Below are positions 1-64,000 of a stretch of 64,000 nucleotides of DNA, piece after piece. Made by a program: the position numbers and the translations under genes. Each line of letters starts with the position of its first letter. Position 1 is the first letter of the stretch. The notes beneath the pieces were generated by a model. It was given only the letters and a program-made list of their open reading frames with translations, was not told the origin of the DNA and made no database searches. The stretch lies in NCBI RefSeq assembly GCF_002188465.1, contig NZ_NINW01000025.1, positions 124,001 through 188,000 of the forward strand, written 5' to 3'. This stretch comes from Pigmentiphaga sp. NML080357 (GTDB lineage Bacteria; Pseudomonadota; Gammaproteobacteria; Burkholderiales; Burkholderiaceae_B).

Positions 1-1056
1 TCAGGCGCGGGCGGCGGACCGGACGGCCGGTGCGGCGGCGCGTTCGGCTTCGATCAGCCGGGCGAGGATGCGGCGCGCCTTGGCAGGCGCCAGGTCCGGG
101 CTCAGGTACACCGGGCGCAGCGAGGCGATGTCCACGCCGGGTCCGATGTTCTCCTGCTGAGCCTCGATCATCGGCTCGTCTTCGTCGGCGAAGGCACGCT
201 CGGTGGTGGCCTGTATCCAGTTCGTCAGCTCGACGTCGTCCACGGCGCGATTGCGGATGGCCGCCCAGAAGTAATGCGTGCGCGTGGCGGTTTCCGGGGT
301 CAGCAGGTGCAGGAACGACAACGTGACCCCGTCGCGCGGTTCGCCTCCGGGTTCGGTGGCGCCGATGTCCAGGAACAGGGTGCCGGGCGCGTGCCAGCGC
401 ATGCGCGACCGGGCGTCGCCGATGACATGGATTCTGCCCCAGCACCGGGTCAGGAGCGGGCTGACGGTGCAATTGGGTTTCCAGCGGTTCGAATGCACCA
501 CTCCGTCCGTTTCGATGACTTCGTGGCGGGTATTGCCGATGGCGCCGCCCGTGGTGAAGGCCGGGTGCAAGTAGTCGACGTGGCTGAGATCGAGCAGGTT
601 GTCGATGATCAACTGGTAGTGGGCCCGGATGCCCAGGTAGCCATGCTGGACGCGCCAGCCTTCGCCGCGGTCGAACGGGGACAGGTCCGGCAGCAGGCGG
701 GGATCGGCCCGTGCCGGGTCGCCGGGCCAGATCCAGATGAAGCCGTAGCGCGCCAGCAGCGGATAGGCGCGGATGCCGGCATGGGCCGGGATCTGCGGGC
801 CGTGCGGATTGTGCACGCAATTGCCCTGGGCGTCGTAGCGCAAGCCGTGATAGCCGCATTGCAACTGATCACCGTGCAGGGCGCCCCGCGACAACGGGGC
901 GAAGCGGTGGGCGCAGCGGTCGGCCAGGGCCGCCGGGCTGCCGTCCTCCCGCCGGAAGAGCACGACGGGTTCGTCCAGGATGATCCTGCGCCGCAAGCTC
1001 CGGGTGACGTCGGATTCGGCGGCCGCTGCATACCAGGCGTTGCGCAAATATTCCAA
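1..1056 (-). CDS. Rieske non-heme iron oxygenase, vanillate O-demethylase (VanA)-like
   Basis: Oxygenase component of an aromatic ring-hydroxylating or O-demethylating system. It would take electrons from a VanB-type reductase to demethylate or hydroxylate a methoxy-aromatic acid in the cytoplasm. The 351-residue protein has a Rieske [2Fe-2S] motif C48-x-H50 ... C67-x2-H70 and a mononuclear iron site in DLSHVDYLH (H159, H164), the usual order and length for VanA-type enzymes. Translation starts at TTG (1056), six bases after a GGAG; the nearby ATG at 1061 is out of frame. The stop codon is the first three bases of the window, so a reductase gene, if present, lies beyond the left edge. Substrate is inferred only from the family. 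A promoter and a long palindrome sit directly upstream. Confidence 0.88.
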   Translation of the reverse strand: MEYLRNAWYAAAAESDVTRSLRRRIILDEPVVLFRREDGSPAALADRCAHRFAPLSRGALHGDQLQCGYHGLRYDAQGNCVHNPHGPQIPAHAGIRAYPLLARYGFIWIWPGDPARADPRLLPDLSPFDRGEGWRVQHGYLGIRAHYQLIIDNLLDLSHVDYLHPAFTTGGAIGNTRHEVIETDGVVHSNRWKPNCTVSPLLTRCWGRIHVIGDARSRMRWHAPGTLFLDIGATEPGGEPRDGVTLSFLHLLTPETATRTHYFWAAIRNRAVDDVELTNWIQATTERAFADEDEPMIEAQQENIGPGVDIASLRPVYLSPDLAPAKARRILARLIEAERAAAPAVRSAARA

Positions 1057-1082
1057 GGCATTCTCCGGGGGAGAGCGTTGTC

Positions 1083-1120
1083 CCTGAGTTTAATTACCAT
1101 AAGTGGTAATTAAGCTCAGG
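1083..1120. promoter_or_regulatory. Long inverted repeat, probable repressor operator
   Basis: Two 17-bp arms (1083-1099 and 1104-1120) around a TAAG spacer are complementary at 16 of 17 positions; the one mismatch is 1089/1114. The core TTAATTACCA/TGGTAATTAA is AT-rich in a GC-rich setting. It overlaps the -10 of the Rieske-gene promoter by three bases and runs into the untranslated leader, where a TetR-type repressor would bind. No T-run follows on the minus strand, so it is not a convincing terminator for the tetR gene upstream. Confidence 0.7.
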
Positions 1121-1146
1121 ATAAGGGGGGTGGCGTGGAGCGTCAA
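1118..1146 (-). promoter_or_regulatory. Sigma70-like promoter of the Rieske oxygenase gene
   Basis: On the minus strand, TTGACG (1146-1141) is followed after exactly 17 bp by TATCCT (1123-1118). Transcription would start near 1111, inside the palindrome, about 55 bases before the TTG start codon. This gives the oxygenase gene a promoter separate from the tetR gene upstream. Confidence 0.6.
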
Positions 1147-1179
1147 CGTGCGCGGGGGAGGGGGAACCCTGAGGCGGCT

Positions 1180-1872
1180 CTAGTCCGGGGCGGCCGGCCG
1201 GATCTGGTCTTCCAGCATCCGGGCGACGAAATCCACGTAGGCTTTTACCCTGGCCTCGGCCTCGGGGCCGGCGCCGAAGAGGGTATGCAGCAGCGGCTGG
1301 GCCGTCGCCATGAAGGCGGGCACGCCGATGAGGATCAGGTGCACGAAACGCGGATCGACGGCCGGCGGCTGGCCTTCGGGGAACAGCATCGCGGTAATCT
1401 CGAGTCCGCGCTCGGTGACGCGCTGCAGGGGCGTGGGCGCGGCGGGATCGGCGTCGGCGCTGCGCGGGGCATGGTAGATCTCGGCCAGCGCCAGCCGCTC
1501 GAAATGGGGATGCTGCCGCATGAACTCCAGACGCAGCGTCAACCGGGTCTTCAATTGCTCGCGCAGCGAGCCCTGCTGGCGCAGCGCGAGCTCCATGCGG
1601 TCCTGCAACTGGCGCATCAGGTGTTCGGTGACTTCGTGCAGCAGACCCCTGAGGTCGCCGAAGTAATAGCGCACCAGCGCCCGGTTCACGCCCGCCTCGG
1701 CGGCGATCTCCAGGATGGTGAGCTCCTCCGGCGTCCGGCGTTTCAGGAGCTCGACCGTGCATTCGATGATCCGGTCCCGGCCCACCGACTGGCTGTCGAC
1801 CGGCCGGCCTGCCCCACGCGGCCGGCCGGGCGGAGCGTCTTTTCTGGTTCGAGGCATGTGCGCGGGCGGCAT
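1180..1872 (-). CDS. TetR/AcrR family transcriptional regulator
   Basis: DNA-binding repressor of 230 residues. The N-terminal helix-turn-helix (about residues 34-78, with LTILEIAAEAGVNRALVRYY) matches the TetR family; the rest is the helical ligand-binding and dimerisation domain. The gene reads in the same direction as the Rieske oxygenase gene and ends 60 bp before the palindrome that overlaps that gene's promoter, so it probably controls it, sensing the aromatic substrate. The start is uncertain: the first ATG (1872) has no clear Shine-Dalgarno, and an in-frame ATG at 1857 (MPRTRK) is equally possible. The ligand is unknown. Confidence 0.85.
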   Translation of the reverse strand: MPPAHMPRTRKDAPPGRPRGAGRPVDSQSVGRDRIIECTVELLKRRTPEELTILEIAAEAGVNRALVRYYFGDLRGLLHEVTEHLMRQLQDRMELALRQQGSLREQLKTRLTLRLEFMRQHPHFERLALAEIYHAPRSADADPAAPTPLQRVTERGLEITAMLFPEGQPPAVDPRFVHLILIGVPAFMATAQPLLHTLFGAGPEAEARVKAYVDFVARMLEDQIRPAAPD

Positions 1873-1999
1873 CGTGGCGGGAGAGTCGGAGACGTGCCAT
1901 TCTAGGGCCTGCCCGGGGCTCCTTTCGGGGTGAACAGGCCTTGCTCCCTTCCCGGAGACCTATACTGTGTGCGCCACGGTACGGGGAGTGTGCCATTCG

Positions 2000-2029
2000 T
2001 TGACAGTCTCGCTTTCTCCAAGCTATTAT
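2000..2029 (+). promoter_or_regulatory. Sigma70-like promoter upstream of rpsL
   Basis: TTGACA (2000-2005) and TATTAT (2024-2029) are separated by 18 bp. This is a near-consensus promoter reading toward the str operon, with a start expected near 2036. Confidence 0.6.
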
Positions 2030-2181
2030 GGCAAGCTCTCTGGAGTCGGCTCGCCCGGGCCGCGCGTTCTTTGATGCGCAGAACTGCAACATCCGGCTGG
2101 TATAAGTGCCCGGGTGTCCCGCAAATCCTGCCTTTCTCAAGAGCCGCGTCGCGGCGTTCCTCCCCCAGCAGGTGATTTCAT

Positions 2182-2199
2182 GCCGCACGATCGTGCGGC
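2182..2199. promoter_or_regulatory. 18-bp perfect palindrome in the rpsL leader
   Basis: GCCGCACGATCGTGCGGC is self-complementary over all 18 bases. It lies about 145 nt after the predicted transcription start and about 140 nt before the rpsL ATG. As DNA it could be a dimeric protein site; with no loop bases it would make a poor RNA hairpin. Function unknown. Confidence 0.35.
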
Positions 2200-2340
2200 C
2201 CGTGCATGTTCCTCTTCCGGTCTTCCCGGCGGCGGCTTCCTGCGCGAGGCCGTGCCGGGCGGCTGTTGTAGGCGTCTGGGCCTTGTGACGTAGGCCGCAG
2301 ACCAAACCCAAAGACCCCAAAAGGTTACGGAAGAGGGCTT

Positions 2341-2718
2341 ATGCCAACTATCAGCCAACTCGTGCGCAAGCCGCGCGAATCCAGCCACGCCAAGAGCAAG
2401 TCGCCTGCTCTTGAAAGCAGCCCGCAGCGTCGCGGCGTCTGCACCCGCGTGTACACCACCACCCCCAAGAAGCCGAACTCGGCGCTGCGGAAGGTCGCCA
2501 AGGTGCGCCTGACCAACGGCTACGAGGTCATCTCGTACATCGGCGGCGAAGGCCACAACCTGCAAGAGCACTCGGTCGTGCTCGTGCGCGGCGGCCGGGT
2601 GAAGGATCTCCCGGGCGTGCGCTACCACATCGTCCGCGGTTCGCTCGACCTGCAAGGCGTGAAGGATCGCAAGCAGGCGCGTTCGAAGTACGGCGCCAAG
2701 CGTCCCAAGAAGGCCTGA
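2341..2718 (+). CDS. rpsL: 30S ribosomal protein S12
   Basis: Decoding-centre protein of the small subunit, 125 residues (E. coli 124). Lys43 in the [10 protein letters not shown] segment and Lys88 in the GRVKDLPG segment are the wild-type residues at the classic streptomycin-resistance positions, so this allele predicts S12-based streptomycin sensitivity. Asp89, the usual methylthiolation target, is present. First gene of the str operon; AAGAGGG-type ribosome binding site before the ATG, and 151 bp to rpsG. Confidence 0.98.
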
Positions 2719-2869
2719 TCGATCCGGCCTCGCAGCAACACCGTCCCGTCGCCGTGTCCTGGTTCGCAGGGCAGGCGCGAGTAAGGGGCCCGTCAGGGCG
2801 CAAGCTCTCTAGACCGGCCACGGCCGCGGGCGCAAGCCGGCGGTTCAACTGAAGACATAGGAAGTAGAA

Positions 2870-3340
2870 ATGCCTCGTCGTCGCGAAGTACCCAAGCGTG
2901 AAATCCTGCCCGATCCCAAGTTCGGCAGCGTGGAACTCGCCAAATTCATGACCGTCGTCATGCTCTCCGGCAAGAAGGCCGTTGCAGAGCGCATCGTTTA
3001 CGGCGCCCTCGAACAGATCCAGACCAAGACCGGCAAAGACCCCCTCGAGGTGTTCGGTCAGGCGATCGGCAACGTCAAGCCCATCGTCGAGGTCAAGAGC
3101 CGCCGCGTGGGCGGCGCCAACTACCAAGTGCCGGTTGAAGTGCGCCCCGTGCGCCGCCTGGCCCTGGCAATGCGTTGGGTTCGCGAGGCCGCCAAGAAGC
3201 GTGGCGAGAAGTCCATGGACCTGCGCCTGGCGGGCGAACTGATGGACGCTTCCGAAGGCCGGGGCGGCGCCGTCAAGAAGCGCGACGACACCCACAAGAT
3301 GGCCGAGGCCAACAAGGCGTTCAGCCACTTCCGCTGGTAA
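2870..3340 (+). CDS. rpsG: 30S ribosomal protein S7
   Basis: Primary 16S rRNA 3'-domain binder that nucleates assembly of the small-subunit head and contacts E-site tRNA. It has 156 residues, the short form without the C-terminal extension of E. coli K-12. It begins [20 protein letters not shown] as is usual for the family. The start follows a GGAAG ribosome binding site. It lies between rpsL and fusA, the conserved str order. Confidence 0.98.
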
Positions 3341-3418
3341 GCACAGCACCCTTTGTTTTTCAATGGCCCGCGGCCGATCGTCGCGGGCCGACAGTCCAGT
3401 CACCAAGGAAATCCGATC

Positions 3419-5521
<2,103 letters not shown>

Positions 5522-5575
5522 GGCGGCAGGGCAGAGTATTCGTTTAACCTCCAGGTAACTGCAGGAAGAGAGAAC

Positions 5576-6766
<1,191 letters not shown>

Positions 6767-6772
6767 GGTAGA

Positions 6773-6850
6773 CCCCCCCGTACGCGCTGACGCGCGCCCC
6801 CCAGGGGGCGAAACCAGCGGACCGGCAGAGCCGGATCCGCGGTTTCCTGG
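6773..6850 (+). repeat. Structured intergenic repeat, copy A (after tuf)
   Basis: One of five ~80-bp copies in this window. It opens with a C-run, then a CGCGC-TGAC-GCGCG hairpin and a G-run, and closes with a long hairpin around GCGGACCGGC/GCCGGATCCGC. In this copy the outer part of the last hairpin is GAAACC (6810-6815) paired with GGTTTC (6841-6846). The equivalent bases in copies B, C and D are different but also pair, which points to selection on the fold. Confidence 0.8.
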
Positions 6851-6908
6851 ATCAGGAAGCGGCAGTGCAGGGGAGTGGTTGTAGTGCCAGCAGTGTTGAC
6901 TACTACTC

Positions 6909-6929
6909 GAGGCGAGGTTCCCTCGCCTC
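6909..6929 (+). promoter_or_regulatory. Perfect 9-bp hairpin before rpsJ
   Basis: GAGGCGAGG (6909-6917) pairs perfectly with CCTCGCCTC (6921-6929) around a TTC triloop, ending 21 bases before the rpsJ ATG. Only a weak CTCTTT follows, so termination is doubtful. It could be a target for feedback control of the S10 operon (L4 does this in E. coli through a leader hairpin), but this is inference from position. Confidence 0.4.
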
Positions 6930-6950
6930 ATCGCTCTTTAGGACAGTTTC

Positions 6951-7262
6951 ATGAAAAAGCAGAAGATTCGCATCCGCCTCAAGGCGTTCGATTACAAGCT
7001 CATCGACCAGTCGGCCGCTGAGATCGTCGAGACCGCCAAGCGCACGGGTGCCGTGGTTCGTGGTCCGGTTCCCCTGCCGACCCGTATCCGCCGCTACGAT
7101 CTGCTGCGTTCGCCGCACGTCAACAAGACGTCGCGCGACCAGTTCGAGATCCGCACCCATCAGCGCCTGATGGATATCGTGGATCCCACCGACAAGACCG
7201 TGGACGCCCTGATGCGCCTGGACCTGCCGGCCGGCGTGGATGTGGAAATCGCTTTGCAATAA
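6951..7262 (+). CDS. rpsJ: 30S ribosomal protein S10 (NusE)
   Basis: Head protein of the small subunit that also serves as NusE in transcription antitermination complexes with NusB and in NusG-mediated coupling. 103 residues, same length as E. coli. Contains the conserved loop segment [19 protein letters not shown]. Unlike the tight packing usual for the S10 operon, 242 bp containing a promoter-like sequence separate it from rplC. Confidence 0.98.
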
Positions 7263-7283
7263 CGTAGTATTTGCGCCCGGCGC

Positions 7284-7313
7284 TTGAAAAGGCGGTCGGG
7301 CGCGGGCTATACT
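7284..7313 (+). promoter_or_regulatory. Sigma70-like promoter between rpsJ and rplC
   Basis: TTGAAA (7284-7289), an 18-bp spacer and TATACT (7308-7313) lie in the 242-bp rpsJ-rplC gap. An inverted repeat, CGGGCTA (7303-7309) and TAGCCCG (7321-7327), covers the -10 and the expected start site, suggesting an operator or an early leader hairpin. If active, rplC onward would also be transcribed apart from rpsJ, with a leader of about 185 nt. Confidence 0.5.
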
Positions 7314-7504
7314 AGCCGGCTAGCCCGTGGGGTTTGCCTGCGGGCGTCTTTTGCGTTTGTCCCGGGGATATTGCCGGGCGCGCGAATCCGCTCTACCTGT
7401 CGAGTTTGGCGCGGTGCCTTCTTGGGCGCCGCTGTCTCGGCGCAGCGCTCAGGCGCGACGCCATTTTTAGCCCCGGCCAATCGCAGTCGGGAATGGAGAA
7501 AACG

Positions 7505-8185
7505 ATGTCGACCCAATCGACGGCCTCCACGCCAGCCGCATTCCGGCTCGGCCTGGTGGGTCGCAAGGTTGGCATGACCCGCATTTTCACGGACGATGGC
7601 GAGTCCATCCCCGTGACCGTGCTGGACGTGTCGAACAACCGTGTGACCCAGGTCAAATCCCCGCAAACGGACGGCTACGCCGCCGTTCAGGTCACGTTCG
7701 GTACGCGCCGTGCTTCGCGCGTCACCAAGCCCCTCACCGGCCACTTCGCGAAAGCTGGCGTGGAAGCGGGCAGCGTGCTCAAAGAATTCCGCCTTGATCC
7801 GGCCAAAGCGGCCGAGTTCGCTCCGGGCGCAGTCATTGCCGTGGAATCCGTGTTCTCGGTCGGCCAGAAGGTCGACGTGACGGGCACCACCATCGGTAAG
7901 GGCTTCTCGGGCGCGATCAAGCGTCACAACTTCTCGTCGAACCGCGCTTCGCACGGTAACTCGGTGTCGCACAACTCGGCCGGCTCCATCGGTATGGCGC
8001 AGGACCCGGGCCGCGTGTTCCCCGGCAAGAAAATGGCCGGGCACTATGGCGACGTCACCCGCACCGTGCAGAACCTCGACGTGATCCGCGTGGACGCCGA
8101 GCGCGGCCTGCTGCTGGTCCGTGGCGCCGTCCCGGGCCATGCCGGCGCGAACATCGTCGTTCGTCCCGCTGTGAAAGGAGCCTGA
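7505..8185 (+). CDS. rplC: 50S ribosomal protein L3
   Basis: Early-assembly 23S rRNA binder near the peptidyl-transferase centre. The open frame extends upstream to 7334, but GGAG (7495-7498) positions ribosomes at the ATG at 7505, giving 226 residues (E. coli 209). The true N-terminus therefore begins [17 protein letters not shown], a short polar extension before the conserved [13 protein letters not shown]. The long loop near the catalytic centre is represented by [18 protein letters not shown]. An alternative ATG at 7493 is poorly placed relative to the Shine-Dalgarno. Confidence 0.96.
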
Positions 8186-8187
8186 AC

Positions 8188-8811
8188 ATGGCAGATCTCA
8201 AGCTCCTGAATGACCAGGGCCAGGTCGCTGCAACCGTCAGCGCCCCCGACACCGTTTTCGGCCGCGAATTCAACGAAGCGCTGGTGCACCAGATCGTCGT
8301 CGCCTACCAGGCCAACGCCCGTAGCGGCAACCGCGCCCAGAAAGACCGCGCCGAAGTCAAGCACACGACCAAGAAGCCGTGGCGCCAGAAGGGTACGGGT
8401 CGCGCCCGCGCCGGTATGACGTCCTCGCCGCTGTGGCGTGGGGGTGGCCGGATTTTCCCGAATTCGCCCGAAGAAAACTTCAGCCAGAAAGTGAACAAGA
8501 AGATGTATCGCGCCGGTGTGCGCTCCATCTTGTCGCAACTGGCCCGCGAAGACCGGATCGCGATCGTCGAGAACTTCGTCGTCGACTCGCCCAAGACCAA
8601 AGTGGCCGCCGACAAGCTCAAGAGCCTGGGCTTGAACTCGGTCCTCATCATTACCGATACGGTTGACGAAAACCTCTATCTGGCCACGCGCAACCTGCCG
8701 CACGTGGCGGTGGTCGAGTCCCGTTATGCCGATCCGCTGTCGCTGATCCACTACAACAAAGTGTTGATCACCAAGCCCGCGATCGCTCAGCTCGAGGAGA
8801 TGCTGGGATGA
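8188..8811 (+). CDS. rplD: 50S ribosomal protein L4
   Basis: 23S rRNA binder with an extended loop lining the exit tunnel; in E. coli it is also the autogenous repressor of the S10 operon. 207 residues. The tunnel loop is visible as the basic [15 protein letters not shown] segment, which carries the lysine whose change gives macrolide resistance in other bacteria and is unaltered here. Two bases follow rplC, and the stop overlaps rplW by four bases (ATGA). Confidence 0.97.
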
Positions 8812-9107
8812 GCAACGACCGTCTGCTCCAGGTTCTGCTGGCGCCGATCGTCTCTGAAAAGAGCACGTTCATCGCCGACAAGAACCAGCAAGTGGCTTTC
8901 CGCGTCCTGCAAGACGCCACCAAGCCGGAAATCAAGGCTGCCGTCGAACTGCTCTTCAAGGTGCAGGTCGAGTCCGTGCAGGTTCTCAATACCAAGGGCA
9001 AAGTCAAGCGCTTTGGCCGCTTCATCGGCCGCCGCCGCAACGAGCGCAAGGCGTATGTGTCGCTGAAACCGGGTCAGGAAATCGACTTTGCGCAGGAGGT
9101 GAAGTAA
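8808..9107 (+). CDS. rplW: 50S ribosomal protein L23
   Basis: Tunnel-exit protein, the main docking point for trigger factor and signal recognition particle. 99 residues with the family's APIVSEKST start and [20 protein letters not shown] rRNA-contacting segment. Starts inside the end of rplD (ATGA) and abuts rplB with no spacer, so it is probably translated by coupling. Confidence 0.97.
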
Positions 9108-9935
9108 ATGCCCCTCGTCAAGCTGAAGCCGACTTCCGCCGGTCGCCGCGCGATGGTGAAGGTGGTTCACCCCCACCTGCACAAAGGTCGCCCGCTCGAC
9201 AGTCTGCTCGAAAAGCAGATGCAGAATGCCGGCCGCAACAACAACGGCCACATCACCACGCGTCACCGCGGCGGTGGTCACAAGCAACACTATCGCGTGA
9301 TCGATTTCAAGCGCACCAAGGACGGCATCCCGGCCAAGGTCGAGCGCATCGAATACGATCCGAACCGTACGGCGCACATCGCTCTGTTGTGCTATGCCGA
9401 CGGCGAACGTCGCTACATCATCGCCCCGCGCGGTCTTGAAGTCGGCGCCACGCTGGTCTCCGGTAGCGAAGCGCCCATCCGCGCTGGCAACACCCTGCCG
9501 ATCCGGAACATCCCGGTCGGCAGCACGATCCACTGCGTGGAAATGATCCCCGGCAAGGGCGCCCAGATGGTGCGTTCGGCGGGTGGGTCGGCCGTGCTGC
9601 TGGCTCGTGAAGGCACCTATGCCCAGGTTCGCCTGCGTTCGGGCGAAGTCCGCAAGGTGCACATCGAGTGCCGCGCGACCATCGGCGAAGTCAGCAACGA
9701 AGAGCATGGCCTGCGCCAGATCGGCAAGGCCGGTGCCACCCGTTGGCGCGGCATTCGCCCCACCGTTCGCGGTGTTGCCATGAACCCGATCGACCACCCG
9801 CACGGTGGTGGTGAAGGTCGTACCGGCGAAGCCCGTGAACCGGTCAGCCCCTGGGGCACTCCGTCCAAGGGTTTCAAGACCCGCCGCAACAAGCGGACGA
9901 GCAATATGATCGTCCAGCGGCGCAAGAAGAAGTAA
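9108..9935 (+). CDS. rplB: 50S ribosomal protein L2
   Basis: Highly conserved 23S rRNA binder at the subunit interface, needed for subunit association and peptidyl-transferase assembly. 275 residues with the glycine- and histidine-rich signature [14 protein letters not shown] near the C-terminus and a strongly basic tail. The ATG immediately follows the rplW stop. Confidence 0.98.
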
Positions 9936-9947
9936 GCGAGGCGAGCC

Positions 9948-10223
9948 ATGTCACGTTCGATCAAAAAAGGCCCGTTTGTCGACCTGCACCTTCTGAAGAA
10001 GGTCGAGGCGTCCACGGCCGGAAAAGACAAGCGCCCGATCAAGACCTGGTCGCGTCGTTCCACGATCCTGCCCGAGTTCATCGGTCTGACGATCGCGGTT
10101 CACAACGGCCGCCAGCATGTTCCCGTGTACATCAACGAGAACATGGTCGGTCACAAACTCGGCGAATTCGCGCTGACCCGTACGTTCAAGGGTCACGCCG
10201 CGGATAAGAAGGCCAAGAGGTAA
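9948..10223 (+). CDS. rpsS: 30S ribosomal protein S19
   Basis: Small-subunit head protein that pairs with S13 near the A site. 91 residues beginning [15 protein letters not shown] and containing the conserved [12 protein letters not shown] segment. 12 bp after rplB and 5 bp before rplV. Confidence 0.97.
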
Positions 10224-10228
10224 GCGCG

Positions 10229-10558
10229 ATGGAAACCACAGCGAAAGTCCGTGGCGTACGCGTGTCGGCCCAGAAGGCCCGTCTGGTCGCGGACATGATC
10301 CGCGGCAAGTCGGTGGCCCAGGCCATCAACATTCTGACGTTCACGCCCAAGAAGTCCGCAGGCATCATCAAGAAGGCGGTCGAATCCGCCATCGCGAATG
10401 CCGAGCACAACGATGGTGCCGATATCGACGAACTGAAGGTGAAAACCATCTACGTCGACAAGGGTACCTCGCTCAAGCGTTTCGACGCCCGCGCCAAGGG
10501 CCGCGGCGTCAAGATCGAGAAGCAGACGTGCCACATCGTGGTTACGGTCGGCAGCTAA
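10229..10558 (+). CDS. rplV: 50S ribosomal protein L22
   Basis: Exit-tunnel protein whose beta-hairpin forms the tunnel constriction with L4. 109 residues; the hairpin is the basic stretch [17 protein letters not shown] near the C-terminus, intact with no macrolide-resistance deletion. Lies between rpsS and rpsC in the standard order. Confidence 0.97.
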
Positions 10559-10567
10559 GGAGCCACG

Positions 10568-11434
10568 ATGGGACAGAAAATTCACCCGACCGGGTTCCGT
10601 CTCTCGGTCAGCCGTAACTGGTCGTCGCGCTGGTTCGCCAGCGGCAACGCCTATGCCGGCATGCTGGCGGAAGACATCAAGGTCCGCGAATACCTGAAGA
10701 AGAAGCTGAAAGGCGCTTCCGTGGGTCGCGTGGTCATCGAGCGTCCCGCCAAGAACGCACGCGTCACGGTGTACTCGGCTCGTCCGGGCGTCGTGATCGG
10801 CAAGAAGGGCGAGGACATCGAGATCCTCAAGGCCGACCTGCAGCGCCTGATGGGCGTGCCCGTGCACGTCAACATCGAAGAGATCCGCAAGCCGGAGGTC
10901 GACGCTCAGCTGATCGCCGACTCGATCGCCCAGCAGCTCGAGAAGCGCATCATGTTCCGCCGCGCGATGAAGCGCGCCATGCAGAACGCCATGCGTCTCG
11001 GCGCCCAGGGCATCAAGATCATGAGCTCGGGTCGTCTGAACGGCATCGAAATCGCCCGTACCGAGTGGTACCGCGAAGGCCGTGTGCCCCTGCACACCCT
11101 GCGCGCCAACATCGACTACGGCACTTCCGAAGCCGGCACGACCTATGGCCTGATCGGCATCAAGGTGTGGGTCTACAAGGGCGACACCCTGGGCTCGGCC
11201 GAACTGGCTGCCGCCCCGGAAGCAACCAAGGACGAAGAGCGCAAGCCGCGTCGCGGCCCGCGTAACGATCGTGGCGATCGCCCGGGCAACCGCCCCGGCG
11301 CCGGCCGTGGTCGTGGCGGCCGCAGGCCCGAAGGCGAGGCAGCCGCTGCTGCCGCGCCCGAAGGCGGCGCCCGGCGTGCGCCGCGCAAGCCGGCTGCCGA
11401 CGCGGCAGCCGCGCCTGCCAAAGACGGAGAATAA
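10568..11434 (+). CDS. rpsC: 30S ribosomal protein S3 with long low-complexity tail
   Basis: mRNA-entry-channel protein with ribosomal helicase activity together with S4 and S5. The first ~210 residues are a standard S3, including the KH domain with the [11 protein letters not shown] loop. The remaining ~70 residues are a disordered tail rich in Arg-Gly, Ala and Pro ([12 protein letters not shown], then alanine runs), making 288 residues against 233 in E. coli. The tail is probably lineage-specific and may add RNA contacts. Nine bp after rplV, two bp before rplP. Confidence 0.97.
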
Positions 11435-11436
11435 GC

Positions 11437-11853
11437 ATGCTGCAGCCATCGCGCAGGAAATACCGCAAGGAACAAAAAGGCCGCAATACCGGCCTGGCTA
11501 CGCGCGGCGCCAACGTCTCGTTCGGCGAATTCGGTCTGAAGGCCACGGGTCGTGGCCGCCTGACCGCTCGCCAGATCGAGTCGGCTCGTCGTGCCATCAC
11601 CCGCCACATCAAGCGTGGCGGCCGTATCTGGATCCGTGTCTTCCCGGACAAGCCGATCTCGCAGAAGCCCGCCGAAGTCCGGATGGGTAACGGCAAGGGC
11701 AACCCGGAGTACTGGGTTGCCGAGATCCAGCCCGGCAAGGTGCTGTACGAGATGGAAGGCGTCAACGAGGAACTGGCGCGCGAGGCGTTCCGCCTGGCCG
11801 CTGCCAAGCTCCCGATCTCGACCGTCTTCGTGACGCGTCACCTCGGGACGTAA
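11437..11853 (+). CDS. rplP: 50S ribosomal protein L16
   Basis: Late-assembling large-subunit protein beside the A-site tRNA elbow and the peptidyl-transferase centre. 138 residues beginning [20 protein letters not shown], with the conserved [17 protein letters not shown] segment. Starts two bases after the rpsC stop. Confidence 0.97.
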
Positions 11854-11863
11854 GGAGAAAGCA

Positions 11864-12055
11864 ATGAAGGCAAGCGAACTCCGTTCGAAAGACGCTGCCG
11901 AGCTCGGCAAAGAGCTCGAGGGTCTGCTTAGGGCTCAGTTCAGTCTGCGCATGCAGCTGGCTACCCAGCAGCTTTCCAACACCAGCCAGCTCGGCAAGGT
12001 CCGCCGCGACATCGCGCGCGTCCGTACCGTGCTGCGCGAGAAAGCCGGGAAGTAA
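11864..12055 (+). CDS. rpmC: 50S ribosomal protein L29
   Basis: Small two-helix protein near the tunnel exit, next to L23. 63 residues with the typical [18 protein letters not shown] start and a C-terminal [16 protein letters not shown] helix. Three bases separate it from rpsQ. Confidence 0.96.
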
Positions 12056-12058
12056 AAC

Positions 12059-12319
12059 ATGAGCGAAACCAAGCTGAAGACGCTGACCGGTCGTGTGGTC
12101 AGCGACAAGATGAACAAAACGGTGACCGTGCTGGTCGAGCGCCGCGTGAAGCACCCGCTCTACGGCAAGATCGTCGTGCGTTCGAACAAGTATCACGCTC
12201 ACGACGAAACCAACCAGTACAAGACTGGCGACCTGGTCGAGATCTCGGAGACCCGTCCGGTTTCCAAGACCAAGGCCTGGTCGGTGGTGCGTCTGGTGGA
12301 AGCCGCGCGCATTATCTGA
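12059..12319 (+). CDS. rpsQ: 30S ribosomal protein S17
   Basis: Primary 16S rRNA 5'-domain binder with an OB fold, 86 residues (E. coli 84). The conserved [20 protein letters not shown] start and [11 protein letters not shown] loop are present. It is the last gene of the S10 operon here, followed at 41 bp by a strong intrinsic terminator. rplN, its usual downstream neighbour, is 14.3 kb away. Confidence 0.97.
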
Positions 12320-12360
12320 TCGATCGCCGGCGGAAAGTGCACTCGCGCTTTCCCGCTAGA

Positions 12361-12400
12361 GCCGCCGGGAGTCTCTCGACTCCCGGCGGCTTTTTGTTTT
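12361..12400 (+). terminator. Intrinsic terminator of the S10 operon
   Basis: GCCGCCGGGAGT (12361-12372) pairs perfectly with ACTCCCGGCGGC (12379-12390) around a 6-nt loop and is followed by TTTTTGTTTT (12391-12400). It closes the S10 transcript and isolates it from the two-component genes downstream. Confidence 0.93.
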
Positions 12401-12503
12401 CCTGGGGTATTCCCTTGGCGCGCCAGCGCCGGAGGCGGCACGGACCTTGCTCTGCCTTGGGTGGCCCTGCCTGGTCTTTTCCGGGCGGCGGTCTGGAGCC
12501 GAC

Positions 12504-13652
12504 ATGTTCGCCGACCTCAAGCACATTTCGCATCATGCAGCGTGGCGCCGGCAGCTCGAAATGCTGCTGGAATCAGCGGGCGAGGGGATCTATGGGATAG
12601 ACCTGAGAGGCCGCTGCATCTTCATCAATCGTGCCGGCGCCGACATGCTCGGATATGCCCCGGACGAAGTGGTGGGGCGGAACATGCACTACCTGATCCA
12701 CCACTCGCATCCCGACCTCACGCTCATGCACGTCGAGCACTGCCGGATTTTCCAGGCGTTTCGCGAAGGCCGGGGCGTGCGCGTGGAGGACGAGGTGCTG
12801 TGGCGCCGTGACGGCAGCTGTTTCGATGCGCAGTATGCGTCGTATCCCATACATGACAATGACCGGGTGGTCGGGGCGGTCGTCATGTTCTCGGACATAT
12901 CCGAGCGGCGCCGCATGGAGCGGGAACTGCAGCGCTCGTACGCCTTGTTGGAGCGCCGGGTGCAAGAGCGTACGTCACGGCTGCAGTCAGCCCATGAATC
13001 GTTGCGCCGGCTGTCGGCGCACCTGAGCACGCTGCGGGAAGAAGAGCGCGCACGGATTGCGCGCAATATCCACGACGATCTCGGCGCTTCGTTCACGGCG
13101 CTGCAGCTGGAGCTGAACTGGCTCCGCCGGCAACTGGGCGCCGAGCCGGCGTTGCAAGGACATGTCGAGCGTATGCTGGAGGTGGCCCAGAAGGCAATGG
13201 AAGCCACGCGGCGCATCGTGAATGACCTGCGTCCCGCGGTCCTGGACCACGTGGGGCTGTGGGCGGCGCTGGAAGCGCTTTTGCTGGACCTGCAACTGCG
13301 CGCCGGCTTGGCTTGCCGTTTCGTATGTGCTCCCCAAGCGGAGCGTTGCAGACTAGGCCGCAGCGCGGAAATCGAGGTCTACCGGATCGTCCAGGAGCTG
13401 GCCACCAATGTCACGCGGCACGCCCAGGCGCGCGCCGTCAACCTGGTCGCCGAGGTGCGCACGGGTTGCCTGGTGCTATCTTTCGAGGACGACGGCGTGG
13501 GCATGCCGCCATCCGAACCGCTGCATACCTTCGGCATCCTCGGGATGCAGGAGCGCGCCCGCGCCATCGGCGCCGTCCTCGAGCTGGACAGCGCGCCCGG
13601 GGCGGGTACGCGGGCCCGGCTCACGCTGCCTGATGTTCCGGTGGGACCATGA
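12504..13652 (+). CDS. PAS-domain sensor histidine kinase, NarX/HisKA_3 type
   Basis: Cytoplasmic-looking histidine kinase (no transmembrane segments) that would phosphorylate the regulator encoded next to it. In the 382-residue product, a PAS domain spans about 15-135, a coiled coil about 135-185, a HisKA_3 dimerisation box IARNIHDDLGASFTALQLEL has the phosphoacceptor His190, and a HATPase domain ends the protein (N box ELATNVTRHA, G box DDGVGM). The start at 12504 follows GGAG; the frame is open 19 codons upstream. First gene of the insert between rpsQ and rplN. The signal is unknown; the cyanate operon downstream is a plausible target. Confidence 0.9.
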   Translation: MFADLKHISHHAAWRRQLEMLLESAGEGIYGIDLRGRCIFINRAGADMLGYAPDEVVGRNMHYLIHHSHPDLTLMHVEHCRIFQAFREGRGVRVEDEVLWRRDGSCFDAQYASYPIHDNDRVVGAVVMFSDISERRRMERELQRSYALLERRVQERTSRLQSAHESLRRLSAHLSTLREEERARIARNIHDDLGASFTALQLELNWLRRQLGAEPALQGHVERMLEVAQKAMEATRRIVNDLRPAVLDHVGLWAALEALLLDLQLRAGLACRFVCAPQAERCRLGRSAEIEVYRIVQELATNVTRHAQARAVNLVAEVRTGCLVLSFEDDGVGMPPSEPLHTFGILGMQERARAIGAVLELDSAPGAGTRARLTLPDVPVGP

Positions 13653-14287
13653 GATTGAACATCTTGGTCGTCGATGACCATATGATCATCCGCCGCGGGC
13701 TGGCACGATTGCTGGGCGAGGATCCGCGCATCGCCCGGGTCGACGAGGCGGCCGACGGCCCGTCGGCGCTGCGGGCATTGCGCCGGGGAGCCTATCACGC
13801 CATGGTGCTGGACATCGCGTTGGGCGAGCGTGACGGGCTGGATGTCTTGAAGTCCGTTCGCGGCGAGTTTCCCATGCTGGGCGTGGTCATGCTGTCGGTC
13901 TATCCGGAGTCGCAACTGGCGGTCCGCGCTCTGCGTAGCGGTGCCCATGCCTACCTGAACAAGGGCTGCGAACCGGACGATCTGCTGGCTGCCCTGGCCA
14001 GCGCCGCCGCCGGCAAGTCCTACGTGACGCCCGCCGTGGCGGAGCTATTGGCCAGTACGGTTCGCCAGGATCGGCCCCAGGCGCCCCACGAACTGCTGTC
14101 CAACCGCGAGTTCCAGGTGCTGCAATTGCTCGTCGCGGGCAAGTCGGTGTCCGCCATTGGCGAACACCTGGTACTGTCGGCCAACACGATCTCGACCTAT
14201 CGCGGCCGCATCTTCGAGAAGCTCGGCGTGCGCAGCATCGCGGAGCTGGTCGCCTATGCCCGTGCGCACGGCCTGCACCTGATCTAG
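13649..14287 (+). CDS. NarL/FixJ-family response regulator
   Basis: DNA-binding partner of the kinase just upstream; the start codon overlaps the kinase stop (ATGA). 212 residues: receiver domain with acidic pocket D9/D10, phosphoacceptor Asp55 and Lys105, then a LuxR-type helix-turn-helix (about 145-210, LSNREFQVLQLLVAGKSVSA). The 167-bp gap downstream, before the cyanate operon, carries three GTAGTG-type half-sites that could be its binding array. Confidence 0.93.
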   Translation: MRLNILVVDDHMIIRRGLARLLGEDPRIARVDEAADGPSALRALRRGAYHAMVLDIALGERDGLDVLKSVRGEFPMLGVVMLSVYPESQLAVRALRSGAHAYLNKGCEPDDLLAALASAAAGKSYVTPAVAELLASTVRQDRPQAPHELLSNREFQVLQLLVAGKSVSAIGEHLVLSANTISTYRGRIFEKLGVRSIAELVAYARAHGLHLI

Positions 14288-14301
14288 GGCGCGCTGCACC
14301 A

Positions 14302-14340
14302 GTAGTGCGCATCGCGTGCACCGCGTAGTGGGAGCACTAC
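14302..14340. promoter_or_regulatory. Three GTAGTG half-sites upstream of the cyanate operon
   Basis: GTAGTGC occurs at 14302-14308, GTAGTG at 14325-14330, and its inverse GCACTAC at 14334-14340. The last two form the palindrome GTAGTG-GGAG-CACTAC. Spacing and dyad symmetry suit a NarL-type regulator. A CTTTTTC follows, so a weak terminator for the regulator gene is an alternative reading. Confidence 0.4.
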
Positions 14341-14454
14341 AGCTTTTTCATCGAAACCGGGATACCCGCGCCGATGCCATCCGCGCACCATGACGCCATG
14401 CCTGAACCGCGGCGGGGAACGCTGCGCCGGGCCATGTTGCCAGGGTGCTACGCA

Positions 14455-15141
14455 ATGAAGAAAACCGGGTTCCGACTGGGTATCTACGTTTTCAAGGACG
14501 CCGAGGTCATCGATTATGCCGCGCCCTACGGCGTGTTCTCGGTGGCGCGCCGCTTCGATCCCGAACTCGATGTGTTCCTGGTGGGCGAGGCGCTCCGGCC
14601 GGTCCAGACCCAGGCCGGCCTGACGGTGCTCCCGGCCTATGGTTTCAACGATGCCCCGGCGATGGACGCCTTCCTGATTCCCGGCGGATTCGGTACCCGT
14701 CAGGAAATGCATAACCGGCGGCTGCACGACTATATCGCGGCATTGCCGCCCGAGTGCCTGCTGACCAGTGTTTGCACCGGCTCCTGGATATACGCGCGCA
14801 TGGGGCTGCTGGATGGACGATCGGCCACCAGCCGCAAGGAACCGGACCGGCTGGAGGCTTCGCACCTGGGCCGGACCCCGATCGACCGGCTGGCTGCCTT
14901 GGCGCCTGCATGCCGTGTGAGCCGCGCTCGGGTCGTGGATGCCGGCCGCATCATCACCGCGGGTGGCATCGCCAGCGGCCACGAACTGGGCCTGCACTTG
15001 CTGCGGCGTGCCGGCTATGCCGAAGACTTCATCGAGGACACGGCACGGGTCATGGAGTACCAACGGGCCTATGAGCTGTACCGGGAAGACATCGAGTTCG
15101 CGCCGTCCTTGTCCCCAGATATCCCTGCCTCGTTCCCTTGA
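14455..15141 (+). CDS. DJ-1/PfpI family protein, isonitrile hydratase-like
   Basis: Class I glutamine-amidotransferase-like enzyme with a nucleophile elbow SVCTGSW (Cys107). The N-terminal GIYVFKDAEVIDYAAPYGVF segment resembles isonitrile hydratases and the sensor domains of GlxA-type regulators; there is no C-terminal DNA-binding domain, so the 228-residue protein stands alone as an enzyme or chaperone. It is the first gene of the operon for a cyanate-type transporter and cyanase, 12 bp before the binding-protein gene. A hydration role on isonitriles or related cyano compounds is attractive but inferred. The ATG at 14455 is chosen because conserved sequence starts there; the frame is open to 14374. 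Confidence 0.75.
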   Translation: MKKTGFRLGIYVFKDAEVIDYAAPYGVFSVARRFDPELDVFLVGEALRPVQTQAGLTVLPAYGFNDAPAMDAFLIPGGFGTRQEMHNRRLHDYIAALPPECLLTSVCTGSWIYARMGLLDGRSATSRKEPDRLEASHLGRTPIDRLAALAPACRVSRARVVDAGRIITAGGIASGHELGLHLLRRAGYAEDFIEDTARVMEYQRAYELYREDIEFAPSLSPDIPASFP

Positions 15142-15153
15142 GTGGAGTCCGTC

Positions 15154-16512
15154 ATGAGCTTGTTTCGAAATCCTTTCGATGCGCAATCGAGATTGGCATG
15201 CGGTTGCGGTCGCCATGCCTCGCAGGCTGAACACGACCTGGCGCAACGGCACGAGGCCGAGGCCCTGCAGGCGCGCGCCGTGGAGAGTGCCGTCATGCGG
15301 GCGCTGTTTCCGCAAGATGCGTTGCGGCGCGCCTTCCTGCGGGCCGTGGGCAGCGGGACCGCCATGGCCGCAGTGAGTGCGCTCTTTCCGCTGGGCGCCG
15401 CCAAGGAAGCCTTCGCCCAGAGCCCGGGGGCGCTGGAGAAGACCCGGCTGAAGGTAGGCTTCATTCCCATTACCTGCGCCACGCCCATCATCATGGCGCA
15501 TCCCATGGGTTTTTACGCCAAGCAGGGGCTGGACGTGACTGTCGACAAGGCAGCCGGCTGGGCGCTGATCCGAGATAAAGCCCTCGCGGGGGAATATGAC
15601 GCCGCACATATGTTGTCGCCGATGCCGCTGGCGATTTCGATGGGGGTGGGAACGGGTAGCGCCGTCCCGTGGACGATGCCGGCAGTGGAGAACATCAATG
15701 GGCAGGCGATCACGTTGTCCATCAAGCACAAGGACCGGCGGGACCCCAAGAGCTGGAAGGGCATGAAATTCGCCGTGCCCTTCGATTACTCGATGCACAA
15801 CTACCTGTTGCGCTATTACCTCGCCGAGCACGGCCTGGACCCGGATACCGACGTGCAGATCCGCGCGGTCCCGCCGCCCGAGATGGTGGCCAACCTGAGG
15901 GCAGACAATATCGACGGCTTTCTTGCGCCGGATCCCGTCAACCAGCGCGCCGTCTATGATGGTGTCGGGTACATCCATACGCTGTCCAAGGCGCTCTGGG
16001 ACGGGCATCCTTGCTGCGCCTTCGCCGCGAGCAAGGAGTTCGTGACGCGGATGCCGAATACCTATCAAGCGCTGCTCAAGGCCATCGTCGAAGCCACGGC
16101 CTACGCGCACAGTCCCGCCAATCGCAAGGAGATCGCCGCTGCCATCGCGGCGCCGAACTACCTGAATCAGCCGGCAACAGTGGTAGAACAGGTGCTGACA
16201 GGCACGTTCGCCGATGGGCTGGGCAAGGTGATCAAGGAGCCGGCCCGCATCGACTTCGACCCAATGCCTTGGCAGTCGTTCGCTGTCTGGATCCTCACCC
16301 AGATGAAACGCTGGGGGCAGATCAAGGGCGAAGTCGACTATCAGAAGGTCGCGCGCGAGGTCTTCCTGGCCACCGACGCCTTGCGGCTGATGAAGGAGGC
16401 CGGCTACCCCGTGCCGGCTCAACCGGACAAGACGTTCAGTGTGATGGGCAAGCTCTTCGATCCCGCCCGGCCGGAGGCGTACCTGGCCAGCTTCAAGATC
16501 CGGAGAGCCTGA
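15154..16512 (+). CDS. cynA: ABC transporter substrate-binding protein, NrtA/CmpA family (cyanate)
   Basis: Periplasmic receptor for a small anion, probably cyanate given the cyanase gene in the same operon; nitrate or bicarbonate receptors belong to the same family. Residues 1-55 form an unusual pre-signal region with C16-G-C18-G-R-H21 ... H27, followed by a twin-arginine signal (R58-R59-A-F-L) and a cleavage site near AFA-Q (88/89). This implies export of a folded or liganded protein. The ATG at 15154 has GGAG six bases upstream; an in-frame GTG at 15142 is less likely. The stop overlaps the permease start (TGATG). The 452-residue length includes the pre-signal region. Confidence 0.83.
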   Translation: MSLFRNPFDAQSRLACGCGRHASQAEHDLAQRHEAEALQARAVESAVMRALFPQDALRRAFLRAVGSGTAMAAVSALFPLGAAKEAFAQSPGALEKTRLKVGFIPITCATPIIMAHPMGFYAKQGLDVTVDKAAGWALIRDKALAGEYDAAHMLSPMPLAISMGVGTGSAVPWTMPAVENINGQAITLSIKHKDRRDPKSWKGMKFAVPFDYSMHNYLLRYYLAEHGLDPDTDVQIRAVPPPEMVANLRADNIDGFLAPDPVNQRAVYDGVGYIHTLSKALWDGHPCCAFAASKEFVTRMPNTYQALLKAIVEATAYAHSPANRKEIAAAIAAPNYLNQPATVVEQVLTGTFADGLGKVIKEPARIDFDPMPWQSFAVWILTQMKRWGQIKGEVDYQKVAREVFLATDALRLMKEAGYPVPAQPDKTFSVMGKLFDPARPEAYLASFKIRRA

Positions 16513-17354
16513 TGCCGGTTGCGCAACGTTGGCGATCGGCCATCCTGTCGCTCATCATCCTGGCCGTGCTGCTTGGCGCATGGCAGGCGGCGACCCGTTC
16601 CGAGGAAGGCACGGCAGTAGTGGACCCCGCCTATGCGGCATTGGTGGGCAACGCAGCGGCAAGCGGGGGCAAGACGCCTTTCCCGGGGCCCGGGGAGGTA
16701 GGCGCGGAGCTTTGGCGCCATCTGGAGGATCCGTTCTACGACCGGGGGCCGAACGACAAGGGCCTGGGCCTGCAATTGGCCTATTCCATTTCCCGTGTGC
16801 TGGCGGGGTTTCTTTGCGCTGCATTGGTGGCGATTCCGCTGGGTTTCATGATCGGCATGTCGCCCACGCTTTACCAGGCGTTCGATCCGTTCATCCAGGT
16901 GCTCAAGCCGATCTCGCCGCTCGCCTGGATGCCGCTCGCCCTCTACACGATCAAGGACGCGAACTCGTCGGCGATGTTCGTCATCTTCATTTGCTCGGTG
17001 TGGCCGATGCTGATCAACACGGCCTTCGGCGTCGGCGCGGTGCGCCAGGACTGGCTCAATGTCGCGCGCACGCTGGAAGTCCCGCGCTTGCGCACGGCCA
17101 GGCAGGTGATATTGCCGGCCGCCGCCCCGACCATCATGACCGGCATGCGTATTTCCGTCGGGATCGCGTGGCTCGTGATCGTTGCCGCCGAGATGCTCAT
17201 TGGCGGCACGGGCATCGGCTACTTCGTCTGGAACGAGTGGAACAACCTGTCCATCGCCAACATCATCTGCGCCATCCTGTTCATCGGATTGATCGGCATG
17301 GCGCTGGACCTCCTGCTGGCGCGGGCCGCACGCCTCGTAAGTTATCGGGAGTAG
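16512..17354 (+). CDS. cynB: ABC transporter permease, NrtB/CynB-like
   Basis: Inner-membrane permease of the anion importer, 280 residues with about six membrane segments. The cytoplasmic EAA-type coupling loop is visible as TLEVPRLRTARQVILPAAAP. An N-terminal membrane anchor (AILSLIILAVLLGAW) is followed by a periplasmic stretch before the transport domain, as in NrtB. The start overlaps cynA by one base, and three bases separate it from the ATPase gene. The frame is open well upstream inside cynA, but the ATG at 16512 gives the family N-terminus. Confidence 0.86.
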   Translation: MPVAQRWRSAILSLIILAVLLGAWQAATRSEEGTAVVDPAYAALVGNAAASGGKTPFPGPGEVGAELWRHLEDPFYDRGPNDKGLGLQLAYSISRVLAGFLCAALVAIPLGFMIGMSPTLYQAFDPFIQVLKPISPLAWMPLALYTIKDANSSAMFVIFICSVWPMLINTAFGVGAVRQDWLNVARTLEVPRLRTARQVILPAAAPTIMTGMRISVGIAWLVIVAAEMLIGGTGIGYFVWNEWNNLSIANIICAILFIGLIGMALDLLLARAARLVSYRE

Positions 17355-17357
17355 CCA

Positions 17358-18164
17358 ATGAGCCGTCCCTTTCTGGAAGTGCATGGCCTGGCCAAGCATT
17401 ACGCCGGCCGCGACGGCGGGCCGTCGGCTCCGGTGTTCGAGAACGTCGGCTTCGGCATCGAGCGCGGCGAGTTCATCTGCGTGATCGGCCATTCAGGCTG
17501 CGGCAAGACGACGATCCTCAACATCCTTGCCGGCATCGATACGCCCAGCGCCGGCACCATCATCATGGACGGCCGCGAGGTCGACGGGCCGTCGCTCGAG
17601 CGCGGCGTGGTGTTCCAGGCCCATGCGCTGCTGCCCTGGATGACTGCGCTGCAGAACGTGGAGTTCGGGGTGCGGTCGCGCTGGCCGGCGTATGGTCCGC
17701 GCAAGGTACGCGAGCACAGTGCGCGCTACCTGGAGATGGTTGGGCTCGCCCATGCGCTGGACAGGAAGCCGGCGGAACTGTCGGGTGGGATGAAACAGCG
17801 CGTGGGCATTGCGCGGGCTTTTGCCATCCAGCCCAAGATGTTGTTGTTGGATGAGCCGTTCGGTGCGTTGGACGCATTGACCCGAGGCACGATCCAGGAC
17901 GAATTGCTGGCTATTGTCCGCAAGACCGCCCAGACCGTTTTCATGATCACGCACGACGTCGACGAAGCGATCCTGCTTGCCGACCGCATCCTGTTGATGA
18001 GCACCGGCCCGCACGCCCGCATTGCCGAGACGGTGGCGGTCGACCTGCCCCGCTCCCGGACCCGCGCTTCGTTGCATCACGAAGCCCGCTACTACGACAT
18101 CCGCAACCACCTGGTCGACTTCCTGGTCGACAAAGCTGCCAAAAAGGAGGCCGCACCATCATGA
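17358..18164 (+). CDS. cynD: ABC transporter ATP-binding protein, NrtD/CynD-like
   Basis: ATPase driving the importer encoded with it. Walker A GHSGCGKT (44-51), Q-loop Gln87, signature LSGGM (141-145), Walker B MLLLDE (161-166) and switch His199 are all present in 268 residues, so it should be active. It lacks the fused receptor domain of NrtC. The stop overlaps the cynS start (ATGA), indicating translational coupling. Confidence 0.88.
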   Translation: MSRPFLEVHGLAKHYAGRDGGPSAPVFENVGFGIERGEFICVIGHSGCGKTTILNILAGIDTPSAGTIIMDGREVDGPSLERGVVFQAHALLPWMTALQNVEFGVRSRWPAYGPRKVREHSARYLEMVGLAHALDRKPAELSGGMKQRVGIARAFAIQPKMLLLDEPFGALDALTRGTIQDELLAIVRKTAQTVFMITHDVDEAILLADRILLMSTGPHARIAETVAVDLPRSRTRASLHHEARYYDIRNHLVDFLVDKAAKKEAAPS

Positions 18165-18607
18165 TGACCCGAGCCGAAGTGACTGAATTGATCGTCGCCC
18201 GCAAGATCGACAAGAAGTTGAGCTGGGCAGAAATAGCCAAGACCGTGGGCCAGAGCAAGGAATGGAGTACCGCCGCGCTCCTCGGCCAGATGACGCTGAC
18301 CGAGGAGCAGGCACGGGCGGTCGGCAAATTGCTCGACCTGCCGGACGATGCGGTGCTGCAGCTCCAGGTCGTACCCTACAAGGGTTCGCTGCCAACCGCA
18401 GTGCCGACCGATCCGCTCATCTATCGCTTCTATGAGCTGGTCAACGTTTATGGCACTACGTTCAAGGAGTTGATTCACGAGGAGTTCGGCGACGGCATCA
18501 TGAGCGCCATCGACTTCAAGATGGATTTGTCGCGCGAGGCCGACCCCAAGGGCGACCGGGTGCAGATCGTCATGAGCGGGAAGTTCCTCCCGTATAAGAC
18601 GTACTGA
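18161..18607 (+). CDS. cynS: Cyanate hydratase (cyanase)
   Basis: Converts cyanate and bicarbonate to carbamate and CO2; carbamate then yields ammonia, allowing nitrogen supply and cyanate detoxification. 148 residues with the cyanase C-terminal domain; catalytic Arg89, Glu92 and Ser115 match E. coli Arg96, Glu99 and Ser122. The N-terminal helix-turn-helix-like domain is intact. Preceded by AAGGAGG; a second ATG at 18164 is also possible. Final gene of the operon, facing the GH3 gene across a shared hairpin. Confidence 0.96.
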   Translation: MMTRAEVTELIVARKIDKKLSWAEIAKTVGQSKEWSTAALLGQMTLTEEQARAVGKLLDLPDDAVLQLQVVPYKGSLPTAVPTDPLIYRFYELVNVYGTTFKELIHEEFGDGIMSAIDFKMDLSREADPKGDRVQIVMSGKFLPYKTY

Positions 18608-18616
18608 CCGCGCGAC

Positions 18617-18651
18617 GGCACGGCGCCGGCGCACGTGGCCGGCGCCGTGCC
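18617..18651. terminator. Shared hairpin between convergent cynS and GH3 gene
   Basis: A perfect 14-bp stem, GGCACGGCGCCGGC (18617-18630) with its complement (18638-18651), and a 7-nt loop fills the 52-bp gap between convergent stop codons. No T-run follows on either strand, so it would act as a weak or factor-assisted bidirectional terminator, or block exonucleases at both 3' ends. Confidence 0.6.
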
Positions 18652-18659
18652 TCCAGGGC

Positions 18660-20954
18660 TCAGCGAAGTTCGAAGCGCGCGCTCTGCACCGACTGCGAGT
18701 CCAGCCCGATCTGGGCTTCGAACTCGCCGGGCTCGGCCACGTGTTCGAGCCGGGCGTTGAAGAACTTCAAGTCGTCTTCGCCGATGTCGAACTGGACGGT
18801 ACGCGACTCGCCCGGCTCGAGCGCCAGTTTCCGGAACCCGCGGAGCTCCTTCACGGGCCGTACGACCGATGCCGCTTCGTCGCGGATGTACAGTTGCACG
18901 ACCGCCTCTCCTTGTCGCCGGCCTGTGTTGGTCACCGTGACCCGGGCCGCGATGCGTCCACCGCGTTCGAGGCGCGCGCTGCTCAGGGATACGGCGGACA
19001 CCGTGAAGTCGGTATAGCTCAAGCCATACCCGAACGGATACAGCGGCCCGTTCTTCTCCTCGAAGTACTGCGAGGTGTAATTGCCCGGCTTGCCTTCGAC
19101 GAAGGGCCGGCCCACGCGCGGATGGTTGTAGTAGGTCGGGATCTGCCCGATCGAGCGCGGGAAGGAGATGGGCAGCTTGCCCGACGGGTTGTAGTCGCCG
19201 AACAGGACGTCGGCGATGGCGTGGCCGCCTTCGGTGCCGCTGTACCAGGTCTCGAGCATGGCATCGGCGTTGGCGCTCTCCCACTGCAGGTCCAGCGGCC
19301 GGCCGTTCATCAGGACCAGGACCAGCGGCTTGCCCGTGGCCTTGAGCGCCTGCAGCAGCGCGCGCTGGCTGGCCGGGATGTCGAGGCGCGTGCGGCTGGA
19401 GGATTCGTGCGACATGCCGCGCGATTCGCCCACCGCGGCGACGATCACGTCGGCCCGCCGCGCGGCGGCGACCGCCTCGGCGATCATGTCGGAGGGTGGC
19501 CGGGGATCCTGGATCACTTCCTTGTGATCCCAGTTCAGGAAGTTCAGGTAGTCGACGATCTGCTGATCGTCCGTGACGTTGGCGCCCACGGCGTACAGGA
19601 GGCGGCCCTTGCCGCGCATCGCTTCTTCCATGCCCCGCCGCAGCGTGATGGACGACTGGCTCTTGCCGGCCGCAGACCAGCTGCCCATCATGTCGAGAGG
19701 GGAGTCGGCCAGCGGACCCACGAGCGCGATGGTGGCTGTCTTGGCTAGAGGCAGGGTCTGGTTGCGGTTCTCCAGCAGGACCAGCGACTTGCGCGCGACC
19801 TCGCGCGCGTCCGCGCGGTGCATGCGGCTCTCGGCATAAAGGTCGGGCGGGTCGTCGGCCGCGGCGCCTATGCGCACGTAGGGATCCTGGAACAGCCCCA
19901 TGTCGTACTTGGCGCCGAGAATGTTGCGTACGGAACGGTCGATTTCCTCGACGCTGACTTCGCCCGATTTCACCAGGCCGGGCAGTTCCTGCAGGTAAAG
20001 CGTGTCGGCCATGCTCATGTCGATGCCGGCCTTGATGGCGAGCTTGGCGGCTTCGCGGCCATCCCGGGCCACGCCGTGCCGCACCAGCTCGGTAATGGCG
20101 CCATGGTCGCTGACGGCCACGCCCCGAAAGCCCCAATCCTTGCGCAGCAGGTCCTGCATCAGCCAGGTATTCGCGCTGGCCGGCACGCCGTTGATGGAAT
20201 TCAACGCCACCATGACGCCGCCCGCGCCGGCCTCGATGGCGGCGTGGTACGGAGGCAGGTAGTCCTGGTACATGCGCTGGGGGCTCATGTCGACGACGTT
20301 GTAGTCGCGTCCGCCCTCCACCGCGCCATACAGCGCGAAATGCTTGACCGCGGCCATGATGCTGTCGGGCTTGGCGGGCGAGGCGCCCTGGTAGCCCTTG
20401 ACCATGGCCCGCGCGATGCGCGACACCAGGTAGGGATCCTCGCCGAAGCCTTCCGAGGTGCGGCCCCAGCGCGGATCGCGCGAGATGTCCACCATGGGGG
20501 CGAAGGTCATGTCCAGGCTGTCGGCGCTGGCCTCGATGGCGGCGACGCGGGCGCCGCGCTCGATGGCGCCCATGTCCCAGCTCGAGGCCTGTCCCAGGCC
20601 GATGGGGAATATCGTGCGATGGCCGTGCACGACGTCGTAGGCGAAGAAGATGGGAATCTTCAGCCGGCTCTTCTTGACCGCGGCGTCCTGCATCATGCGG
20701 TTGTCGACGTGGACTACCGAATTGAACGTCCCGCCTATGCGGCCGGCTGCGATCTCCTGCGCGATCTTCTCGCGCGGCATGTCGGGGCCGATGCTGATCA
20801 GGCGCAGTTGCCCGATTTTTTCGTCCAGCGTCATCTGCTTCATGAGATCGGCGATGAACGCCTGCTTGTCGTGCAGCAGCGCCGGATTGGGCTGCGCGCC
20901 GGCAGGGCCGGCAAGCAGGACGGCGAACAACATGGGTGCCAGCCATTTCCGCAT
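18660..20954 (-). CDS. Glycoside hydrolase family 3 beta-glucosidase (BglX-like), secreted
   Basis: Periplasmic beta-glucosidase of 764 residues. A clear Sec signal peptide (MRKWLAPMLFAVLLAG, cleavage near AGA-Q at 20/21) precedes the GH3 N-terminal barrel. The catalytic aspartate is Asp283 in VAVSDHGA, and the GH3 C-terminal and fibronectin-III-like domains follow. The ATG at 20954 starts the signal peptide but has only a weak ribosome site; an upstream TTG at 21056 has GGAGG eight bases before it and would add 34 residues. Divergent from opgG, so trimming or recycling periplasmic glucan is a possible role. Substrate is otherwise unknown. Confidence 0.9.
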   Translation of the reverse strand: MRKWLAPMLFAVLLAGPAGAQPNPALLHDKQAFIADLMKQMTLDEKIGQLRLISIGPDMPREKIAQEIAAGRIGGTFNSVVHVDNRMMQDAAVKKSRLKIPIFFAYDVVHGHRTIFPIGLGQASSWDMGAIERGARVAAIEASADSLDMTFAPMVDISRDPRWGRTSEGFGEDPYLVSRIARAMVKGYQGASPAKPDSIMAAVKHFALYGAVEGGRDYNVVDMSPQRMYQDYLPPYHAAIEAGAGGVMVALNSINGVPASANTWLMQDLLRKDWGFRGVAVSDHGAITELVRHGVARDGREAAKLAIKAGIDMSMADTLYLQELPGLVKSGEVSVEEIDRSVRNILGAKYDMGLFQDPYVRIGAAADDPPDLYAESRMHRADAREVARKSLVLLENRNQTLPLAKTATIALVGPLADSPLDMMGSWSAAGKSQSSITLRRGMEEAMRGKGRLLYAVGANVTDDQQIVDYLNFLNWDHKEVIQDPRPPSDMIAEAVAAARRADVIVAAVGESRGMSHESSSRTRLDIPASQRALLQALKATGKPLVLVLMNGRPLDLQWESANADAMLETWYSGTEGGHAIADVLFGDYNPSGKLPISFPRSIGQIPTYYNHPRVGRPFVEGKPGNYTSQYFEEKNGPLYPFGYGLSYTDFTVSAVSLSSARLERGGRIAARVTVTNTGRRQGEAVVQLYIRDEAASVVRPVKELRGFRKLALEPGESRTVQFDIGEDDLKFFNARLEHVAEPGEFEAQIGLDSQSVQSARFELR

Positions 20955-21378
20955 GGACTTTCGCGGGAGGGACGAGCGAGGGGGCGCGTCGTGGCGGCGC
21001 GCGAGTGCGCCGGGGATGCGAGGGAGGCGGATTCGATGGGAAGAGCTGGGCGCCAAGTGGTCGTCCTCCGAAAGATGTGGGCCGGGGGGCGCGGCGGGGG
21101 CGGGAAAGTAGTCGCCGCAAATGGCCCGTACGATTGTACGGGGCGGATCGCGCGATCGGGACGCAAGCGGCGCCAGGACGCCAGCCGCGTATCGCTGGCT
21201 ATGATACTTTCCCTCGCCGGGATCGTCGCGCGGCGCGGCGCGCGAACGGCCCGAAGCCAGACGGCTTGTTACAACCGTATCCGTCGAGGCTCCCGAAGCA
21301 TGGAATCATCGACCCCTCCGGCGGTCGTACTCCGACTTGCGGGTACCAATCATGCACATCGTTCCAGGGAGAAAATTA
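20955..21378. other. Divergent promoter region between GH3 gene and opgG
   Basis: About 424 bp with no supported gene. It contains an inverted repeat at 21125-21142, annotated separately. The first 100 bp could be coding if the upstream TTG of the GH3 gene is used. Confidence 0.4.
21125..21142. promoter_or_regulatory. Inverted repeat in the GH3/opgG divergent region
   Basis: CCCGTAC (21125-21131) and GTACGGG (21136-21142) are perfect complements around GATT. The central position between divergent genes suggests an operator for a dimeric regulator acting on one or both. Confidence 0.4.
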
Positions 21379-22971
21379 GTGGGTTTCACAGACGTTGCAG
21401 GCTCCGTGCGGACCAAGTTGCTGCTTGTTTCGCTAGGGATCGCCACGGTCTTATCCATGCTGGGCGCCGGCCCGGCGCAGGCATTCTCGCTCGAAGACGT
21501 CACGGCCCGGGCCAAGGCGCTGGTCGACGCTCCCTACCAGGCGCCGGTCAGCAACCTGCCGCCGGTCTTCAGCAAGATGCAGTTCGCGGACTATCTGCGC
21601 ATCCAGCCGCGCCGCGACAAGTTCGAATGGCACGATCTCGACACGCCGTTCAAACTCGCCTTCTATCACCAGGGCATGCATTTCGCCACGCCGGTGGCGA
21701 TCAACGAAGTGGTCGACGGCCAGGTGCACGAGATCAAGTACGATCCGGTCAGGTTCGACTTCGGCGGCCTGTCGTTCGACGCAGGCGCGACGAGCAAGCT
21801 GGGCTACGCGGGCTTTCGCGTGCTTTATCCCATCAACCGCGACGGCGTGCGGGACGAGATCATGAGCCTGCTCGGCGCAAGCTATTTCCGCGTGATAGGC
21901 AAGGGGCAGGTCTATGGACTCTCGGCGCGGGGGCTGGCGATCGACACCGCGTGGAAAGACGGCATGTCGGAGGAATTTCCCCGCTTCCGGGAATTCTGGG
22001 TCGAGCGGCCCAAGCCGCAGGACAGGCATCTCGTGATCTATGCCCTGATGGATTCGCCCCGCGCCACGGGCGCCTACCGCTTCGTGCTGCGGCCCGGCGA
22101 GGACGCCGTGCTCGACGTCGAATCCCGCGTGTTCCTGCGCGGCGAGATCAACAAGCTGGGCGTCGCGCCGTTGACCAGCATGTTCCTGTACGGCCCCAAC
22201 CAGGGCGTGCGGGGCAACAATTTCCGCCCGGCGCTGCACGATTCGAACGGGCTCGCCATCCATACCGGCAACGGCGAATGGCTGTGGCGGCCGCTGAACA
22301 ATCCGTCGTCGCTGTCCGTCAGCACCTTCCGGGTCACCAGCCCCAAGGGCTTCGGCCTGCTGCAGCGAGGCCACGAGTTCTACCGCTATGAGGACCTGGT
22401 CGACCGCTACGACCTGCGTCCCAGCGCGTGGATCGAGCCGAAGGGAGATTGGGGGCCGGGCAAGGTGGAACTGGTCGAGATCCCGACGCCGGACGAGACC
22501 AACGACAACATCGTCGCGTTCTGGACCCCGGACGTCCTGCCGCCCAAGGGCCAGCCCATGCGCCACGACTACCGCATTCACTGGACGATGAACGAGCCCG
22601 CGCTGCTCGAAAAGGAAGTGGGCTGGGTCAAGCAGACCCTGCGAACCGACGGCGAAGTCCGGCAGGCCAACCTGATCCGCCACCTCGACGGCAGCACCGC
22701 CCTGATTGTCGACTTCGAGGGGCCGGTGCTGGCCAAGCTGCCGTCCAACGCCGCGGTGGGGGCGGAAGTGAGCGTCGGGGACAACGCCGAGCTGCTGGAG
22801 AACGTCCTGCAGCGCAATCCCGCCATCCAGGGCTGGCGCCTGACCTTGCGCGTCAAGGTGAAGGATCCGAGGCGGCCGGTGGAAATGCGCGCGGCGCTGG
22901 TCGAGGGCAGCCACGTGCTGACCGAGACGTGGAGTTATCAACTGGCGCCGCGCAACGGCCCCAACCCGTAG
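21379..22971 (+). CDS. opgG: Osmoregulated periplasmic glucan biosynthesis protein OpgG (MdoG)
   Basis: Periplasmic protein needed to assemble or branch the glucan backbone made by OpgH. Sequence landmarks track E. coli OpgG rather than Opg[41 protein letters not shown] and [15 protein letters not shown] Sec-type signal ends at AQA-F. The GTG at 21379 is chosen because GGGAG lies seven bases upstream; an ATG nine codons earlier (21352) lacks a ribosome site. About 530 residues. The usual downstream partner opgH is absent; a dioxygenase gene follows. Confidence 0.93.
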
Positions 22972-23069
22972 TCCCGCGTTCCTCCGGCCGGGCGCGCCGT
23001 CTCCCCTCGTCGCCCCGGCGGTTGTAAGCTGGCGGCGATAGGGGAGGCGGCTCCCCGACGGAAGAAACG

Positions 23070-24020
23070 ATGATCATCAAGAACCAGGAAGATGTCACCC
23101 GCGCCGTGCTGGCCGAGGCGGCCCGCGCGCCGGATCCGAGATTCCGGGAAATCCTGTCGGCCGGCATACGCCACCTGCATGCCTTCGCGCGCGAGGCCCG
23201 GCTGACCGAGGCGGAGTTCCACCAGCTCTGCGGCGTGATCGCTCGGCTGGGGCAGGCGACCACCGTGTCCCACAACGAGGTGGTGCTGGCGGCGGGCTCG
23301 CTCGGCCTGTCGTCCCTGGTCTGCCTGCTGAACAACGGCGACAACGGCCAGACCGAGACCACCGCCAACCTGATGGGGCCATTCTGGCGCATGGATTCGC
23401 CCGCCACGCCCAACGGCGGGTCCATCGTGCGGTCGCCCACCCCCGGCGATCCGGTGTTCGTCAACGCCTGGGTACGCGACCGCGATGGGCGGCCCGTGGC
23501 CGGCGCGGAAGTGGACGTCTGGCACAGCTCCACCGAGGGCTTCTACGAGAACCAGGATCCGTCGCAGGGCGACATGAACCTGCGCGGCAAGTTCGTCACC
23601 GACGAAAACGGGCACATCGCATTCCGCAGCATCAAGCCGGCCGGCTATCCGATTCCGGTGAACGGGCCGGTGGGCGAGCTGATCAAGGCCCAGGGCCGGC
23701 ACAACATGCGGCCGGCCCATATCCATTTCATGATCTACAAGCCGGGCTTCAAGACCCAGTTCTCGCAGGTGTATTCGAGCGACGATCCCAACCTCGAGAC
23801 CGACGTGCAGTTCGGCGTCACCGAGGCGCTGGTGGGCCGGTACGTGCTGCACGACGCGGCGAGCGAGCCCGCGCCCGATCCGTCGCTGCAGGGCAAGTGG
23901 TATTCGCTCGAACACCATTTCGTGATCGAGCCCGGCGAGGCCCGGTTGCCGAAGCCGCCGATCACCGGGAAGGCGGCCGGGGAGCGTCCGGCCTTGACGG
24001 TGCTGGAACGGCGGCGCTGA
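23070..24020 (+). CDS. Intradiol ring-cleavage dioxygenase (catechol/hydroxyquinol 1,2-dioxygenase family)
   Basis: Non-heme Fe(III) enzyme opening catechol-type rings between the hydroxyls to give muconate or maleylacetate-type products. Iron ligands Tyr159, Tyr193, His217 and His219 are present in 316 residues. An N-terminal helical dimerisation domain (about 1-100) precedes the catalytic beta-sandwich, as in catechol and hydroxyquinol 1,2-dioxygenases; hydroxyquinol seems slightly more likely from overall resemblance, but this is not certain. No muconate cycloisomerase or maleylacetate reductase gene is adjacent, so the rest of the pathway is elsewhere. Confidence 0.88.
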   Translation: MIIKNQEDVTRAVLAEAARAPDPRFREILSAGIRHLHAFAREARLTEAEFHQLCGVIARLGQATTVSHNEVVLAAGSLGLSSLVCLLNNGDNGQTETTANLMGPFWRMDSPATPNGGSIVRSPTPGDPVFVNAWVRDRDGRPVAGAEVDVWHSSTEGFYENQDPSQGDMNLRGKFVTDENGHIAFRSIKPAGYPIPVNGPVGELIKAQGRHNMRPAHIHFMIYKPGFKTQFSQVYSSDDPNLETDVQFGVTEALVGRYVLHDAASEPAPDPSLQGKWYSLEHHFVIEPGEARLPKPPITGKAAGERPALTVLERRR

Positions 24021-24049
24021 CGCCTGGGCAGCGGCGCGCCGCGCCGGGG

Positions 24050-25225
24050 TTACGCGCTTTGCTGCGGCTGTCCCACTGCCGGCGCCGCCGGCATGCGGCC
24101 GCTCCAGAGCGCGAGCAGCAGGCCTACGGCCGTGAGCGCGGCGCCGGCCCAGCCCACCGACAGCAGGCCCAGGCCAGACAGGGCCAGGCCGCCCACCCAG
24201 GCGCCGAGGGCGTTGCCCAGGTTGAAGGCAGCGATGTTCAGGCTCGAGACGAGCGTGGCCCCCGCCGGGCCGGCCTGCTGCAGCACCCGCATCTGCATCG
24301 GCGCGACCGTGGCGAACGCGACCGTGCCGAGCACGATGGTATAGGCCATGGCCACGGCTGGATGGCCGAAGGCCCAGTGGCCCAGCGCCAACGCCACCGC
24401 CAGGCCGGCCGTGGTCAGCAGCAGCGCCTGCATGACACCGCGGTCGGCCATGCGGCCGCCCAGCAGGTTGCCGGCCGCCAGTCCGCCGCCGAACAGCAGC
24501 AGCGTCACGGCCACCAGGTTGTCGCCCATGCCGGTGACCTGCCTGAGCAGCGGCTCGATATAGGTATAGAGCGCGAACACGCCGGCAAAGCCGAACACCG
24601 TGATGCCCAGGCCCGCCCAGACTTGCGCGCGCCGGAGCACGGCCAGTTCCTGGCCGAGCGGCGAGACCTCCGGGCGGCCCTGGTCGCGCGGCACGAACAG
24701 GGCCAGGATCGCATAGGCGAGCATGCCCACCGCGGCCACCGCGCCGAATGCGGCACGCCAGCCGAAATGCTGGCCGATCCAGGCGCCCGCCGGCACACCC
24801 AGCAGGGTGGCCAGCGTCAATCCCGAGAACATCAGGGCAATGGCGGAGGCGCGCTTGTCGGGCGCGACCAGGCCGGTCGCCACCACGGCACCCACGCCGA
24901 AGAAGGTGCCGTGCGTGAGCGAGGTCAGCATGCGGGCCGCCATCAGCCAGCCGTAGCCAGGGGCAAGGGCGGCGGCCGCGTTGCCGGCGATGAAGATGAG
25001 CATCAGGGCCAGCAGCAGCCGCTTGCGGGGCCAGGTCCGCGTGAGCAGCGTCAGCACCGGCGCGCCGACCGCGACGCCTATCGCGTAGCCCGAGATCAGG
25101 GTGCCGGCGGTCGGCAGGGTGATGCCCAGGTCGGTGCTGACCTGGGTCAGCAAGCCCATGATGATGAATTCCGTGGTGCCGATGCCAAAAGCACCGGCAG
25201 CCAGCGCCAGGAGAGAAAGTGGCAT
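24050..25225 (-). CDS. MFS transporter, AraJ/DHA1 drug-efflux type
   Basis: Inner-membrane exporter with twelve predicted membrane segments in 391 residues. Resembles AraJ/YdhP-type members (N-terminal AFGIGTTEFIIMGLL, motif A-like GAPVLTLLTRTWPRKRLLL). Divergently transcribed from a LysR gene 107 bp away, a common arrangement for substrate-induced efflux pumps. Substrate not deducible. Confidence 0.88.
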   Translation of the reverse strand: MPLSLLALAAGAFGIGTTEFIIMGLLTQVSTDLGITLPTAGTLISGYAIGVAVGAPVLTLLTRTWPRKRLLLALMLIFIAGNAAAALAPGYGWLMAARMLTSLTHGTFFGVGAVVATGLVAPDKRASAIALMFSGLTLATLLGVPAGAWIGQHFGWRAAFGAVAAVGMLAYAILALFVPRDQGRPEVSPLGQELAVLRRAQVWAGLGITVFGFAGVFALYTYIEPLLRQVTGMGDNLVAVTLLLFGGGLAAGNLLGGRMADRGVMQALLLTTAGLAVALALGHWAFGHPAVAMAYTIVLGTVAFATVAPMQMRVLQQAGPAGATLVSSLNIAAFNLGNALGAWVGGLALSGLGLLSVGWAGAALTAVGLLLALWSGRMPAAPAVGQPQQSA

Positions 25226-25291
25226 GTTGAACGTCCTGTAGGCGAATGTGTCGATGGCAACACTGTGGGGCTGGGCGCAAGCTTTGTGTAG

Positions 25292-25306
25292 ATGGAATAA
25301 TGGAAT
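25292..25306. promoter_or_regulatory. ATGGAAT direct repeat in the MFS/LysR divergent region
   Basis: ATGGAAT occurs at 25292-25298 and 25300-25306, just upstream of the LysR start and inside the shared promoter region. Eight-base phasing could be a regulator half-site pair; evidence is positional only. Confidence 0.25.
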
Positions 25307-25332
25307 GACATCTGTTCCTGAAAGGAAAAGGT

Positions 25333-26304
25333 ATGTCGCTTCCCCAAAGAACGTCCTCCCGCGCCGCGTCCGTGGAGGCGCCGGGCGACGCCAACCGGTC
25401 GGGCGAGCTGGAGATATTCGTGCTGGTCGCCGAGCAGGGCAGCCTGTCCGCGGCGGCGCGCCGGCTGGGCGTATCGCCCTCGGCGGTCAGCAAGGTCATG
25501 GCCCGGCTGGAGGCGCGGCTGGACGTGCAACTGTTGCAGCGCAGCACCCGCCGGGTACAGCTCACGGCGGAGGGTGTCCAATACTACGAGCGGGGCAAGC
25601 GGGTCCTGGCCGATCTGGACGAGCTGGAAACCGCGGTGGCCGGCCAGACCGAGCCCAGGGGCCTGGTGCGCATCACCGCCAGCACCTCGACCGGACAGAA
25701 ACTGCTGGGACCCCTGGTCTCCCGGCTGCTGGCGGTGCATCCGGGACTGAGGCTGGACCTGAACTTCACGGACCAGGTCGTGGACCTGCTGGAGGCGGGG
25801 GTCGATATCGCCATCCGCTGGGGGCGGCTGCCTTCCTCCGACGTGGTGGCACGGCTGCTGGGCCGTACCCGCCAAGTCATCGTCGCCAGCCCGGCTTATC
25901 TGGCCGAGCGGGGCGTGCCGCGGCATCCCGCCGAACTGTCCGGCCACGTGCGCCTGGGCTGGAATTACCCGCGCGAGGTGCCCCATTGGCCCTTCGCTGT
26001 GGACGGGCGGCGGGTCGAGATCGAAATCGGGCAGGTCATCCGGGTCAACGATGGCGAAGTCATGCGCAAGCTGGCCTTGCATGGCGCGGGCGTGGCCCGC
26101 CTGTCGGTCTACCATGCCTGGGACGACCTGCTGGCCGGACGCCTGGTGCCGGTGCTGGAGGACTACAACACCGGCGAACTGGAGCCCATCCATGCCGTCT
26201 ACGTGGGCCGGCCCGACCGGCTGCCGCCGCGCACCCGGGCAGTGCTGGATTTCCTGCAGGCCAACGTGGACCTGGGCTATGCGGAGCAAACGCCCGCGAC
26301 GTGA
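25333..26304 (+). CDS. LysR-family transcriptional regulator
   Basis: 323 residues: N-terminal winged helix-turn-helix (about 22-80, FVLVAEQGSLSAAARRLGVS) preceded by a ~20-residue basic extension, then a substrate-binding domain. Probably controls the divergent MFS exporter gene. Last gene of the insert, ending 320 bp before rplN. Resembles the large group of one-component LysR regulators of efflux and redox genes; inducer unknown. Confidence 0.9.
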   Translation: MSLPQRTSSRAASVEAPGDANRSGELEIFVLVAEQGSLSAAARRLGVSPSAVSKVMARLEARLDVQLLQRSTRRVQLTAEGVQYYERGKRVLADLDELETAVAGQTEPRGLVRITASTSTGQKLLGPLVSRLLAVHPGLRLDLNFTDQVVDLLEAGVDIAIRWGRLPSSDVVARLLGRTRQVIVASPAYLAERGVPRHPAELSGHVRLGWNYPREVPHWPFAVDGRRVEIEIGQVIRVNDGEVMRKLALHGAGVARLSVYHAWDDLLAGRLVPVLEDYNTGELEPIHAVYVGRPDRLPPRTRAVLDFLQANVDLGYAEQTPAT

Positions 26305-26624
26305 GGCGGACTGGGCGAACCGCCCTGGACCCGGATGCGGGCACTGTTGGTCCCGAGCACATAAGTGCTTGCCAAGGCGGCGCTTCCGGGGTACCATAGC
26401 TGGCTTACCTGTGGTTTTTTGCCGGAAGAGTGCGTTCGGACTTGAATGGCGGGCCCAGGGGTAAACCGTGTATGCCGCGTCCTTTGCGGCGTTCGCTTCA
26501 GAATTTCAACCCAGGGTGGCAAGCGATTGTCCGCCTGACGGGACCAAAACTGATCGGAAGGCCGGGCTCTTCGCCGAAAAAGGCGGGGTCGGGTGTTTCG
26601 GGTTAAGTTGGAACAGGGTAAACC
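26305..26624. other. Gap between the LysR gene and rplN (spc operon leader)
   Basis: 320 bp without a supported gene. It carries a promoter (26369-26397) and then a leader of about 220 nt. Small GC-rich inverted repeats are present, but none with a terminator-like T-run. Confidence 0.45.
26369..26397 (+). promoter_or_regulatory. Sigma70-like promoter of the spc operon
   Basis: TTGCCA (26369-26374), 17-bp spacer, TACCAT (26392-26397). It reads toward rplN and would give the spc operon independent transcription, which it needs because the S10 operon is terminated 14 kb upstream. Confidence 0.6.
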
Positions 26625-26993
26625 ATGATTCAAATGCAGACCACGTTGGACGTGGCCGACAACACCGGTGCGCGCTCGGTTATGTGCATCAAGGTGCTCG
26701 GCGGCTCCAAGCGCCGCTATGCCGGCATCGGCGACGTCATCAAAGTGAGCGTCAAGGATGCTGCCCCCCGCGGTCGCGTAAAGAAGGGCGAAATCTACAA
26801 CGCCGTGGTGGTTCGTACCGCCAAGGGCGTCCGTCGCAAGGACGGTTCGCTGATCCGTTTCGGCGGCAATGCCGCCGTGTTGCTCAACGCCAAGCTCGAG
26901 CCCATCGGCACTCGCATCTTCGGACCCGTTACGCGCGAACTGCGTACCGAGCGTTTCATGAAGATCGTGTCGCTGGCGCCGGAAGTGCTGTAA
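26625..26993 (+). CDS. rplN: 50S ribosomal protein L14
   Basis: 23S rRNA binder at the subunit interface, target of the silencing factor RsfS. 122 residues beginning [20 protein letters not shown] with the conserved [11 protein letters not shown] segment. First gene of the spc operon; ten bp before rplX. Confidence 0.97.
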
Positions 26994-27003
26994 AGGGGCC
27001 GCG

Positions 27004-27321
27004 ATGAACAAGATCCGTAAAGGCGACGAAGTCATCGTCCTGACCGGCAAGGACAAGTCCAAGCGCGGCACCGTGCTGACCGTCCTGGCCGACCACGTCG
27101 TGGTCGAGGGCATCAATGTCGTCAAGAAAAACGTGAAGCCGAACCCGATGGCCAACCAGCCCGGCGGCATCATCGACAAGACCATGCCCATCCACGTTTC
27201 CAACGTGGCGATCTTCAACCCCGCCACCGGCAAGGCCGATCGCGTGGGCATCAAGAAGGTCGACGGCAAGAACGTTCGCGTTTTCCGTTCCAATGGCGAA
27301 GCCATTGCGACGAAAGCGTAA
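27004..27321 (+). CDS. rplX: 50S ribosomal protein L24
   Basis: One of the two assembly initiators of the large subunit. 105 residues with the KOW motif [20 protein letters not shown] near the N-terminus. Fifteen bp before rplE. Confidence 0.97.
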
Positions 27322-27336
27322 GCGGGAGCAAAGAAC

Positions 27337-27876
27337 ATGGCCCGTCTTCAAGACTATTACCGCGAGAAGGTCGTTGCCGACCTGACCAAGCAGTTCTCGT
27401 ACAAGAGCGTGATGGAAGTGCCCCGCATCACCAAGATCACCCTGAACATGGGTGTCTCGGAAGCGGTCGCTGACAAGAAAGTCATCGAGCACGCCACTGG
27501 CGACCTGACCAAGATCGCCGGCCAGAAGCCCGTCGTGACCAAGTCGCGCAAGGCTATCGCCGGTTTCAAGATCCGCGAGAACTATCCGATCGGCTGCATG
27601 GTGACCCTGCGTGGCGCCCGCATGTACGAATTCCTCGATCGCCTGATCAGCGTCGCGCTGCCGCGCGTGCGCGATTTCCGTGGTATCTCCGGCCGTGCGT
27701 TCGACGGTCGCGGCAACTACAACATCGGTGTGAAAGAACAGATCATCTTCCCCGAGATCGAGTACGACAAGATCGATACGCTTCGTGGGCTGAACATCAG
27801 CATCACGACCACGGCCAAGACCGATGAAGAAGCCAAGGCGCTGCTGTCGGCCTTCCGCTTCCCGTTCCGTAATTAA
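27337..27876 (+). CDS. rplE: 50S ribosomal protein L5
   Basis: 5S rRNA-binding protein of the central protuberance that bridges to S13. 179 residues, same length as E. coli, with [15 protein letters not shown] and the C-terminal [18 protein letters not shown]. Eleven bp before rpsN. Confidence 0.97.
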
Positions 27877-27887
27877 GGGGTGAAATA

Positions 27888-28193
27888 GTGGCTAAGCTTT
27901 CACTCATCAACCGCGATATCAAGCGTGCCAAGCTGGCGGCCAAGTATGCCGCCAAGCGCGCCGCGCTCCAGGCTATCGTCGACGATGCGTCCAAGTCGGA
28001 CGAAGAACGTTACCAGGCTCGCCTGAAGATTCAGCAGCTGCCCCGTAACGCCAACCCCACTCGCCAGCGCAACCGCTGCGCGGTGACCGGTCGCCCCCGT
28101 GGCGTGTTTCGCAAGTTCGGTCTGGCCCGTAACAAGCTGCGCGAGATGGCTATGCGCGGCGAGATCCCGGGCATGACCAAGGCCAGCTGGTAG
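27888..28193 (+). CDS. rpsN: 30S ribosomal protein S14
   Basis: Head protein of the small subunit, 101 residues, the long zinc-independent form (only one cysteine in [11 protein letters not shown]). Starts at GTG (27888), supported by AAGGGG upstream and the conserved N-terminus [10 protein letters not shown]. Eleven bp before rpsH. Confidence 0.96.
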
Positions 28194-28204
28194 GAGAGTC
28201 ATTC

Positions 28205-28600
28205 ATGAGCATGAGCGATCCGATCGCCGATATGCTGACGCGCATCCGCAATGCGCAGCGCGTAGATAAGGCGTCCGTGTCCATGCCCTCCTCGAAGCTG
28301 AAGGTGGCGATCGCCACCGTGCTGAAGGACGAGGGCTACATCGACGGTTTCGAGGTCAAGGCCAACGACGGCAAACCCGAACTCGAGATCACCCTGAAGT
28401 ACTACGCCGGCCGTCCGGTCATCGAGCGCATCGAACGCGTCTCGAAGCCCGGCCTGCGTATCTACAAGGGACGTCATTCCATTCCCCAGGTCATGAACGG
28501 CCTGGGCGTGACCATCGTGTCCACCTCCCGTGGCGTGATGACCGATCGCAAGGCGCGCGCCAACGGCGTGGGCGGCGAGGTCCTCTGCTACGTGGCGTAA
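28205..28600 (+). CDS. rpsH: 30S ribosomal protein S8
   Basis: 16S rRNA central-domain binder; in E. coli the autogenous repressor of the spc operon. 131 residues with the C-terminal [20 protein letters not shown] signature. The ATG at 28205 follows GGAGAG; a second in-frame ATG two codons later (28211) is less well spaced. Confidence 0.97.
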
Positions 28601-28609
28601 GGAGTCGAC

Positions 28610-29143
28610 ATGTCGCGTATAGCTAAATATCCCGTCGAGCTGCCCAAGGGCGTCGAGGCCACCATCGCTGCCGACCAGATCACCGTCAAGGGTCCGCTGG
28701 GCACGCTGGTGCAGGCGCTGACCGGCGAAGTCACGATCCAGCAGGATGCCGGCAAGCTGACGTTCGCCGCTGCCAACGACAGCCGCGAAGCCAAGGCCAT
28801 GTCCGGCACCGTGCGCGCCCTGGTCAACAACATGGTGACCGGCGTCAGCAAGGGCTTCGAGCGCAAGCTGACCCTGGTCGGCGTGGGTTATCGTGCCCAG
28901 GCCCAAGGCGATGCCGTCAAGCTGCAGCTCGGTTTCTCGCACGATGTCGTGCACAAGATGCCCGCCGGCGTGAAGGTTGAGTGCCCCTCGCAGACCGAAG
29001 TCATCGTCAAGGGGGCCAACAAGCAACAGGTTGGTCAGGTGGCCGCAGAAATCCGCGCCTACCGCTCTCCCGAGCCCTACAAGGGCAAGGGCGTGCGCTA
29101 TGCGGACGAGCGGGTCATCATCAAAGAGACCAAGAAGAAATAA
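28610..29143 (+). CDS. rplF: 50S ribosomal protein L6
   Basis: Large-subunit protein beside the sarcin-ricin loop and factor-binding site. 177 residues, two repeated alpha/beta domains, with the C-terminal [16 protein letters not shown] motif. Eighteen bp before rplR. Confidence 0.97.
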
Positions 29144-29161
29144 GGCGGGCAAGGACGAATC

Positions 29162-29527
29162 ATGGACAAGAAGCAAGCTCGTTTGCGTCGTGCGGTACCT
29201 ACCCGCCGGAAGATCGCCGAGTTGCGCGTGCATCGCCTGTCGGTGTTCCGCTCCAACCTGCACATCTACGCAAACATCATTTCGCCGGAAGGCGATAAGG
29301 TGCTGGTCAGCGCCTCGACCGTCGAACCCGAAGTCCGCCAGCAGCTGGCAGGCGAGTCGGGCAAGGGCGGCAACGTGGCCGCAGCAACCCTGGTGGGCAA
29401 GCGCGTGGCCGAAAAGGCCAAGGCTGCCGGTATCGAGACCGTCGCGTTCGATCGCAGCGGTTTCCGCTACCACGGCCGCGTCAAGGCCCTGGCTGATGCC
29501 GCGCGTGAAGCCGGTCTGAAGTTTTAA
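29162..29527 (+). CDS. rplR: 50S ribosomal protein L18
   Basis: 5S rRNA binder of the central protuberance, 121 residues (E. coli 117). Basic N-terminus, then [16 protein letters not shown] and the C-terminal [20 protein letters not shown] segment typical of the family. Eleven bp before rpsE. Confidence 0.97.
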
Positions 29528-29538
29528 GCGAGGATTAC

Positions 29539-30060
29539 ATGGCCAAGATGCAAGGCAAGAATGCAGCGGCTGAGGAACGCGACGACGGTCTTCGCGAGAA
29601 GATGATTGCCGTCAACCGCGTCACGAAGGTCGTGAAGGGCGGTCGTATCCTCGGTTTCGCGGCGCTGACGGTGGTCGGCGACGGCGATGGTCGCGTCGGC
29701 ATGGGCAAGGGCAAGGCCCGGGAAGTCCCGGTCGCGGTCCAGAAAGCCATGGAAGAAGCCCGTCGCAAGATGGTCAAGGTGCCGCTGAAGAACGGTACCC
29801 TGTATCACAACGTGGTTGGCAAGCATGGCGCCTCGACCGTTCTGATCTCGCCCGCCGTCGAAGGTACCGGCGTGATCGCCGGCGGCCCGATGCGCGCGAT
29901 CTTCGACGTGCTCGGCGTTCGTAACGTGGTGGCCAAGAGCCTCGGCTCGACCAACCCGTACAACCTCGTGCGCGCGACGCTCAACGGTCTGAGCGCAAGC
30001 TCGACTCCGGCCGAAGTCGCCGCCAAGCGCGGCAAGTCGGTCGAAGAGATCCTGGGGTAA
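29539..30060 (+). CDS. rpsE: 30S ribosomal protein S5
   Basis: Accuracy and mRNA-helicase protein of the small-subunit body. 173 residues. The double-stranded RNA-binding-like domain contains [19 protein letters not shown], and the spectinomycin-loop region KVVKGG shows no deletion. Three bp before rpmD. Confidence 0.97.
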
Positions 30061-30063
30061 GCC

Positions 30064-30249
30064 ATGACTAAGAAGAACGTCAAAGTGACGCTCGTGCGTT
30101 CCCCCATCGGAACGCCCGAATCGCATCGCGCCACGGTGCGCGGTCTGGGTCTGCGCCGCCTGAACAGCTCGCGCGTCCTGGTCGATACGCCGGAAGTGCG
30201 CGGGATGATCCGCAAGGTGTCCTATCTGGTCACCGTGTCGGAAGCCTGA
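30064..30249 (+). CDS. rpmD: 50S ribosomal protein L30
   Basis: Small non-essential large-subunit protein, 61 residues, with [20 protein letters not shown] and the [19 protein letters not shown]-terminus characteristic of the family. Ten bp before rplO. Confidence 0.96.
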
Positions 30250-30259
30250 GAGGTCTAGC

Positions 30260-30691
30260 ATGCAACTGAATACGCTCAAGCCGGCCGCCGGCAGCAAGCA
30301 CGCCAAGCGCCGCGTCGGTCGTGGTATCGGCTCCGGCCTCGGCAAGACCGCCGGCCGTGGCCACAAGGGCCAGAAGTCGCGTTCGGGCGGCTTCCACAAG
30401 GTCGGTTTCGAAGGCGGCCAGATGCCGCTGCAGCGCCGCCTGCCCAAGCGTGGTTTCTCCACCATGGGCCAGCACCTGTACGCACAGGTCCGTCTGTCGG
30501 AACTGCAGGCCCTGCCGGTCGAGGAAATCGACGTGCAGGCGCTCAAGCAGGCCGGCGTGGTCGGCCAGCAAGTGCGCTACGTCAAGGTCATCAAGACCGG
30601 CGAGCTCTCCCGCAAGGTGGTGCTCAAGGGCATGACGGCCACGGCAGGTGCCAAGGCGGCGATCGAAGCCGCCGGTGGTTCCCTGGTCTGA
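30260..30691 (+). CDS. rplO: 50S ribosomal protein L15
   Basis: Late-assembly 23S rRNA binder, 143 residues. The glycine-rich N-terminal arm [20 protein letters not shown] is clearly visible. Precedes secY by 18 bp. Confidence 0.97.
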
Positions 30692-30709
30692 ATAACCGAG
30701 GACTGAGCT

Positions 30710-32032
30710 TTGGCTAATGCGAACGCACTGGGCAAGACCGGCAAGTACGGCGACCTGAAGCGCCGGCTGGTCTTCCTGTTGCTCGCCCTGGTGGTGTACC
30801 GGATCGGTACGCACATCCCTGTTCCCGGGATCGACCCGGTCCAGCTGACTTCCCTGTTCCACCAGAACCAGGGCGGGATACTGGGCCTGTTCAACATGTT
30901 CTCGGGCGGTGCGCTTTCGCGTTTCTCGATCTTTGCATTGGGGATCATGCCGTACATCTCGGCGTCGATCATCATGCAGCTGATGACGGTCATCGTGCCG
31001 TCGTTGGAAGCGATCAAGAAGGAAGGCGAGGCCGGGCGGCGCAAGATTACGCAGTACACGCGCTACGGAACGCTGGCGCTTGCGCTGGTGCAGTCGGTCG
31101 GCATCTCGGTCGCGCTGGAGTCGCAGCCCGGGCTGGTGGTCGATCCGGGCCTGATGTTCCGGGTCACCACGATGATCTCGCTCGTCACGGGAACGATGTT
31201 CCTGATGTGGCTGGGTGAGCAGATCACCGAGCGGGGCCTGGGCAACGGCATCTCGATCCTGATCTTCTCGGGCATCGCGGCGGGGCTGCCCCAGGCGCTG
31301 GCCGGGCTGTTCGAGCTGGTCAACACCGGGGCGATGGCCGTGCTGTCGGCGCTGTTCATCGTCGTGCTGGTGGTGCTGGTGACGGCTTTCGTGGTGTTCG
31401 TCGAACGCGGGCAGCGCAAGATCGTCGTCAACTACGCCAAGCGCCAGGTGGGCAATCGGGTGTACGGCGGCCAGAGCTCGCATTTGCCGCTGAAGCTGAA
31501 CATGGCCGGGGTGATTCCGCCGATCTTCGCATCGTCGATCATCCTGTTCCCGGCCACGGTGGTCAGCTGGTTCTCGAGCGGCGACGGCCTGCGCTGGCTG
31601 AAGGACCTGGCCGCCGCGCTGTCGCCCGGGCAACCGCTGTACATCACGCTGTACGCCATTGCGATCGTGTTCTTCTGCTTCTTCTACACGGCGCTCGTGT
31701 TCAACAGCCGCGAGACTGCCGACAACCTGAAGAAGAGCGGCGCGTTCGTGCCGGGCATCCGTCCGGGCGAGCAGACCGCGCGGTACATCGACAAGATCCT
31801 GATGCGCCTGACGTTCACCGGCGCCATCTACATCACGTTGGTGTGCCTGCTGCCGGAGTTCCTGGTCTTGCGTTGGAATGTGCCGTTCTATTTCGGTGGC
31901 ACGTCTTTGCTGATTATCGTTGTGGTCACGATGGATTTCATGGCCCAGGTGCAGGCTTACGTGATGTCGCACCAATACGATTCCCTGCTCAAGAAGGCGA
32001 ACTTCAAGGGCGGAAATCTACCGGTGCGGTAA
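30710..32032 (+). CDS. secY: Preprotein translocase subunit SecY
   Basis: Channel of the SecYEG translocon, ten membrane segments in 440 residues. The start is TTG (30710), supported by GAGG eight bases upstream and by the N-terminus [20 protein letters not shown]; no ATG gives a plausible alternative. Plug-region ([19 protein letters not shown]) and cytoplasmic loop residues ([11 protein letters not shown]) are conserved. Seven bp before infA. Confidence 0.97.
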
Positions 32033-32039
32033 CGAGAAT

Positions 32040-32258
32040 ATGTCCAAAGACGACGTTATCCAGATGCAGGGCGAGGTCCTGGAAAACCTGCCCAATGCGA
32101 CGTTTCGTGTAAAGCTCGAGAATGGCCATGTCGTGCTGGGACATATCTCGGGAAAAATGCGGATGAACTACATCCGCATCCTGCCGGGGGATCGTGTGAC
32201 GGTCGAGTTGACGCCATACGATCTATCACGGGCAAGAATCGTGTTCCGCTCGAAGTAA
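32040..32258 (+). CDS. infA: Translation initiation factor IF-1
   Basis: OB-fold factor that occupies the A site during initiation. 72 residues, same length as E. coli, starting [20 protein letters not shown]. Placement between secY and rpmJ is common in betaproteobacteria and Gram-positives, unlike E. coli where infA is elsewhere. Confidence 0.97.
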
Positions 32259-32294
32259 GCGCCAGGCTTGCCGGGTAAGAATTAGGAGTCAATC

Positions 32295-32408
32295 ATGAAA
32301 GTAATGGCATCGGTCAAAGCAATTTGCCGGAACTGCAAGGTCATCAAGCGCAAGGGCGTGGTCCGCATCATCTGCACCGACCCGCGCCACAAGCAACGCC
32401 AGGGCTGA
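32295..32408 (+). CDS. rpmJ: 50S ribosomal protein L36
   Basis: Smallest large-subunit protein, 37 residues. It is the zinc-binding type: Cys11, Cys14, Cys27 and His32 form the C-x2-C-x12-C-x4-H ribbon. TAGGAGT precedes the ATG. It is the C+ paralogue; a zinc-independent copy may exist elsewhere. 35 bp before rpsM. Confidence 0.95.
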
Positions 32409-32443
32409 GCCCGGGCTAGCACTAAGGTATTCAAGGAAACGTT

Positions 32444-32809
32444 ATGGCCCGTATCGCTGGCATCAACATTCCGCCGCATCAGCACACCGAAATCGGTCTG
32501 ACGGCTATCTTCGGCATTGGCCGCTCGCGCGCTCGCAAGATCTGCGAAGCCGCCGGCGTGCCGACCGACAAGAAGGTCAAGGATCTGAACGACGCCGAGC
32601 TCGAGCGTATCCGCGAACAGGTAAATGCCGTCACCGTCGAGGGCGACCTGCGTCGTGAGATCCAGCTGTCGATCAAGCGTCTGATCGACCTTGGCTCCTA
32701 CCGTGGTTTCCGCCACAAGCGCGGCCTGCCCGTGCGTGGCCAGCGTACCCGCACGAACGCCCGTACCCGCAAGGGCCCGCGTCGCGCCGCGGCTGCGCTC
32801 AAAAAGTAA
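32444..32809 (+). CDS. rpsM: 30S ribosomal protein S13
   Basis: Head protein contacting L5 and P-site tRNA, 121 residues. Starts [20 protein letters not shown] and ends in the basic tail [16 protein letters not shown]. First gene of the alpha-operon portion; 29 bp before rpsK. Confidence 0.97.
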
Positions 32810-32838
32810 ACGGCTGATACCCAGTCAAGGATTCAGAA

Positions 32839-33240
32839 ATGGCGAAATCCCCCTCCAGCGGCGCCCAGCGCGTTCGCAAGAAAGTCAAGAAGAACGTTTC
32901 GGACGGCATCGCGCACGTCCACGCGTCCTTCAACAACACCATCATCACGATCACGGATCGCCAGGGCAACGCGCTGTCGTGGGCCACGTCGGGCGGCGCC
33001 GGCTTCAAGGGCTCGCGCAAGTCCACGCCGTTTGCGGCCCAGGTCGCTGCGGAGTCGGCTGGCCGCGTGGCGATGGAATATGGCATCAAGACGCTGGAAG
33101 TGCGCATCAAGGGCCCCGGCCCCGGCCGCGAGTCGTCGGTTCGCGCCCTGAACGCGCTCGGCATCAAGATCTCCAGCATCGCCGACATCACGCCGGTGCC
33201 GCACAACGGCTGCCGTCCGCCGAAGCGTAGAAGGATCTAA
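32839..33240 (+). CDS. rpsK: 30S ribosomal protein S11
   Basis: Platform protein lining the E site, 133 residues. Conserved [19 protein letters not shown] and the C-terminal [16 protein letters not shown] are present. A 354-bp gap with structured repeat copy B follows before rpsD, although the two genes are usually almost adjacent. Confidence 0.97.
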
Positions 33241-33594
33241 GCCCACCCCCTACCCGCTGCGCGGGCCCCCTCAAGGGGGCGGCACTGGCGGACCGGCGGA
33301 GCCGGATCCGCTGTGCCCTGGGTCGGTTGGCTCGTTGCCCGTTGTGCAACATTGCCTGGGGCTGCCGGAGTTGGGCTTGGACCTGATTTCGGGGAAGGGT
33401 GCAAAGCGCGGTAGAATTGTGGGCTTTGCTGTTTGCAGTACGCAGTTTTTATTGTTTGATGGGGGCGCAGCCGGCGTGGGCTGGGTGCGCCGAGTAAGAC
33501 CACCGTTTGCCGCGTTCTGGTTCATCGAACGTAAATGACCAAGGCAAACTCCTCGCCATGCGTGTGCATGGCCTGACAGAGAAAAGGATACATC
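33241..33594. other. Enlarged rpsK-rpsD gap
   Basis: 354 bp without a supported gene. The first ~80 bp are repeat copy B; the remainder includes an AT-rich patch (TAGAAT at 33412, a T-run near 33448) but no -35 at proper spacing. I see no convincing promoter or terminator. Confidence 0.4.
33246..33323 (+). repeat. Structured intergenic repeat, copy B (after rpsK)
   Basis: Same three-stem layout as the copy after tuf. Here the internal hairpin is CCCGC-TGC-GCGGG instead of CGCGC-TGAC-GCGCG, with both sides changed together. The outer last stem is GGCAC (33281-33285) with GTGCC (33313-33317). It begins six bases after the rpsK stop. Confidence 0.8.
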
Positions 33595-34218
33595 GTGGCA
33601 CGTTATATTGGCCCCAAGTGTAAGCTTTCCCGCCGCGAAGGCACGGACCTCTTCCTGAAGAGCGCCCGGCGTTCGCTGGATTCCAAGTGCAAGCTCGAGA
33701 GCAAGCCCGGCCAGCATGGCCGCACCTCGGGTGCTCGCACGTCCGACTACGGCCTGCAGCTGCGCGAGAAGCAGAAGCTCAAGCGCATGTACGGCGTGCT
33801 GGAAAAGCAGTTCCGCAAGTATTTCGAAGAAGCCGATCGCCGCAAGGGCAACACCGGCGAGAACCTGATCCAGTTGCTCGAGTCGCGCCTGGACAACGTG
33901 GTGTATCGCATGGGTTTCGGCTCGACCCGCGCCGAAGCGCGCCAGCTGGTCAGCCACAAGGCCCTGCTGCTGAATGGCCACACCGCCAACGTGCCGTCCA
34001 TCATCGTCAAGCCGGGCGATGTGATCACCGTGCGTGAAAAGGCCAAGAAGCAAGCCCGTATCCAGGAAGCGCTGCAACTGGCCTCCAGCCAGGGTATCCC
34101 CCAGTGGGTCAGCGTCGACATGACCAAGCTCGAAGGCACCTTCAAGCAGGCCCCGGATCGCGCCGACGTCGCCCGCGACGTCAACGAATCCATGGTCGTG
34201 GAACTCTACTCCCGTTAA
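33595..34218 (+). CDS. rpsD: 30S ribosomal protein S4
   Basis: 16S rRNA assembly initiator and, in E. coli, repressor of the alpha operon. 207 residues with the S4 RNA-binding domain (about 95-155, [13 protein letters not shown]). GTG start (33595) after GAGAAAAGG; the N-terminus [20 protein letters not shown] confirms it. Confidence 0.97.
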
Positions 34219-34260
34219 TCGAACAAAGGCGGCGGAAAAAACGCCGCCGGCTTGTAATCC

Positions 34261-34340
34261 CCCCGGGGCACTGCGGATCCGGCTTTGCCGGTCCGCCAGT
34301 GCCGCCCCTCGAGGGGCGCGCGTCAGCGCGTAGGGGTGGG
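34261..34340 (-). repeat. Structured intergenic repeat, copy C (after rpsD, inverted)
   Basis: The only inverted copy. On the + strand it reads GGCACT (34267-34272) ... AGTGCC (34298-34303), which pair, flanking the conserved GCGGATCCGGC/GCCGGTCCGC core. The other end has a CCCC-TCGA-GGGG hairpin and the CGCGC/GCGCG stem. Located between rpsD and rpoA. Confidence 0.8.
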
Positions 34341-34398
34341 CCATTCCTCCACCAGCCTTATCGGTGTAACGAGCCGAGGGTATTGATAAGGAAGATTC

Positions 34399-35385
34399 AT
34401 GGCGAATGCCGCATTTCTGAAGCCACGCAACATCGACGTCGAGACCATCGGCCCGAATCACGCCAAGGTGATCATGGAGCCGTTCGAGCGCGGCTATGGC
34501 CATACGCTGGGCAACGCGCTGCGCCGCATCCTGCTGTCCTCGATGGCCGGCTATGCGCCCACGGAAGTCCAGATCACCGGCGTCGTGCACGAGTATTCGG
34601 CCATCGACGGCGTGCGTGAAGACGTGGTCGACATCCTCCTGAACCTGAAGGGTGTCGTGTTCAAGCTGCACAACCGCGACGAAGTCGTGCTGACCCTGCG
34701 CAAGCAAGGGCCCGGCGTCGTCACCGCCGCGGACATCGAGGTCTCGCATGACGTCGAGATCATCAATCCCAACCACGTCATCGCCAACCTGACGGACAAC
34801 GGCCGTCTGGAAATGCAATTGAAGGTGGAGAAGGGCCGCGGCTACGTGCCGGGCAACCTGCGCAGCTTCGCCGACGATCACGCCCGCACCGTGGGCCGTA
34901 TCGTGCTGGACGCTTCGTACAGCCCGATCCGCCGTGTGAGCTACACCGTCGAAAGCGCCCGCGTGGAGCAGCGTACCGACCTCGACAAGCTGGTGCTCGA
35001 TATCGAGACCAACGGCGTGATCTCGCCCGAGGAAGCCGTGCGCCAGTCGGCTCGCATCCTGATGGACCAGTTGTCGGTGTTCGCCGCGCTGGAAGGCTCG
35101 ACCGAGACCATCGAGGCGCCCGCCCGCGGCACGCCGCAGATCGATCCGATCCTGCTGCGCCCGGTCGACGACCTCGAACTCACGGTGCGCTCGGCCAACT
35201 GTCTGAAGGCCGAGAACATCTACTACATCGGCGACCTGATCCAGCGTACCGAGAACGAGTTGCTCAAGACCCCGAACCTGGGCCGCAAGTCGCTCAACGA
35301 GATCAAGGAAGTCCTGGCTGCCCGCGGCCTGACCCTGGGCATGAAGCTGGAAAATTGGCCTCCTCTGGGCCTGGAAAGGCCGTAG
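34399..35385 (+). CDS. rpoA: DNA-directed RNA polymerase alpha subunit
   Basis: Assembles core RNA polymerase and contacts UP elements and activators. 328 residues: N-terminal dimerisation/assembly domain (1-~235), linker, C-terminal domain with the DNA-contact segment [15 protein letters not shown] and helix [12 protein letters not shown]. Flanked on both sides by structured repeats (copies C and D). Confidence 0.98.
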
Positions 35386-35388
35386 GGG

Positions 35389-35469
35389 CCCCCCCTACGC
35401 GCTGACGCGCGCCCCCCCCAGGGGGCGGCACTGGCGGACCGGCGGAGCCGGATCCGCTGTGCCCTGGGT
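35389..35469 (+). repeat. Structured intergenic repeat, copy D (after rpoA)
   Basis: Starts three bases after the rpoA stop. Outer last stem GGCAC (35427-35431) pairs with GTGCC (35459-35463), as in copy B. It is followed by a further imperfect hairpin, GTAGCGAA (35468-35475) with TTCGTTAC (35482-35489), before rplQ. Confidence 0.8.
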
Positions 35470-35594
35470 AGCGAAGCTTTTTTCGTTACGTAGTTGTAGT
35501 ACCAAGAATTTTTCCACCGGCCCGCGGCGTGTTGCCGATAGAAGAGCTGGAAACCCGCGGCACCGCCGCTTTTAGATTCATAAAGGAAGTCATC

Positions 35595-35978
35595 ATGCGT
35601 CACCGTCACGGTCTCCGTAAACTGAACCGCACCAGCAGCCACCGCCTGGCCATGTTCCGCAACATGGCTGTCTCGCTGCTCACGCACGAAGCCATCAAGA
35701 CCACCCTGCCCAAGGCCAAGGAACTGCGCCGTATCGTCGAGCCGCTGATCACGCTGGGCAAGGAACCCACCCTGGCCAACAAGCGCCTGGCGTTCGCCCG
35801 CCTGCGCGACCGTGACCTGGTGGTCAAGCTGTTCGCCGACATCGGCCCCCGCTTCAAGGATCGCAACGGTGGTTACACCCGCATCCTGAAGATGGGCTTC
35901 CGCCAAGGCGACAACGCTCCCATGGCCTACATGGAGCTGGTCGACCGCGCGCCCGAGGCGGAAGAAGCCGCGGAATAG
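35595..35978 (+). CDS. rplQ: 50S ribosomal protein L17
   Basis: Tunnel-exit-side large-subunit protein, 127 residues. The frame is open to 35529, but AAAGGAAG precedes the ATG at 35595 and gives the family start [20 protein letters not shown]. Last gene of the alpha operon, closed by a repeat and an intrinsic terminator. Confidence 0.97.
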
Positions 35979-36061
35979 TAGAGCCCCCCCTACGCGCTGC
36001 GCGCGCCCCCCAGGGGGCTCTACTTACGGACCGGCAAAGCCGGATCCGCGGCGCCCCGGGT
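35978..36061 (+). repeat. Structured intergenic repeat, copy E (after rplQ)
   Basis: Here the outer C-run/G-run stem is extended: GTAGAGCCCCC (35978-35988, starting in the rplQ stop codon) pairs perfectly over 11 bp with GGGGGCTCTAC (36013-36023). This shows which C-run pairs with the G-run in the family. The outer bases of the last hairpin do not pair in this copy. Confidence 0.78.
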
Positions 36062-36086
36062 CGAACCGGGTGCTGGCGTGACACGG

Positions 36087-36122
36087 AATCCCCATCCAGC
36101 GGTGAGCTGTATGGGGATTTTT
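36087..36122 (+). terminator. Intrinsic terminator after rplQ
   Basis: AATCCCCAT (36087-36095) pairs with ATGGGGATT (36111-36119) with a small inner CAGC/GCTG stem, followed by TTT. It ends the alpha operon and lies five bases from the stop codon of the convergent aldehyde dehydrogenase gene. Confidence 0.88.
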
Positions 36123-36126
36123 CATG

Positions 36127-37551
36127 TCAGTCGCGATAGCCCAGGATGGCCTTGACCTCCAGGTACTCCTCGAATCCGAACACCCCGAACTCGCGGCCGT
36201 TGCCGGACTGCTTGTAGCCGCCGAAGGGCAGGCTGCGGTCGAAGGGGGCGCCGTTGAGATAGACGCGGCCGGCGCGGATCCGATTGGCGACCCGGCGGGC
36301 CCGGGCGGGATCCGTGGATTGGACGAAACCCGCCAATCCGAACGGCGTGTCGTTGGCGATCGCTATCGCCTCTTCTTCGGACTCGTAGCTCATGATCGAC
36401 AGCACGGGGCCGAAGACCTCCTCCCGCGCGATCCTCATCTGCGGCGTCACGTCGCCGAATACCGTGGGGCGGACGTAGTAGCCGCGGCGAGTGCCGTCCG
36501 GCTGCCCGGTTCCCCCGGCCACCAGCGTCGCGCCCTCCTCCAGGCCGGACCGGATGAGCGCCTGGACCTTGTCGAACTGTGCCTGGCTCACCAACGGGCC
36601 CATGGTGGTCGCCGGATCGAGGGGATCGCCCAGGCGTATGGCGTCGACGGCTTCGCGCGCAGCCTGGAAGGCCGCTTCCCGCTTGGCGCGCGGAATGAGC
36701 ATGCGCGTCGGAGACTGGCAGTTCTGCCCGGCGTTGGTGTAGCAGGCGTGGACGCCGGCGATCACCGTGGTTTTCAGGTCGGCGTCGTCGAGGATGATGT
36801 TGGCGGACTTTCCGCCCAACTCCTGGGCGACGCGCTTGACCGTGTCGGCCGCGAGCTTGGCGACTCTTATGCCGGCGGTCGTCGAGCCGGTGAAAGACAC
36901 CAGGTCGATTTCCGGGTGCGAGGCGATCGCCTCGCCCACCGTGGGGCCGTCGCCGTTAACGAGGTTGAAGACGCCTGCAGGCAGGCCCGCGTCGTGGACG
37001 ATCTCCGCAAACATCATGGCGCTCAGCGGCGCTATCTCGCTGGGCTTGAGGACGACGGTGCAGCCGGTTGCGAGCGCCGGGGCGACCTTGGAAGCGACCT
37101 GGTTCAGCGGCCAGTTCCACGGCGTGATGAGTCCGCATACTCCTATGGGTTCGCGCCGGACGATGCCGTTCCCCATGCGCAACTCGAACGGGTACTCGGC
37201 AAGCACGCGTGCGGCCTCTTCGAAATGGAAGAGCGCGACGGTCGCCTGCCGCTCGGTGGCGAACGTGATGGGCGCGCCCATCTCCAGGGTCATCATCCGC
37301 GCCAGTTCAGGCAGGCGAGCCCGAAAGCCTTCGATGATCTTCCGAAGCCAGGAGAGCCTGTCTTCGACGCTCGTTTCCGAATAGGTTGCAAAGGCCCTGC
37401 GGGCCGCCTTGGCCGCGCGGTCCACGTCCTGCGCCGAGCCGAGGCTGATGTGCGCGAAAGCCTCCTCGGTGGCAGGGTTGACGACGCCCAGGGTCGACGG
37501 GACAGCCGGGGCGACCCAGGCACCGTCAATATAGAACTTCAAGGTTTCCAT
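36127..37551 (-). CDS. NAD(P)-dependent aldehyde dehydrogenase
   Basis: Oxidises an aldehyde to the acid in the cytoplasm. 474 residues with TPWNWP (catalytic Asn146), ELGGK (general-base Glu244), GQNC (nucleophile Cys278) and the GSTTAG cofactor loop; resembles the broad group of vanillin, aryl-aldehyde and betaine-aldehyde dehydrogenases. Located 96 bp downstream of a Bug receptor gene in the same direction, so the two may be co-transcribed. Substrate unknown. Confidence 0.92.
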
Positions 37552-37647
37552 CGTTCTCCACTCTCGATACCCGCCTGGCGGCGCGGCGTTCGACCGCCAC
37601 GCCCTTCGTTTGCTCCGATGGCCGGCATGTGACGCCGGCCGCCGGAG

Positions 37648-38628
37648 TCATTCGACCGAGATCTTGGCCGCCTCGACGATCCGCTTCCACTTCGCCGCCT
37701 CGGACGCCATCAATTGCCTGAGCTGCGCCGGCGTCCCGGACAATGCAGTCATCCCGAGCGAGGCCAGCTTGGCCTTGCCTTCGGGGGAACTGGTGTACTG
37801 GTTGATTGCCTGGTTCAGCGACGTGACGATGGACTCGGGAAGGCCGGCCGGGCCGACCATGGCGCTCCAGACGGTGGCTTCGAGCTTGACGCCTTGCTCG
37901 TTGGCCGTGGGCACGTCCGGCAGGCCCGAGAACCGGGCTTTCGAGGTGACGGCCAGGGCCTTCAGCTTGCCGGCCTGGATCTGGGGGATCAGGGACGTCA
38001 CGGGGGTCGAAACGCCCGCCACCGAGCCGCTCAGCGCGCCGGCCATCGCGGGCGCATCGCCCTTGTAGGGAACGGATTGGAATTCGGCACCGGTATTGAT
38101 CCGAAGATACTCGACCGCCAGGTGTCCGATGGTGCCGTTGCCCGGATTGGCGATGGACAACGCCTGCGGCGCCGATTTGCTCAGCGCGACCAGTTCGCTC
38201 AGGGTCGAGGCCTTTACCGACGGGTTGACGGCGATCATCAGCGGAATTTCGCCAACCAGCGCGATCGGCGACAAGTCTTTCTCCGGATCGAACGGCATGG
38301 GGTTATACAGCGACTTGTTGTTCGCCAGCGGGCCGGAGGTCGCCAGGCCCAAGGTATAGCCGTCCGGCGCCGACTTGGCGACGAAATCCACGCCGATGTT
38401 TCCGCCGGCGCCGGCCCGGTTCTCGACGATGAACTGCTGGCCATAACGGGCGCTCAGGTGCTGCGCAACCTGGCGGGCCACCAGATCGGAGCTGCCGCCG
38501 GGAGCGAACGAGGCAATGATGCGAACAGGCTTGTTCGGCCAGTCGCCCTGGGCCTGGACGGCGCCCGGCAGCAGCGGGAGCAGCCCGGCTGCCAAGGCGA
38601 GGGCGCGGGGGAATGCGGCCATCTTCAT
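37648..38628 (-). CDS. Bug/TctC-family periplasmic solute-binding protein
   Basis: Receptor of the tripartite tricarboxylate transporter type, a family greatly expanded in Bordetella. Signal peptide 1-26 (cleavage VQA-Q), then the diagnostic WPNKPVRIIASFAPGGSSD. The ATG at 38628 has GGAG six bases upstream; the frame extends much further but is not coding there. 326 residues. No tctA or tctB gene is nearby, so it must work with a distant permease or act as a sensor. Confidence 0.9.
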   Translation of the reverse strand: MKMAAFPRALALAAGLLPLLPGAVQAQGDWPNKPVRIIASFAPGGSSDLVARQVAQHLSARYGQQFIVENRAGAGGNIGVDFVAKSAPDGYTLGLATSGPLANNKSLYNPMPFDPEKDLSPIALVGEIPLMIAVNPSVKASTLSELVALSKSAPQALSIANPGNGTIGHLAVEYLRINTGAEFQSVPYKGDAPAMAGALSGSVAGVSTPVTSLIPQIQAGKLKALAVTSKARFSGLPDVPTANEQGVKLEATVWSAMVGPAGLPESIVTSLNQAINQYTSSPEGKAKLASLGMTALSGTPAQLRQLMASEAAKWKRIVEAAKISVE

Positions 38629-38699
38629 GGTTGTCTCCGGATAGTTTTTGTTCCCGCAGTCTCCTTCGTATCGGTAGCAGGTACAACGCCATTTTTCCG

Positions 38700-38720
38700 A
38701 GTTTTCGGTCAATGAAAACT
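38700..38720. promoter_or_regulatory. Inverted repeat between Bug receptor and hydrolase genes
   Basis: AGTTTTC (38700-38706) and GAAAACT (38714-38720) are perfect complements with a 7-bp spacer in the 221-bp divergent region. Candidate operator for an unlinked regulator. Confidence 0.35.
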
Positions 38721-38849
38721 GCTGCAATGCGGTCGGCACCGGGAGGGTCGTCAGCGCCGGGCGGGACGGACAGCCGATATTCCTTGCCGCGGAATCCGGT
38801 GTATGGTTGTTCCGCGGCTTGAACGACACGTTACGGACAAGGGGCAGCC

Positions 38850-39737
38850 ATGGCACGTCTTACGGCGGAAGATTTCCATCCAGCCTTGCTGGAGCTCTAC
38901 GATTACTACGTCCACGGGCGGATATCCCGGCGCGAGTTCCTGGACCGGGCCGGCAGGTACGCGGTCGGCGGGCTGACTGCCGCGGGCATCCTGGCCGCCC
39001 TGAGCCCCGACTATGCGCTGGCCCAGCAGGTGTCTTTCACCGATCCGGACATCGTTGCCGAGTACGTCACCTATCCCTCGCCCAAGGGCCATGGCTCGGT
39101 GCGCGGCTATCTGGTTCGCCCGGCCAGGGCGGCAGGCAAAGTGCCCGGGGTGGTGGTCGTGCACGAGAACCGCGGCCTGAACCCCTATATCGAGGACGTC
39201 GCGCGGCGCGTGGCGAAGGCCGGGTTCCTGGCCTTGGCGCCCGACGGACTGAGTTCCGTGGGGGGATATCCGGGCAATGACGACAAAGGCAGGGACCTGC
39301 AGCGGCAGGTCGACCCCGCCAAACTCATGAACGATTTCTTCGCCGCCATCGAATTCCTGATGCGGGGCGACATGACGACAGGAAAGGTGGGCATGACCGG
39401 CTTCTGCTACGGCGGTGGCGTTGCCAATGCGGCTGCCGTGGCCTATCCCGAACTGGCGGCCGCGGTGCCCTTCTATGGCCGGCAAGCCAAGCCGGAGGAC
39501 GTGCCCCGCATCCGGGCGCCGTTGCTGCTCCACTACGCCGAGCTGGACAAGGGCATCAACGAGGGATGGCCCGCCTACGAGGCGGCGCTCAAGGCGGCGG
39601 GCAAGACCTACGAGGCTTACGTCTACCCGGGCGTCAACCACGGGTTCCACAACGACTCGACACCGCGCTACGACGAGGCGGCGGCCAAGCTCGCGTGGGA
39701 ACGTACCGTAGGCTGGTTCCGGCGCTATCTCGGCTAA
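38850..39737 (+). CDS. Dienelactone hydrolase family protein with Tat signal
   Basis: Alpha/beta hydrolase with a cysteine nucleophile (GFCYGGG, Cys186) and probable triad partners Asp233 and His264 in 295 residues. An N-terminal twin-arginine signal (SRREFLDRAG, Arg27-Arg28) followed by a hydrophobic stretch ending at ALA-Q predicts periplasmic location, unlike classical cytoplasmic dienelactone hydrolases; this matches the exported YghX-like subgroup. Divergent from the Bug receptor gene. Substrate unknown. Confidence 0.87.
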   Translation: MARLTAEDFHPALLELYDYYVHGRISRREFLDRAGRYAVGGLTAAGILAALSPDYALAQQVSFTDPDIVAEYVTYPSPKGHGSVRGYLVRPARAAGKVPGVVVVHENRGLNPYIEDVARRVAKAGFLALAPDGLSSVGGYPGNDDKGRDLQRQVDPAKLMNDFFAAIEFLMRGDMTTGKVGMTGFCYGGGVANAAAVAYPELAAAVPFYGRQAKPEDVPRIRAPLLLHYAELDKGINEGWPAYEAALKAAGKTYEAYVYPGVNHGFHNDSTPRYDEAAAKLAWERTVGWFRRYLG

Positions 39738-39752
39738 TGATGTCAGGCGCGG

Positions 39753-39779
39753 GGAGCCGATGCTAGCGGGTGCGGCTCC
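39753..39779 (+). terminator. Possible weak terminator after the dienelactone hydrolase gene
   Basis: GGAGCCG (39753-39759) pairs with CGGCTCC (39773-39779) around a 13-nt loop, followed only by TT. Position after the stop codon fits a terminator, but the T-run is poor. Confidence 0.3.
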
Positions 39780-39842
39780 TTCAGGTGCGCAATATCTGGC
39801 CTGGAGCAGCCGCCCATGCGGGGGACATCGGCGGGTATCGCT

Positions 39843-40823
39843 TTATTCCGGCTTGACGCCCGCCATCTCGACCGCGGTACGCAGGATGGACACGTCGTCG
39901 CGCAGCGCGGCGCCGAACTCCTCTGGCGTGCTGCCGATCACGCTCCAGTGCTGCTCCTCTATCTTGGTGCGCACGTCCGGCTGCTTGAGCACCGCGCGAA
40001 AGGCCTCGGCGAGTTTCGCGACGATGGGGGCCGGCGTGCCCGCGGGAGCCACGAATCCCATCCAGTTGCCGAAGGGACGGAAGTCCGGAAAGGTTTCGGT
40101 AATGGCGGGTACGTCGGGATGCAGCGGATGGCGCTTGGGCGTCATGAACGCCAGCACCTTCACCTGGCCTTCTTTCCATTGGCCCAGCAGGCTGCCCACG
40201 CTCAGTATCGTCGCATCGAGCCTGCCTGCCAGCAGTTCGATCGAGATCGGCCCCGCGCCCTGGTAGGGCACGTGCAGCATGTCGACGTGGGCGGCCGCCT
40301 TGAACTGTTCGCCCAGCAGGTGATTGAACGAACCGTTGCCCACGCTGGCGTAGGTCAGCTTGCCGGGATGGCGCTTGAGGTAATCGACGAATTCGCGCGT
40401 GGTGTTCACCGGGAGCTTGGCGCTGACCATGAGGGCGACCGGGATGTCGGCGATCGCAGTGATGGGAACGAAGTTCTTGAGCGGATCGTAGGGCAGGTCC
40501 TTGCGCAGGTAGCTGTTGAGCAGGAATGCCGAGGTCGTCGTCAGGTGGATGGCATAGCCGTCGGGAGCCATGCGGGCGGCGTAGCCGGTACCCACGATGC
40601 CGTTGGCACCCGGACGGTTCTCGAACACGAGCGGCTGGCCCAGGATCTTGCCGGCACGGTCGGCAATGAGGCGGCCGATGGCGTCGACCGGCGAGCCCGT
40701 CGGATAGGGGAACACGACGTGGATGGGCTTGCTGGGGTAGGCCTGGGCGGCCGCCGTGAGCGGACCGGCGGTGCAGAGCAGCGCGCCCAGCGCGCGGGTG
40801 AGCAGTCGGAAGGCTTGTCTCAT
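39843..40823 (-). CDS. Bug/TctC-family periplasmic solute-binding protein
   Basis: Second receptor of this family in the window, 326 residues with a signal peptide (cleavage near AQA-Y, 28/29) and YPSKPIHVVFPYPTGSPVD. It is the last gene of a four-gene operon; its ATG overlaps the esterase stop (ATGA). It probably captures the compound metabolised by the operon's enzymes. Membrane components are not encoded nearby. Confidence 0.9.
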   Translation of the reverse strand: MRQAFRLLTRALGALLCTAGPLTAAAQAYPSKPIHVVFPYPTGSPVDAIGRLIADRAGKILGQPLVFENRPGANGIVGTGYAARMAPDGYAIHLTTTSAFLLNSYLRKDLPYDPLKNFVPITAIADIPVALMVSAKLPVNTTREFVDYLKRHPGKLTYASVGNGSFNHLLGEQFKAAAHVDMLHVPYQGAGPISIELLAGRLDATILSVGSLLGQWKEGQVKVLAFMTPKRHPLHPDVPAITETFPDFRPFGNWMGFVAPAGTPAPIVAKLAEAFRAVLKQPDVRTKIEEQHWSVIGSTPEEFGAALRDDVSILRTAVEMAGVKPE

Positions 40824-41875
40824 CGGTGATCCTCGAGGGGCGGATGGTCGCCGGGATGCATGGCCCCGGCATGTCGGACAGCGCCGTGGCGGTCTACGCC
40901 CGGCGCTGGGTGGGGGGCCTCGCCGCGCAGGCATGCGCGCAGTGCGAGGCAGATCTCGTCGTTGGCCCGGCGCGCGGCGGCGGAGGCCTCGAAGAACCCG
41001 AAGAATGGGTGGAACATATCGCCGTAGCGCAGCAGCCGGACGGCGACTCCCGCGGCGCGGAGCCGCTCGGCGTAGGCGACGCCTTCTTCCTGCAGGGGGT
41101 CGTGCCCCGCCACCGCGATGACGGTGGCGGGCGACCGGGCGACGCTGGGGGCGCGCAGCGGCGATGGGGGGAAGGCGGCGGACTCGCCGCTGCGCGTCCC
41201 CATGTAGAGCCGGGCGATCTCGCGCAGGTCGGAAGGGCTTAGCATCGGATAGTCCCGGCCCGGCTGCGCAAGACGACCGGGGTCGCGCGCCATGTCCAGG
41301 CCGGGCACGATGAGCAGTTGGGCCGCGAGCGGCGCGGCACGGTCGCGGCACAGCAAGGCCGCGCTGGCCGCCAGGTTGGCGCCGGCGCTTTCGCCCGCCA
41401 CCGCCACGCGATCGGGGTCGCCGCCGAGATCCGTGGCATGTGCCAGCGCCCAGCAGGTCGCGGCGAGCGCGTCGTCATGCGCCGCCGGGTAGGGATGCTC
41501 GGGGGCCAGCCGGTAGTCCACCGATACGATGACCGCATCCACGTCGCGGCAGAGTTTGCGCGCGATGTCGTCCATCAATTCGACGCTGCCGAGCACGAAG
41601 CCGCCGCCGTGGAAGAACACCACGGTGGCGTGGGGGCCGGTGGAGGCCGGCCGGTAGATCCGGACCGGTACCCGGCTGGGTCCGGTTCCGGCGTTCGTGT
41701 CTTCGACCTTGCGGACGGCGGGAACGCCATGGCGCTGGCGCGCCGACAGGATGGCGCGCGCGAGCCGCTCCCGGGCTTGCGCGGCCTCCCCCGAGAACGG
41801 TGGGGGTGCGCCGTTGGCGCGCATCGCGGCGACGATGGCGGCCAGGTCCGGATCCAGTGGCTGCAGCGTGCTCAT
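40820..41875 (-). CDS. Alpha/beta hydrolase, hormone-sensitive lipase (Aes/HSL) family
   Basis: Cytoplasmic carboxylesterase-type enzyme of 351 residues. Oxyanion-hole HGGGF (89-93), nucleophile Ser163 in GESAG, acid Asp in AGHDPL and a C-terminal His in FHPFFGF complete the family layout. The ATG at 41875 is chosen from the conserved N-terminus; the frame extends upstream. Third gene of the operon. It may hydrolyse an ester or N-formyl intermediate. Confidence 0.87.
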   Translation of the reverse strand: MSTLQPLDPDLAAIVAAMRANGAPPPFSGEAAQARERLARAILSARQRHGVPAVRKVEDTNAGTGPSRVPVRIYRPASTGPHATVVFFHGGGFVLGSVELMDDIARKLCRDVDAVIVSVDYRLAPEHPYPAAHDDALAATCWALAHATDLGGDPDRVAVAGESAGANLAASAALLCRDRAAPLAAQLLIVPGLDMARDPGRLAQPGRDYPMLSPSDLREIARLYMGTRSGESAAFPPSPLRAPSVARSPATVIAVAGHDPLQEEGVAYAERLRAAGVAVRLLRYGDMFHPFFGFFEASAAARRANDEICLALRACLRGEAPHPAPGVDRHGAVRHAGAMHPGDHPPLEDHR

Positions 41876-41948
41876 CGGAGTGTCTTCCTGTCGCTGCGCG
41901 ACATCCTCCCCGAGGGAGGGAGCGCGCCCTTCGGGCGGCCGCGCGCGC

Positions 41949-43286
41949 TCATGTAGACAGCCCCAGAACATGGTCCTGCGAGGCGCGGGCGCGGCGGCGC
42001 AAGGCGTCCAGGTCGATGTCGAGCATCCGGCCGTGGCGCTTGACCGCGCGGCCCGCCACGAATACCGAATCGACGTTGCCGGGATGCGCCGCCAGCACCA
42101 CGGCACCCACCGCATCGGAAACGGGAGCCAGGTTCAGGTCCTCGCCGCGTATGAGCACGAGGTCGGCCTGCTTGCCCGGCGTGAGCGATCCGACCTTGCT
42201 TTCCAGGCCATTGGCGCGCGCGCCGGCCATCGTGGCGAATTCGAGTACGTCCCGCAAAGACAGGGTGGCCGGCGCGTCCGCCTCGCGCGAGTGGCCGCCG
42301 CCCATCCACGACCGGTAGTAGGCAAAGGCATGGCGCATCTGGGTGAACATGTCGCCTGAGCATTTCGTTTCGGTATCGCCGCTGAGGCTGGGGCGTACGC
42401 CGGCCGCCAGCAATCGGTCGAAGGGGATGTCGCCGATGCCCTGTGCATTCATTTCGCAGTGCACGCCGAGCGAGGCGCTGACCCCCGCGTCGGCCATCAT
42501 GGCGATTTCATCGCGGCCGCAGAAGCAGCAATGCACGAAGGTCAGGTCCGGTCCGAGCGCGCCCTCCCGCTGCATCTGCGCGACGGCGCGCACCGACCCG
42601 TTGCGCGCATAGGCGCCCATATGGATGCTCGACCGTATTCCCAGTTCGCGGGCCAGGCGCAGATCGTCCAGCCACACTTCGCGCCGCGCCATCTCGGGAC
42701 CGCGCGCGGCCATGGCCAGCGTCAGCAATTGGTCCTCGGAGGAGAAATACTCGCGGCGCAGGCGACGGATGTCCTGCGGATGGCCGAGCGCGCTGTCGAA
42801 CATCCAGGCAGAGCCGTCCACCAGCGGCCAGCCGTGGCCGAAGACACCGCGTATGCCGGCATCGCGCAGCGCCTGGATGGCCGCGTCGCCGTGGTCGGGA
42901 CTGTTCTGCACATGCGACCAGTCCAGCATGGTGGTGATGCCGCTGTCCAGGGCCGAGACCGCCCCGAGCAGCGTGCCGACATAGACGTCCTCGGTGCGGA
43001 AGGCGGCGCCCTTGGCGCCCAGCATTTCGGCGAAGTAGATCTGCGGGTCGATGTCGGCGTAGCGGTGGCGCACGCAGGTCTGCCAGGCGTGGCGATGGGT
43101 ATCGACGAAGCCCGGCAGCACGATCATGCCGGCGGCTTCGATACGTTCGGCATCGCCGACGTCCAGCCGTGGCGCGATCGCGGCGATGCGGTCCCCCTCG
43201 ATCAGCAGGTCGCCGCGCGGCAGGTCGCCGATTTGCGGATCCACGCTGACGATCCAGCCATTCTTGAGGAGGGTGCGCCGTGTCAT
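41949..43286 (-). CDS. Amidohydrolase superfamily protein, TrzN/AtzA/cytosine deaminase-like
   Basis: Metal-dependent hydrolase or deaminase of 445 residues. Metal ligands are visible: THRH (His64, His66), SIHMGAY, VHCC and the late SGDTE aspartate, as in the chlorohydrolase/deaminase subgroup. The start codon overlaps the hydroxylase stop (ATGA at 43286), favouring it over the ATG seven codons upstream. Second gene of the operon. The pairing with an aromatic hydroxylase suggests attack on a ring amine, amide or N-heterocycle. Confidence 0.85.
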   Translation of the reverse strand: MTRRTLLKNGWIVSVDPQIGDLPRGDLLIEGDRIAAIAPRLDVGDAERIEAAGMIVLPGFVDTHRHAWQTCVRHRYADIDPQIYFAEMLGAKGAAFRTEDVYVGTLLGAVSALDSGITTMLDWSHVQNSPDHGDAAIQALRDAGIRGVFGHGWPLVDGSAWMFDSALGHPQDIRRLRREYFSSEDQLLTLAMAARGPEMARREVWLDDLRLARELGIRSSIHMGAYARNGSVRAVAQMQREGALGPDLTFVHCCFCGRDEIAMMADAGVSASLGVHCEMNAQGIGDIPFDRLLAAGVRPSLSGDTETKCSGDMFTQMRHAFAYYRSWMGGGHSREADAPATLSLRDVLEFATMAGARANGLESKVGSLTPGKQADLVLIRGEDLNLAPVSDAVGAVVLAAHPGNVDSVFVAGRAVKRHGRMLDIDLDALRRRARASQDHVLGLST

Positions 43287-44791
43287 GGCCGCGTCCCCCG
43301 CATCCATCGGGCGAGTTCGGATCGCACCTCGGCACCTTGTGCCGTTTCGTCCTTGGCCCAGGCCACGTAGCCGTCCGGCCGTACCAGCAGGGCTTTCACG
43401 CGCTCAAGCCCGGCGGGAGGATTGCCGACCCTGGCCTGCAGCATGCGCACCGGCAGGCCGCCCAGGTCGAGCGCTTGGAACTGGCCGCCATAGCCTTCCA
43501 GGTCCAGCAGCACGAAGCGCCGGTCGCGCAGCAGTTGGGCCAGCCGCATGGGTTGGCCATCCTGCGAAACGAGGTCGAGGTCGGGGGCATGCTGGCCTGC
43601 CAGCGGATGGCTGCCCGGCGGCGCGGGGTAGGGATGGACGAGGCCGCAGAGTTCGCGCACCAGCTTGCGCTGCACGTCGGGCAAGGGAATGAAGTCCCGT
43701 TGCAGGCGCCGCTTGAGCGCCACGCCTTCGGCACCGAAGTTGAACTGCAGCGCGCATTGGGCCATGACGCTTTCCAGGAGATCGTGCATGACGGGACGCC
43801 GTTCGGCATCGTAGCTGTCGAGGATGGATTCGTCGCTCAGGCCCTTGATGACATAGGCCAGTTTCCATCCGAGGTTGAAAGCGTCCTGCAAGCAGAAGTT
43901 CATGCCCACCCCGCTGGCGGGGTAATGGATGCGTGCCGATTCGCCCACCAGGAATACCCGTCCGCTGCGCAGCGTGGAGACGGCGCGCATCTGGTCGTCG
44001 AAGCGCGAGGCCCACCGGTAGCCGCGTATGCCGTAGTCCGTGCCATGCACGTCGCGGATGCACTGCAGCGCCTCCTCCAGCGTGACCGGTTCGTCCTTGG
44101 ACGCATGCCGCCGGTCGCGATGCACGATGTTGAAGCGTGTAATGCCTTCGCCGAAGGCATAGCCGCGTATCCATCCCATTTCGTTGTCGACGTTGATGCG
44201 CCCTCCGGGCCAGGGCGCCTCCAGCTCCGCGTCGAAAACGATGCCGCGGAACGTGCCGGGGCGGCCCTCGAACGACAGCCCCGATTGCGCGCGCACCGTG
44301 CTGCGGCCGCCGTCGGCGCCCACCACGTAGCGGGCTTCCAGGGTCGTGGCGGAGCCGGTGCCGCCGCTCACCTCCAGCTCGACGCCTTCGGGTGTTTGCC
44401 GCAGCGCGCGAGCCTCGGCGCCGCGGCGGATCTCGGCGCCGCTCTCGGCCGCCCACTCCCAGAGGATCTCTTCCGTCATGTTCTGCGGAAGGCCGAGCGT
44501 GAACCCGAAGCGCGACTCCAGGTAATGCCATTCGATGGGGTGGAAGCCGGCCCAGATGTGCGAAGGCCGGAAGGGGTAGGGGCTGATGGCGCAGGTCTTC
44601 CGGATGAACCGGTCGGCAATGCCGCGGGCATCGAAGAGCTCCAGCACGCGGGGCAGCAGCGTGCCGGCGCGCGACTGCACCCCCTCGGTGCGGCGCTCCA
44701 GCACCAGCGTGCGTGCGCCGGCGCCGGCCAGCTCGGCGGCCATGGTCAGGCCCGACGGTCCGCCGCCGACCACGATTACGTCCCACTGCAT
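43283..44791 (-). CDS. FAD-dependent aromatic hydroxylase (PheA/TfdB/MhpA family)
   Basis: NAD(P)H-dependent flavin monooxygenase of 502 residues that would hydroxylate a phenolic or heteroaromatic ring. FAD-binding GGGPSG (9-14), ADGGRSTVR and a C-terminal thioredoxin-like domain are present. The usual second FAD motif GDAAH reads GESAR here (VFLVGESARIHYPASG), a noticeable variant. GGAG precedes the ATG at 44791. First gene of the operon, divergent from a LysR gene. Confidence 0.87.
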   Translation of the reverse strand: MQWDVIVVGGGPSGLTMAAELAGAGARTLVLERRTEGVQSRAGTLLPRVLELFDARGIADRFIRKTCAISPYPFRPSHIWAGFHPIEWHYLESRFGFTLGLPQNMTEEILWEWAAESGAEIRRGAEARALRQTPEGVELEVSGGTGSATTLEARYVVGADGGRSTVRAQSGLSFEGRPGTFRGIVFDAELEAPWPGGRINVDNEMGWIRGYAFGEGITRFNIVHRDRRHASKDEPVTLEEALQCIRDVHGTDYGIRGYRWASRFDDQMRAVSTLRSGRVFLVGESARIHYPASGVGMNFCLQDAFNLGWKLAYVIKGLSDESILDSYDAERRPVMHDLLESVMAQCALQFNFGAEGVALKRRLQRDFIPLPDVQRKLVRELCGLVHPYPAPPGSHPLAGQHAPDLDLVSQDGQPMRLAQLLRDRRFVLLDLEGYGGQFQALDLGGLPVRMLQARVGNPPAGLERVKALLVRPDGYVAWAKDETAQGAEVRSELARWMRGTRP

Positions 44792-44899
44792 CGTCTGTCT
44801 CCACCTTCTGCCAGGCTGCCGCCCGATATGGCCTCGGGTGCGGCGCCGCTTGACGAGCATGGTCGGTCAGCCGGTCGACACACGTAAAGTTAATTGTTT

Positions 44900-44914
44900 A
44901 AATGCAATGCATTT
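44900..44914. promoter_or_regulatory. Palindrome in the hydroxylase/LysR divergent promoter
   Basis: AAATGC (44900-44905) and GCATTT (44909-44914) are perfect complements around AAT, 21 bases before the LysR start codon and in an AT-rich patch. Size and position suit a LysR-type binding site (T-N11-A fits TGCAATGCA-centred symmetry loosely). Confidence 0.4.
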
Positions 44915-44934
44915 GCGGCATAAATGGAGTGGCG

Positions 44935-45915
44935 ATGCGTTTCAACAAGCTCGACCTCAACCTCCTGGTGGTGCTCGATGCCCTTCTGGCCACGCGCAGC
45001 GTGAGCCGCGCCGCCGAGCGAGTCTTCCTGAGCCAGCCGGCCACGAGCCTGGCACTGGGTCGCCTGCGGGACTATTTCGACGACGAATTGCTGGTGCCCG
45101 TGGGCAAGACGCTGGTGCTCACGCCGCTGGCCGAACAGCTGATCAAGCCGGTACGGGAGGTCCTGCTGCAGATACAGACGGTGACCCGCGCCCGGCCCAC
45201 CTTCGACCCGGCGACCGCCACGCGGCGGTTCACCATCGAGTCGTCGGACTACGTCATCGCCGTGCTGCTGTCCGAAGTGGTCAGGCGCGCCGCACGGCTG
45301 GCGCCCCTGATGCAATTCGACCTGCGGGCCATCAGCCCGCAGACCCACGAGCACCTGGACAGCGGCGAGATCGAACTGCTCATCGCGCCGGAGTTCGCCA
45401 TCGTGCAGGGCCATCCCGCCGAGCCGTTGTTCGAGGACACGTTTTCCTGCCTGGTCTGCCAGGCCCATTCCGCGCCGGACGCCGCGATCTCCAGGGAGGC
45501 CTATTTCGCCGCGGGACATGTCGGGGTGGAGTGGGGCGGCGGGAGGCGCATCACCTACGACGCGCGGATGCTGGCGGGTAGCCGGCAGGTGCGGCGGCAG
45601 GACGTGATCGCGCCCAACTTCACGCTGGTGCCCGAGCTGCTGGTGGGAACGCCGCGCATCGCGACGCTGCCCACGAGGCTGGCTAGGCATATGGCCGCGC
45701 GTTTTCCGCTGCGAGTGGTGCCGTGCCCGATCGCGATTCCGCGGTTTGCCGAGAACGTGCAGTGGCACAAGTACCAGGAGCGCGATCCAGCGATCTCGTG
45801 GTTGCGCGAGCTACTGCGCACTACCGCCCGCGACCTGCCGCCACTGGATGCGTCGCGCCGGGGGCCGCCGCGTCGCCGGCGCCACCCAGTTCGTCACACC
45901 GGGGAATTTTCCTGA
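44935..45915 (+). CDS. LysR-family regulator, NodD-like
   Basis: 326 residues with N-terminal winged helix-turn-helix (LDALLATRSVSRAAERVFLS) and the FNKLDLNLLVVLDALL start typical of NodD/PcpR/LinR-type LysR proteins that govern aromatic-catabolic operons. GGAG sits five bases before the ATG at 44935. It probably activates the divergent hydroxylase operon. Its 3' end overlaps that of the next, convergent LysR gene by 22 bp. Confidence 0.92.
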   Translation: MRFNKLDLNLLVVLDALLATRSVSRAAERVFLSQPATSLALGRLRDYFDDELLVPVGKTLVLTPLAEQLIKPVREVLLQIQTVTRARPTFDPATATRRFTIESSDYVIAVLLSEVVRRAARLAPLMQFDLRAISPQTHEHLDSGEIELLIAPEFAIVQGHPAEPLFEDTFSCLVCQAHSAPDAAISREAYFAAGHVGVEWGGGRRITYDARMLAGSRQVRRQDVIAPNFTLVPELLVGTPRIATLPTRLARHMAARFPLRVVPCPIAIPRFAENVQWHKYQERDPAISWLRELLRTTARDLPPLDASRRGPPRRRRHPVRHTGEFS

Positions 45916-46841
45916 AAGGCCTTGAGCCCCTTGGGCCGCGCCGTCTCGATATGCTGCTTCAGCGCCGCCTGGAATTCCGAGAACTCCTTGCCTTCGCGGC
46001 TGGCGAGATACAGCGGCAGCGTCAGGACCAGCCCGGGCGTGCGCACCCAGCGCAGTTCGCCGCGCGCCAGTTCTCGTTCGACGGCCGTCTTGCTGAAGAA
46101 GCACACGCCCACGTCGCGCCGCACCGCTTCTTTCTGCGCTTCCGGGTGTCCCAGGTTGAGGACGATGCGGCGGGAGGGAATGCCGTTCGCCCGCAGTTGC
46201 CCTTCTTCCAGTTGCTGCATCACCGCGCTGTTGGCAGTGCTGATGAAAGGCAGCTTCGACACTTGTTCGCGTTCCACCTGCTCGCCCACCCATCTGCTGT
46301 CCGGCGCGCTGACCAGCAGCAGTTCTTCGTCCCATAGCGGCCGTACCGCCAGGCCGTCCAGGTTCTGCGTCGGCGCGATGATGAGCACCGAGAAGTCGCA
46401 GGCGCCGGTGCGCGTGGCCTCCAGGGCCAACTGCGGATTCGAGATCGAGAGATGCACCTGGCCGTCCGGCCGCAATGCCTGGAAGTCGCAGATCAGTTGC
46501 GGCAGCAGATAGGAGCCCACGCTCATCGATGCGGCGACGACGGCCTGGCCGGGGCCGATGTCGGTCGAGCCGCCCAGTTCCCGTTCAAGCTCGCGGGTTC
46601 GGGTAATGACCTCCTGCGCCCACTTGTAGACGCGCTGTCCTGTTGCGGTGAGGGCGATACCCCGGCCCTCGCGGCGCACCAGGCTCGCGCCGAGCTTTTC
46701 CTCCAGGCTGCGCACGTGCGAGGTGACCACGGGCTGGGTGATGAACAGGTAGTCGGCGGCGCGCGTGACGCTTTGCAGTTCGGCGACCACGCAGAACACC
46801 TCGAGTTTCTGCAGCGTGAGATAGGGATCGAAGCGGGCCAT
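45894..46841 (-). CDS. LysR-family transcriptional regulator
   Basis: 315 residues: winged helix-turn-helix (about 10-70, FCVVAELQSVTRAADYLFIT) and a periplasmic-binding-like effector domain. Divergent from the TRAP transporter operon and so its likely regulator. An inverted repeat lies 12 bp upstream of its start. Effector unknown, presumably the TRAP substrate or its aldehyde. Confidence 0.92.
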   Translation of the reverse strand: MARFDPYLTLQKLEVFCVVAELQSVTRAADYLFITQPVVTSHVRSLEEKLGASLVRREGRGIALTATGQRVYKWAQEVITRTRELERELGGSTDIGPGQAVVAASMSVGSYLLPQLICDFQALRPDGQVHLSISNPQLALEATRTGACDFSVLIIAPTQNLDGLAVRPLWDEELLLVSAPDSRWVGEQVEREQVSKLPFISTANSAVMQQLEEGQLRANGIPSRRIVLNLGHPEAQKEAVRRDVGVCFFSKTAVERELARGELRWVRTPGLVLTLPLYLASREGKEFSEFQAALKQHIETARPKGLKAFQENSPV

Positions 46842-46852
46842 GATTTTCCATC

Positions 46853-46870
46853 CATAGTCGTCTGACTATG
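46853..46870. promoter_or_regulatory. Inverted repeat in the LysR/TRAP divergent promoter
   Basis: CATAGTC (46853-46859) and GACTATG (46864-46870) are perfect complements around GTCT. A second, weaker dyad (GGTTG-GCGT-CAACC, 46901-46914) lies closer to dctQ. Together they resemble a regulatory and an activation half-site for a LysR protein. Confidence 0.42.
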
Positions 46871-46943
46871 TTTCATTGAAAAACTTTGAATTAGACGAAT
46901 GGTTGGCGTCAACCTAGGATCTGTCCCAACGGATGGAGACACC

Positions 46944-47495
46944 ATGACACCCAACAAACAACGCGGGGTCGCGCGCATCGTGCGCGGCCTGGAACGCGCC
47001 GCCACCAGCCTGGAGCTCGCGCTTGCCAGCGCGCTGCTGGCGGCGGTGGCGATCAACGTGGCCAACGTCGTGGCGCGCTACGTGTTCGGCCGCTCGATCA
47101 CCGGCGCCGACGAATTGCAGGTCTATCTCATGGCCGCGCTGGCTTTCTTCGGCTCCGCGGTAGCCGCCGTGCGGGGCCAGCATCTGCGCATGGATGTCCT
47201 GAACCGGTTCTTCCCGCACGAGCTGCGGCGCTTCCTGGCCGCCCTGGAGGCGGCGGCTGCCGTGGCGCTGTGCGGCTTCGTGTGTTTCGTGTCCACCAGC
47301 TACGCCTGGCGCATCCACCAGATCGGCAGTGTGAGCGAGAACGGCCATATCCCGATGTGGATTCCGCATTCGCTGGTGGCCGTGGCTTTCGCGACGATGG
47401 TGGTGGTGGGCCTGATCGACGTGGCGCTGCGCTTGGCCGGCGGCGGACTGCGGGAGCGCGACCGGATGGGCGTGGCCGACGAGGTGTTGTCATGA
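46944..47495 (+). CDS. dctQ: TRAP transporter small permease, DctQ type
   Basis: Four-segment membrane subunit of a sodium-driven TRAP importer, 183 residues, with the RYVFGRSITGADELQVYLM loop typical of DctQ. The ATG at 46944 follows GGAG; the stop overlaps dctM (ATGA). First gene of an operon that continues through two dehydrogenases. Confidence 0.9.
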   Translation: MTPNKQRGVARIVRGLERAATSLELALASALLAAVAINVANVVARYVFGRSITGADELQVYLMAALAFFGSAVAAVRGQHLRMDVLNRFFPHELRRFLAALEAAAAVALCGFVCFVSTSYAWRIHQIGSVSENGHIPMWIPHSLVAVAFATMVVVGLIDVALRLAGGGLRERDRMGVADEVLS

Positions 47496-48769
47496 GTTTC
47501 GCATTGGGCTTCCTGCCGCTCGGCCTGCTGCTGCTGGGCTTTCCCATTTTCCTGGTGCTGCTGGCCTCGGTCAGCGTGGCGCTGCTGTTCTTCATGGAGG
47601 TGCCGCTCTCGGCGCTGCACCAGAATCTGTTCGGCGCCATCGACGCATACGCATTGCTCGCGATCCCGTTCTTCATTTTCGCCGGCGAGCTGATGGGCCG
47701 GGGATCGGTGGCGGACCGGCTGGTCGGCTTCGTCAACGCCGGCGTGGGCTCCGTGCGCGGCAGCCTGGCCGTGACGACCGTGGGGTCGTCCGCCCTGTTC
47801 GGCGCGATCTCCGGCGTCAGCGCGGCCACTGTCGCCACCATCGGCCGGGTCATGCTGCCGGCGCTGCGGCGCAGCGGCTATCCCGAGAAATTCTCCGCCG
47901 GGCTGCTCACTGCCGTGGGCGCGATCGACATCATCATTCCCCCCAGCATCCCCATGATCGTCTATGGCGCGGCCGCGCAGCAATCCGTGCCCCGGCTCTA
48001 CGCCGCGGGCGTGCTGCCGGGGCTGCTGCTTGCGGGCATGCTGTGCGGCTACGTGATCTGGTATGCGCGGCGGCACCGCATCGGGGGCGGCGAGCGGTTC
48101 TCCTGGACGGTGTTCGGCCGGGCCGCGGCGCGCGGCATGGGCGCCCTGGGCGCGCCCATCATCATCCTGGGGGGCATCTACGGCGGCGTCTTCTCGCCCA
48201 CCGAGGCGGCGGCGGTGGCGTGCCTGTACGCCATCGTGGTCGCGCGCTACTTCTACCGGGAGCTGTCGTGGCGCGACATTCTCGCCAGTGCGGGAACGAC
48301 CGCGGTGTTCACGGGGCAGATCCTCATCATCGTGGCCTGCGCCAACGTGTTCGGCTGGCTGTTGACGGTGCACCAGGTGCCGGCGGCGCTGGTGCAGTGG
48401 CTGACCGACCTGCACCTGCCGGGCTGGTCGCTGCTGCTGGCGATCAACATCCTGCTGCTGGCGGTGGGCTGCTTCATCGACCCGCTGTCGGCCATCCTGC
48501 TGCTGTCGCCGCTGCTCATGCCGCTGGTGACGGCGATAGGCGTGGACCCGATCCACTTCGGCATCATCCTCACCGTCAACCTGTCGATCGGACTGTTCCA
48601 CCCGCCTTTCGGCATCAACATCTTCGTGGCGCAGAGCGTGCTCAAGCTGCCGCTGGAGAGCATCTACCGGGGCATCGTGCCGTTCGTCGTCATCTACCTG
48701 ATCGCACTGGGACTCATTACCTATATCCCCGGCATCTCGCTCTGGGGCATGCGCTTGCTGTTGAACTGA
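47492..48769 (+). CDS. dctM: TRAP transporter large permease, DctM type
   Basis: Main transport subunit, 425 residues with about twelve membrane segments and the PPSIPMIVYGAAAQQSVPRLY motif of the family. It starts within the end of dctQ. The receptor gene dctP follows after 41 bp. Confidence 0.93.
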   Translation: MSFALGFLPLGLLLLGFPIFLVLLASVSVALLFFMEVPLSALHQNLFGAIDAYALLAIPFFIFAGELMGRGSVADRLVGFVNAGVGSVRGSLAVTTVGSSALFGAISGVSAATVATIGRVMLPALRRSGYPEKFSAGLLTAVGAIDIIIPPSIPMIVYGAAAQQSVPRLYAAGVLPGLLLAGMLCGYVIWYARRHRIGGGERFSWTVFGRAAARGMGALGAPIIILGGIYGGVFSPTEAAAVACLYAIVVARYFYRELSWRDILASAGTTAVFTGQILIIVACANVFGWLLTVHQVPAALVQWLTDLHLPGWSLLLAINILLLAVGCFIDPLSAILLLSPLLMPLVTAIGVDPIHFGIILTVNLSIGLFHPPFGINIFVAQSVLKLPLESIYRGIVPFVVIYLIALGLITYIPGISLWGMRLLLN

Positions 48770-48810
48770 AAACCGGCCGCGACCGGCCTTCCACCACTGG
48801 AGACATCACC

Positions 48811-49806
48811 ATGAACCGCCGTCAATGCCTCGCGCATCTGGCCGGCCTGGGAGCGTTCGCGTTCCTGCCCGCCGCCCGCGCGCAGAACCTGGTCATGAAG
48901 CTGACCACCACCACCACCGACGACCTGGGCGTGGATTGGCTGACCGCCTACAAGGCCAACATCGAGGCCGCGACCCAGAACAAGGTCAAGGGCCAGGTCT
49001 ATCCGGCCAGCCAGCTCGGCACCGCGCAGCGCACCATCGAGGGCGTGAGCATGGGCACCGTGGAAATGGCGCTCAACGCATCCGGCATGTACGAGGGGCT
49101 GGATGCGCGGTTCGGCGCGCTGGCCGTGCCCGGCATGTTCGACAGCATTGACCATGGCATGAAGGTGCTGGCCGACGCCGACGTGAAGAAGCGCCTGGCG
49201 TCCATCGCGGCCAACAAGGGCGTCGAGGTTCTCACGACGCTCGTGCACTCGCAATGCAGCATCGTGTCGCGCAAGCCCATCCGCAAGCTGTCCGACCTGG
49301 CCGGGCAGAAGATCCGGGTGCCGGGTTCGTCGATACTGATCGCCCAGCTCAGGCAGCTGGGCGCCAACCCCGTGTCGATGTCGCTCGGCGAGGTCTTGCC
49401 GGCGTTCCAGAACGGCACCCTCGACGGCGTGTATTCGGGCACGCCCATCCCGTCGGCGCTCAAGTATTTCGACGTCGCCAAGTCGCAGACCCTGCTGCCT
49501 TCCACCTACATCTCGATCGTTGGGTTGGCGAGCCCGACCTTCCTCAAGTCGGCCGGGCCGCTGGAGGCCGCGCTGCGCCAGGCCGCGCGCAAGACCGACG
49601 CCGAGATCGGGCCCCGCGTGCACGCGCGCGTGGCCGAGGCCCGCGCCATCTGGGAGAAGGGCGGCGGCGAGATGATCGAACTGTCCGCGGCCGATGCCAA
49701 GACCTATCTGGATGCGGTGATTCCGGCGGCGATGAAGGAGCTCTCGCCGGAAGCCCGCAAGGATTACGAAGCGCTGCGGGCCGCCGGCGCCAAATACCGC
49801 GCCTGA
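48811..49806 (+). CDS. dctP: TRAP transporter substrate-binding protein, DctP type
   Basis: Periplasmic receptor of the importer, 331 residues, with a signal peptide ending near ARA-Q (24/25). The conserved receptor signature around KIRVPGSSILIAQLRQLGA carries the arginine that usually binds a substrate carboxylate, so an organic acid or hydroxy acid is the expected ligand. GGAG precedes the ATG. 26 bp before the aldehyde dehydrogenase gene. Confidence 0.92.
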   Translation: MNRRQCLAHLAGLGAFAFLPAARAQNLVMKLTTTTTDDLGVDWLTAYKANIEAATQNKVKGQVYPASQLGTAQRTIEGVSMGTVEMALNASGMYEGLDARFGALAVPGMFDSIDHGMKVLADADVKKRLASIAANKGVEVLTTLVHSQCSIVSRKPIRKLSDLAGQKIRVPGSSILIAQLRQLGANPVSMSLGEVLPAFQNGTLDGVYSGTPIPSALKYFDVAKSQTLLPSTYISIVGLASPTFLKSAGPLEAALRQAARKTDAEIGPRVHARVAEARAIWEKGGGEMIELSAADAKTYLDAVIPAAMKELSPEARKDYEALRAAGAKYRA

Positions 49807-49832
49807 CGCGGATCGAATCTATCGGAGAAGCC

Positions 49833-51305
49833 ATGCGTTCACATGAAATCCCGGCCGGGATCCTCCCCGCCCATCGCCAGCTCTTCTACGGAGGCGCCTG
49901 GCACGAGCCCCTGGCCGGCGTCTACGCGCCGACCATCAATCCGGCCTATGACGAGCCGCTGGCCGATGCGCCCGTGGCCGATGCGAGCGACGTCGATGCG
50001 GCGGTGCGCGCCGCGCAGGAGGCGTTTCCGGGCTGGGCCGCCATGCCGCCGATGGCGCGCGGCCGGCTGTTGCGCCGCGCGGCGGACATCCTGCGCGAGC
50101 ATGCGCAGGAGCTGGCGCTGCTGGATTCGCTCAACAACGGCAATCCGGTATCCATCCTGGGCAAGGACGCCGGCTTTGCCGCCGACAGCCTCGATTACTT
50201 CGCCGGCCTGGCGCAGGAAGTCAAGGGCGAAACCCTGCCCATGGGGCCGGGGTACCTGGACTACACGGTGCGCGAGCCCCTGGGCGTCGTGGCGCGCATC
50301 GTGGCCTACAACCACCCGCTGATGTTCGCCGCCATGCGCATCGCCGCGCCGCTGGCAGCCGGCAATACCGTGGTGGTGAAGGCCCCGGACCAGGCGCCGC
50401 TGTCCATCATCCGGCTGGCGGAGCTGATCGGCGATGTGTTTCCCAAGGGCGTGGTCAATTTCCTGTGCGGCGGACGCGCGTGCGGCGAAGCGCTGGCGGC
50501 GCATCCGCTCGTGCGCAAGATCACCCTCATCGGCGGCGTGCCGACCGGCAAGGCGGTCATGAAGACCGCCGCCGACGGACTGAAGCCGGTGCTGCTCGAA
50601 CTGGGCGGCAAGAACGCGCTGGTGGCCTATCCGGACGCGGATCTCGACAAGCTGGTGGAAGGTATCGTGGGCGGCATGAACTTTACCTGGTCGGGCCAGA
50701 GCTGCGGCTCCACCAGCCGGGTGTTCCTGCACGACAGTATCCATGACGAAGTCCTGGCGCGCGTCGCCGAGCTCCTGCCCCAAAGGCACCGTCCCGGGAT
50801 CCCCTCCGATCCGGCCACCACCATGGGATCGCTGGTCAGCCGCGCCCAGCTGGAGAAGGTCGAGGGTTTCGTGAAGTCCGCCCTGGAGCAGGGAGCCAGG
50901 CTGGTGGCCGGCGGCCGCCGGCCCACGGATCCGGCGCTGCGGAACGGTTTCTTCTTCGAACCGACGGTGTTCGCCGACATGCGGCCCGACATGCGGCTGG
51001 CGCGCGAAGAGGTGTTCGGGCCCATCATGTCGGTGTTCCGCTGGTCCGACGAAGATGCGATGTGGGCCGACGTCAACGCCGTCGATTTCGGCCTGACCGG
51101 ATCGATATGGACCCGCGACCTGGACACCGCGCACCGGGCGGCCCGCCGCATCCATACCGGCTACGTCTGGATCAACAACACCAGCCAGCATTTCATCGGC
51201 GCGCCTTTCGGCGGCGTCAAGCAATCGGGCATAGGCCGCGAGGAGTGCTTCGAGGAATTGCTCGAGTTCACCTACACCAAGAACATCAACCTGAAGCTGG
51301 CGTGA
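49833..51305 (+). CDS. NAD(P)-dependent aldehyde dehydrogenase
   Basis: 490 residues with ELGGK (general base), GQSCGS (nucleophile Cys) and a C-terminal FGGVKQSGIGRE; close to betaine-aldehyde dehydrogenase types. The expected N-x-P motif is YNHP and the cofactor loop is IGGVPTG rather than the usual GS-TG, a modest departure. One base before the GMC gene and 26 bp after dctP. It should oxidise the aldehyde made by the GMC enzyme. Confidence 0.9.
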   Translation: MRSHEIPAGILPAHRQLFYGGAWHEPLAGVYAPTINPAYDEPLADAPVADASDVDAAVRAAQEAFPGWAAMPPMARGRLLRRAADILREHAQELALLDSLNNGNPVSILGKDAGFAADSLDYFAGLAQEVKGETLPMGPGYLDYTVREPLGVVARIVAYNHPLMFAAMRIAAPLAAGNTVVVKAPDQAPLSIIRLAELIGDVFPKGVVNFLCGGRACGEALAAHPLVRKITLIGGVPTGKAVMKTAADGLKPVLLELGGKNALVAYPDADLDKLVEGIVGGMNFTWSGQSCGSTSRVFLHDSIHDEVLARVAELLPQRHRPGIPSDPATTMGSLVSRAQLEKVEGFVKSALEQGARLVAGGRRPTDPALRNGFFFEPTVFADMRPDMRLAREEVFGPIMSVFRWSDEDAMWADVNAVDFGLTGSIWTRDLDTAHRAARRIHTGYVWINNTSQHFIGAPFGGVKQSGIGREECFEELLEFTYTKNINLKLA

Positions 51306-51306
51306 C

Positions 51307-52989
51307 GTGAGCAACTACGACTACATCATCGTGGGCGCGGGCTCGGCCGGCTGCACGCTGGCCTATCGCCTGGGCGCGGATCCGGGCCTGCGGATACTGG
51401 TGCTGGAAGCCGGCGGCCGCGATCGCTCGCCCATCATCCAGGTGCCGCTGACCTGGGGCCTTATCCTCAAGCACAGGCTTTACGACTGGGGCTACTTCAC
51501 CCAGCCCGAGCCCGGCATGGACGGCCGCCGCATCGAATGCGCGCGCGGCAAAGTACTGGGCGGATCGACCTCCATCAACGGCATGGCCTACGCCCGCGGC
51601 GCCAGGGAAGACTACGATCATTGGGCGCGCGACCTGGGGCTCGAGGGCTGGTCCTATGACGACGTGCTGCCCTACTTCCGCCGCAGCGAGTCCTGGGAGG
51701 AGGGGAGCAGCGAGCTGCGGGGCGGCGATGGCCCGTTGACCGTGACGCGCCTGCACTACGACGATCCGCTGGTGGATGCCTTCCTGCGCGCGACCGACCT
51801 GGCCGGCTACCCGCGCAACGGCGACTACAACGGCGCCAGCATCGAGGGGTTCGGCCCCATGCAGGCGACCATACGCCGCGGCCGCCGCTGGAGCGCGGCC
51901 TCGGCATACCTGCGACCGGCCGTGGCGCGGGGCAACGTCGAAGTGTGGACCGGCGCCCTGACCACGAAGGTATTGATGGAGAAGGGGCGGGCGATCGGCG
52001 TCGAGGTACTGCGCGGCGGAAAGCGCGAGCGTATCGTGTGCGAGCGTGAAGTGCTGCTGGCCGGCGGCGTGATCAACACGCCGCAGCTGCTCATGCTGTC
52101 AGGCATCGGGGACGCGGCTCAGTTGCGGATGCATGGCATCCAGGCGAAGGTCGACCTGCCCGGCGTGGGCAGGAACCTGCAGGATCACGTGGTGTGCGAC
52201 GTGCGCTGGCGCCGCAGCGAACCGGGGCCGCTGTATCGCGCCTTGCGTCTGGACCGCATCGGCATCGATCTGCTGCGTACGTGGATGTTCGGCACCGGGG
52301 TGTCGAGCAAGGTGCCGGCCGCGGCCGTGGGCCTGGTGCGCAGCCATCCGGAACTGGACCTGCCCGACCTGCAATTGCTGCTGGCGGCGGCGCCGATGAA
52401 CGCGGGACCGCATTTCGGTCCGCTGCTCAAGCCGTACGTCGACGCCTACGCCATCAAGGGCGTGTTCATCGCGCCCGAGAGCCGCGGCAGCGTGACGCTG
52501 GGCAGCGGCGATCCCACCGCCCCCGCGGTGATCCGGCAGAACTTCCTTTCCACCGACTACGACAGGCGCGCCGTGCGCCAAATGGTGCGGATCATGCGCG
52601 CGATCGGCCAGCAACCGCCCATGGCGCCATTCCGGGGGGAAGAGCTCGCGCCCGGGCCGCAGGCAACCAGCGACGAGGACATCGATGCCTTCGTGCGGCG
52701 CACGGCCATTACCCTGCACCATCCCGTGGGCACTTGCAAGATGGGGCACGAGCGGGATCCGCTCGCGGTGCTGGACGCGCAGATGCGGGTGCGCGGCGTG
52801 GACGGGCTACGCGTGGTGGACGGGTCGGCCATGCCGCGAGTCGTGCGGGGTCCCACCAACGCGCCCATCATCATGATGGCGGAAAAGGCGGCCGACCATA
52901 TCCTGGGCCGGCCGCCGCTGGCGCGGAACCGACGGGGCGCGGAACCGCCCCGGGAACCGCGGGAGGCCGCCGAGGCTGTGTCGGCCTGA
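51307..52989 (+). CDS. GMC-family alcohol oxidoreductase (choline dehydrogenase-like)
   Basis: FAD enzyme oxidising an alcohol to the aldehyde, 560 residues. FAD-binding VGAGSAG and LEAGG, GMC signature GKVLGGSTSINGMAYARG, and the catalytic His in HHPVGTCKMG are present. Starts at GTG immediately after the aldehyde dehydrogenase stop, implying coupled translation. Related enzymes act on choline, polyethylene glycol and other primary alcohols; the substrate here is not deducible. Confidence 0.9.
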   Translation: MSNYDYIIVGAGSAGCTLAYRLGADPGLRILVLEAGGRDRSPIIQVPLTWGLILKHRLYDWGYFTQPEPGMDGRRIECARGKVLGGSTSINGMAYARGAREDYDHWARDLGLEGWSYDDVLPYFRRSESWEEGSSELRGGDGPLTVTRLHYDDPLVDAFLRATDLAGYPRNGDYNGASIEGFGPMQATIRRGRRWSAASAYLRPAVARGNVEVWTGALTTKVLMEKGRAIGVEVLRGGKRERIVCEREVLLAGGVINTPQLLMLSGIGDAAQLRMHGIQAKVDLPGVGRNLQDHVVCDVRWRRSEPGPLYRALRLDRIGIDLLRTWMFGTGVSSKVPAAAVGLVRSHPELDLPDLQLLLAAAPMNAGPHFGPLLKPYVDAYAIKGVFIAPESRGSVTLGSGDPTAPAVIRQNFLSTDYDRRAVRQMVRIMRAIGQQPPMAPFRGEELAPGPQATSDEDIDAFVRRTAITLHHPVGTCKMGHERDPLAVLDAQMRVRGVDGLRVVDGSAMPRVVRGPTNAPIIMMAEKAADHILGRPPLARNRRGAEPPREPREAAEAVSA

Positions 52990-53010
52990 GGACGCGGAGC
53001 CCCGCGGATC

Positions 53011-54303
53011 CTAGGCCGCCGCTAGCCGGGGCACGGCGCGGCGGGGTTCCTGTCCGGTGAAGGAGAAGTCCACTTCCGGCTGGCGCCCGTCGATGATCTC
53101 GGCCACGGCGCGGCCCGAACCGCAGCCATGCGTCCAGCCCAGGGTGCCATGGCCCGTGTTCAGATACAGGCCGCGGACCTTCGATGCGCCGATGTAGGGC
53201 ACGTTGCCCGGCGTGGCGGGCCGCAGGCCGGCCCAGTAGCGTGCCAGCTCGGGCCGGCTCATGCCGGGGAAGATCTCCAGCGTGCGCTTGACCAGCGCTT
53301 CGCACCGCACCTGGTTCAACTCCAGCGTGTAGCCGTTCAGCTCCGCCGTGCCGGCCACGCGCAGCCGGTCGCCAAGGCGCGAGAACACGAGCTTGTATTC
53401 GTCGTCGGTCAGGCTTACCTGCGGCGCCAGCGCGGGGTCCAGCACGGGCAGCGTGGCCGAGTATCCCTTGGCCGGATAGATGGACAGCGGTACGCCGGCC
53501 TGCCGCGCCAGCAACGGGCTGAAGCTGCCCAGGGCCAGCACGTAGGCGTCGCCGTCGACGATTTCGTAGCCGCCGGTCTCGCCGGCGATCTCGACCCCGG
53601 TCATGGCGCCGCCTTCGGTGCGCAGCGCCTGGATGCGCACGCCGTAGCGGAACGTGACGCCCCGCTCGGCGCAGAGGGCTGCCAGGCGGGTAGTGAACAA
53701 ATGCACGTCGCCCGACTCGTCGGCGCTGGTATAGGTGGCGCCGGCCAGGCGCGGCCCGATCCGGGCCAGCGCCGGCTCGATGCGCACGGCTTCGTCGCGG
53801 TCGATGATGCGGCGCTCGCATCCCATCTCCCGCATGACGCGCGCCGGTTCCATGGCGGCATCGAACTCTTTCTGGCTGGTATAGAAATGCAGGATGCCGC
53901 GCTGCAGATGGTCGTACTGAATGCCGGTCTCGGCGCGCAGTTCCTGCAGGCTGGTCCGGCTATAGGTGCCGAGGTTCAGGATCTGGACCATGTTGTGCAG
54001 CGACCGCGCGGCAGTGCATTCGCGCAGGAACTGCAGGCCCCATTTCCATTGCTGCGGATCGGCGCGCAGCCGGAACAGCAGCGGCGCGTCTTCGCGCCCG
54101 AGCCAGCGCAGCAGCTTCAGGGGGGCGGAGGGGTTGGCCCAGGGCTCGGCATGGCTGACGGAAATCTGGCCGCCGTTGCCGAAACTGGTTTCGCGGGCCG
54201 CGCCCGCGTTGCGTTCGAGGACGACGACTTCGTGCCCGGCCTTGGCGAGGTACCAGGCCGACGCGACGCCGGTGATGCCGGCGCCCATGACGATGACTTT
54301 CAT
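53011..54303 (-). CDS. FAD-dependent D-amino-acid dehydrogenase (DadA-like)
   Basis: Membrane-associated deaminating dehydrogenase that passes electrons to the respiratory chain. 430 residues with N-terminal GAGITG (7-12), NGGQIS near 50 and C-terminal GHGTLGWTHGCGSGR that closes the FAD site, all typical of DadA. It sits under a tandem glycine riboswitch, so its physiological substrate or inducer is probably glycine rather than D-alanine; sarcosine or other glycine-yielding substrates are also possible. Convergent with the GMC gene. Confidence 0.9.
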   Translation of the reverse strand: MKVIVMGAGITGVASAWYLAKAGHEVVVLERNAGAARETSFGNGGQISVSHAEPWANPSAPLKLLRWLGREDAPLLFRLRADPQQWKWGLQFLRECTAARSLHNMVQILNLGTYSRTSLQELRAETGIQYDHLQRGILHFYTSQKEFDAAMEPARVMREMGCERRIIDRDEAVRIEPALARIGPRLAGATYTSADESGDVHLFTTRLAALCAERGVTFRYGVRIQALRTEGGAMTGVEIAGETGGYEIVDGDAYVLALGSFSPLLARQAGVPLSIYPAKGYSATLPVLDPALAPQVSLTDDEYKLVFSRLGDRLRVAGTAELNGYTLELNQVRCEALVKRTLEIFPGMSRPELARYWAGLRPATPGNVPYIGASKVRGLYLNTGHGTLGWTHGCGSGRAVAEIIDGRQPEVDFSFTGQEPRRAVPRLAAA

Positions 54304-54323
54304 TGCAGGCTCTCGGAAATAGC

Positions 54324-54352
54324 AGGGGCAAGCGGCCATGCCGCTTGCCCCT
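54324..54352 (-). promoter_or_regulatory. Expression-platform hairpin of the glycine riboswitch
   Basis: A perfect 13-bp stem with a 3-nt loop (arms 54340-54352 and 54324-54336) follows the second aptamer and ends 20 bases before the start codon. No good T-run follows (GCTATTTCC). Its 3' arm is also complementary to 11 bases inside aptamer 2 (54395-54405), so it can pair with either partner, as expected of a switching element. Confidence 0.6.
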
Positions 54353-54353
54353 A

Positions 54354-54530
54354 CTGTCCTTTTGCCTGAGAGATTCGCGTGCGCCGGATGGCGTCGCTTG
54401 CCCCTTCGGCGGCCGCGCTCGAGTCCGGGCGCGACGCTCTCCAGTTGTTTGGTTGCCAGTCTTGAAACCTGAGCGTTTCAGGGGATACGCCTTCGGTAGA
54501 AGCGCAGGATGCGTCGCTTCGTTCTCCTGG
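54354..54530 (-). promoter_or_regulatory. Tandem glycine riboswitch
   Basis: Two aptamers in series on the minus strand. The downstream one (54442-54354) has GGAGAGCG, GCCGAAGG (54410-54403), CTCTCAGGCAAAAGGACAG (54372-54354), a near-perfect match to the glycine aptamer. The upstream one (about 54530-54458) has GGAGAACG, ACCGAAGG (54497-54490), AAACGCTCAGG (54478-54468) and AAGACTGG. It lies in the 301-bp leader of the DadA-like gene, so glycine should control that gene. Confidence 0.9.
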
Positions 54531-54604
54531 TGCAGCCAGGATAGCATGGCGGCCGCGCGATTGCCATGGACCGCGCGGCGGCAGGCCGATGCGGCGCGTG
54601 GCGC

Positions 54605-55702
54605 TCAGTGACGCGACAGGCGCAGGAGCAGGCTGACGAGTTCGCCTTGCCTGTGAGTGCCGGTCTTGACGAAGAGCGCGCGCAATTGCGTGCGCGCCGT
54701 GCTCAATGCGATGCCCTGGTTTTGCGCGTACTCGGCGAGGCTGCATCCTGCTTGCAGCCGCGCGGCCAGCCGGGCCTCGGCGCGGCTGAATTGGAACAGG
54801 TCGGCCAGGCGCAGGGTCAGCAGCGCGGGGTCGACCACGCTCACCACCGCCAGCGGCCGCTCTTGCGGATTGTCCGGATGGGTATCGGGCAGCGGCGCCA
54901 CGAGTATCTCGGCGCCGCCGGCGCTGGGAGGGGCGATGCGGCCGCCGCGCGCCGGTCCGGAGCGGGCGAGCGCTTGCTCGATGGCACTTTCCAGCCGGCC
55001 GGTCGTGGTTCGCCGGGGGCGGACGTAGCCGCCTTGTTCGCACAAGGCGCCATCCGGCAGCGCCGCGTAGCGTTCCGCGGCGGCGTTGCGATAGGCCACC
55101 CGCCGCTCGTCGTCGAGCAGCCACAGAGGCGTCGGCAGCCCGTCGAGCAGCCGCTCGCGCTGGCGCAAGCCCTCTCGAACGGCCGACATCGCATCGAACA
55201 TCCGGCCGGCCCGCCGCAGGTGCGGAGCGATGCGCGCGAGCAGTTCATCGTGGGCGGCATCGGTCTGTGCGCCAATGGCCGTGAGGACGGCCAGGTAGAT
55301 GCGGGAGCCATCGCCGGTGAGCTGGATCGACGCGCGGTCGTCGATGCCGTAGGCCTGCTGGAACTCCCGGTAGTAGGGATGGCTGGCCACCACGCCGGTT
55401 CCCAGGTCGCGCCGGTCGTGGCACCACTGGCCGGCCTCGTGCGTGGCGATCCAGGGACGCACCGGATCGATCCCGCCGTAGTGGCCGTTGTAGGCCTCGA
55501 TGGCGGTGGGATCGCACCGGATCGATGCCGTGACGGTGGCCTGGTTTTGCCCGGGATCGCGGATCGCCATGGCGCCCGACTGCCGGCCGCTGGCCGCGAC
55601 GAGGGCCTCGAGCAGGCCGGGCCAGCGCGATGCGTCGAGCACGCTCTCGTAGCAGTGCTCGACCAGCGCGTCGTAGGTTTCCAGGGACGGGATGCTGCCC
55701 AT
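54605..55702 (-). CDS. LuxR-type transcriptional regulator with PAS-like domain
   Basis: 365 residues. No receiver domain; a PAS-like segment (about 185-215, LLDGLPTPLWLLDDERRVAYRNAAAER) precedes a C-terminal LuxR helix-turn-helix (TARTQLRALFVKTGTHRQGEL). The same layout and a similar C-terminus recur in the gene at 60016-61131. The ATG at 55702 follows AAGG; the frame is open 20 codons upstream. Divergent from the NodIJ-like exporter genes 143 bp away. Signal unknown. Confidence 0.82.
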   Translation of the reverse strand: MGSIPSLETYDALVEHCYESVLDASRWPGLLEALVAASGRQSGAMAIRDPGQNQATVTASIRCDPTAIEAYNGHYGGIDPVRPWIATHEAGQWCHDRRDLGTGVVASHPYYREFQQAYGIDDRASIQLTGDGSRIYLAVLTAIGAQTDAAHDELLARIAPHLRRAGRMFDAMSAVREGLRQRERLLDGLPTPLWLLDDERRVAYRNAAAERYAALPDGALCEQGGYVRPRRTTTGRLESAIEQALARSGPARGGRIAPPSAGGAEILVAPLPDTHPDNPQERPLAVVSVVDPALLTLRLADLFQFSRAEARLAARLQAGCSLAEYAQNQGIALSTARTQLRALFVKTGTHRQGELVSLLLRLSRH

Positions 55703-55845
55703 GACGGACCTTGAGTGAGTATCGTTACAGCATGTTACGTTCCTTGCGAAGCGGGCAATCACTTTTCTCGTTTGCCAGCATCAGGAAAACCCTGCGCGTT
55801 TCGAGCCGGGGCGGGGGCCGCGGCGCCCCGGGGTACTATTCCGCT

Positions 55846-56811
55846 ATGACCACCAATGCGCTGCATGCCGGGGCCAAGCCCGTGGCATTCCCCGGTTCCG
55901 GACCCGCCCTGCGGGTCGAGCGGCTCGACAAGCGTTACGGCGGCCGCGCTATCGTGGACGGGCTGTCCTTCCAGATCGCGCGCGGCGAATGCTACGGCCT
56001 CTTGGGGCCGAATGGTGCAGGCAAGACGACGACCTTGCGCTCCGTACTGGGGCTCACGCCCATCGACGGCGGCGTCATCCGCCTGCTGGACCACGACGTG
56101 CCGGCGCACGCCCGGCAGGCGCGGACGCGCATAGGCGTGGTGCCGCAGATGGACAACCTCGATCCCGATTTCACCGTGGAAGAGAATCTGCTGGTGTTCG
56201 GCCGCTATTTCGGCCTTGCCGACGCCGAGATCCGCCGGCGCATTCCCGGCCTGCTGGAATTCGCCTCGCTCGAATCCAAGCGCACGGCTCGCATCAACGA
56301 ATTGTCGGGAGGCATGAAGCGGCGCCTGACGCTGGCCCGGGCGCTGGTCAACGATCCGGACCTGATCGTGATGGACGAGCCCACCACCGGCCTGGATCCG
56401 CAGGCCCGCCACCTGATCTGGGAACGCTTGAAGACCCTGCTGGGGCGGGGCAAGACGATCCTGCTGACCACGCATTTCATGGACGAGGCCGAGCGCCTGT
56501 GCGACCGGCTGGGGCTGGTCGATCATGGTCGGATGATCGCCGAGGGCGCGCCGCAAGAGCTGATCGCGCGCCATGTGGAGCCGGAAGTCGTGGAGGTGTT
56601 CGGCGACGACGCGTTCGCTTGGCTCGAACGCCATCGGGCGGCCATGCCGGGCCGGGTGGAGGTCAGCGGCGAAACCGTCTATTGCTATACCGCCGAGCCC
56701 GAGCGTGTGCTGAGTTATCTGCGGGATGGCGGAAGGCTGCGTTACCTGCATCGTCCGGCCAACCTGGAAGACCTGTTCCTGCGCATCGCCGGCCGGGATT
56801 TGCGCGAGTAG
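55846..56811 (+). CDS. ABC transporter ATP-binding protein, NodI/DrrA family
   Basis: Exporter ATPase of 321 residues: Walker A GPNGAGKT (54-61), signature LSGGMKRR, Walker B LIVMDEP, followed by a C-terminal extension of the NodI type. The upstream part of the frame (from 55711) is not conserved; the ATG at 55846 is used. Pairs with the ABC-2 permease gene 50 bp downstream. In rhizobia NodIJ export lipo-oligosaccharides, but homologues in non-nodulating bacteria export other compounds. Confidence 0.9.
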
Positions 56812-56861
56812 GATGGCTCCTCCGGCGCGCTTGCGCTTGGGCGGCGGGGGCGCGTGACGTC

Positions 56862-57683
56862 ATGGAAATCGAGATGAGTGAGCAGGTGATGAGACCTTCG
56901 GGGGCCGGCATCTGGGGGCTGCCCCGGCCGGGACGCGGCTGCATTCCGGTGCTACGGCGCAATTTCCTCGTGTGGCGCAAGACCGCGTTGACCACGATCC
57001 TGGGCGATGTGATGGACCCCATGGTGGCCCTGCTCGCCCTGGGGTACGGGCTGGGCAGCCTGCTGCCAGGCATAGACGGCGTGCCCTACGTGACCTTCCT
57101 CGCCGCCGGCTCCATCTGCATGGGCGCGCTTTATGCGGCGACCTTCGAGGCAACCTACAGCGCCTTCTCCCGGCTGCACATCCAGCGGTCCTGGGATGCC
57201 ATGCTCAATACGCCGCTCTCCCTCGACGACGTCGTTTTCGCCGAGATCCTCTGGGCCGCGGCCAAGAGCATGAAGAGCGGCCTGGCGATCCTGCTGGTGG
57301 TGGCGGCGCTGGACATCTCCCGCGCGGTCACGCTGCTGTGGATACCGCTCGTGCTTGCGCTCATCGGGGTGGCCTTCGCCGCGTTGGCGCTCGTCATGTC
57401 CGCGCTGGCCAAGGGCTTCGACTTCTTCATGTACTACTTCACGCTTGGCGTGACGCCCATGGTGTTCCTGTCGGGGGTGTTCTTTCCCGTGTCGCAGCTG
57501 CCCGACGCGCTGGTGCAGGCGGCCCGTCTGCTGCCCCTGGCGCCGGCCATCGAGCTGGTCAGGCCGCTGGTGCTGGGGCGCGTGCCCGACCATCCATGGG
57601 CCCACGTGCTGCAGCTCGCGGCGACGGCCGCCGCGGCGGTGTGGCTCGCGTCCGCGCTGATGCGCCGCCGCCTGTTGCGCTAG
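56862..57683 (+). CDS. ABC-2 type permease, NodJ family
   Basis: Six-segment membrane partner of the NodI-like ATPase, 273 residues, with the family's LRRNFLVWRKT start of the membrane domain and GVTPMVFLSGVFFPVSQLP near the end. Several in-frame ATGs (56862, 56874, 56889) compete; none has a strong ribosome site, so the exact start is uncertain. Confidence 0.88.
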   Translation: MEIEMSEQVMRPSGAGIWGLPRPGRGCIPVLRRNFLVWRKTALTTILGDVMDPMVALLALGYGLGSLLPGIDGVPYVTFLAAGSICMGALYAATFEATYSAFSRLHIQRSWDAMLNTPLSLDDVVFAEILWAAAKSMKSGLAILLVVAALDISRAVTLLWIPLVLALIGVAFAALALVMSALAKGFDFFMYYFTLGVTPMVFLSGVFFPVSQLPDALVQAARLLPLAPAIELVRPLVLGRVPDHPWAHVLQLAATAAAAVWLASALMRRRLLR

Positions 57684-57711
57684 GGGCGCGGGTATTTTGA
57701 TGGAGATTATT

Positions 57712-58053
57712 ATGTCGTTGTCGCGTCATGATGCTGATGAAGTGGTTCTGGTGCTGAGCAATGCGCCGGACGCCGAGACTGCCCAGCGCATCGCCCGCCG
57801 CCTGGTGGAAGGCGGGCAGGCCGCCTGCGTGAACGTCGGCGCGCCGATGCGGTCCATCTACCGGTGGCAGGGGGAAGTGGAGTCCGCCGACGAGATTCCG
57901 CTGTTCATCAAGACCACCGCGGCCCGCTTGCAGGCCGTACGAGAGGCGATTGCCGGACTGCATCCCTACGAGGTGCCCGAGATCATCGCCGTGCCCATAA
58001 CCGAAGGATTGCCGGCCTACCTGGATTGGGTCCGGCAGGAAACGCAAAACTGA
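57712..58053 (+). CDS. cutA: Divalent-cation tolerance protein CutA
   Basis: Small trimeric protein of the CutA1 family linked to copper tolerance, 113 residues with ACVNVGAPMRSIYRWQGEVE and HPYEVPEIIAVPI. GGAG lies six bases before the ATG at 57712; upstream in-frame TTG/ATG codons at 57697-57700 are less well placed. The stop overlaps the dsbD start (TGATG), the same cutA-dsbD pairing found in E. coli. Confidence 0.94.
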   Translation: MSLSRHDADEVVLVLSNAPDAETAQRIARRLVEGGQAACVNVGAPMRSIYRWQGEVESADEIPLFIKTTAARLQAVREAIAGLHPYEVPEIIAVPITEGLPAYLDWVRQETQN

Positions 58054-59984
58054 TGTCCATGTTCCGTTCCTTGCCCGCTCTCGGTTCGCGTCCTTTCTGG
58101 ATGCTGGCCTGCCTGCTGTGGGCCTGCGCCGTCTTCCTGCCGCGGCCCGCTCCGGCGCAAGAGTTCCTCCCCCCCGAGCAGGCATTCCGCTTCTCGGCCC
58201 GTGCCGTGGCGCCGGACGCCGTCGAGTTTTCCTGGCAGATCGCGCCGGGCTATTACATGTACCGCGAACAGTTCCGTTTCGTCGCCGAGCCGCCGGAAGT
58301 GCAACTGGGCGATCCGCAGCTGCCGCCCGGGCAGGTGAAGTTCGACCAGACCTTCGGCAAGGAAGTGGAGACCTATCGCGACAGCGTGGCTGTCCGGCTC
58401 ACCATCCCCACCGGCGCCGCCTTCGCGCTGACCGTGACCAGCCAGGGATGCGCCGACGCGGGCCTGTGCTATCCGCCGGCCGAGCACAAGGTCCGCGTGC
58501 GGCCGGCCTCCGCGGCCGGCGGTCTGCCGCAGATCGAGGGCGGCGCCGGATCGCCCTCGGCCTGGTCGGTATTTGCGGGGACCGACGACGTGGGCCTCGC
58601 AGGCATGCTGGCCGGCAGTGGCCTGGTCCGTACGGCATTGATATTTCTCGGGCTGGGCGTCCTGCTGTCCCTGACCCCCTGCGTGCTGCCCATGGTGCCC
58701 ATTCTGTCCGCCATCGTGGTAGGCGACGCCGCGACCGCCAGCCGGCGGCCGCGGCTGCGCGGCCTGGGCCTGGCCGCGGCCTACGTGCTCGGCATGTCGG
58801 TGGTCTATACGGCGGTCGGCCTGCTGGCGGCCTTGAGCGGCGTCAGCCTGGCGGCCACGCTGCAGACCCCATGGGTCCTGGGCGCGTTCGCCGTGCTGCT
58901 GGCCGTGCTGGCGCTGGCCATGTTCGACGTGTTCACGCTGCAATTGCCCTCGCGCTGGCAGACCGCCTTGTCGAACCGGGTCGCGCGGCTGCCGGGGGGG
59001 CGGGCCACCGGCGCGCTCGCCATGGGTGCCGTCTCGGCCTTGATCGTCGGCCCCTGCGTGGCCGCGCCGCTGGCCGGGGCATTGCTCTACGTCTCGCAAA
59101 CGGGCGACGTGTGGCTGGGCGGCGCCGCGCTGTTCGCGCTGGCCTGGGGAATGGGCGTGCCGCTGCTGGCGGCGGGCGCTTCCGCCGGCGCCTTGCTGCC
59201 CAAGGCCGGAGCCTGGATGGACGGCGTGAAGCGGCTCTTCGGCATGCTGCTGCTCGCGGTGGCCTGGTGGATGCTGTGGCCGGTCCTGCCGGGCTGGGTG
59301 CAGATGGCGGGGTGGGCCGTCCTGGCCATACTCGCGGCCGCCTTGCTGCATGCTTTCGACGCCTTGCCGGCCGGGGCCGGCACCGGACGCCGGATGATGA
59401 AGGGCGTGGGCGTCCTGTTCGCGCTGGCCGGCGCGCTGCAGGCGATCGGCCTGGCCAGCGGCGGGCGCGACCCGCTGCAGCCGCTGGCCCATATCGCCGC
59501 CTCGGATCCGGCGCGGCAAGCGCCCGGCGCCGCGCCCACGGGGATGCAAGAGACTCCCGCCGCGGGCGGGGAATTGTGGACTCCTCCGGGAAGCGCCACC
59601 TCCCGGCCGGCCGCCGGCGGCGCCGTGTTCGAACGGGTGCGCAACGTGGCCGAGCTTGATGCGCTGCTTGCCGCGTCCGATCGCCCCGTCATGCTGGACT
59701 TCTATGCCGACTGGTGCGTGTCGTGCAAGGAGATGGAGGCCTTGACCTTTCCACGGCCCGAGGTGACGCAACGCCTTGCCCGCCTGCGCCTCGTGCAGGC
59801 CGACGTGACCGCCAACAATGCCGACGACCGCGAGCTGCTCAAGCGCTTCAAGCTGTTCGGGCCGCCGGGCATCGTGTTCTTCGCTCCGGGCGGACAGCCG
59901 CTGGGGCAGCGCGTCATCGGCTTCCAGGGAGCCGAGCGGTTCGCGCGCGTGCTGGACGACGTGCTGGCCGCTTCCGGGCACTGA
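58053..59984 (+). CDS. dsbD: Thiol:disulfide interchange protein DsbD
   Basis: Carries electrons from cytoplasmic thioredoxin to periplasmic DsbC, DsbG and cytochrome c maturation. 643 residues: signal peptide (cleavage APA-Q, 35/36), N-terminal domain with Cys pair in GCADAGLCYP, membrane domain with TPCVLP and GPCVAAP cysteines, and a C-terminal thioredoxin-like domain with DWCVSCK. All six catalytic cysteines are present. Translated from a start overlapping cutA. Confidence 0.96.
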   Translation: MSMFRSLPALGSRPFWMLACLLWACAVFLPRPAPAQEFLPPEQAFRFSARAVAPDAVEFSWQIAPGYYMYREQFRFVAEPPEVQLGDPQLPPGQVKFDQTFGKEVETYRDSVAVRLTIPTGAAFALTVTSQGCADAGLCYPPAEHKVRVRPASAAGGLPQIEGGAGSPSAWSVFAGTDDVGLAGMLAGSGLVRTALIFLGLGVLLSLTPCVLPMVPILSAIVVGDAATASRRPRLRGLGLAAAYVLGMSVVYTAVGLLAALSGVSLAATLQTPWVLGAFAVLLAVLALAMFDVFTLQLPSRWQTALSNRVARLPGGRATGALAMGAVSALIVGPCVAAPLAGALLYVSQTGDVWLGGAALFALAWGMGVPLLAAGASAGALLPKAGAWMDGVKRLFGMLLLAVAWWMLWPVLPGWVQMAGWAVLAILAAALLHAFDALPAGAGTGRRMMKGVGVLFALAGALQAIGLASGGRDPLQPLAHIAASDPARQAPGAAPTGMQETPAAGGELWTPPGSATSRPAAGGAVFERVRNVAELDALLAASDRPVMLDFYADWCVSCKEMEALTFPRPEVTQRLARLRLVQADVTANNADDRELLKRFKLFGPPGIVFFAPGGQPLGQRVIGFQGAERFARVLDDVLAASGH

Positions 59985-60015
59985 GGAGGCCCAAGGCGTG
60001 CGCGCCGCCGGCCTG

Positions 60016-61131
60016 TCAGCCCAGCGCTCGTATCAATTGCACCAGCTCCACCTGGCGGCGGCAGCCGGTTTTCCTGAAGAGATTCTTCAGGTGGCTGCGC
60101 ACGGTGGTCAGCGATATTCCCTGCGCGGCGGCAAAGCCCTTGACGGTTGTGCCGGCCGCCAGCGCCTGGGCGAGCCGCGCCTCGGTAGGCGTGATCCCCA
60201 GCGCCTTCGACAGCAGACCGGCCTCGAGGGGCAGGTTCTCGCCCGCGACGGAAAAAATGACCAGGGCCAAGGGCGTCGTGCGCAGGCCGGCGAGCGGGTG
60301 CAAGGGTTCGAGCGGCACGACGGTGATCCAGACCTTGCCGGAAACGGTGTTGGCGGTGAAGAGATCCGCCTTCCGGGTGGGCGAGCAGGCGGCCTGCAGA
60401 GCCGTCCGCAACCTGGGCTGGGCCTGGACGTCCCGCAGGCAGAGCATGTCCGCCTTCGTGCCCAGCCAGTCGGCGGTCCGCAGGTGCCGCTCGGCCCGGG
60501 CATTGGCATATTCGACGCGCCCCTGCGCATTCGCCACCGCGACCCCGCGCGGTAGATAATCCAGGGCGGTGCGGCCCAGCAGGGCCTCGCGGCTCAGCTG
60601 GCGCATGTGCGAGCGCAGCCGTCCCGCGCGCACCATGTCGGGCATGACGAGTGTCAGCAGGGCGCGCTCGCGTTCGCCGTAGGCGCGATGGTCGAAGGCC
60701 CGCATGATGCCGAGGTAGTCGCGCGACGAGGCGTCCTCGCGCACCAGCGCCGCCATCGAATGCCGCAGGTCCACGCTGCGCAGGAAGTCGGCGTAGACCG
60801 CCGATCGCGACATCTGCCGGCTGTCCAGGTGCTCGTGGTCCAGGATGAAGCTTCCCTCGCGCAGGCGCGAGATGAGCGCGACCCGTTCGTCGCGGGTCGC
60901 GTAATGCTGTTCGTATTCGGCGACCTTGCCCTGGGGCGCGTCCCTGAAGGCCAGGCCTTCCACGACGGCGCCGGTGCCGCGATCGACCGTGATGTGATGG
61001 AACGCCTGCCCATCCACCGCCGTCCTGAGCAGCTCCAGGCCGGCCAGCCATTGGTCCGGCGAAGCAATGCCGTCATAGAGACGTGCGGCGATGGCGCCGA
61101 CGCGGCGCTGCAGGGAGAGGGGCTCGGCCAT
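60016..61131 (-). CDS. LuxR-type transcriptional regulator with PAS-like domain
   Basis: 371 residues, same plan as the protein encoded at 54605-55702: helical N-terminal part, PAS-like segment (YLPRGVAVANAQGRVEYANA) and C-terminal LuxR helix-turn-helix (TVRSHLKNLFRKTGCRRQVEL). Convergent with dsbD and 12 bp downstream of corA in the same direction, so possibly co-transcribed with corA. No autoinducer domain or receiver is seen; role unknown. Confidence 0.82.
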   Translation of the reverse strand: MAEPLSLQRRVGAIAARLYDGIASPDQWLAGLELLRTAVDGQAFHHITVDRGTGAVVEGLAFRDAPQGKVAEYEQHYATRDERVALISRLREGSFILDHEHLDSRQMSRSAVYADFLRSVDLRHSMAALVREDASSRDYLGIMRAFDHRAYGERERALLTLVMPDMVRAGRLRSHMRQLSREALLGRTALDYLPRGVAVANAQGRVEYANARAERHLRTADWLGTKADMLCLRDVQAQPRLRTALQAACSPTRKADLFTANTVSGKVWITVVPLEPLHPLAGLRTTPLALVIFSVAGENLPLEAGLLSKALGITPTEARLAQALAAGTTVKGFAAAQGISLTTVRSHLKNLFRKTGCRRQVELVQLIRALG

Positions 61132-61143
61132 GGCGGATCCCGG

Positions 61144-62349
61144 TCAGAGTCGTTCGGCGGGGTCGTCGCTGGACTTGCCGGCTCGCAACCCCGCCTTGCG
61201 TGCGAGCGCCTCGGCCACCCGGTAGGGGCGCATTTCAAGGAAACGACGGGCCGAGAACCAGGTCCACAGCAGCATCGCCAGCAAGACCATGCCGACGATG
61301 ATCCACCAGAACGCGCCGCGTTCGTGCAGCAGCGGCATGTAGTCGAAGTTCATGCCGAAGATGCCGGTGATGAGCGTGAGCGGCATGAAGATGACGGTGA
61401 CCACCGTCAGGATGCGCATGATCTCGTTGGTGCGGTGGGCGGTGGCGGAAAAGTGGAGCTGCACCGCGTTCTCCACCGACGACTCCATGCGGCGGGCATG
61501 GCTCAGGACACGGTTGACGTGTTCCATGACATCGTTGATGCGCACCAGCAGCGCGTCGCGCCGCTGGTCGAAGGCGCCTGAGCCCCAGGCGTCCTCGCTT
61601 CGGTCCATGGCCGCATCGCGCAACTCGGACAACGCATCGTATTGCTCTTCGCAGATATTCTCGAGGCGCCGCAGCACGATGCGGGCATCGAGCAGCGCCA
61701 GCCAGTTGCGGAACCGGCCGCTGGGGTTGAGCAGCTCGCGCTGCCACCGGTCCAGCTGCAAGGTGAGGGGCTGGCGCAGCGCCAGGTACTTGTCGACCAT
61801 GCCGTTGAGCAGCCTCAGCATCAGCTCCGCGGGGCCGGACGGCGGGCGGCTCAGCGGCCCGATGGTGCTGGGCGTGCGGTCGCGCCGTTCCTCCCGGACC
61901 GCCTCGCCGCGCTGCTCGGCCAGGCGGCGCTTCATCTCTTCGCAAGTGGTGCTGTGGCCGTGGCGCACCGACAGCAGCGCCTGTTTCAGGACGAAGAACG
62001 ACACGGGCTGGGTGCGCAGGCTCGCCAGCAGCGGGATGCCGACCTTGCCGTTGCCGGCCGTGCGCGCTTCGGATGGCGGCGCGTCCGTCACGATGCGCCG
62101 GAACACCACCATCTCGTAGGTGATCGTATTGTCGAAGTACGAAGGATGGACCGGATTGATGGCATCCTGCAGGTGCAAGTCATGCAGGTGCACGCCGGTC
62201 AGCCGTTCGATTTCCTCGCGCCAGGCCTCGGGATTCTGCGCCACTTCCTCGGCGTTCGCGTCTATCCACAGGAAGCCTTTGCTGGCGGCCAGCTGCGCCG
62301 CGTTGTGTGGACGGGGCCCTCCGTTCTCCGAAATCCAGAGGACGTCCAT
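61144..62349 (-). CDS. CorA-family magnesium/cobalt (or zinc) transporter
   Basis: Pentameric membrane channel with a large N-terminal cytoplasmic domain and two C-terminal membrane helices; the selectivity motif GMN (GIFGMNFDYMP) ends the first. 401 residues, longer than E. coli CorA (316), the extra length lying in the cytoplasmic domain. ZntB-type zinc transporters share these features, so the cation is uncertain. Four bases downstream of hemB. Confidence 0.92.
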   Translation of the reverse strand: MDVLWISENGGPRPHNAAQLAASKGFLWIDANAEEVAQNPEAWREEIERLTGVHLHDLHLQDAINPVHPSYFDNTITYEMVVFRRIVTDAPPSEARTAGNGKVGIPLLASLRTQPVSFFVLKQALLSVRHGHSTTCEEMKRRLAEQRGEAVREERRDRTPSTIGPLSRPPSGPAELMLRLLNGMVDKYLALRQPLTLQLDRWQRELLNPSGRFRNWLALLDARIVLRRLENICEEQYDALSELRDAAMDRSEDAWGSGAFDQRRDALLVRINDVMEHVNRVLSHARRMESSVENAVQLHFSATAHRTNEIMRILTVVTVIFMPLTLITGIFGMNFDYMPLLHERGAFWWIIVGMVLLAMLLWTWFSARRFLEMRPYRVAEALARKAGLRAGKSSDDPAERL

Positions 62350-62353
62350 GGCT

Positions 62354-63424
<1,071 letters not shown>

Positions 63425-63444
63425 TCATCGCATCGCCCCTGCCG

Positions 63445-64000
63445 TCACGGCGCGACCTGCGGCAGCAGCCAGCCCTCGATGTGGGCCGCGGCTTCTTCCA
63501 GGCCGATGCGATGCGTCGAGGAAAACGCCACGGTATGCAGGGCGCCGATGGCCGCCAGTTCCTTCTTGACGGCGAACTGGGCCTTGATGCGCTGCCCGTA
63601 GGGGAACTTGTCGGCCTTGGTCAGCAAGGCCAGGACCGGCTTGCCCGCGGGAGCGATCCAGTCGACCAGGTTGCGGTCCAGGTCCGTGACGCCGCGGCGG
63701 ATGTCCACCAGCATCACCACGCCGGCCAGCGAGGCTCGGTTGCGCAGATAGCCGCCCAGCACCTGCGCCCACTGCGACCGGTCTTCCCTGGCCACCGAGG
63801 CATAGCCGTAGCCGGGCAGGTCGACCAGGAACCCGAGGTCGCGCTCGGGCTCGATCGGGTCGGGGATGCCGAACATGTTGATGAGCCGGGTGCGGCCCGG
63901 CGTCTTGCTGGAAAACGCCAGACGCTTCTGCTGGGTGAGGACGTTGATCGCCGACGACTTGCCGGCGTTGGAGCGGCCGACGAAGCAGACTTCCGGCGCT
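63445..64000 (-). CDS. engB: Ribosome biogenesis GTPase EngB (YihA/YsxC), 5' end missing
   Basis: GTPase required for late large-subunit assembly. The window edge removes the N-terminus: translation enters at APEVCFVGRSNAGKSS, directly at the P-loop (G1), followed by G2 KTPGRTR, G3 DLPGYGYA and G4 TKAD. About 184 residues are visible. Position beside hemB matches other Alcaligenaceae as I recall them. Confidence 0.94.
   Translation of the reverse strand, partial: APEVCFVGRSNAGKSSAINVLTQQKRLAFSSKTPGRTRLINMFGIPDPIEPERDLGFLVDLPGYGYASVAREDRSQWAQVLGGYLRNRASLAGVVMLVDIRRGVTDLDRNLVDWIAPAGKPVLALLTKADKFPYGQRIKAQFAVKKELAAIGALHTVAFSSTHRIGLEEAAAHIEGWLLPQVAP

Follow-up and report, generated by a model that had tools for sequence, protein, structure and literature searches.

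Five structured copies in ribosomal gene gaps of Pigmentiphaga sp. NML080357 are probably single arms of a genome-wide REPIN-like palindrome

Several gaps between the ribosomal genes of Pigmentiphaga sp. NML080357 hold copies of one structured sequence of about 80 bp, raising the question of whether this element belongs to ribosomal operons or to the genome at large. Within the window (the whole 64,000-nucleotide stretch that was analysed), the preliminary description had placed five copies in named ribosomal gaps, and both their coordinates and a profile search agreed. Four lie on the forward strand directly behind stop codons: the 5' end of copy A (6773..6855) is 6 nt past the tuf stop codon, that of copy B (33243..33325), which has an L-type body, 2 nt past rpsK, that of copy D (35387..35471) 2 nt past rpoA, and that of copy E (35980..36064) 4 nt past rplQ. 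Copy C (34260..34340, reverse strand) is inverted in the rpsD-rpoA gap. The stem variants reported for them were recovered, namely GAAACC/GGTTTC in the H3 stem of copy A, GGCAC/GTGCC in copies B and D, GGCACT/AGTGCC in copy C and CCCGC/GCGGG in copy B. The extension of copy E is also present; the predicted stem has 12 bp rather than the 11 bp first noted, the C-run/G-run stem being prolonged by pairing of the 5' flank AGTAGAG with CTCTACT. All five copies folded below the mean of their dinucleotide shuffles (z from -1.99 to -3.81; in each set of 200 shuffles, 0 to 8 did as well), and the opposite strand folded more stably in four of the five and slightly less so in copy B. An Rfam search of the window gave the element no match above the gathering score and found only a glycine riboswitch elsewhere.

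We analyzed the distribution of the element in 1.557 Mb of the 5.735-Mb genome to which the window belongs (G000). The profile search recovered 115 copies at E<1e-3 and none in the reversed sequence, and a 20-base core occurred 225 times genome-wide (control, 0); the whole genome probably carries an estimated 400 or so copies. The mean over overlapping 64-kb windows was 4.26 copies (range 0-15, n=162), so five in 64 kb represent average density, and clusters of four or more copies within 3 kb occur at seven other places in the sample. An enrichment in ribosomal operons was considered and rejected, since density and clustering there equal those elsewhere in the sample. A second tuf-like 3' end, at C57:60495 of the same genome, bears the same element as copy A with near-identical flanks. 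According to a home-made gene caller that trimmed some starts (e.g. rplQ), 101 of the 115 copies are entirely intergenic, and five were called inside coding sequences, some of which may be caller errors. The claim that the element is confined to ribosomal gaps therefore holds inside the window, where no copy beyond the five was found at E<1e-2, and fails for the genome. The preliminary description had itself named random genome-wide scatter as an observation that would speak against its proposal; a ribosome-specific element is refuted because the copies are scattered genome-wide, but their placement is not random, given the strong linkage to stop codons described below. The family is very probably a dispersed REP/REPIN-like repeat.

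The suggestion of partial termination found little support. Behind each of copies A, B, C and D the ribosomal series continues with more genes, and no T-run stands directly behind H3 in any of copies A-E, so that the form of an intrinsic terminator is lacking. A separate, T-rich terminator-like stem-loop (AATCCCCAT...ATGGGGATTTTT), read from the sequence at 36086..36122 on the forward strand, follows 3' of copy E. A terminator scan of 33150-36200, which takes in copies B-E with A outside, gave four sites against 2.7 expected; its loop limit of 8 is exceeded by the stem-loop at 36086..36122, which is for that reason unlisted. One site (35455-35473) overlaps the 3' edge of copy D and is weak, with a 6-pair stem holding three G-C pairs. 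In copy D, six consecutive T also occur about 14 nt past H3, but in relatives this run is broken. The best reading is that the element is neither a terminator nor ribosome-specific.

The proposal of a conserved fold fared better. One arm of about 80 nt is predicted to form four helices, a closing stem and the hairpins H1 to H3, of which H3 is long and bears a conserved bulged A. We aligned 61 copies, comprising 59 of the 74 full-length sample copies after removal of near-duplicates plus window copies D and E; 95.2% of cells were paired compared with 90.1% in shuffles, two-sided changes occurred in 11 of 27 pairs, and the covariation score of 0.208 (0.111 shuffled) was reached in 0 of 500 shuffles. 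The closing stem was the weakest helix (87.4% paired, zero two-sided change). The compensation is thus statistically real, but it had been taken as evidence that the fold is selected, which is too strong as proof: it comes from comparing scattered copies of a single repeat, which alone is no proof of selection on RNA. At the rpsK gap, complete stem variants are exchanged at the same site between G151 and G179, and such swaps in close relatives point to replacement or conversion of copies. Imperfect palindromes are also known to mutate by template switching (PMC7202029).

Many copies are halves of a larger unit. Inverted doublets, each a palindrome of about 245 bp, contain 38 of the 115 copies; they make up 19 of the 31 neighbouring pairs less than 400 bp apart, and the spacer is 81-85 nt in 13 of the 19. 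Folded as DNA, one doublet gave -130.9 kcal/mol compared with -56.9 +/- 3.7 for shuffles (z -19.8). Both outer ends of a doublet are 5' ends of arms, a geometry that accounts for the orientation of arms without any function. Among 59 single arms, about 20 retain a recognisable piece of one of two doublet centres and 37 have no recognisable centre, as judged by loose letter patterns that miss some remnants. In 11 regions, 19 plus/minus element pairs 0.3-4 kb apart enclose called genes, one of them around rpsD; they were considered as possible borders of an autonomous parental transposon, none of which was seen at the level of gene calls.

We further analyzed the position of the 89 copies (of 115) with intact 5' ends. 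In 36 of them the 5' end lies 0-8 nt behind a same-strand stop codon, compared with 1.8 expected and a maximum of 7 in 2000 simulations; 44 fall at -3 to 8 nt. A looser open-frame test scored 52/89 in G000 and 29/37 in stretches of five further genomes from the genus, against 313/3000 random intergenic places. The same linkage was seen in five related genomes and at the best-scoring loci from other genera; G005, with two copies at E<=0.01 in 400 kb, has too few for this test. Among the 67 intact copies that could be typed, 34 of 45 S-type arms were stop-linked compared with 5 of 22 L-type arms. Genes with an element 3' had a higher median codon adaptation (0.724, n=46) than a comparison set of 360 genes whose 3' gap measured 85 nt or more (0.683; p=4.6e-5). 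As a separate observation on stop usage, the 45 genes with an element at -3 to 15 nt end in TAG in 17 cases and TAA in 9 (Fisher p 0.08 and 0.048), a weak excess to which we give no weight.

Copies have been gained and lost from one relative to another at orthologous gene junctions, and the junctions behind tuf, rpsK, rpoA and rplQ are no exception. Among 11 genomes of the genus, seven carry the element at the rpsK junction and five in the rpsD-rpoA gap (not seen in six); it occupies the rpoA junction in 6 of the 10 with sequence there and the rplQ junction in 2 of 10, and the ribosomal gaps examined in G073, G096 and G116 held none. Some empty sites are very tight, consisting of a 2-nt gap or an ATGA overlap; one junction with a 2-nt gap in G151 and G000 holds an element in G179. 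At a doublet site of G000, four relatives retain the distal arm only, with part of the centre. An ATGA, the kind of short direct repeat that the target-site duplication of a MITE would leave, flanks the element on both sides at C57:46629 of G000 when compared with the empty site in G151 and G199, and no such pattern was evident at seven other compared sites. Exact core counts vary from species to species within one genus, from 0 up to 183. A culturable environmental carrier, Pigmentiphaga kullae, has 102 exact core matches.

The enzyme that moves the element was not found among the genomes of the genus or 15 carriers outside it by PF01797 matches. None of the seven high-copy genomes of the genus contains a RAYT (Y1_Tnp, PF01797); the single match among 11 genomes is a 31-position fragment in a near-empty genome, and four of the 15 outside carriers have one match each. 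A Methylibium plasmid match annotated as transposase lies inside a protein frame whose sole Pfam match is HTH_Tnp_1 (residues 12-61), and we judged it incidental. A phage search gave no match at E 1e-5. A plasmid search at E up to 1 returned 30 records, many from unrelated GC-rich genera, which we gave no evidential weight.

We consider it probable, though far from certain, that each of the five copies is one arm of a REP/REPIN-like palindrome found genome-wide, and that the arm is either tolerated or serves as a stem-loop at the 3' end of mRNA. The doublet would be the spreading unit, moved by a factor other than an extant Y1 (RAYT) transposase. It would settle in gene junctions, where the arm beside the downstream start codon may often be lost; its partner behind the stop codon would stay because it is harmless or useful there. 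Arms in the ribosomal operons would be transcribed within the polycistronic message, and any activity they have would be that of stem-loops at the 3' end of the cistron before them, slowing 3'-to-5' decay. Use as an mRNA 3' stem-loop is a tentative proposal that we would not put at even odds, and protection of 3' ends is possible. An exonuclease barrier alone would not demand the observed orientation, because four of the five copies fold better on the opposite strand.

The most serious competitor is a neutral or selfish repeat of no benefit to the host, which we regard as unlikely, if by no means negligible. It supposes symmetric insertion of doublets into short junctions followed by loss of arms that hide ribosome-binding sites, and this would automatically leave outward 5' ends behind stop codons. 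The paired 5' ends of the doublet, the tight empty sites, the wide range of core counts within one genus and the turnover of copies in ribosomal gaps all suit this explanation. It sits less easily with the continued occupation of the rpsK and rpoA sites despite turnover of flanks and stem variants, with the higher codon adaptation of element-bearing genes, and with stems that remain paired, bulged A included, across many variants. A bolder version of the palindrome reading gives the mobile element a true preference for the bases directly behind stops and a non-RAYT enzyme, so that Burkholderiales gene ends would repeatedly receive a four-helix 3' stem-loop; we think this decidedly unlikely. 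It is more doubtful still that the arm is a translational damper, a stable stem no more than 15 nt past the stop that slows terminating ribosomes and cuts upstream output, as reported for E. coli REPs; half of the intact copies (those at -3 to 8 nt) are suitably placed, but the hosts include tuf, rpsK, rpoA and rplQ, and their high rather than low codon adaptation is a poor fit. A source of small RNA, either a stable transcript or a processed 3'-UTR RNA, is very improbable. Its model would be bprJ/BRE of B. pertussis, a repeat of about 90 bp in Bordetella and other Betaproteobacteria that was found through bprJ transcripts on Northern blots (PMC3110155); compared by description, BRE has at most 29 copies per genome against our estimate of about 400 and a mean GC of 69.0% in Bordetella against 77% in two matches here. 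An element for ribosomal-operon processing or partial termination, as first proposed, is scarcely tenable, for although ribosomal gaps hold every one of the five copies in the window, the element is spread genome-wide at average density, a separate T-rich stem-loop stands behind copy E, and three genomes have no copies in their examined ribosomal gaps.

The palindrome reading draws on known repeat systems. In gammaproteobacterial REPINs (REP-BIMEs), inverted doublets fold into one long hairpin and singlets are regarded as remnants (PMC3116915); the present element shares with them high-copy extragenic palindromes, inverted doublets that form one hairpin, tandem arrays and compensatory hairpin changes (PMC3116915). 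It differs in size (arm about 80 nt, doublet about 245 bp) and in its predicted four-helix arm, compared with one short hairpin. It also lacks the GTAG/GTGG head described 5' of the palindrome in REP-RAYT systems (PMC2817692), GTAG lying 3' of the H1 palindrome on the other strand because the consensus has CTAC before H1, and it lacks PF01797 in the seven high-copy genomes. The Bor repeats of Bordetella, REP-like stem-loops 26-30 bp long that occur close to coding regions (PMC1590033), come from a related group, and the N and purine positions in the legend describing them would suit the H3 loop, a lead by description; that source describes a short hairpin only. BRE, again by description, is similar in being 75-91 bp in Bordetella, mostly intergenic, often tandem and strain-variable, and occurs also in Comamonadaceae and one Rhodocyclaceae genome, but it has 1-29 copies per genome and tandem units with no or few bases between them (PMC3110155). 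E. coli REPs within 15 nt of stops likewise place a stem-loop directly behind the stop codon, at about 11% of 4,072 predicted REPs (PMC12306157) compared with 44/89 at -3 to 8 nt here; earlier work cited there gave 260 of 496. On the best reading, we describe the family as an untagged, RAYT-less, REPIN-like repeat, possibly related to Bor.

These results remove a false lead, that of a ribosomal-operon RNA, and prompt one to ask what enzyme mobilises REPIN-like repeats in genomes with no RAYT found. They also provide a large natural set of sites just past stop codons, the tuf, rpsK, rpoA and rplQ ones among them, that are filled in some closely related species and empty in others. Such a set would allow a direct measure of how a stable stem 2-8 nt past the stop affects mRNA decay and translation.

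All five of the ~80-bp copies (A–E) of the preliminary description, located behind tuf, rpsK, rpsD (inverted), rpoA and rplQ, were recovered in the window. Their supposed confinement to ribosomal operon gaps had to be given up, as the element is scattered across the genome (G000; 5.73 Mb, 59 contigs), but not at random. A profile seeded with the five window copies and then iterated (E<1e-3) detected 115 copies in 1,556,939 sampled bases of G000, compared to 0 in the reversed sequence. The sample includes a stretch of contig C9 picked for its known array, which contributes 7 of the 115 copies; without this stretch, the 108 copies in 1.537 Mb extrapolate to ~400 per genome. An exact 20-base core of the element, GGACCGGCNNNGCCGGATCC, is present at 225 places in G000 and at none in the control. 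Overlapping 64-kb windows of the sample carry a mean of 4.26 copies (range 0–15, n=162), and at seven other places at least four copies fall within 3 kb. The window also contains a glycine riboswitch aptamer (54344–54454, minus strand, 62.1 bits).

The single ~80-nt element, or arm, has a predicted fold of four helices: a closing stem, two shorter hairpins (H1, H2) and the long hairpin H3, which carries a conserved bulged A; the 5’ half of copy E is predicted to favour another pairing. Among 61 copies, 95.2% of the cells are paired, compared to 90.1% with the 3’ letters re-dealt and 31.5–47.0% with the partners slid. Two-sided changes occur at 11 of 27 pairs, against an expected 6.3, and the copies have a covariation score of 0.208 (shuffled, 0.111), values reached by 0 of 500 shuffles in either case, in a test that uses paralogous copies, shuffles that do not preserve relatedness, and a structure taken from folds of set members. 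The closing stem is the weakest helix (87.4% paired, 0 two-sided changes). The 5’ flank of copy E (window 35976–36025, overlapping the rplQ stop) contains AGTAGAG, complementary to CTCTACT within the arm, and may have been written by template switching; unlike copy E, other CTCTACT-bearing copies have unrelated 5’ flanks.

Many copies of the element begin at stop codons. Judged against the calls of a home-made gene caller, 101 of the 115 copies are fully intergenic, eight touch a gene, one overlaps by more than half and five lie inside a called gene. A same-strand stop was located within -12 to 60 nt of the intact 5’ end in 50 of 89 copies, within -3 to 8 nt in 44 and within 0 to 8 nt in 36; random placement in intergenic gaps predicts 1.8 in the last interval, with a maximum of 7 in 2000 runs. 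Opposing stops lie within -12 to 60 nt of the 3’ end in 15 of 107 copies. A looser open-frame test linked 52/89 copies in G000 and 29/37 in regions of five related genomes to a stop, versus 313/3000 random intergenic places (Fisher, p 5.6e-27 and 1.7e-21, respectively); with opposing stops scored at 3’ ends, it gave 15/98. At 15 of 16 top-scoring loci from 15 further genomes (three in the genus, 12 outside), which are top hits and not a random sample, the start of the element lies at -2 to 10 nt relative to the end of an open frame with 80 or more codons, one of the 15 (L188) being extrapolated from a partial match; the top locus of G005 was the sole exception. Typable copies of the S-type body are stop-linked in 34 of 45 cases versus 5 of 22 for the L-type. 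Two plasmids give weak matches to the H3 portion of the arm (Variovorax, L177:2501–2550; Achromobacter, L178:2501–2544), which start some 40 and 60 nt past the ends of annotated genes, in line with the stop-codon link.

Among the 11 genomes of the genus, the element was found behind tuf in seven (two inverted; G135 partly visible), behind rpsK in seven and in the rpsD-rpoA gap in five, inverted in all five; it follows rpoA in 6/10 and rplQ in 2/10. Stems vary across genomes with pairing kept, both at the tuf site (GAAACC/GGTTTC versus GGGAC/GTCCC) and at the rpsK site (GATGC/GCATC versus GGCAC/GTGCC). The rpsK flanks of G151 and G179 are 98% alike, yet their H3 variants differ, as though one copy had replaced another. 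Some sites are empty in one genome and occupied in another. For example, G151 and G000 have a gap of 2 nt between two frames where G179 carries an element; where stop and start overlap as ATGA in G151 and G199, G000 carries one, with ATGA on either side of it. At other sites compared, the genomes differ over too long a stretch for a clean insertion. Two tuf-like 3’ ends of G000 (window 6700–6900; C57:60470–60620, L071) share nearly the same element and the next ~40 bases, as if gene conversion between the tuf copies runs through the element.

Neighbouring copies less than 400 bp apart form 31 pairs: 19 inverted with outward 5’ ends, the spacer being 81–85 nt in 13, and six in tandem on each strand. 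Two inverted arms constitute a doublet, a ~245-bp palindrome, in which two spacer types are readable, both ending in inverted repeats; one doublet folded as single-stranded DNA gave -130.9 kcal/mol (z -19.8). This is the organization described for REPINs (PMC3116915). Doublets account for 38 of the 115 copies; of 59 singlets, 20 retain a recognisable doublet-spacer piece, two an array-type tail, and in 37 nothing was recognised. At one orthologous site G000 has a doublet, and four relatives have just the distal arm with some of the centre. Arrays of H3-only partial arms behind one full arm, at ~102-bp spacing, occur in G000 at C9:40843–41431 (L125; six copies), C57:52953–53235 (three; absent from the orthologous site in G151 and G199) and C12:280142–280320 (two). 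One junction, in which an arm is cut at the H3 tip (GGACCGG) and an L-type arm starts (..CCCACCCC), was recorded seven times, the three genomes concerned belonging to two genera (G000 near C1:340237, C56:23835, C56:57502, C56:131578 and C56:192093; L185, L188). In G000, five further joins involve an S-type arm, either within its H1 or behind it. The joins resemble products of insertion, or of switching, at the tips of hairpins. PF01797 (RAYT) has no match in any of the genus's seven high-copy genomes, G000 included; G135 has a single fragment, and 4 of 15 carriers outside the genus have one match each. Therefore, RAYT is not required by the repeat family today.

Exact scanning with the 5’ half of the element matched 10 stretches, in Pigmentiphaga, Verticiella and one Burkholderiales MAG. 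An exact 22-base pattern occurs in 30/200 family genomes and 6/43 genera; within the genus it is absent from G116, present 1–7 times in G135, G096 and G073, and 77–183 times in the other seven. The 20-base core was found in 10/399 sampled genomes of the order. A structure-model search, scoring up to 150 matches per genome, was positive in 17 of 18 genomes, most of them chosen as core carriers, and negative in G116; in another family of the order G366 gave 94 matches and G247 26. G100 (g6) has 116 such matches and 0 exact 22-base cores, and perhaps carries a sister variant. The arm, doublet and stop-codon link were not found in the searched literature on Bordetella REP, Burkholderiales RAYT, BRE, Bor and Pigmentiphaga repeats, which covered few subscription journals; Bor and BRE are the nearest reported repeats, and the element may be related to one of them.

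Partial termination, suggested earlier, is not borne out: the copies form no clear terminator, A–D sit within the gene series, and copy E is followed by a separate T-rich stem-loop. In co-directional gaps 58 copies are sense versus 27 antisense, a bias explicable without RNA function because both outer doublet ends are 5’ ends. That the copies are simply neutral seems to us rather unlikely, and translational damping, as described for E. coli REPs (PMC12306157), is improbable. Outside the ribosomal region, median codon adaptation is 0.724 for the 46 genes followed by an element and 0.683 for 360 controls, genes whose 3’ gap measures 85 nt or more (p=4.6e-5). We tentatively propose, from sequence, a putative role as an mRNA 3’ stem-loop, which is a serious possibility; the higher codon adaptation fits use of the element at, or its tolerance by, well-expressed genes.
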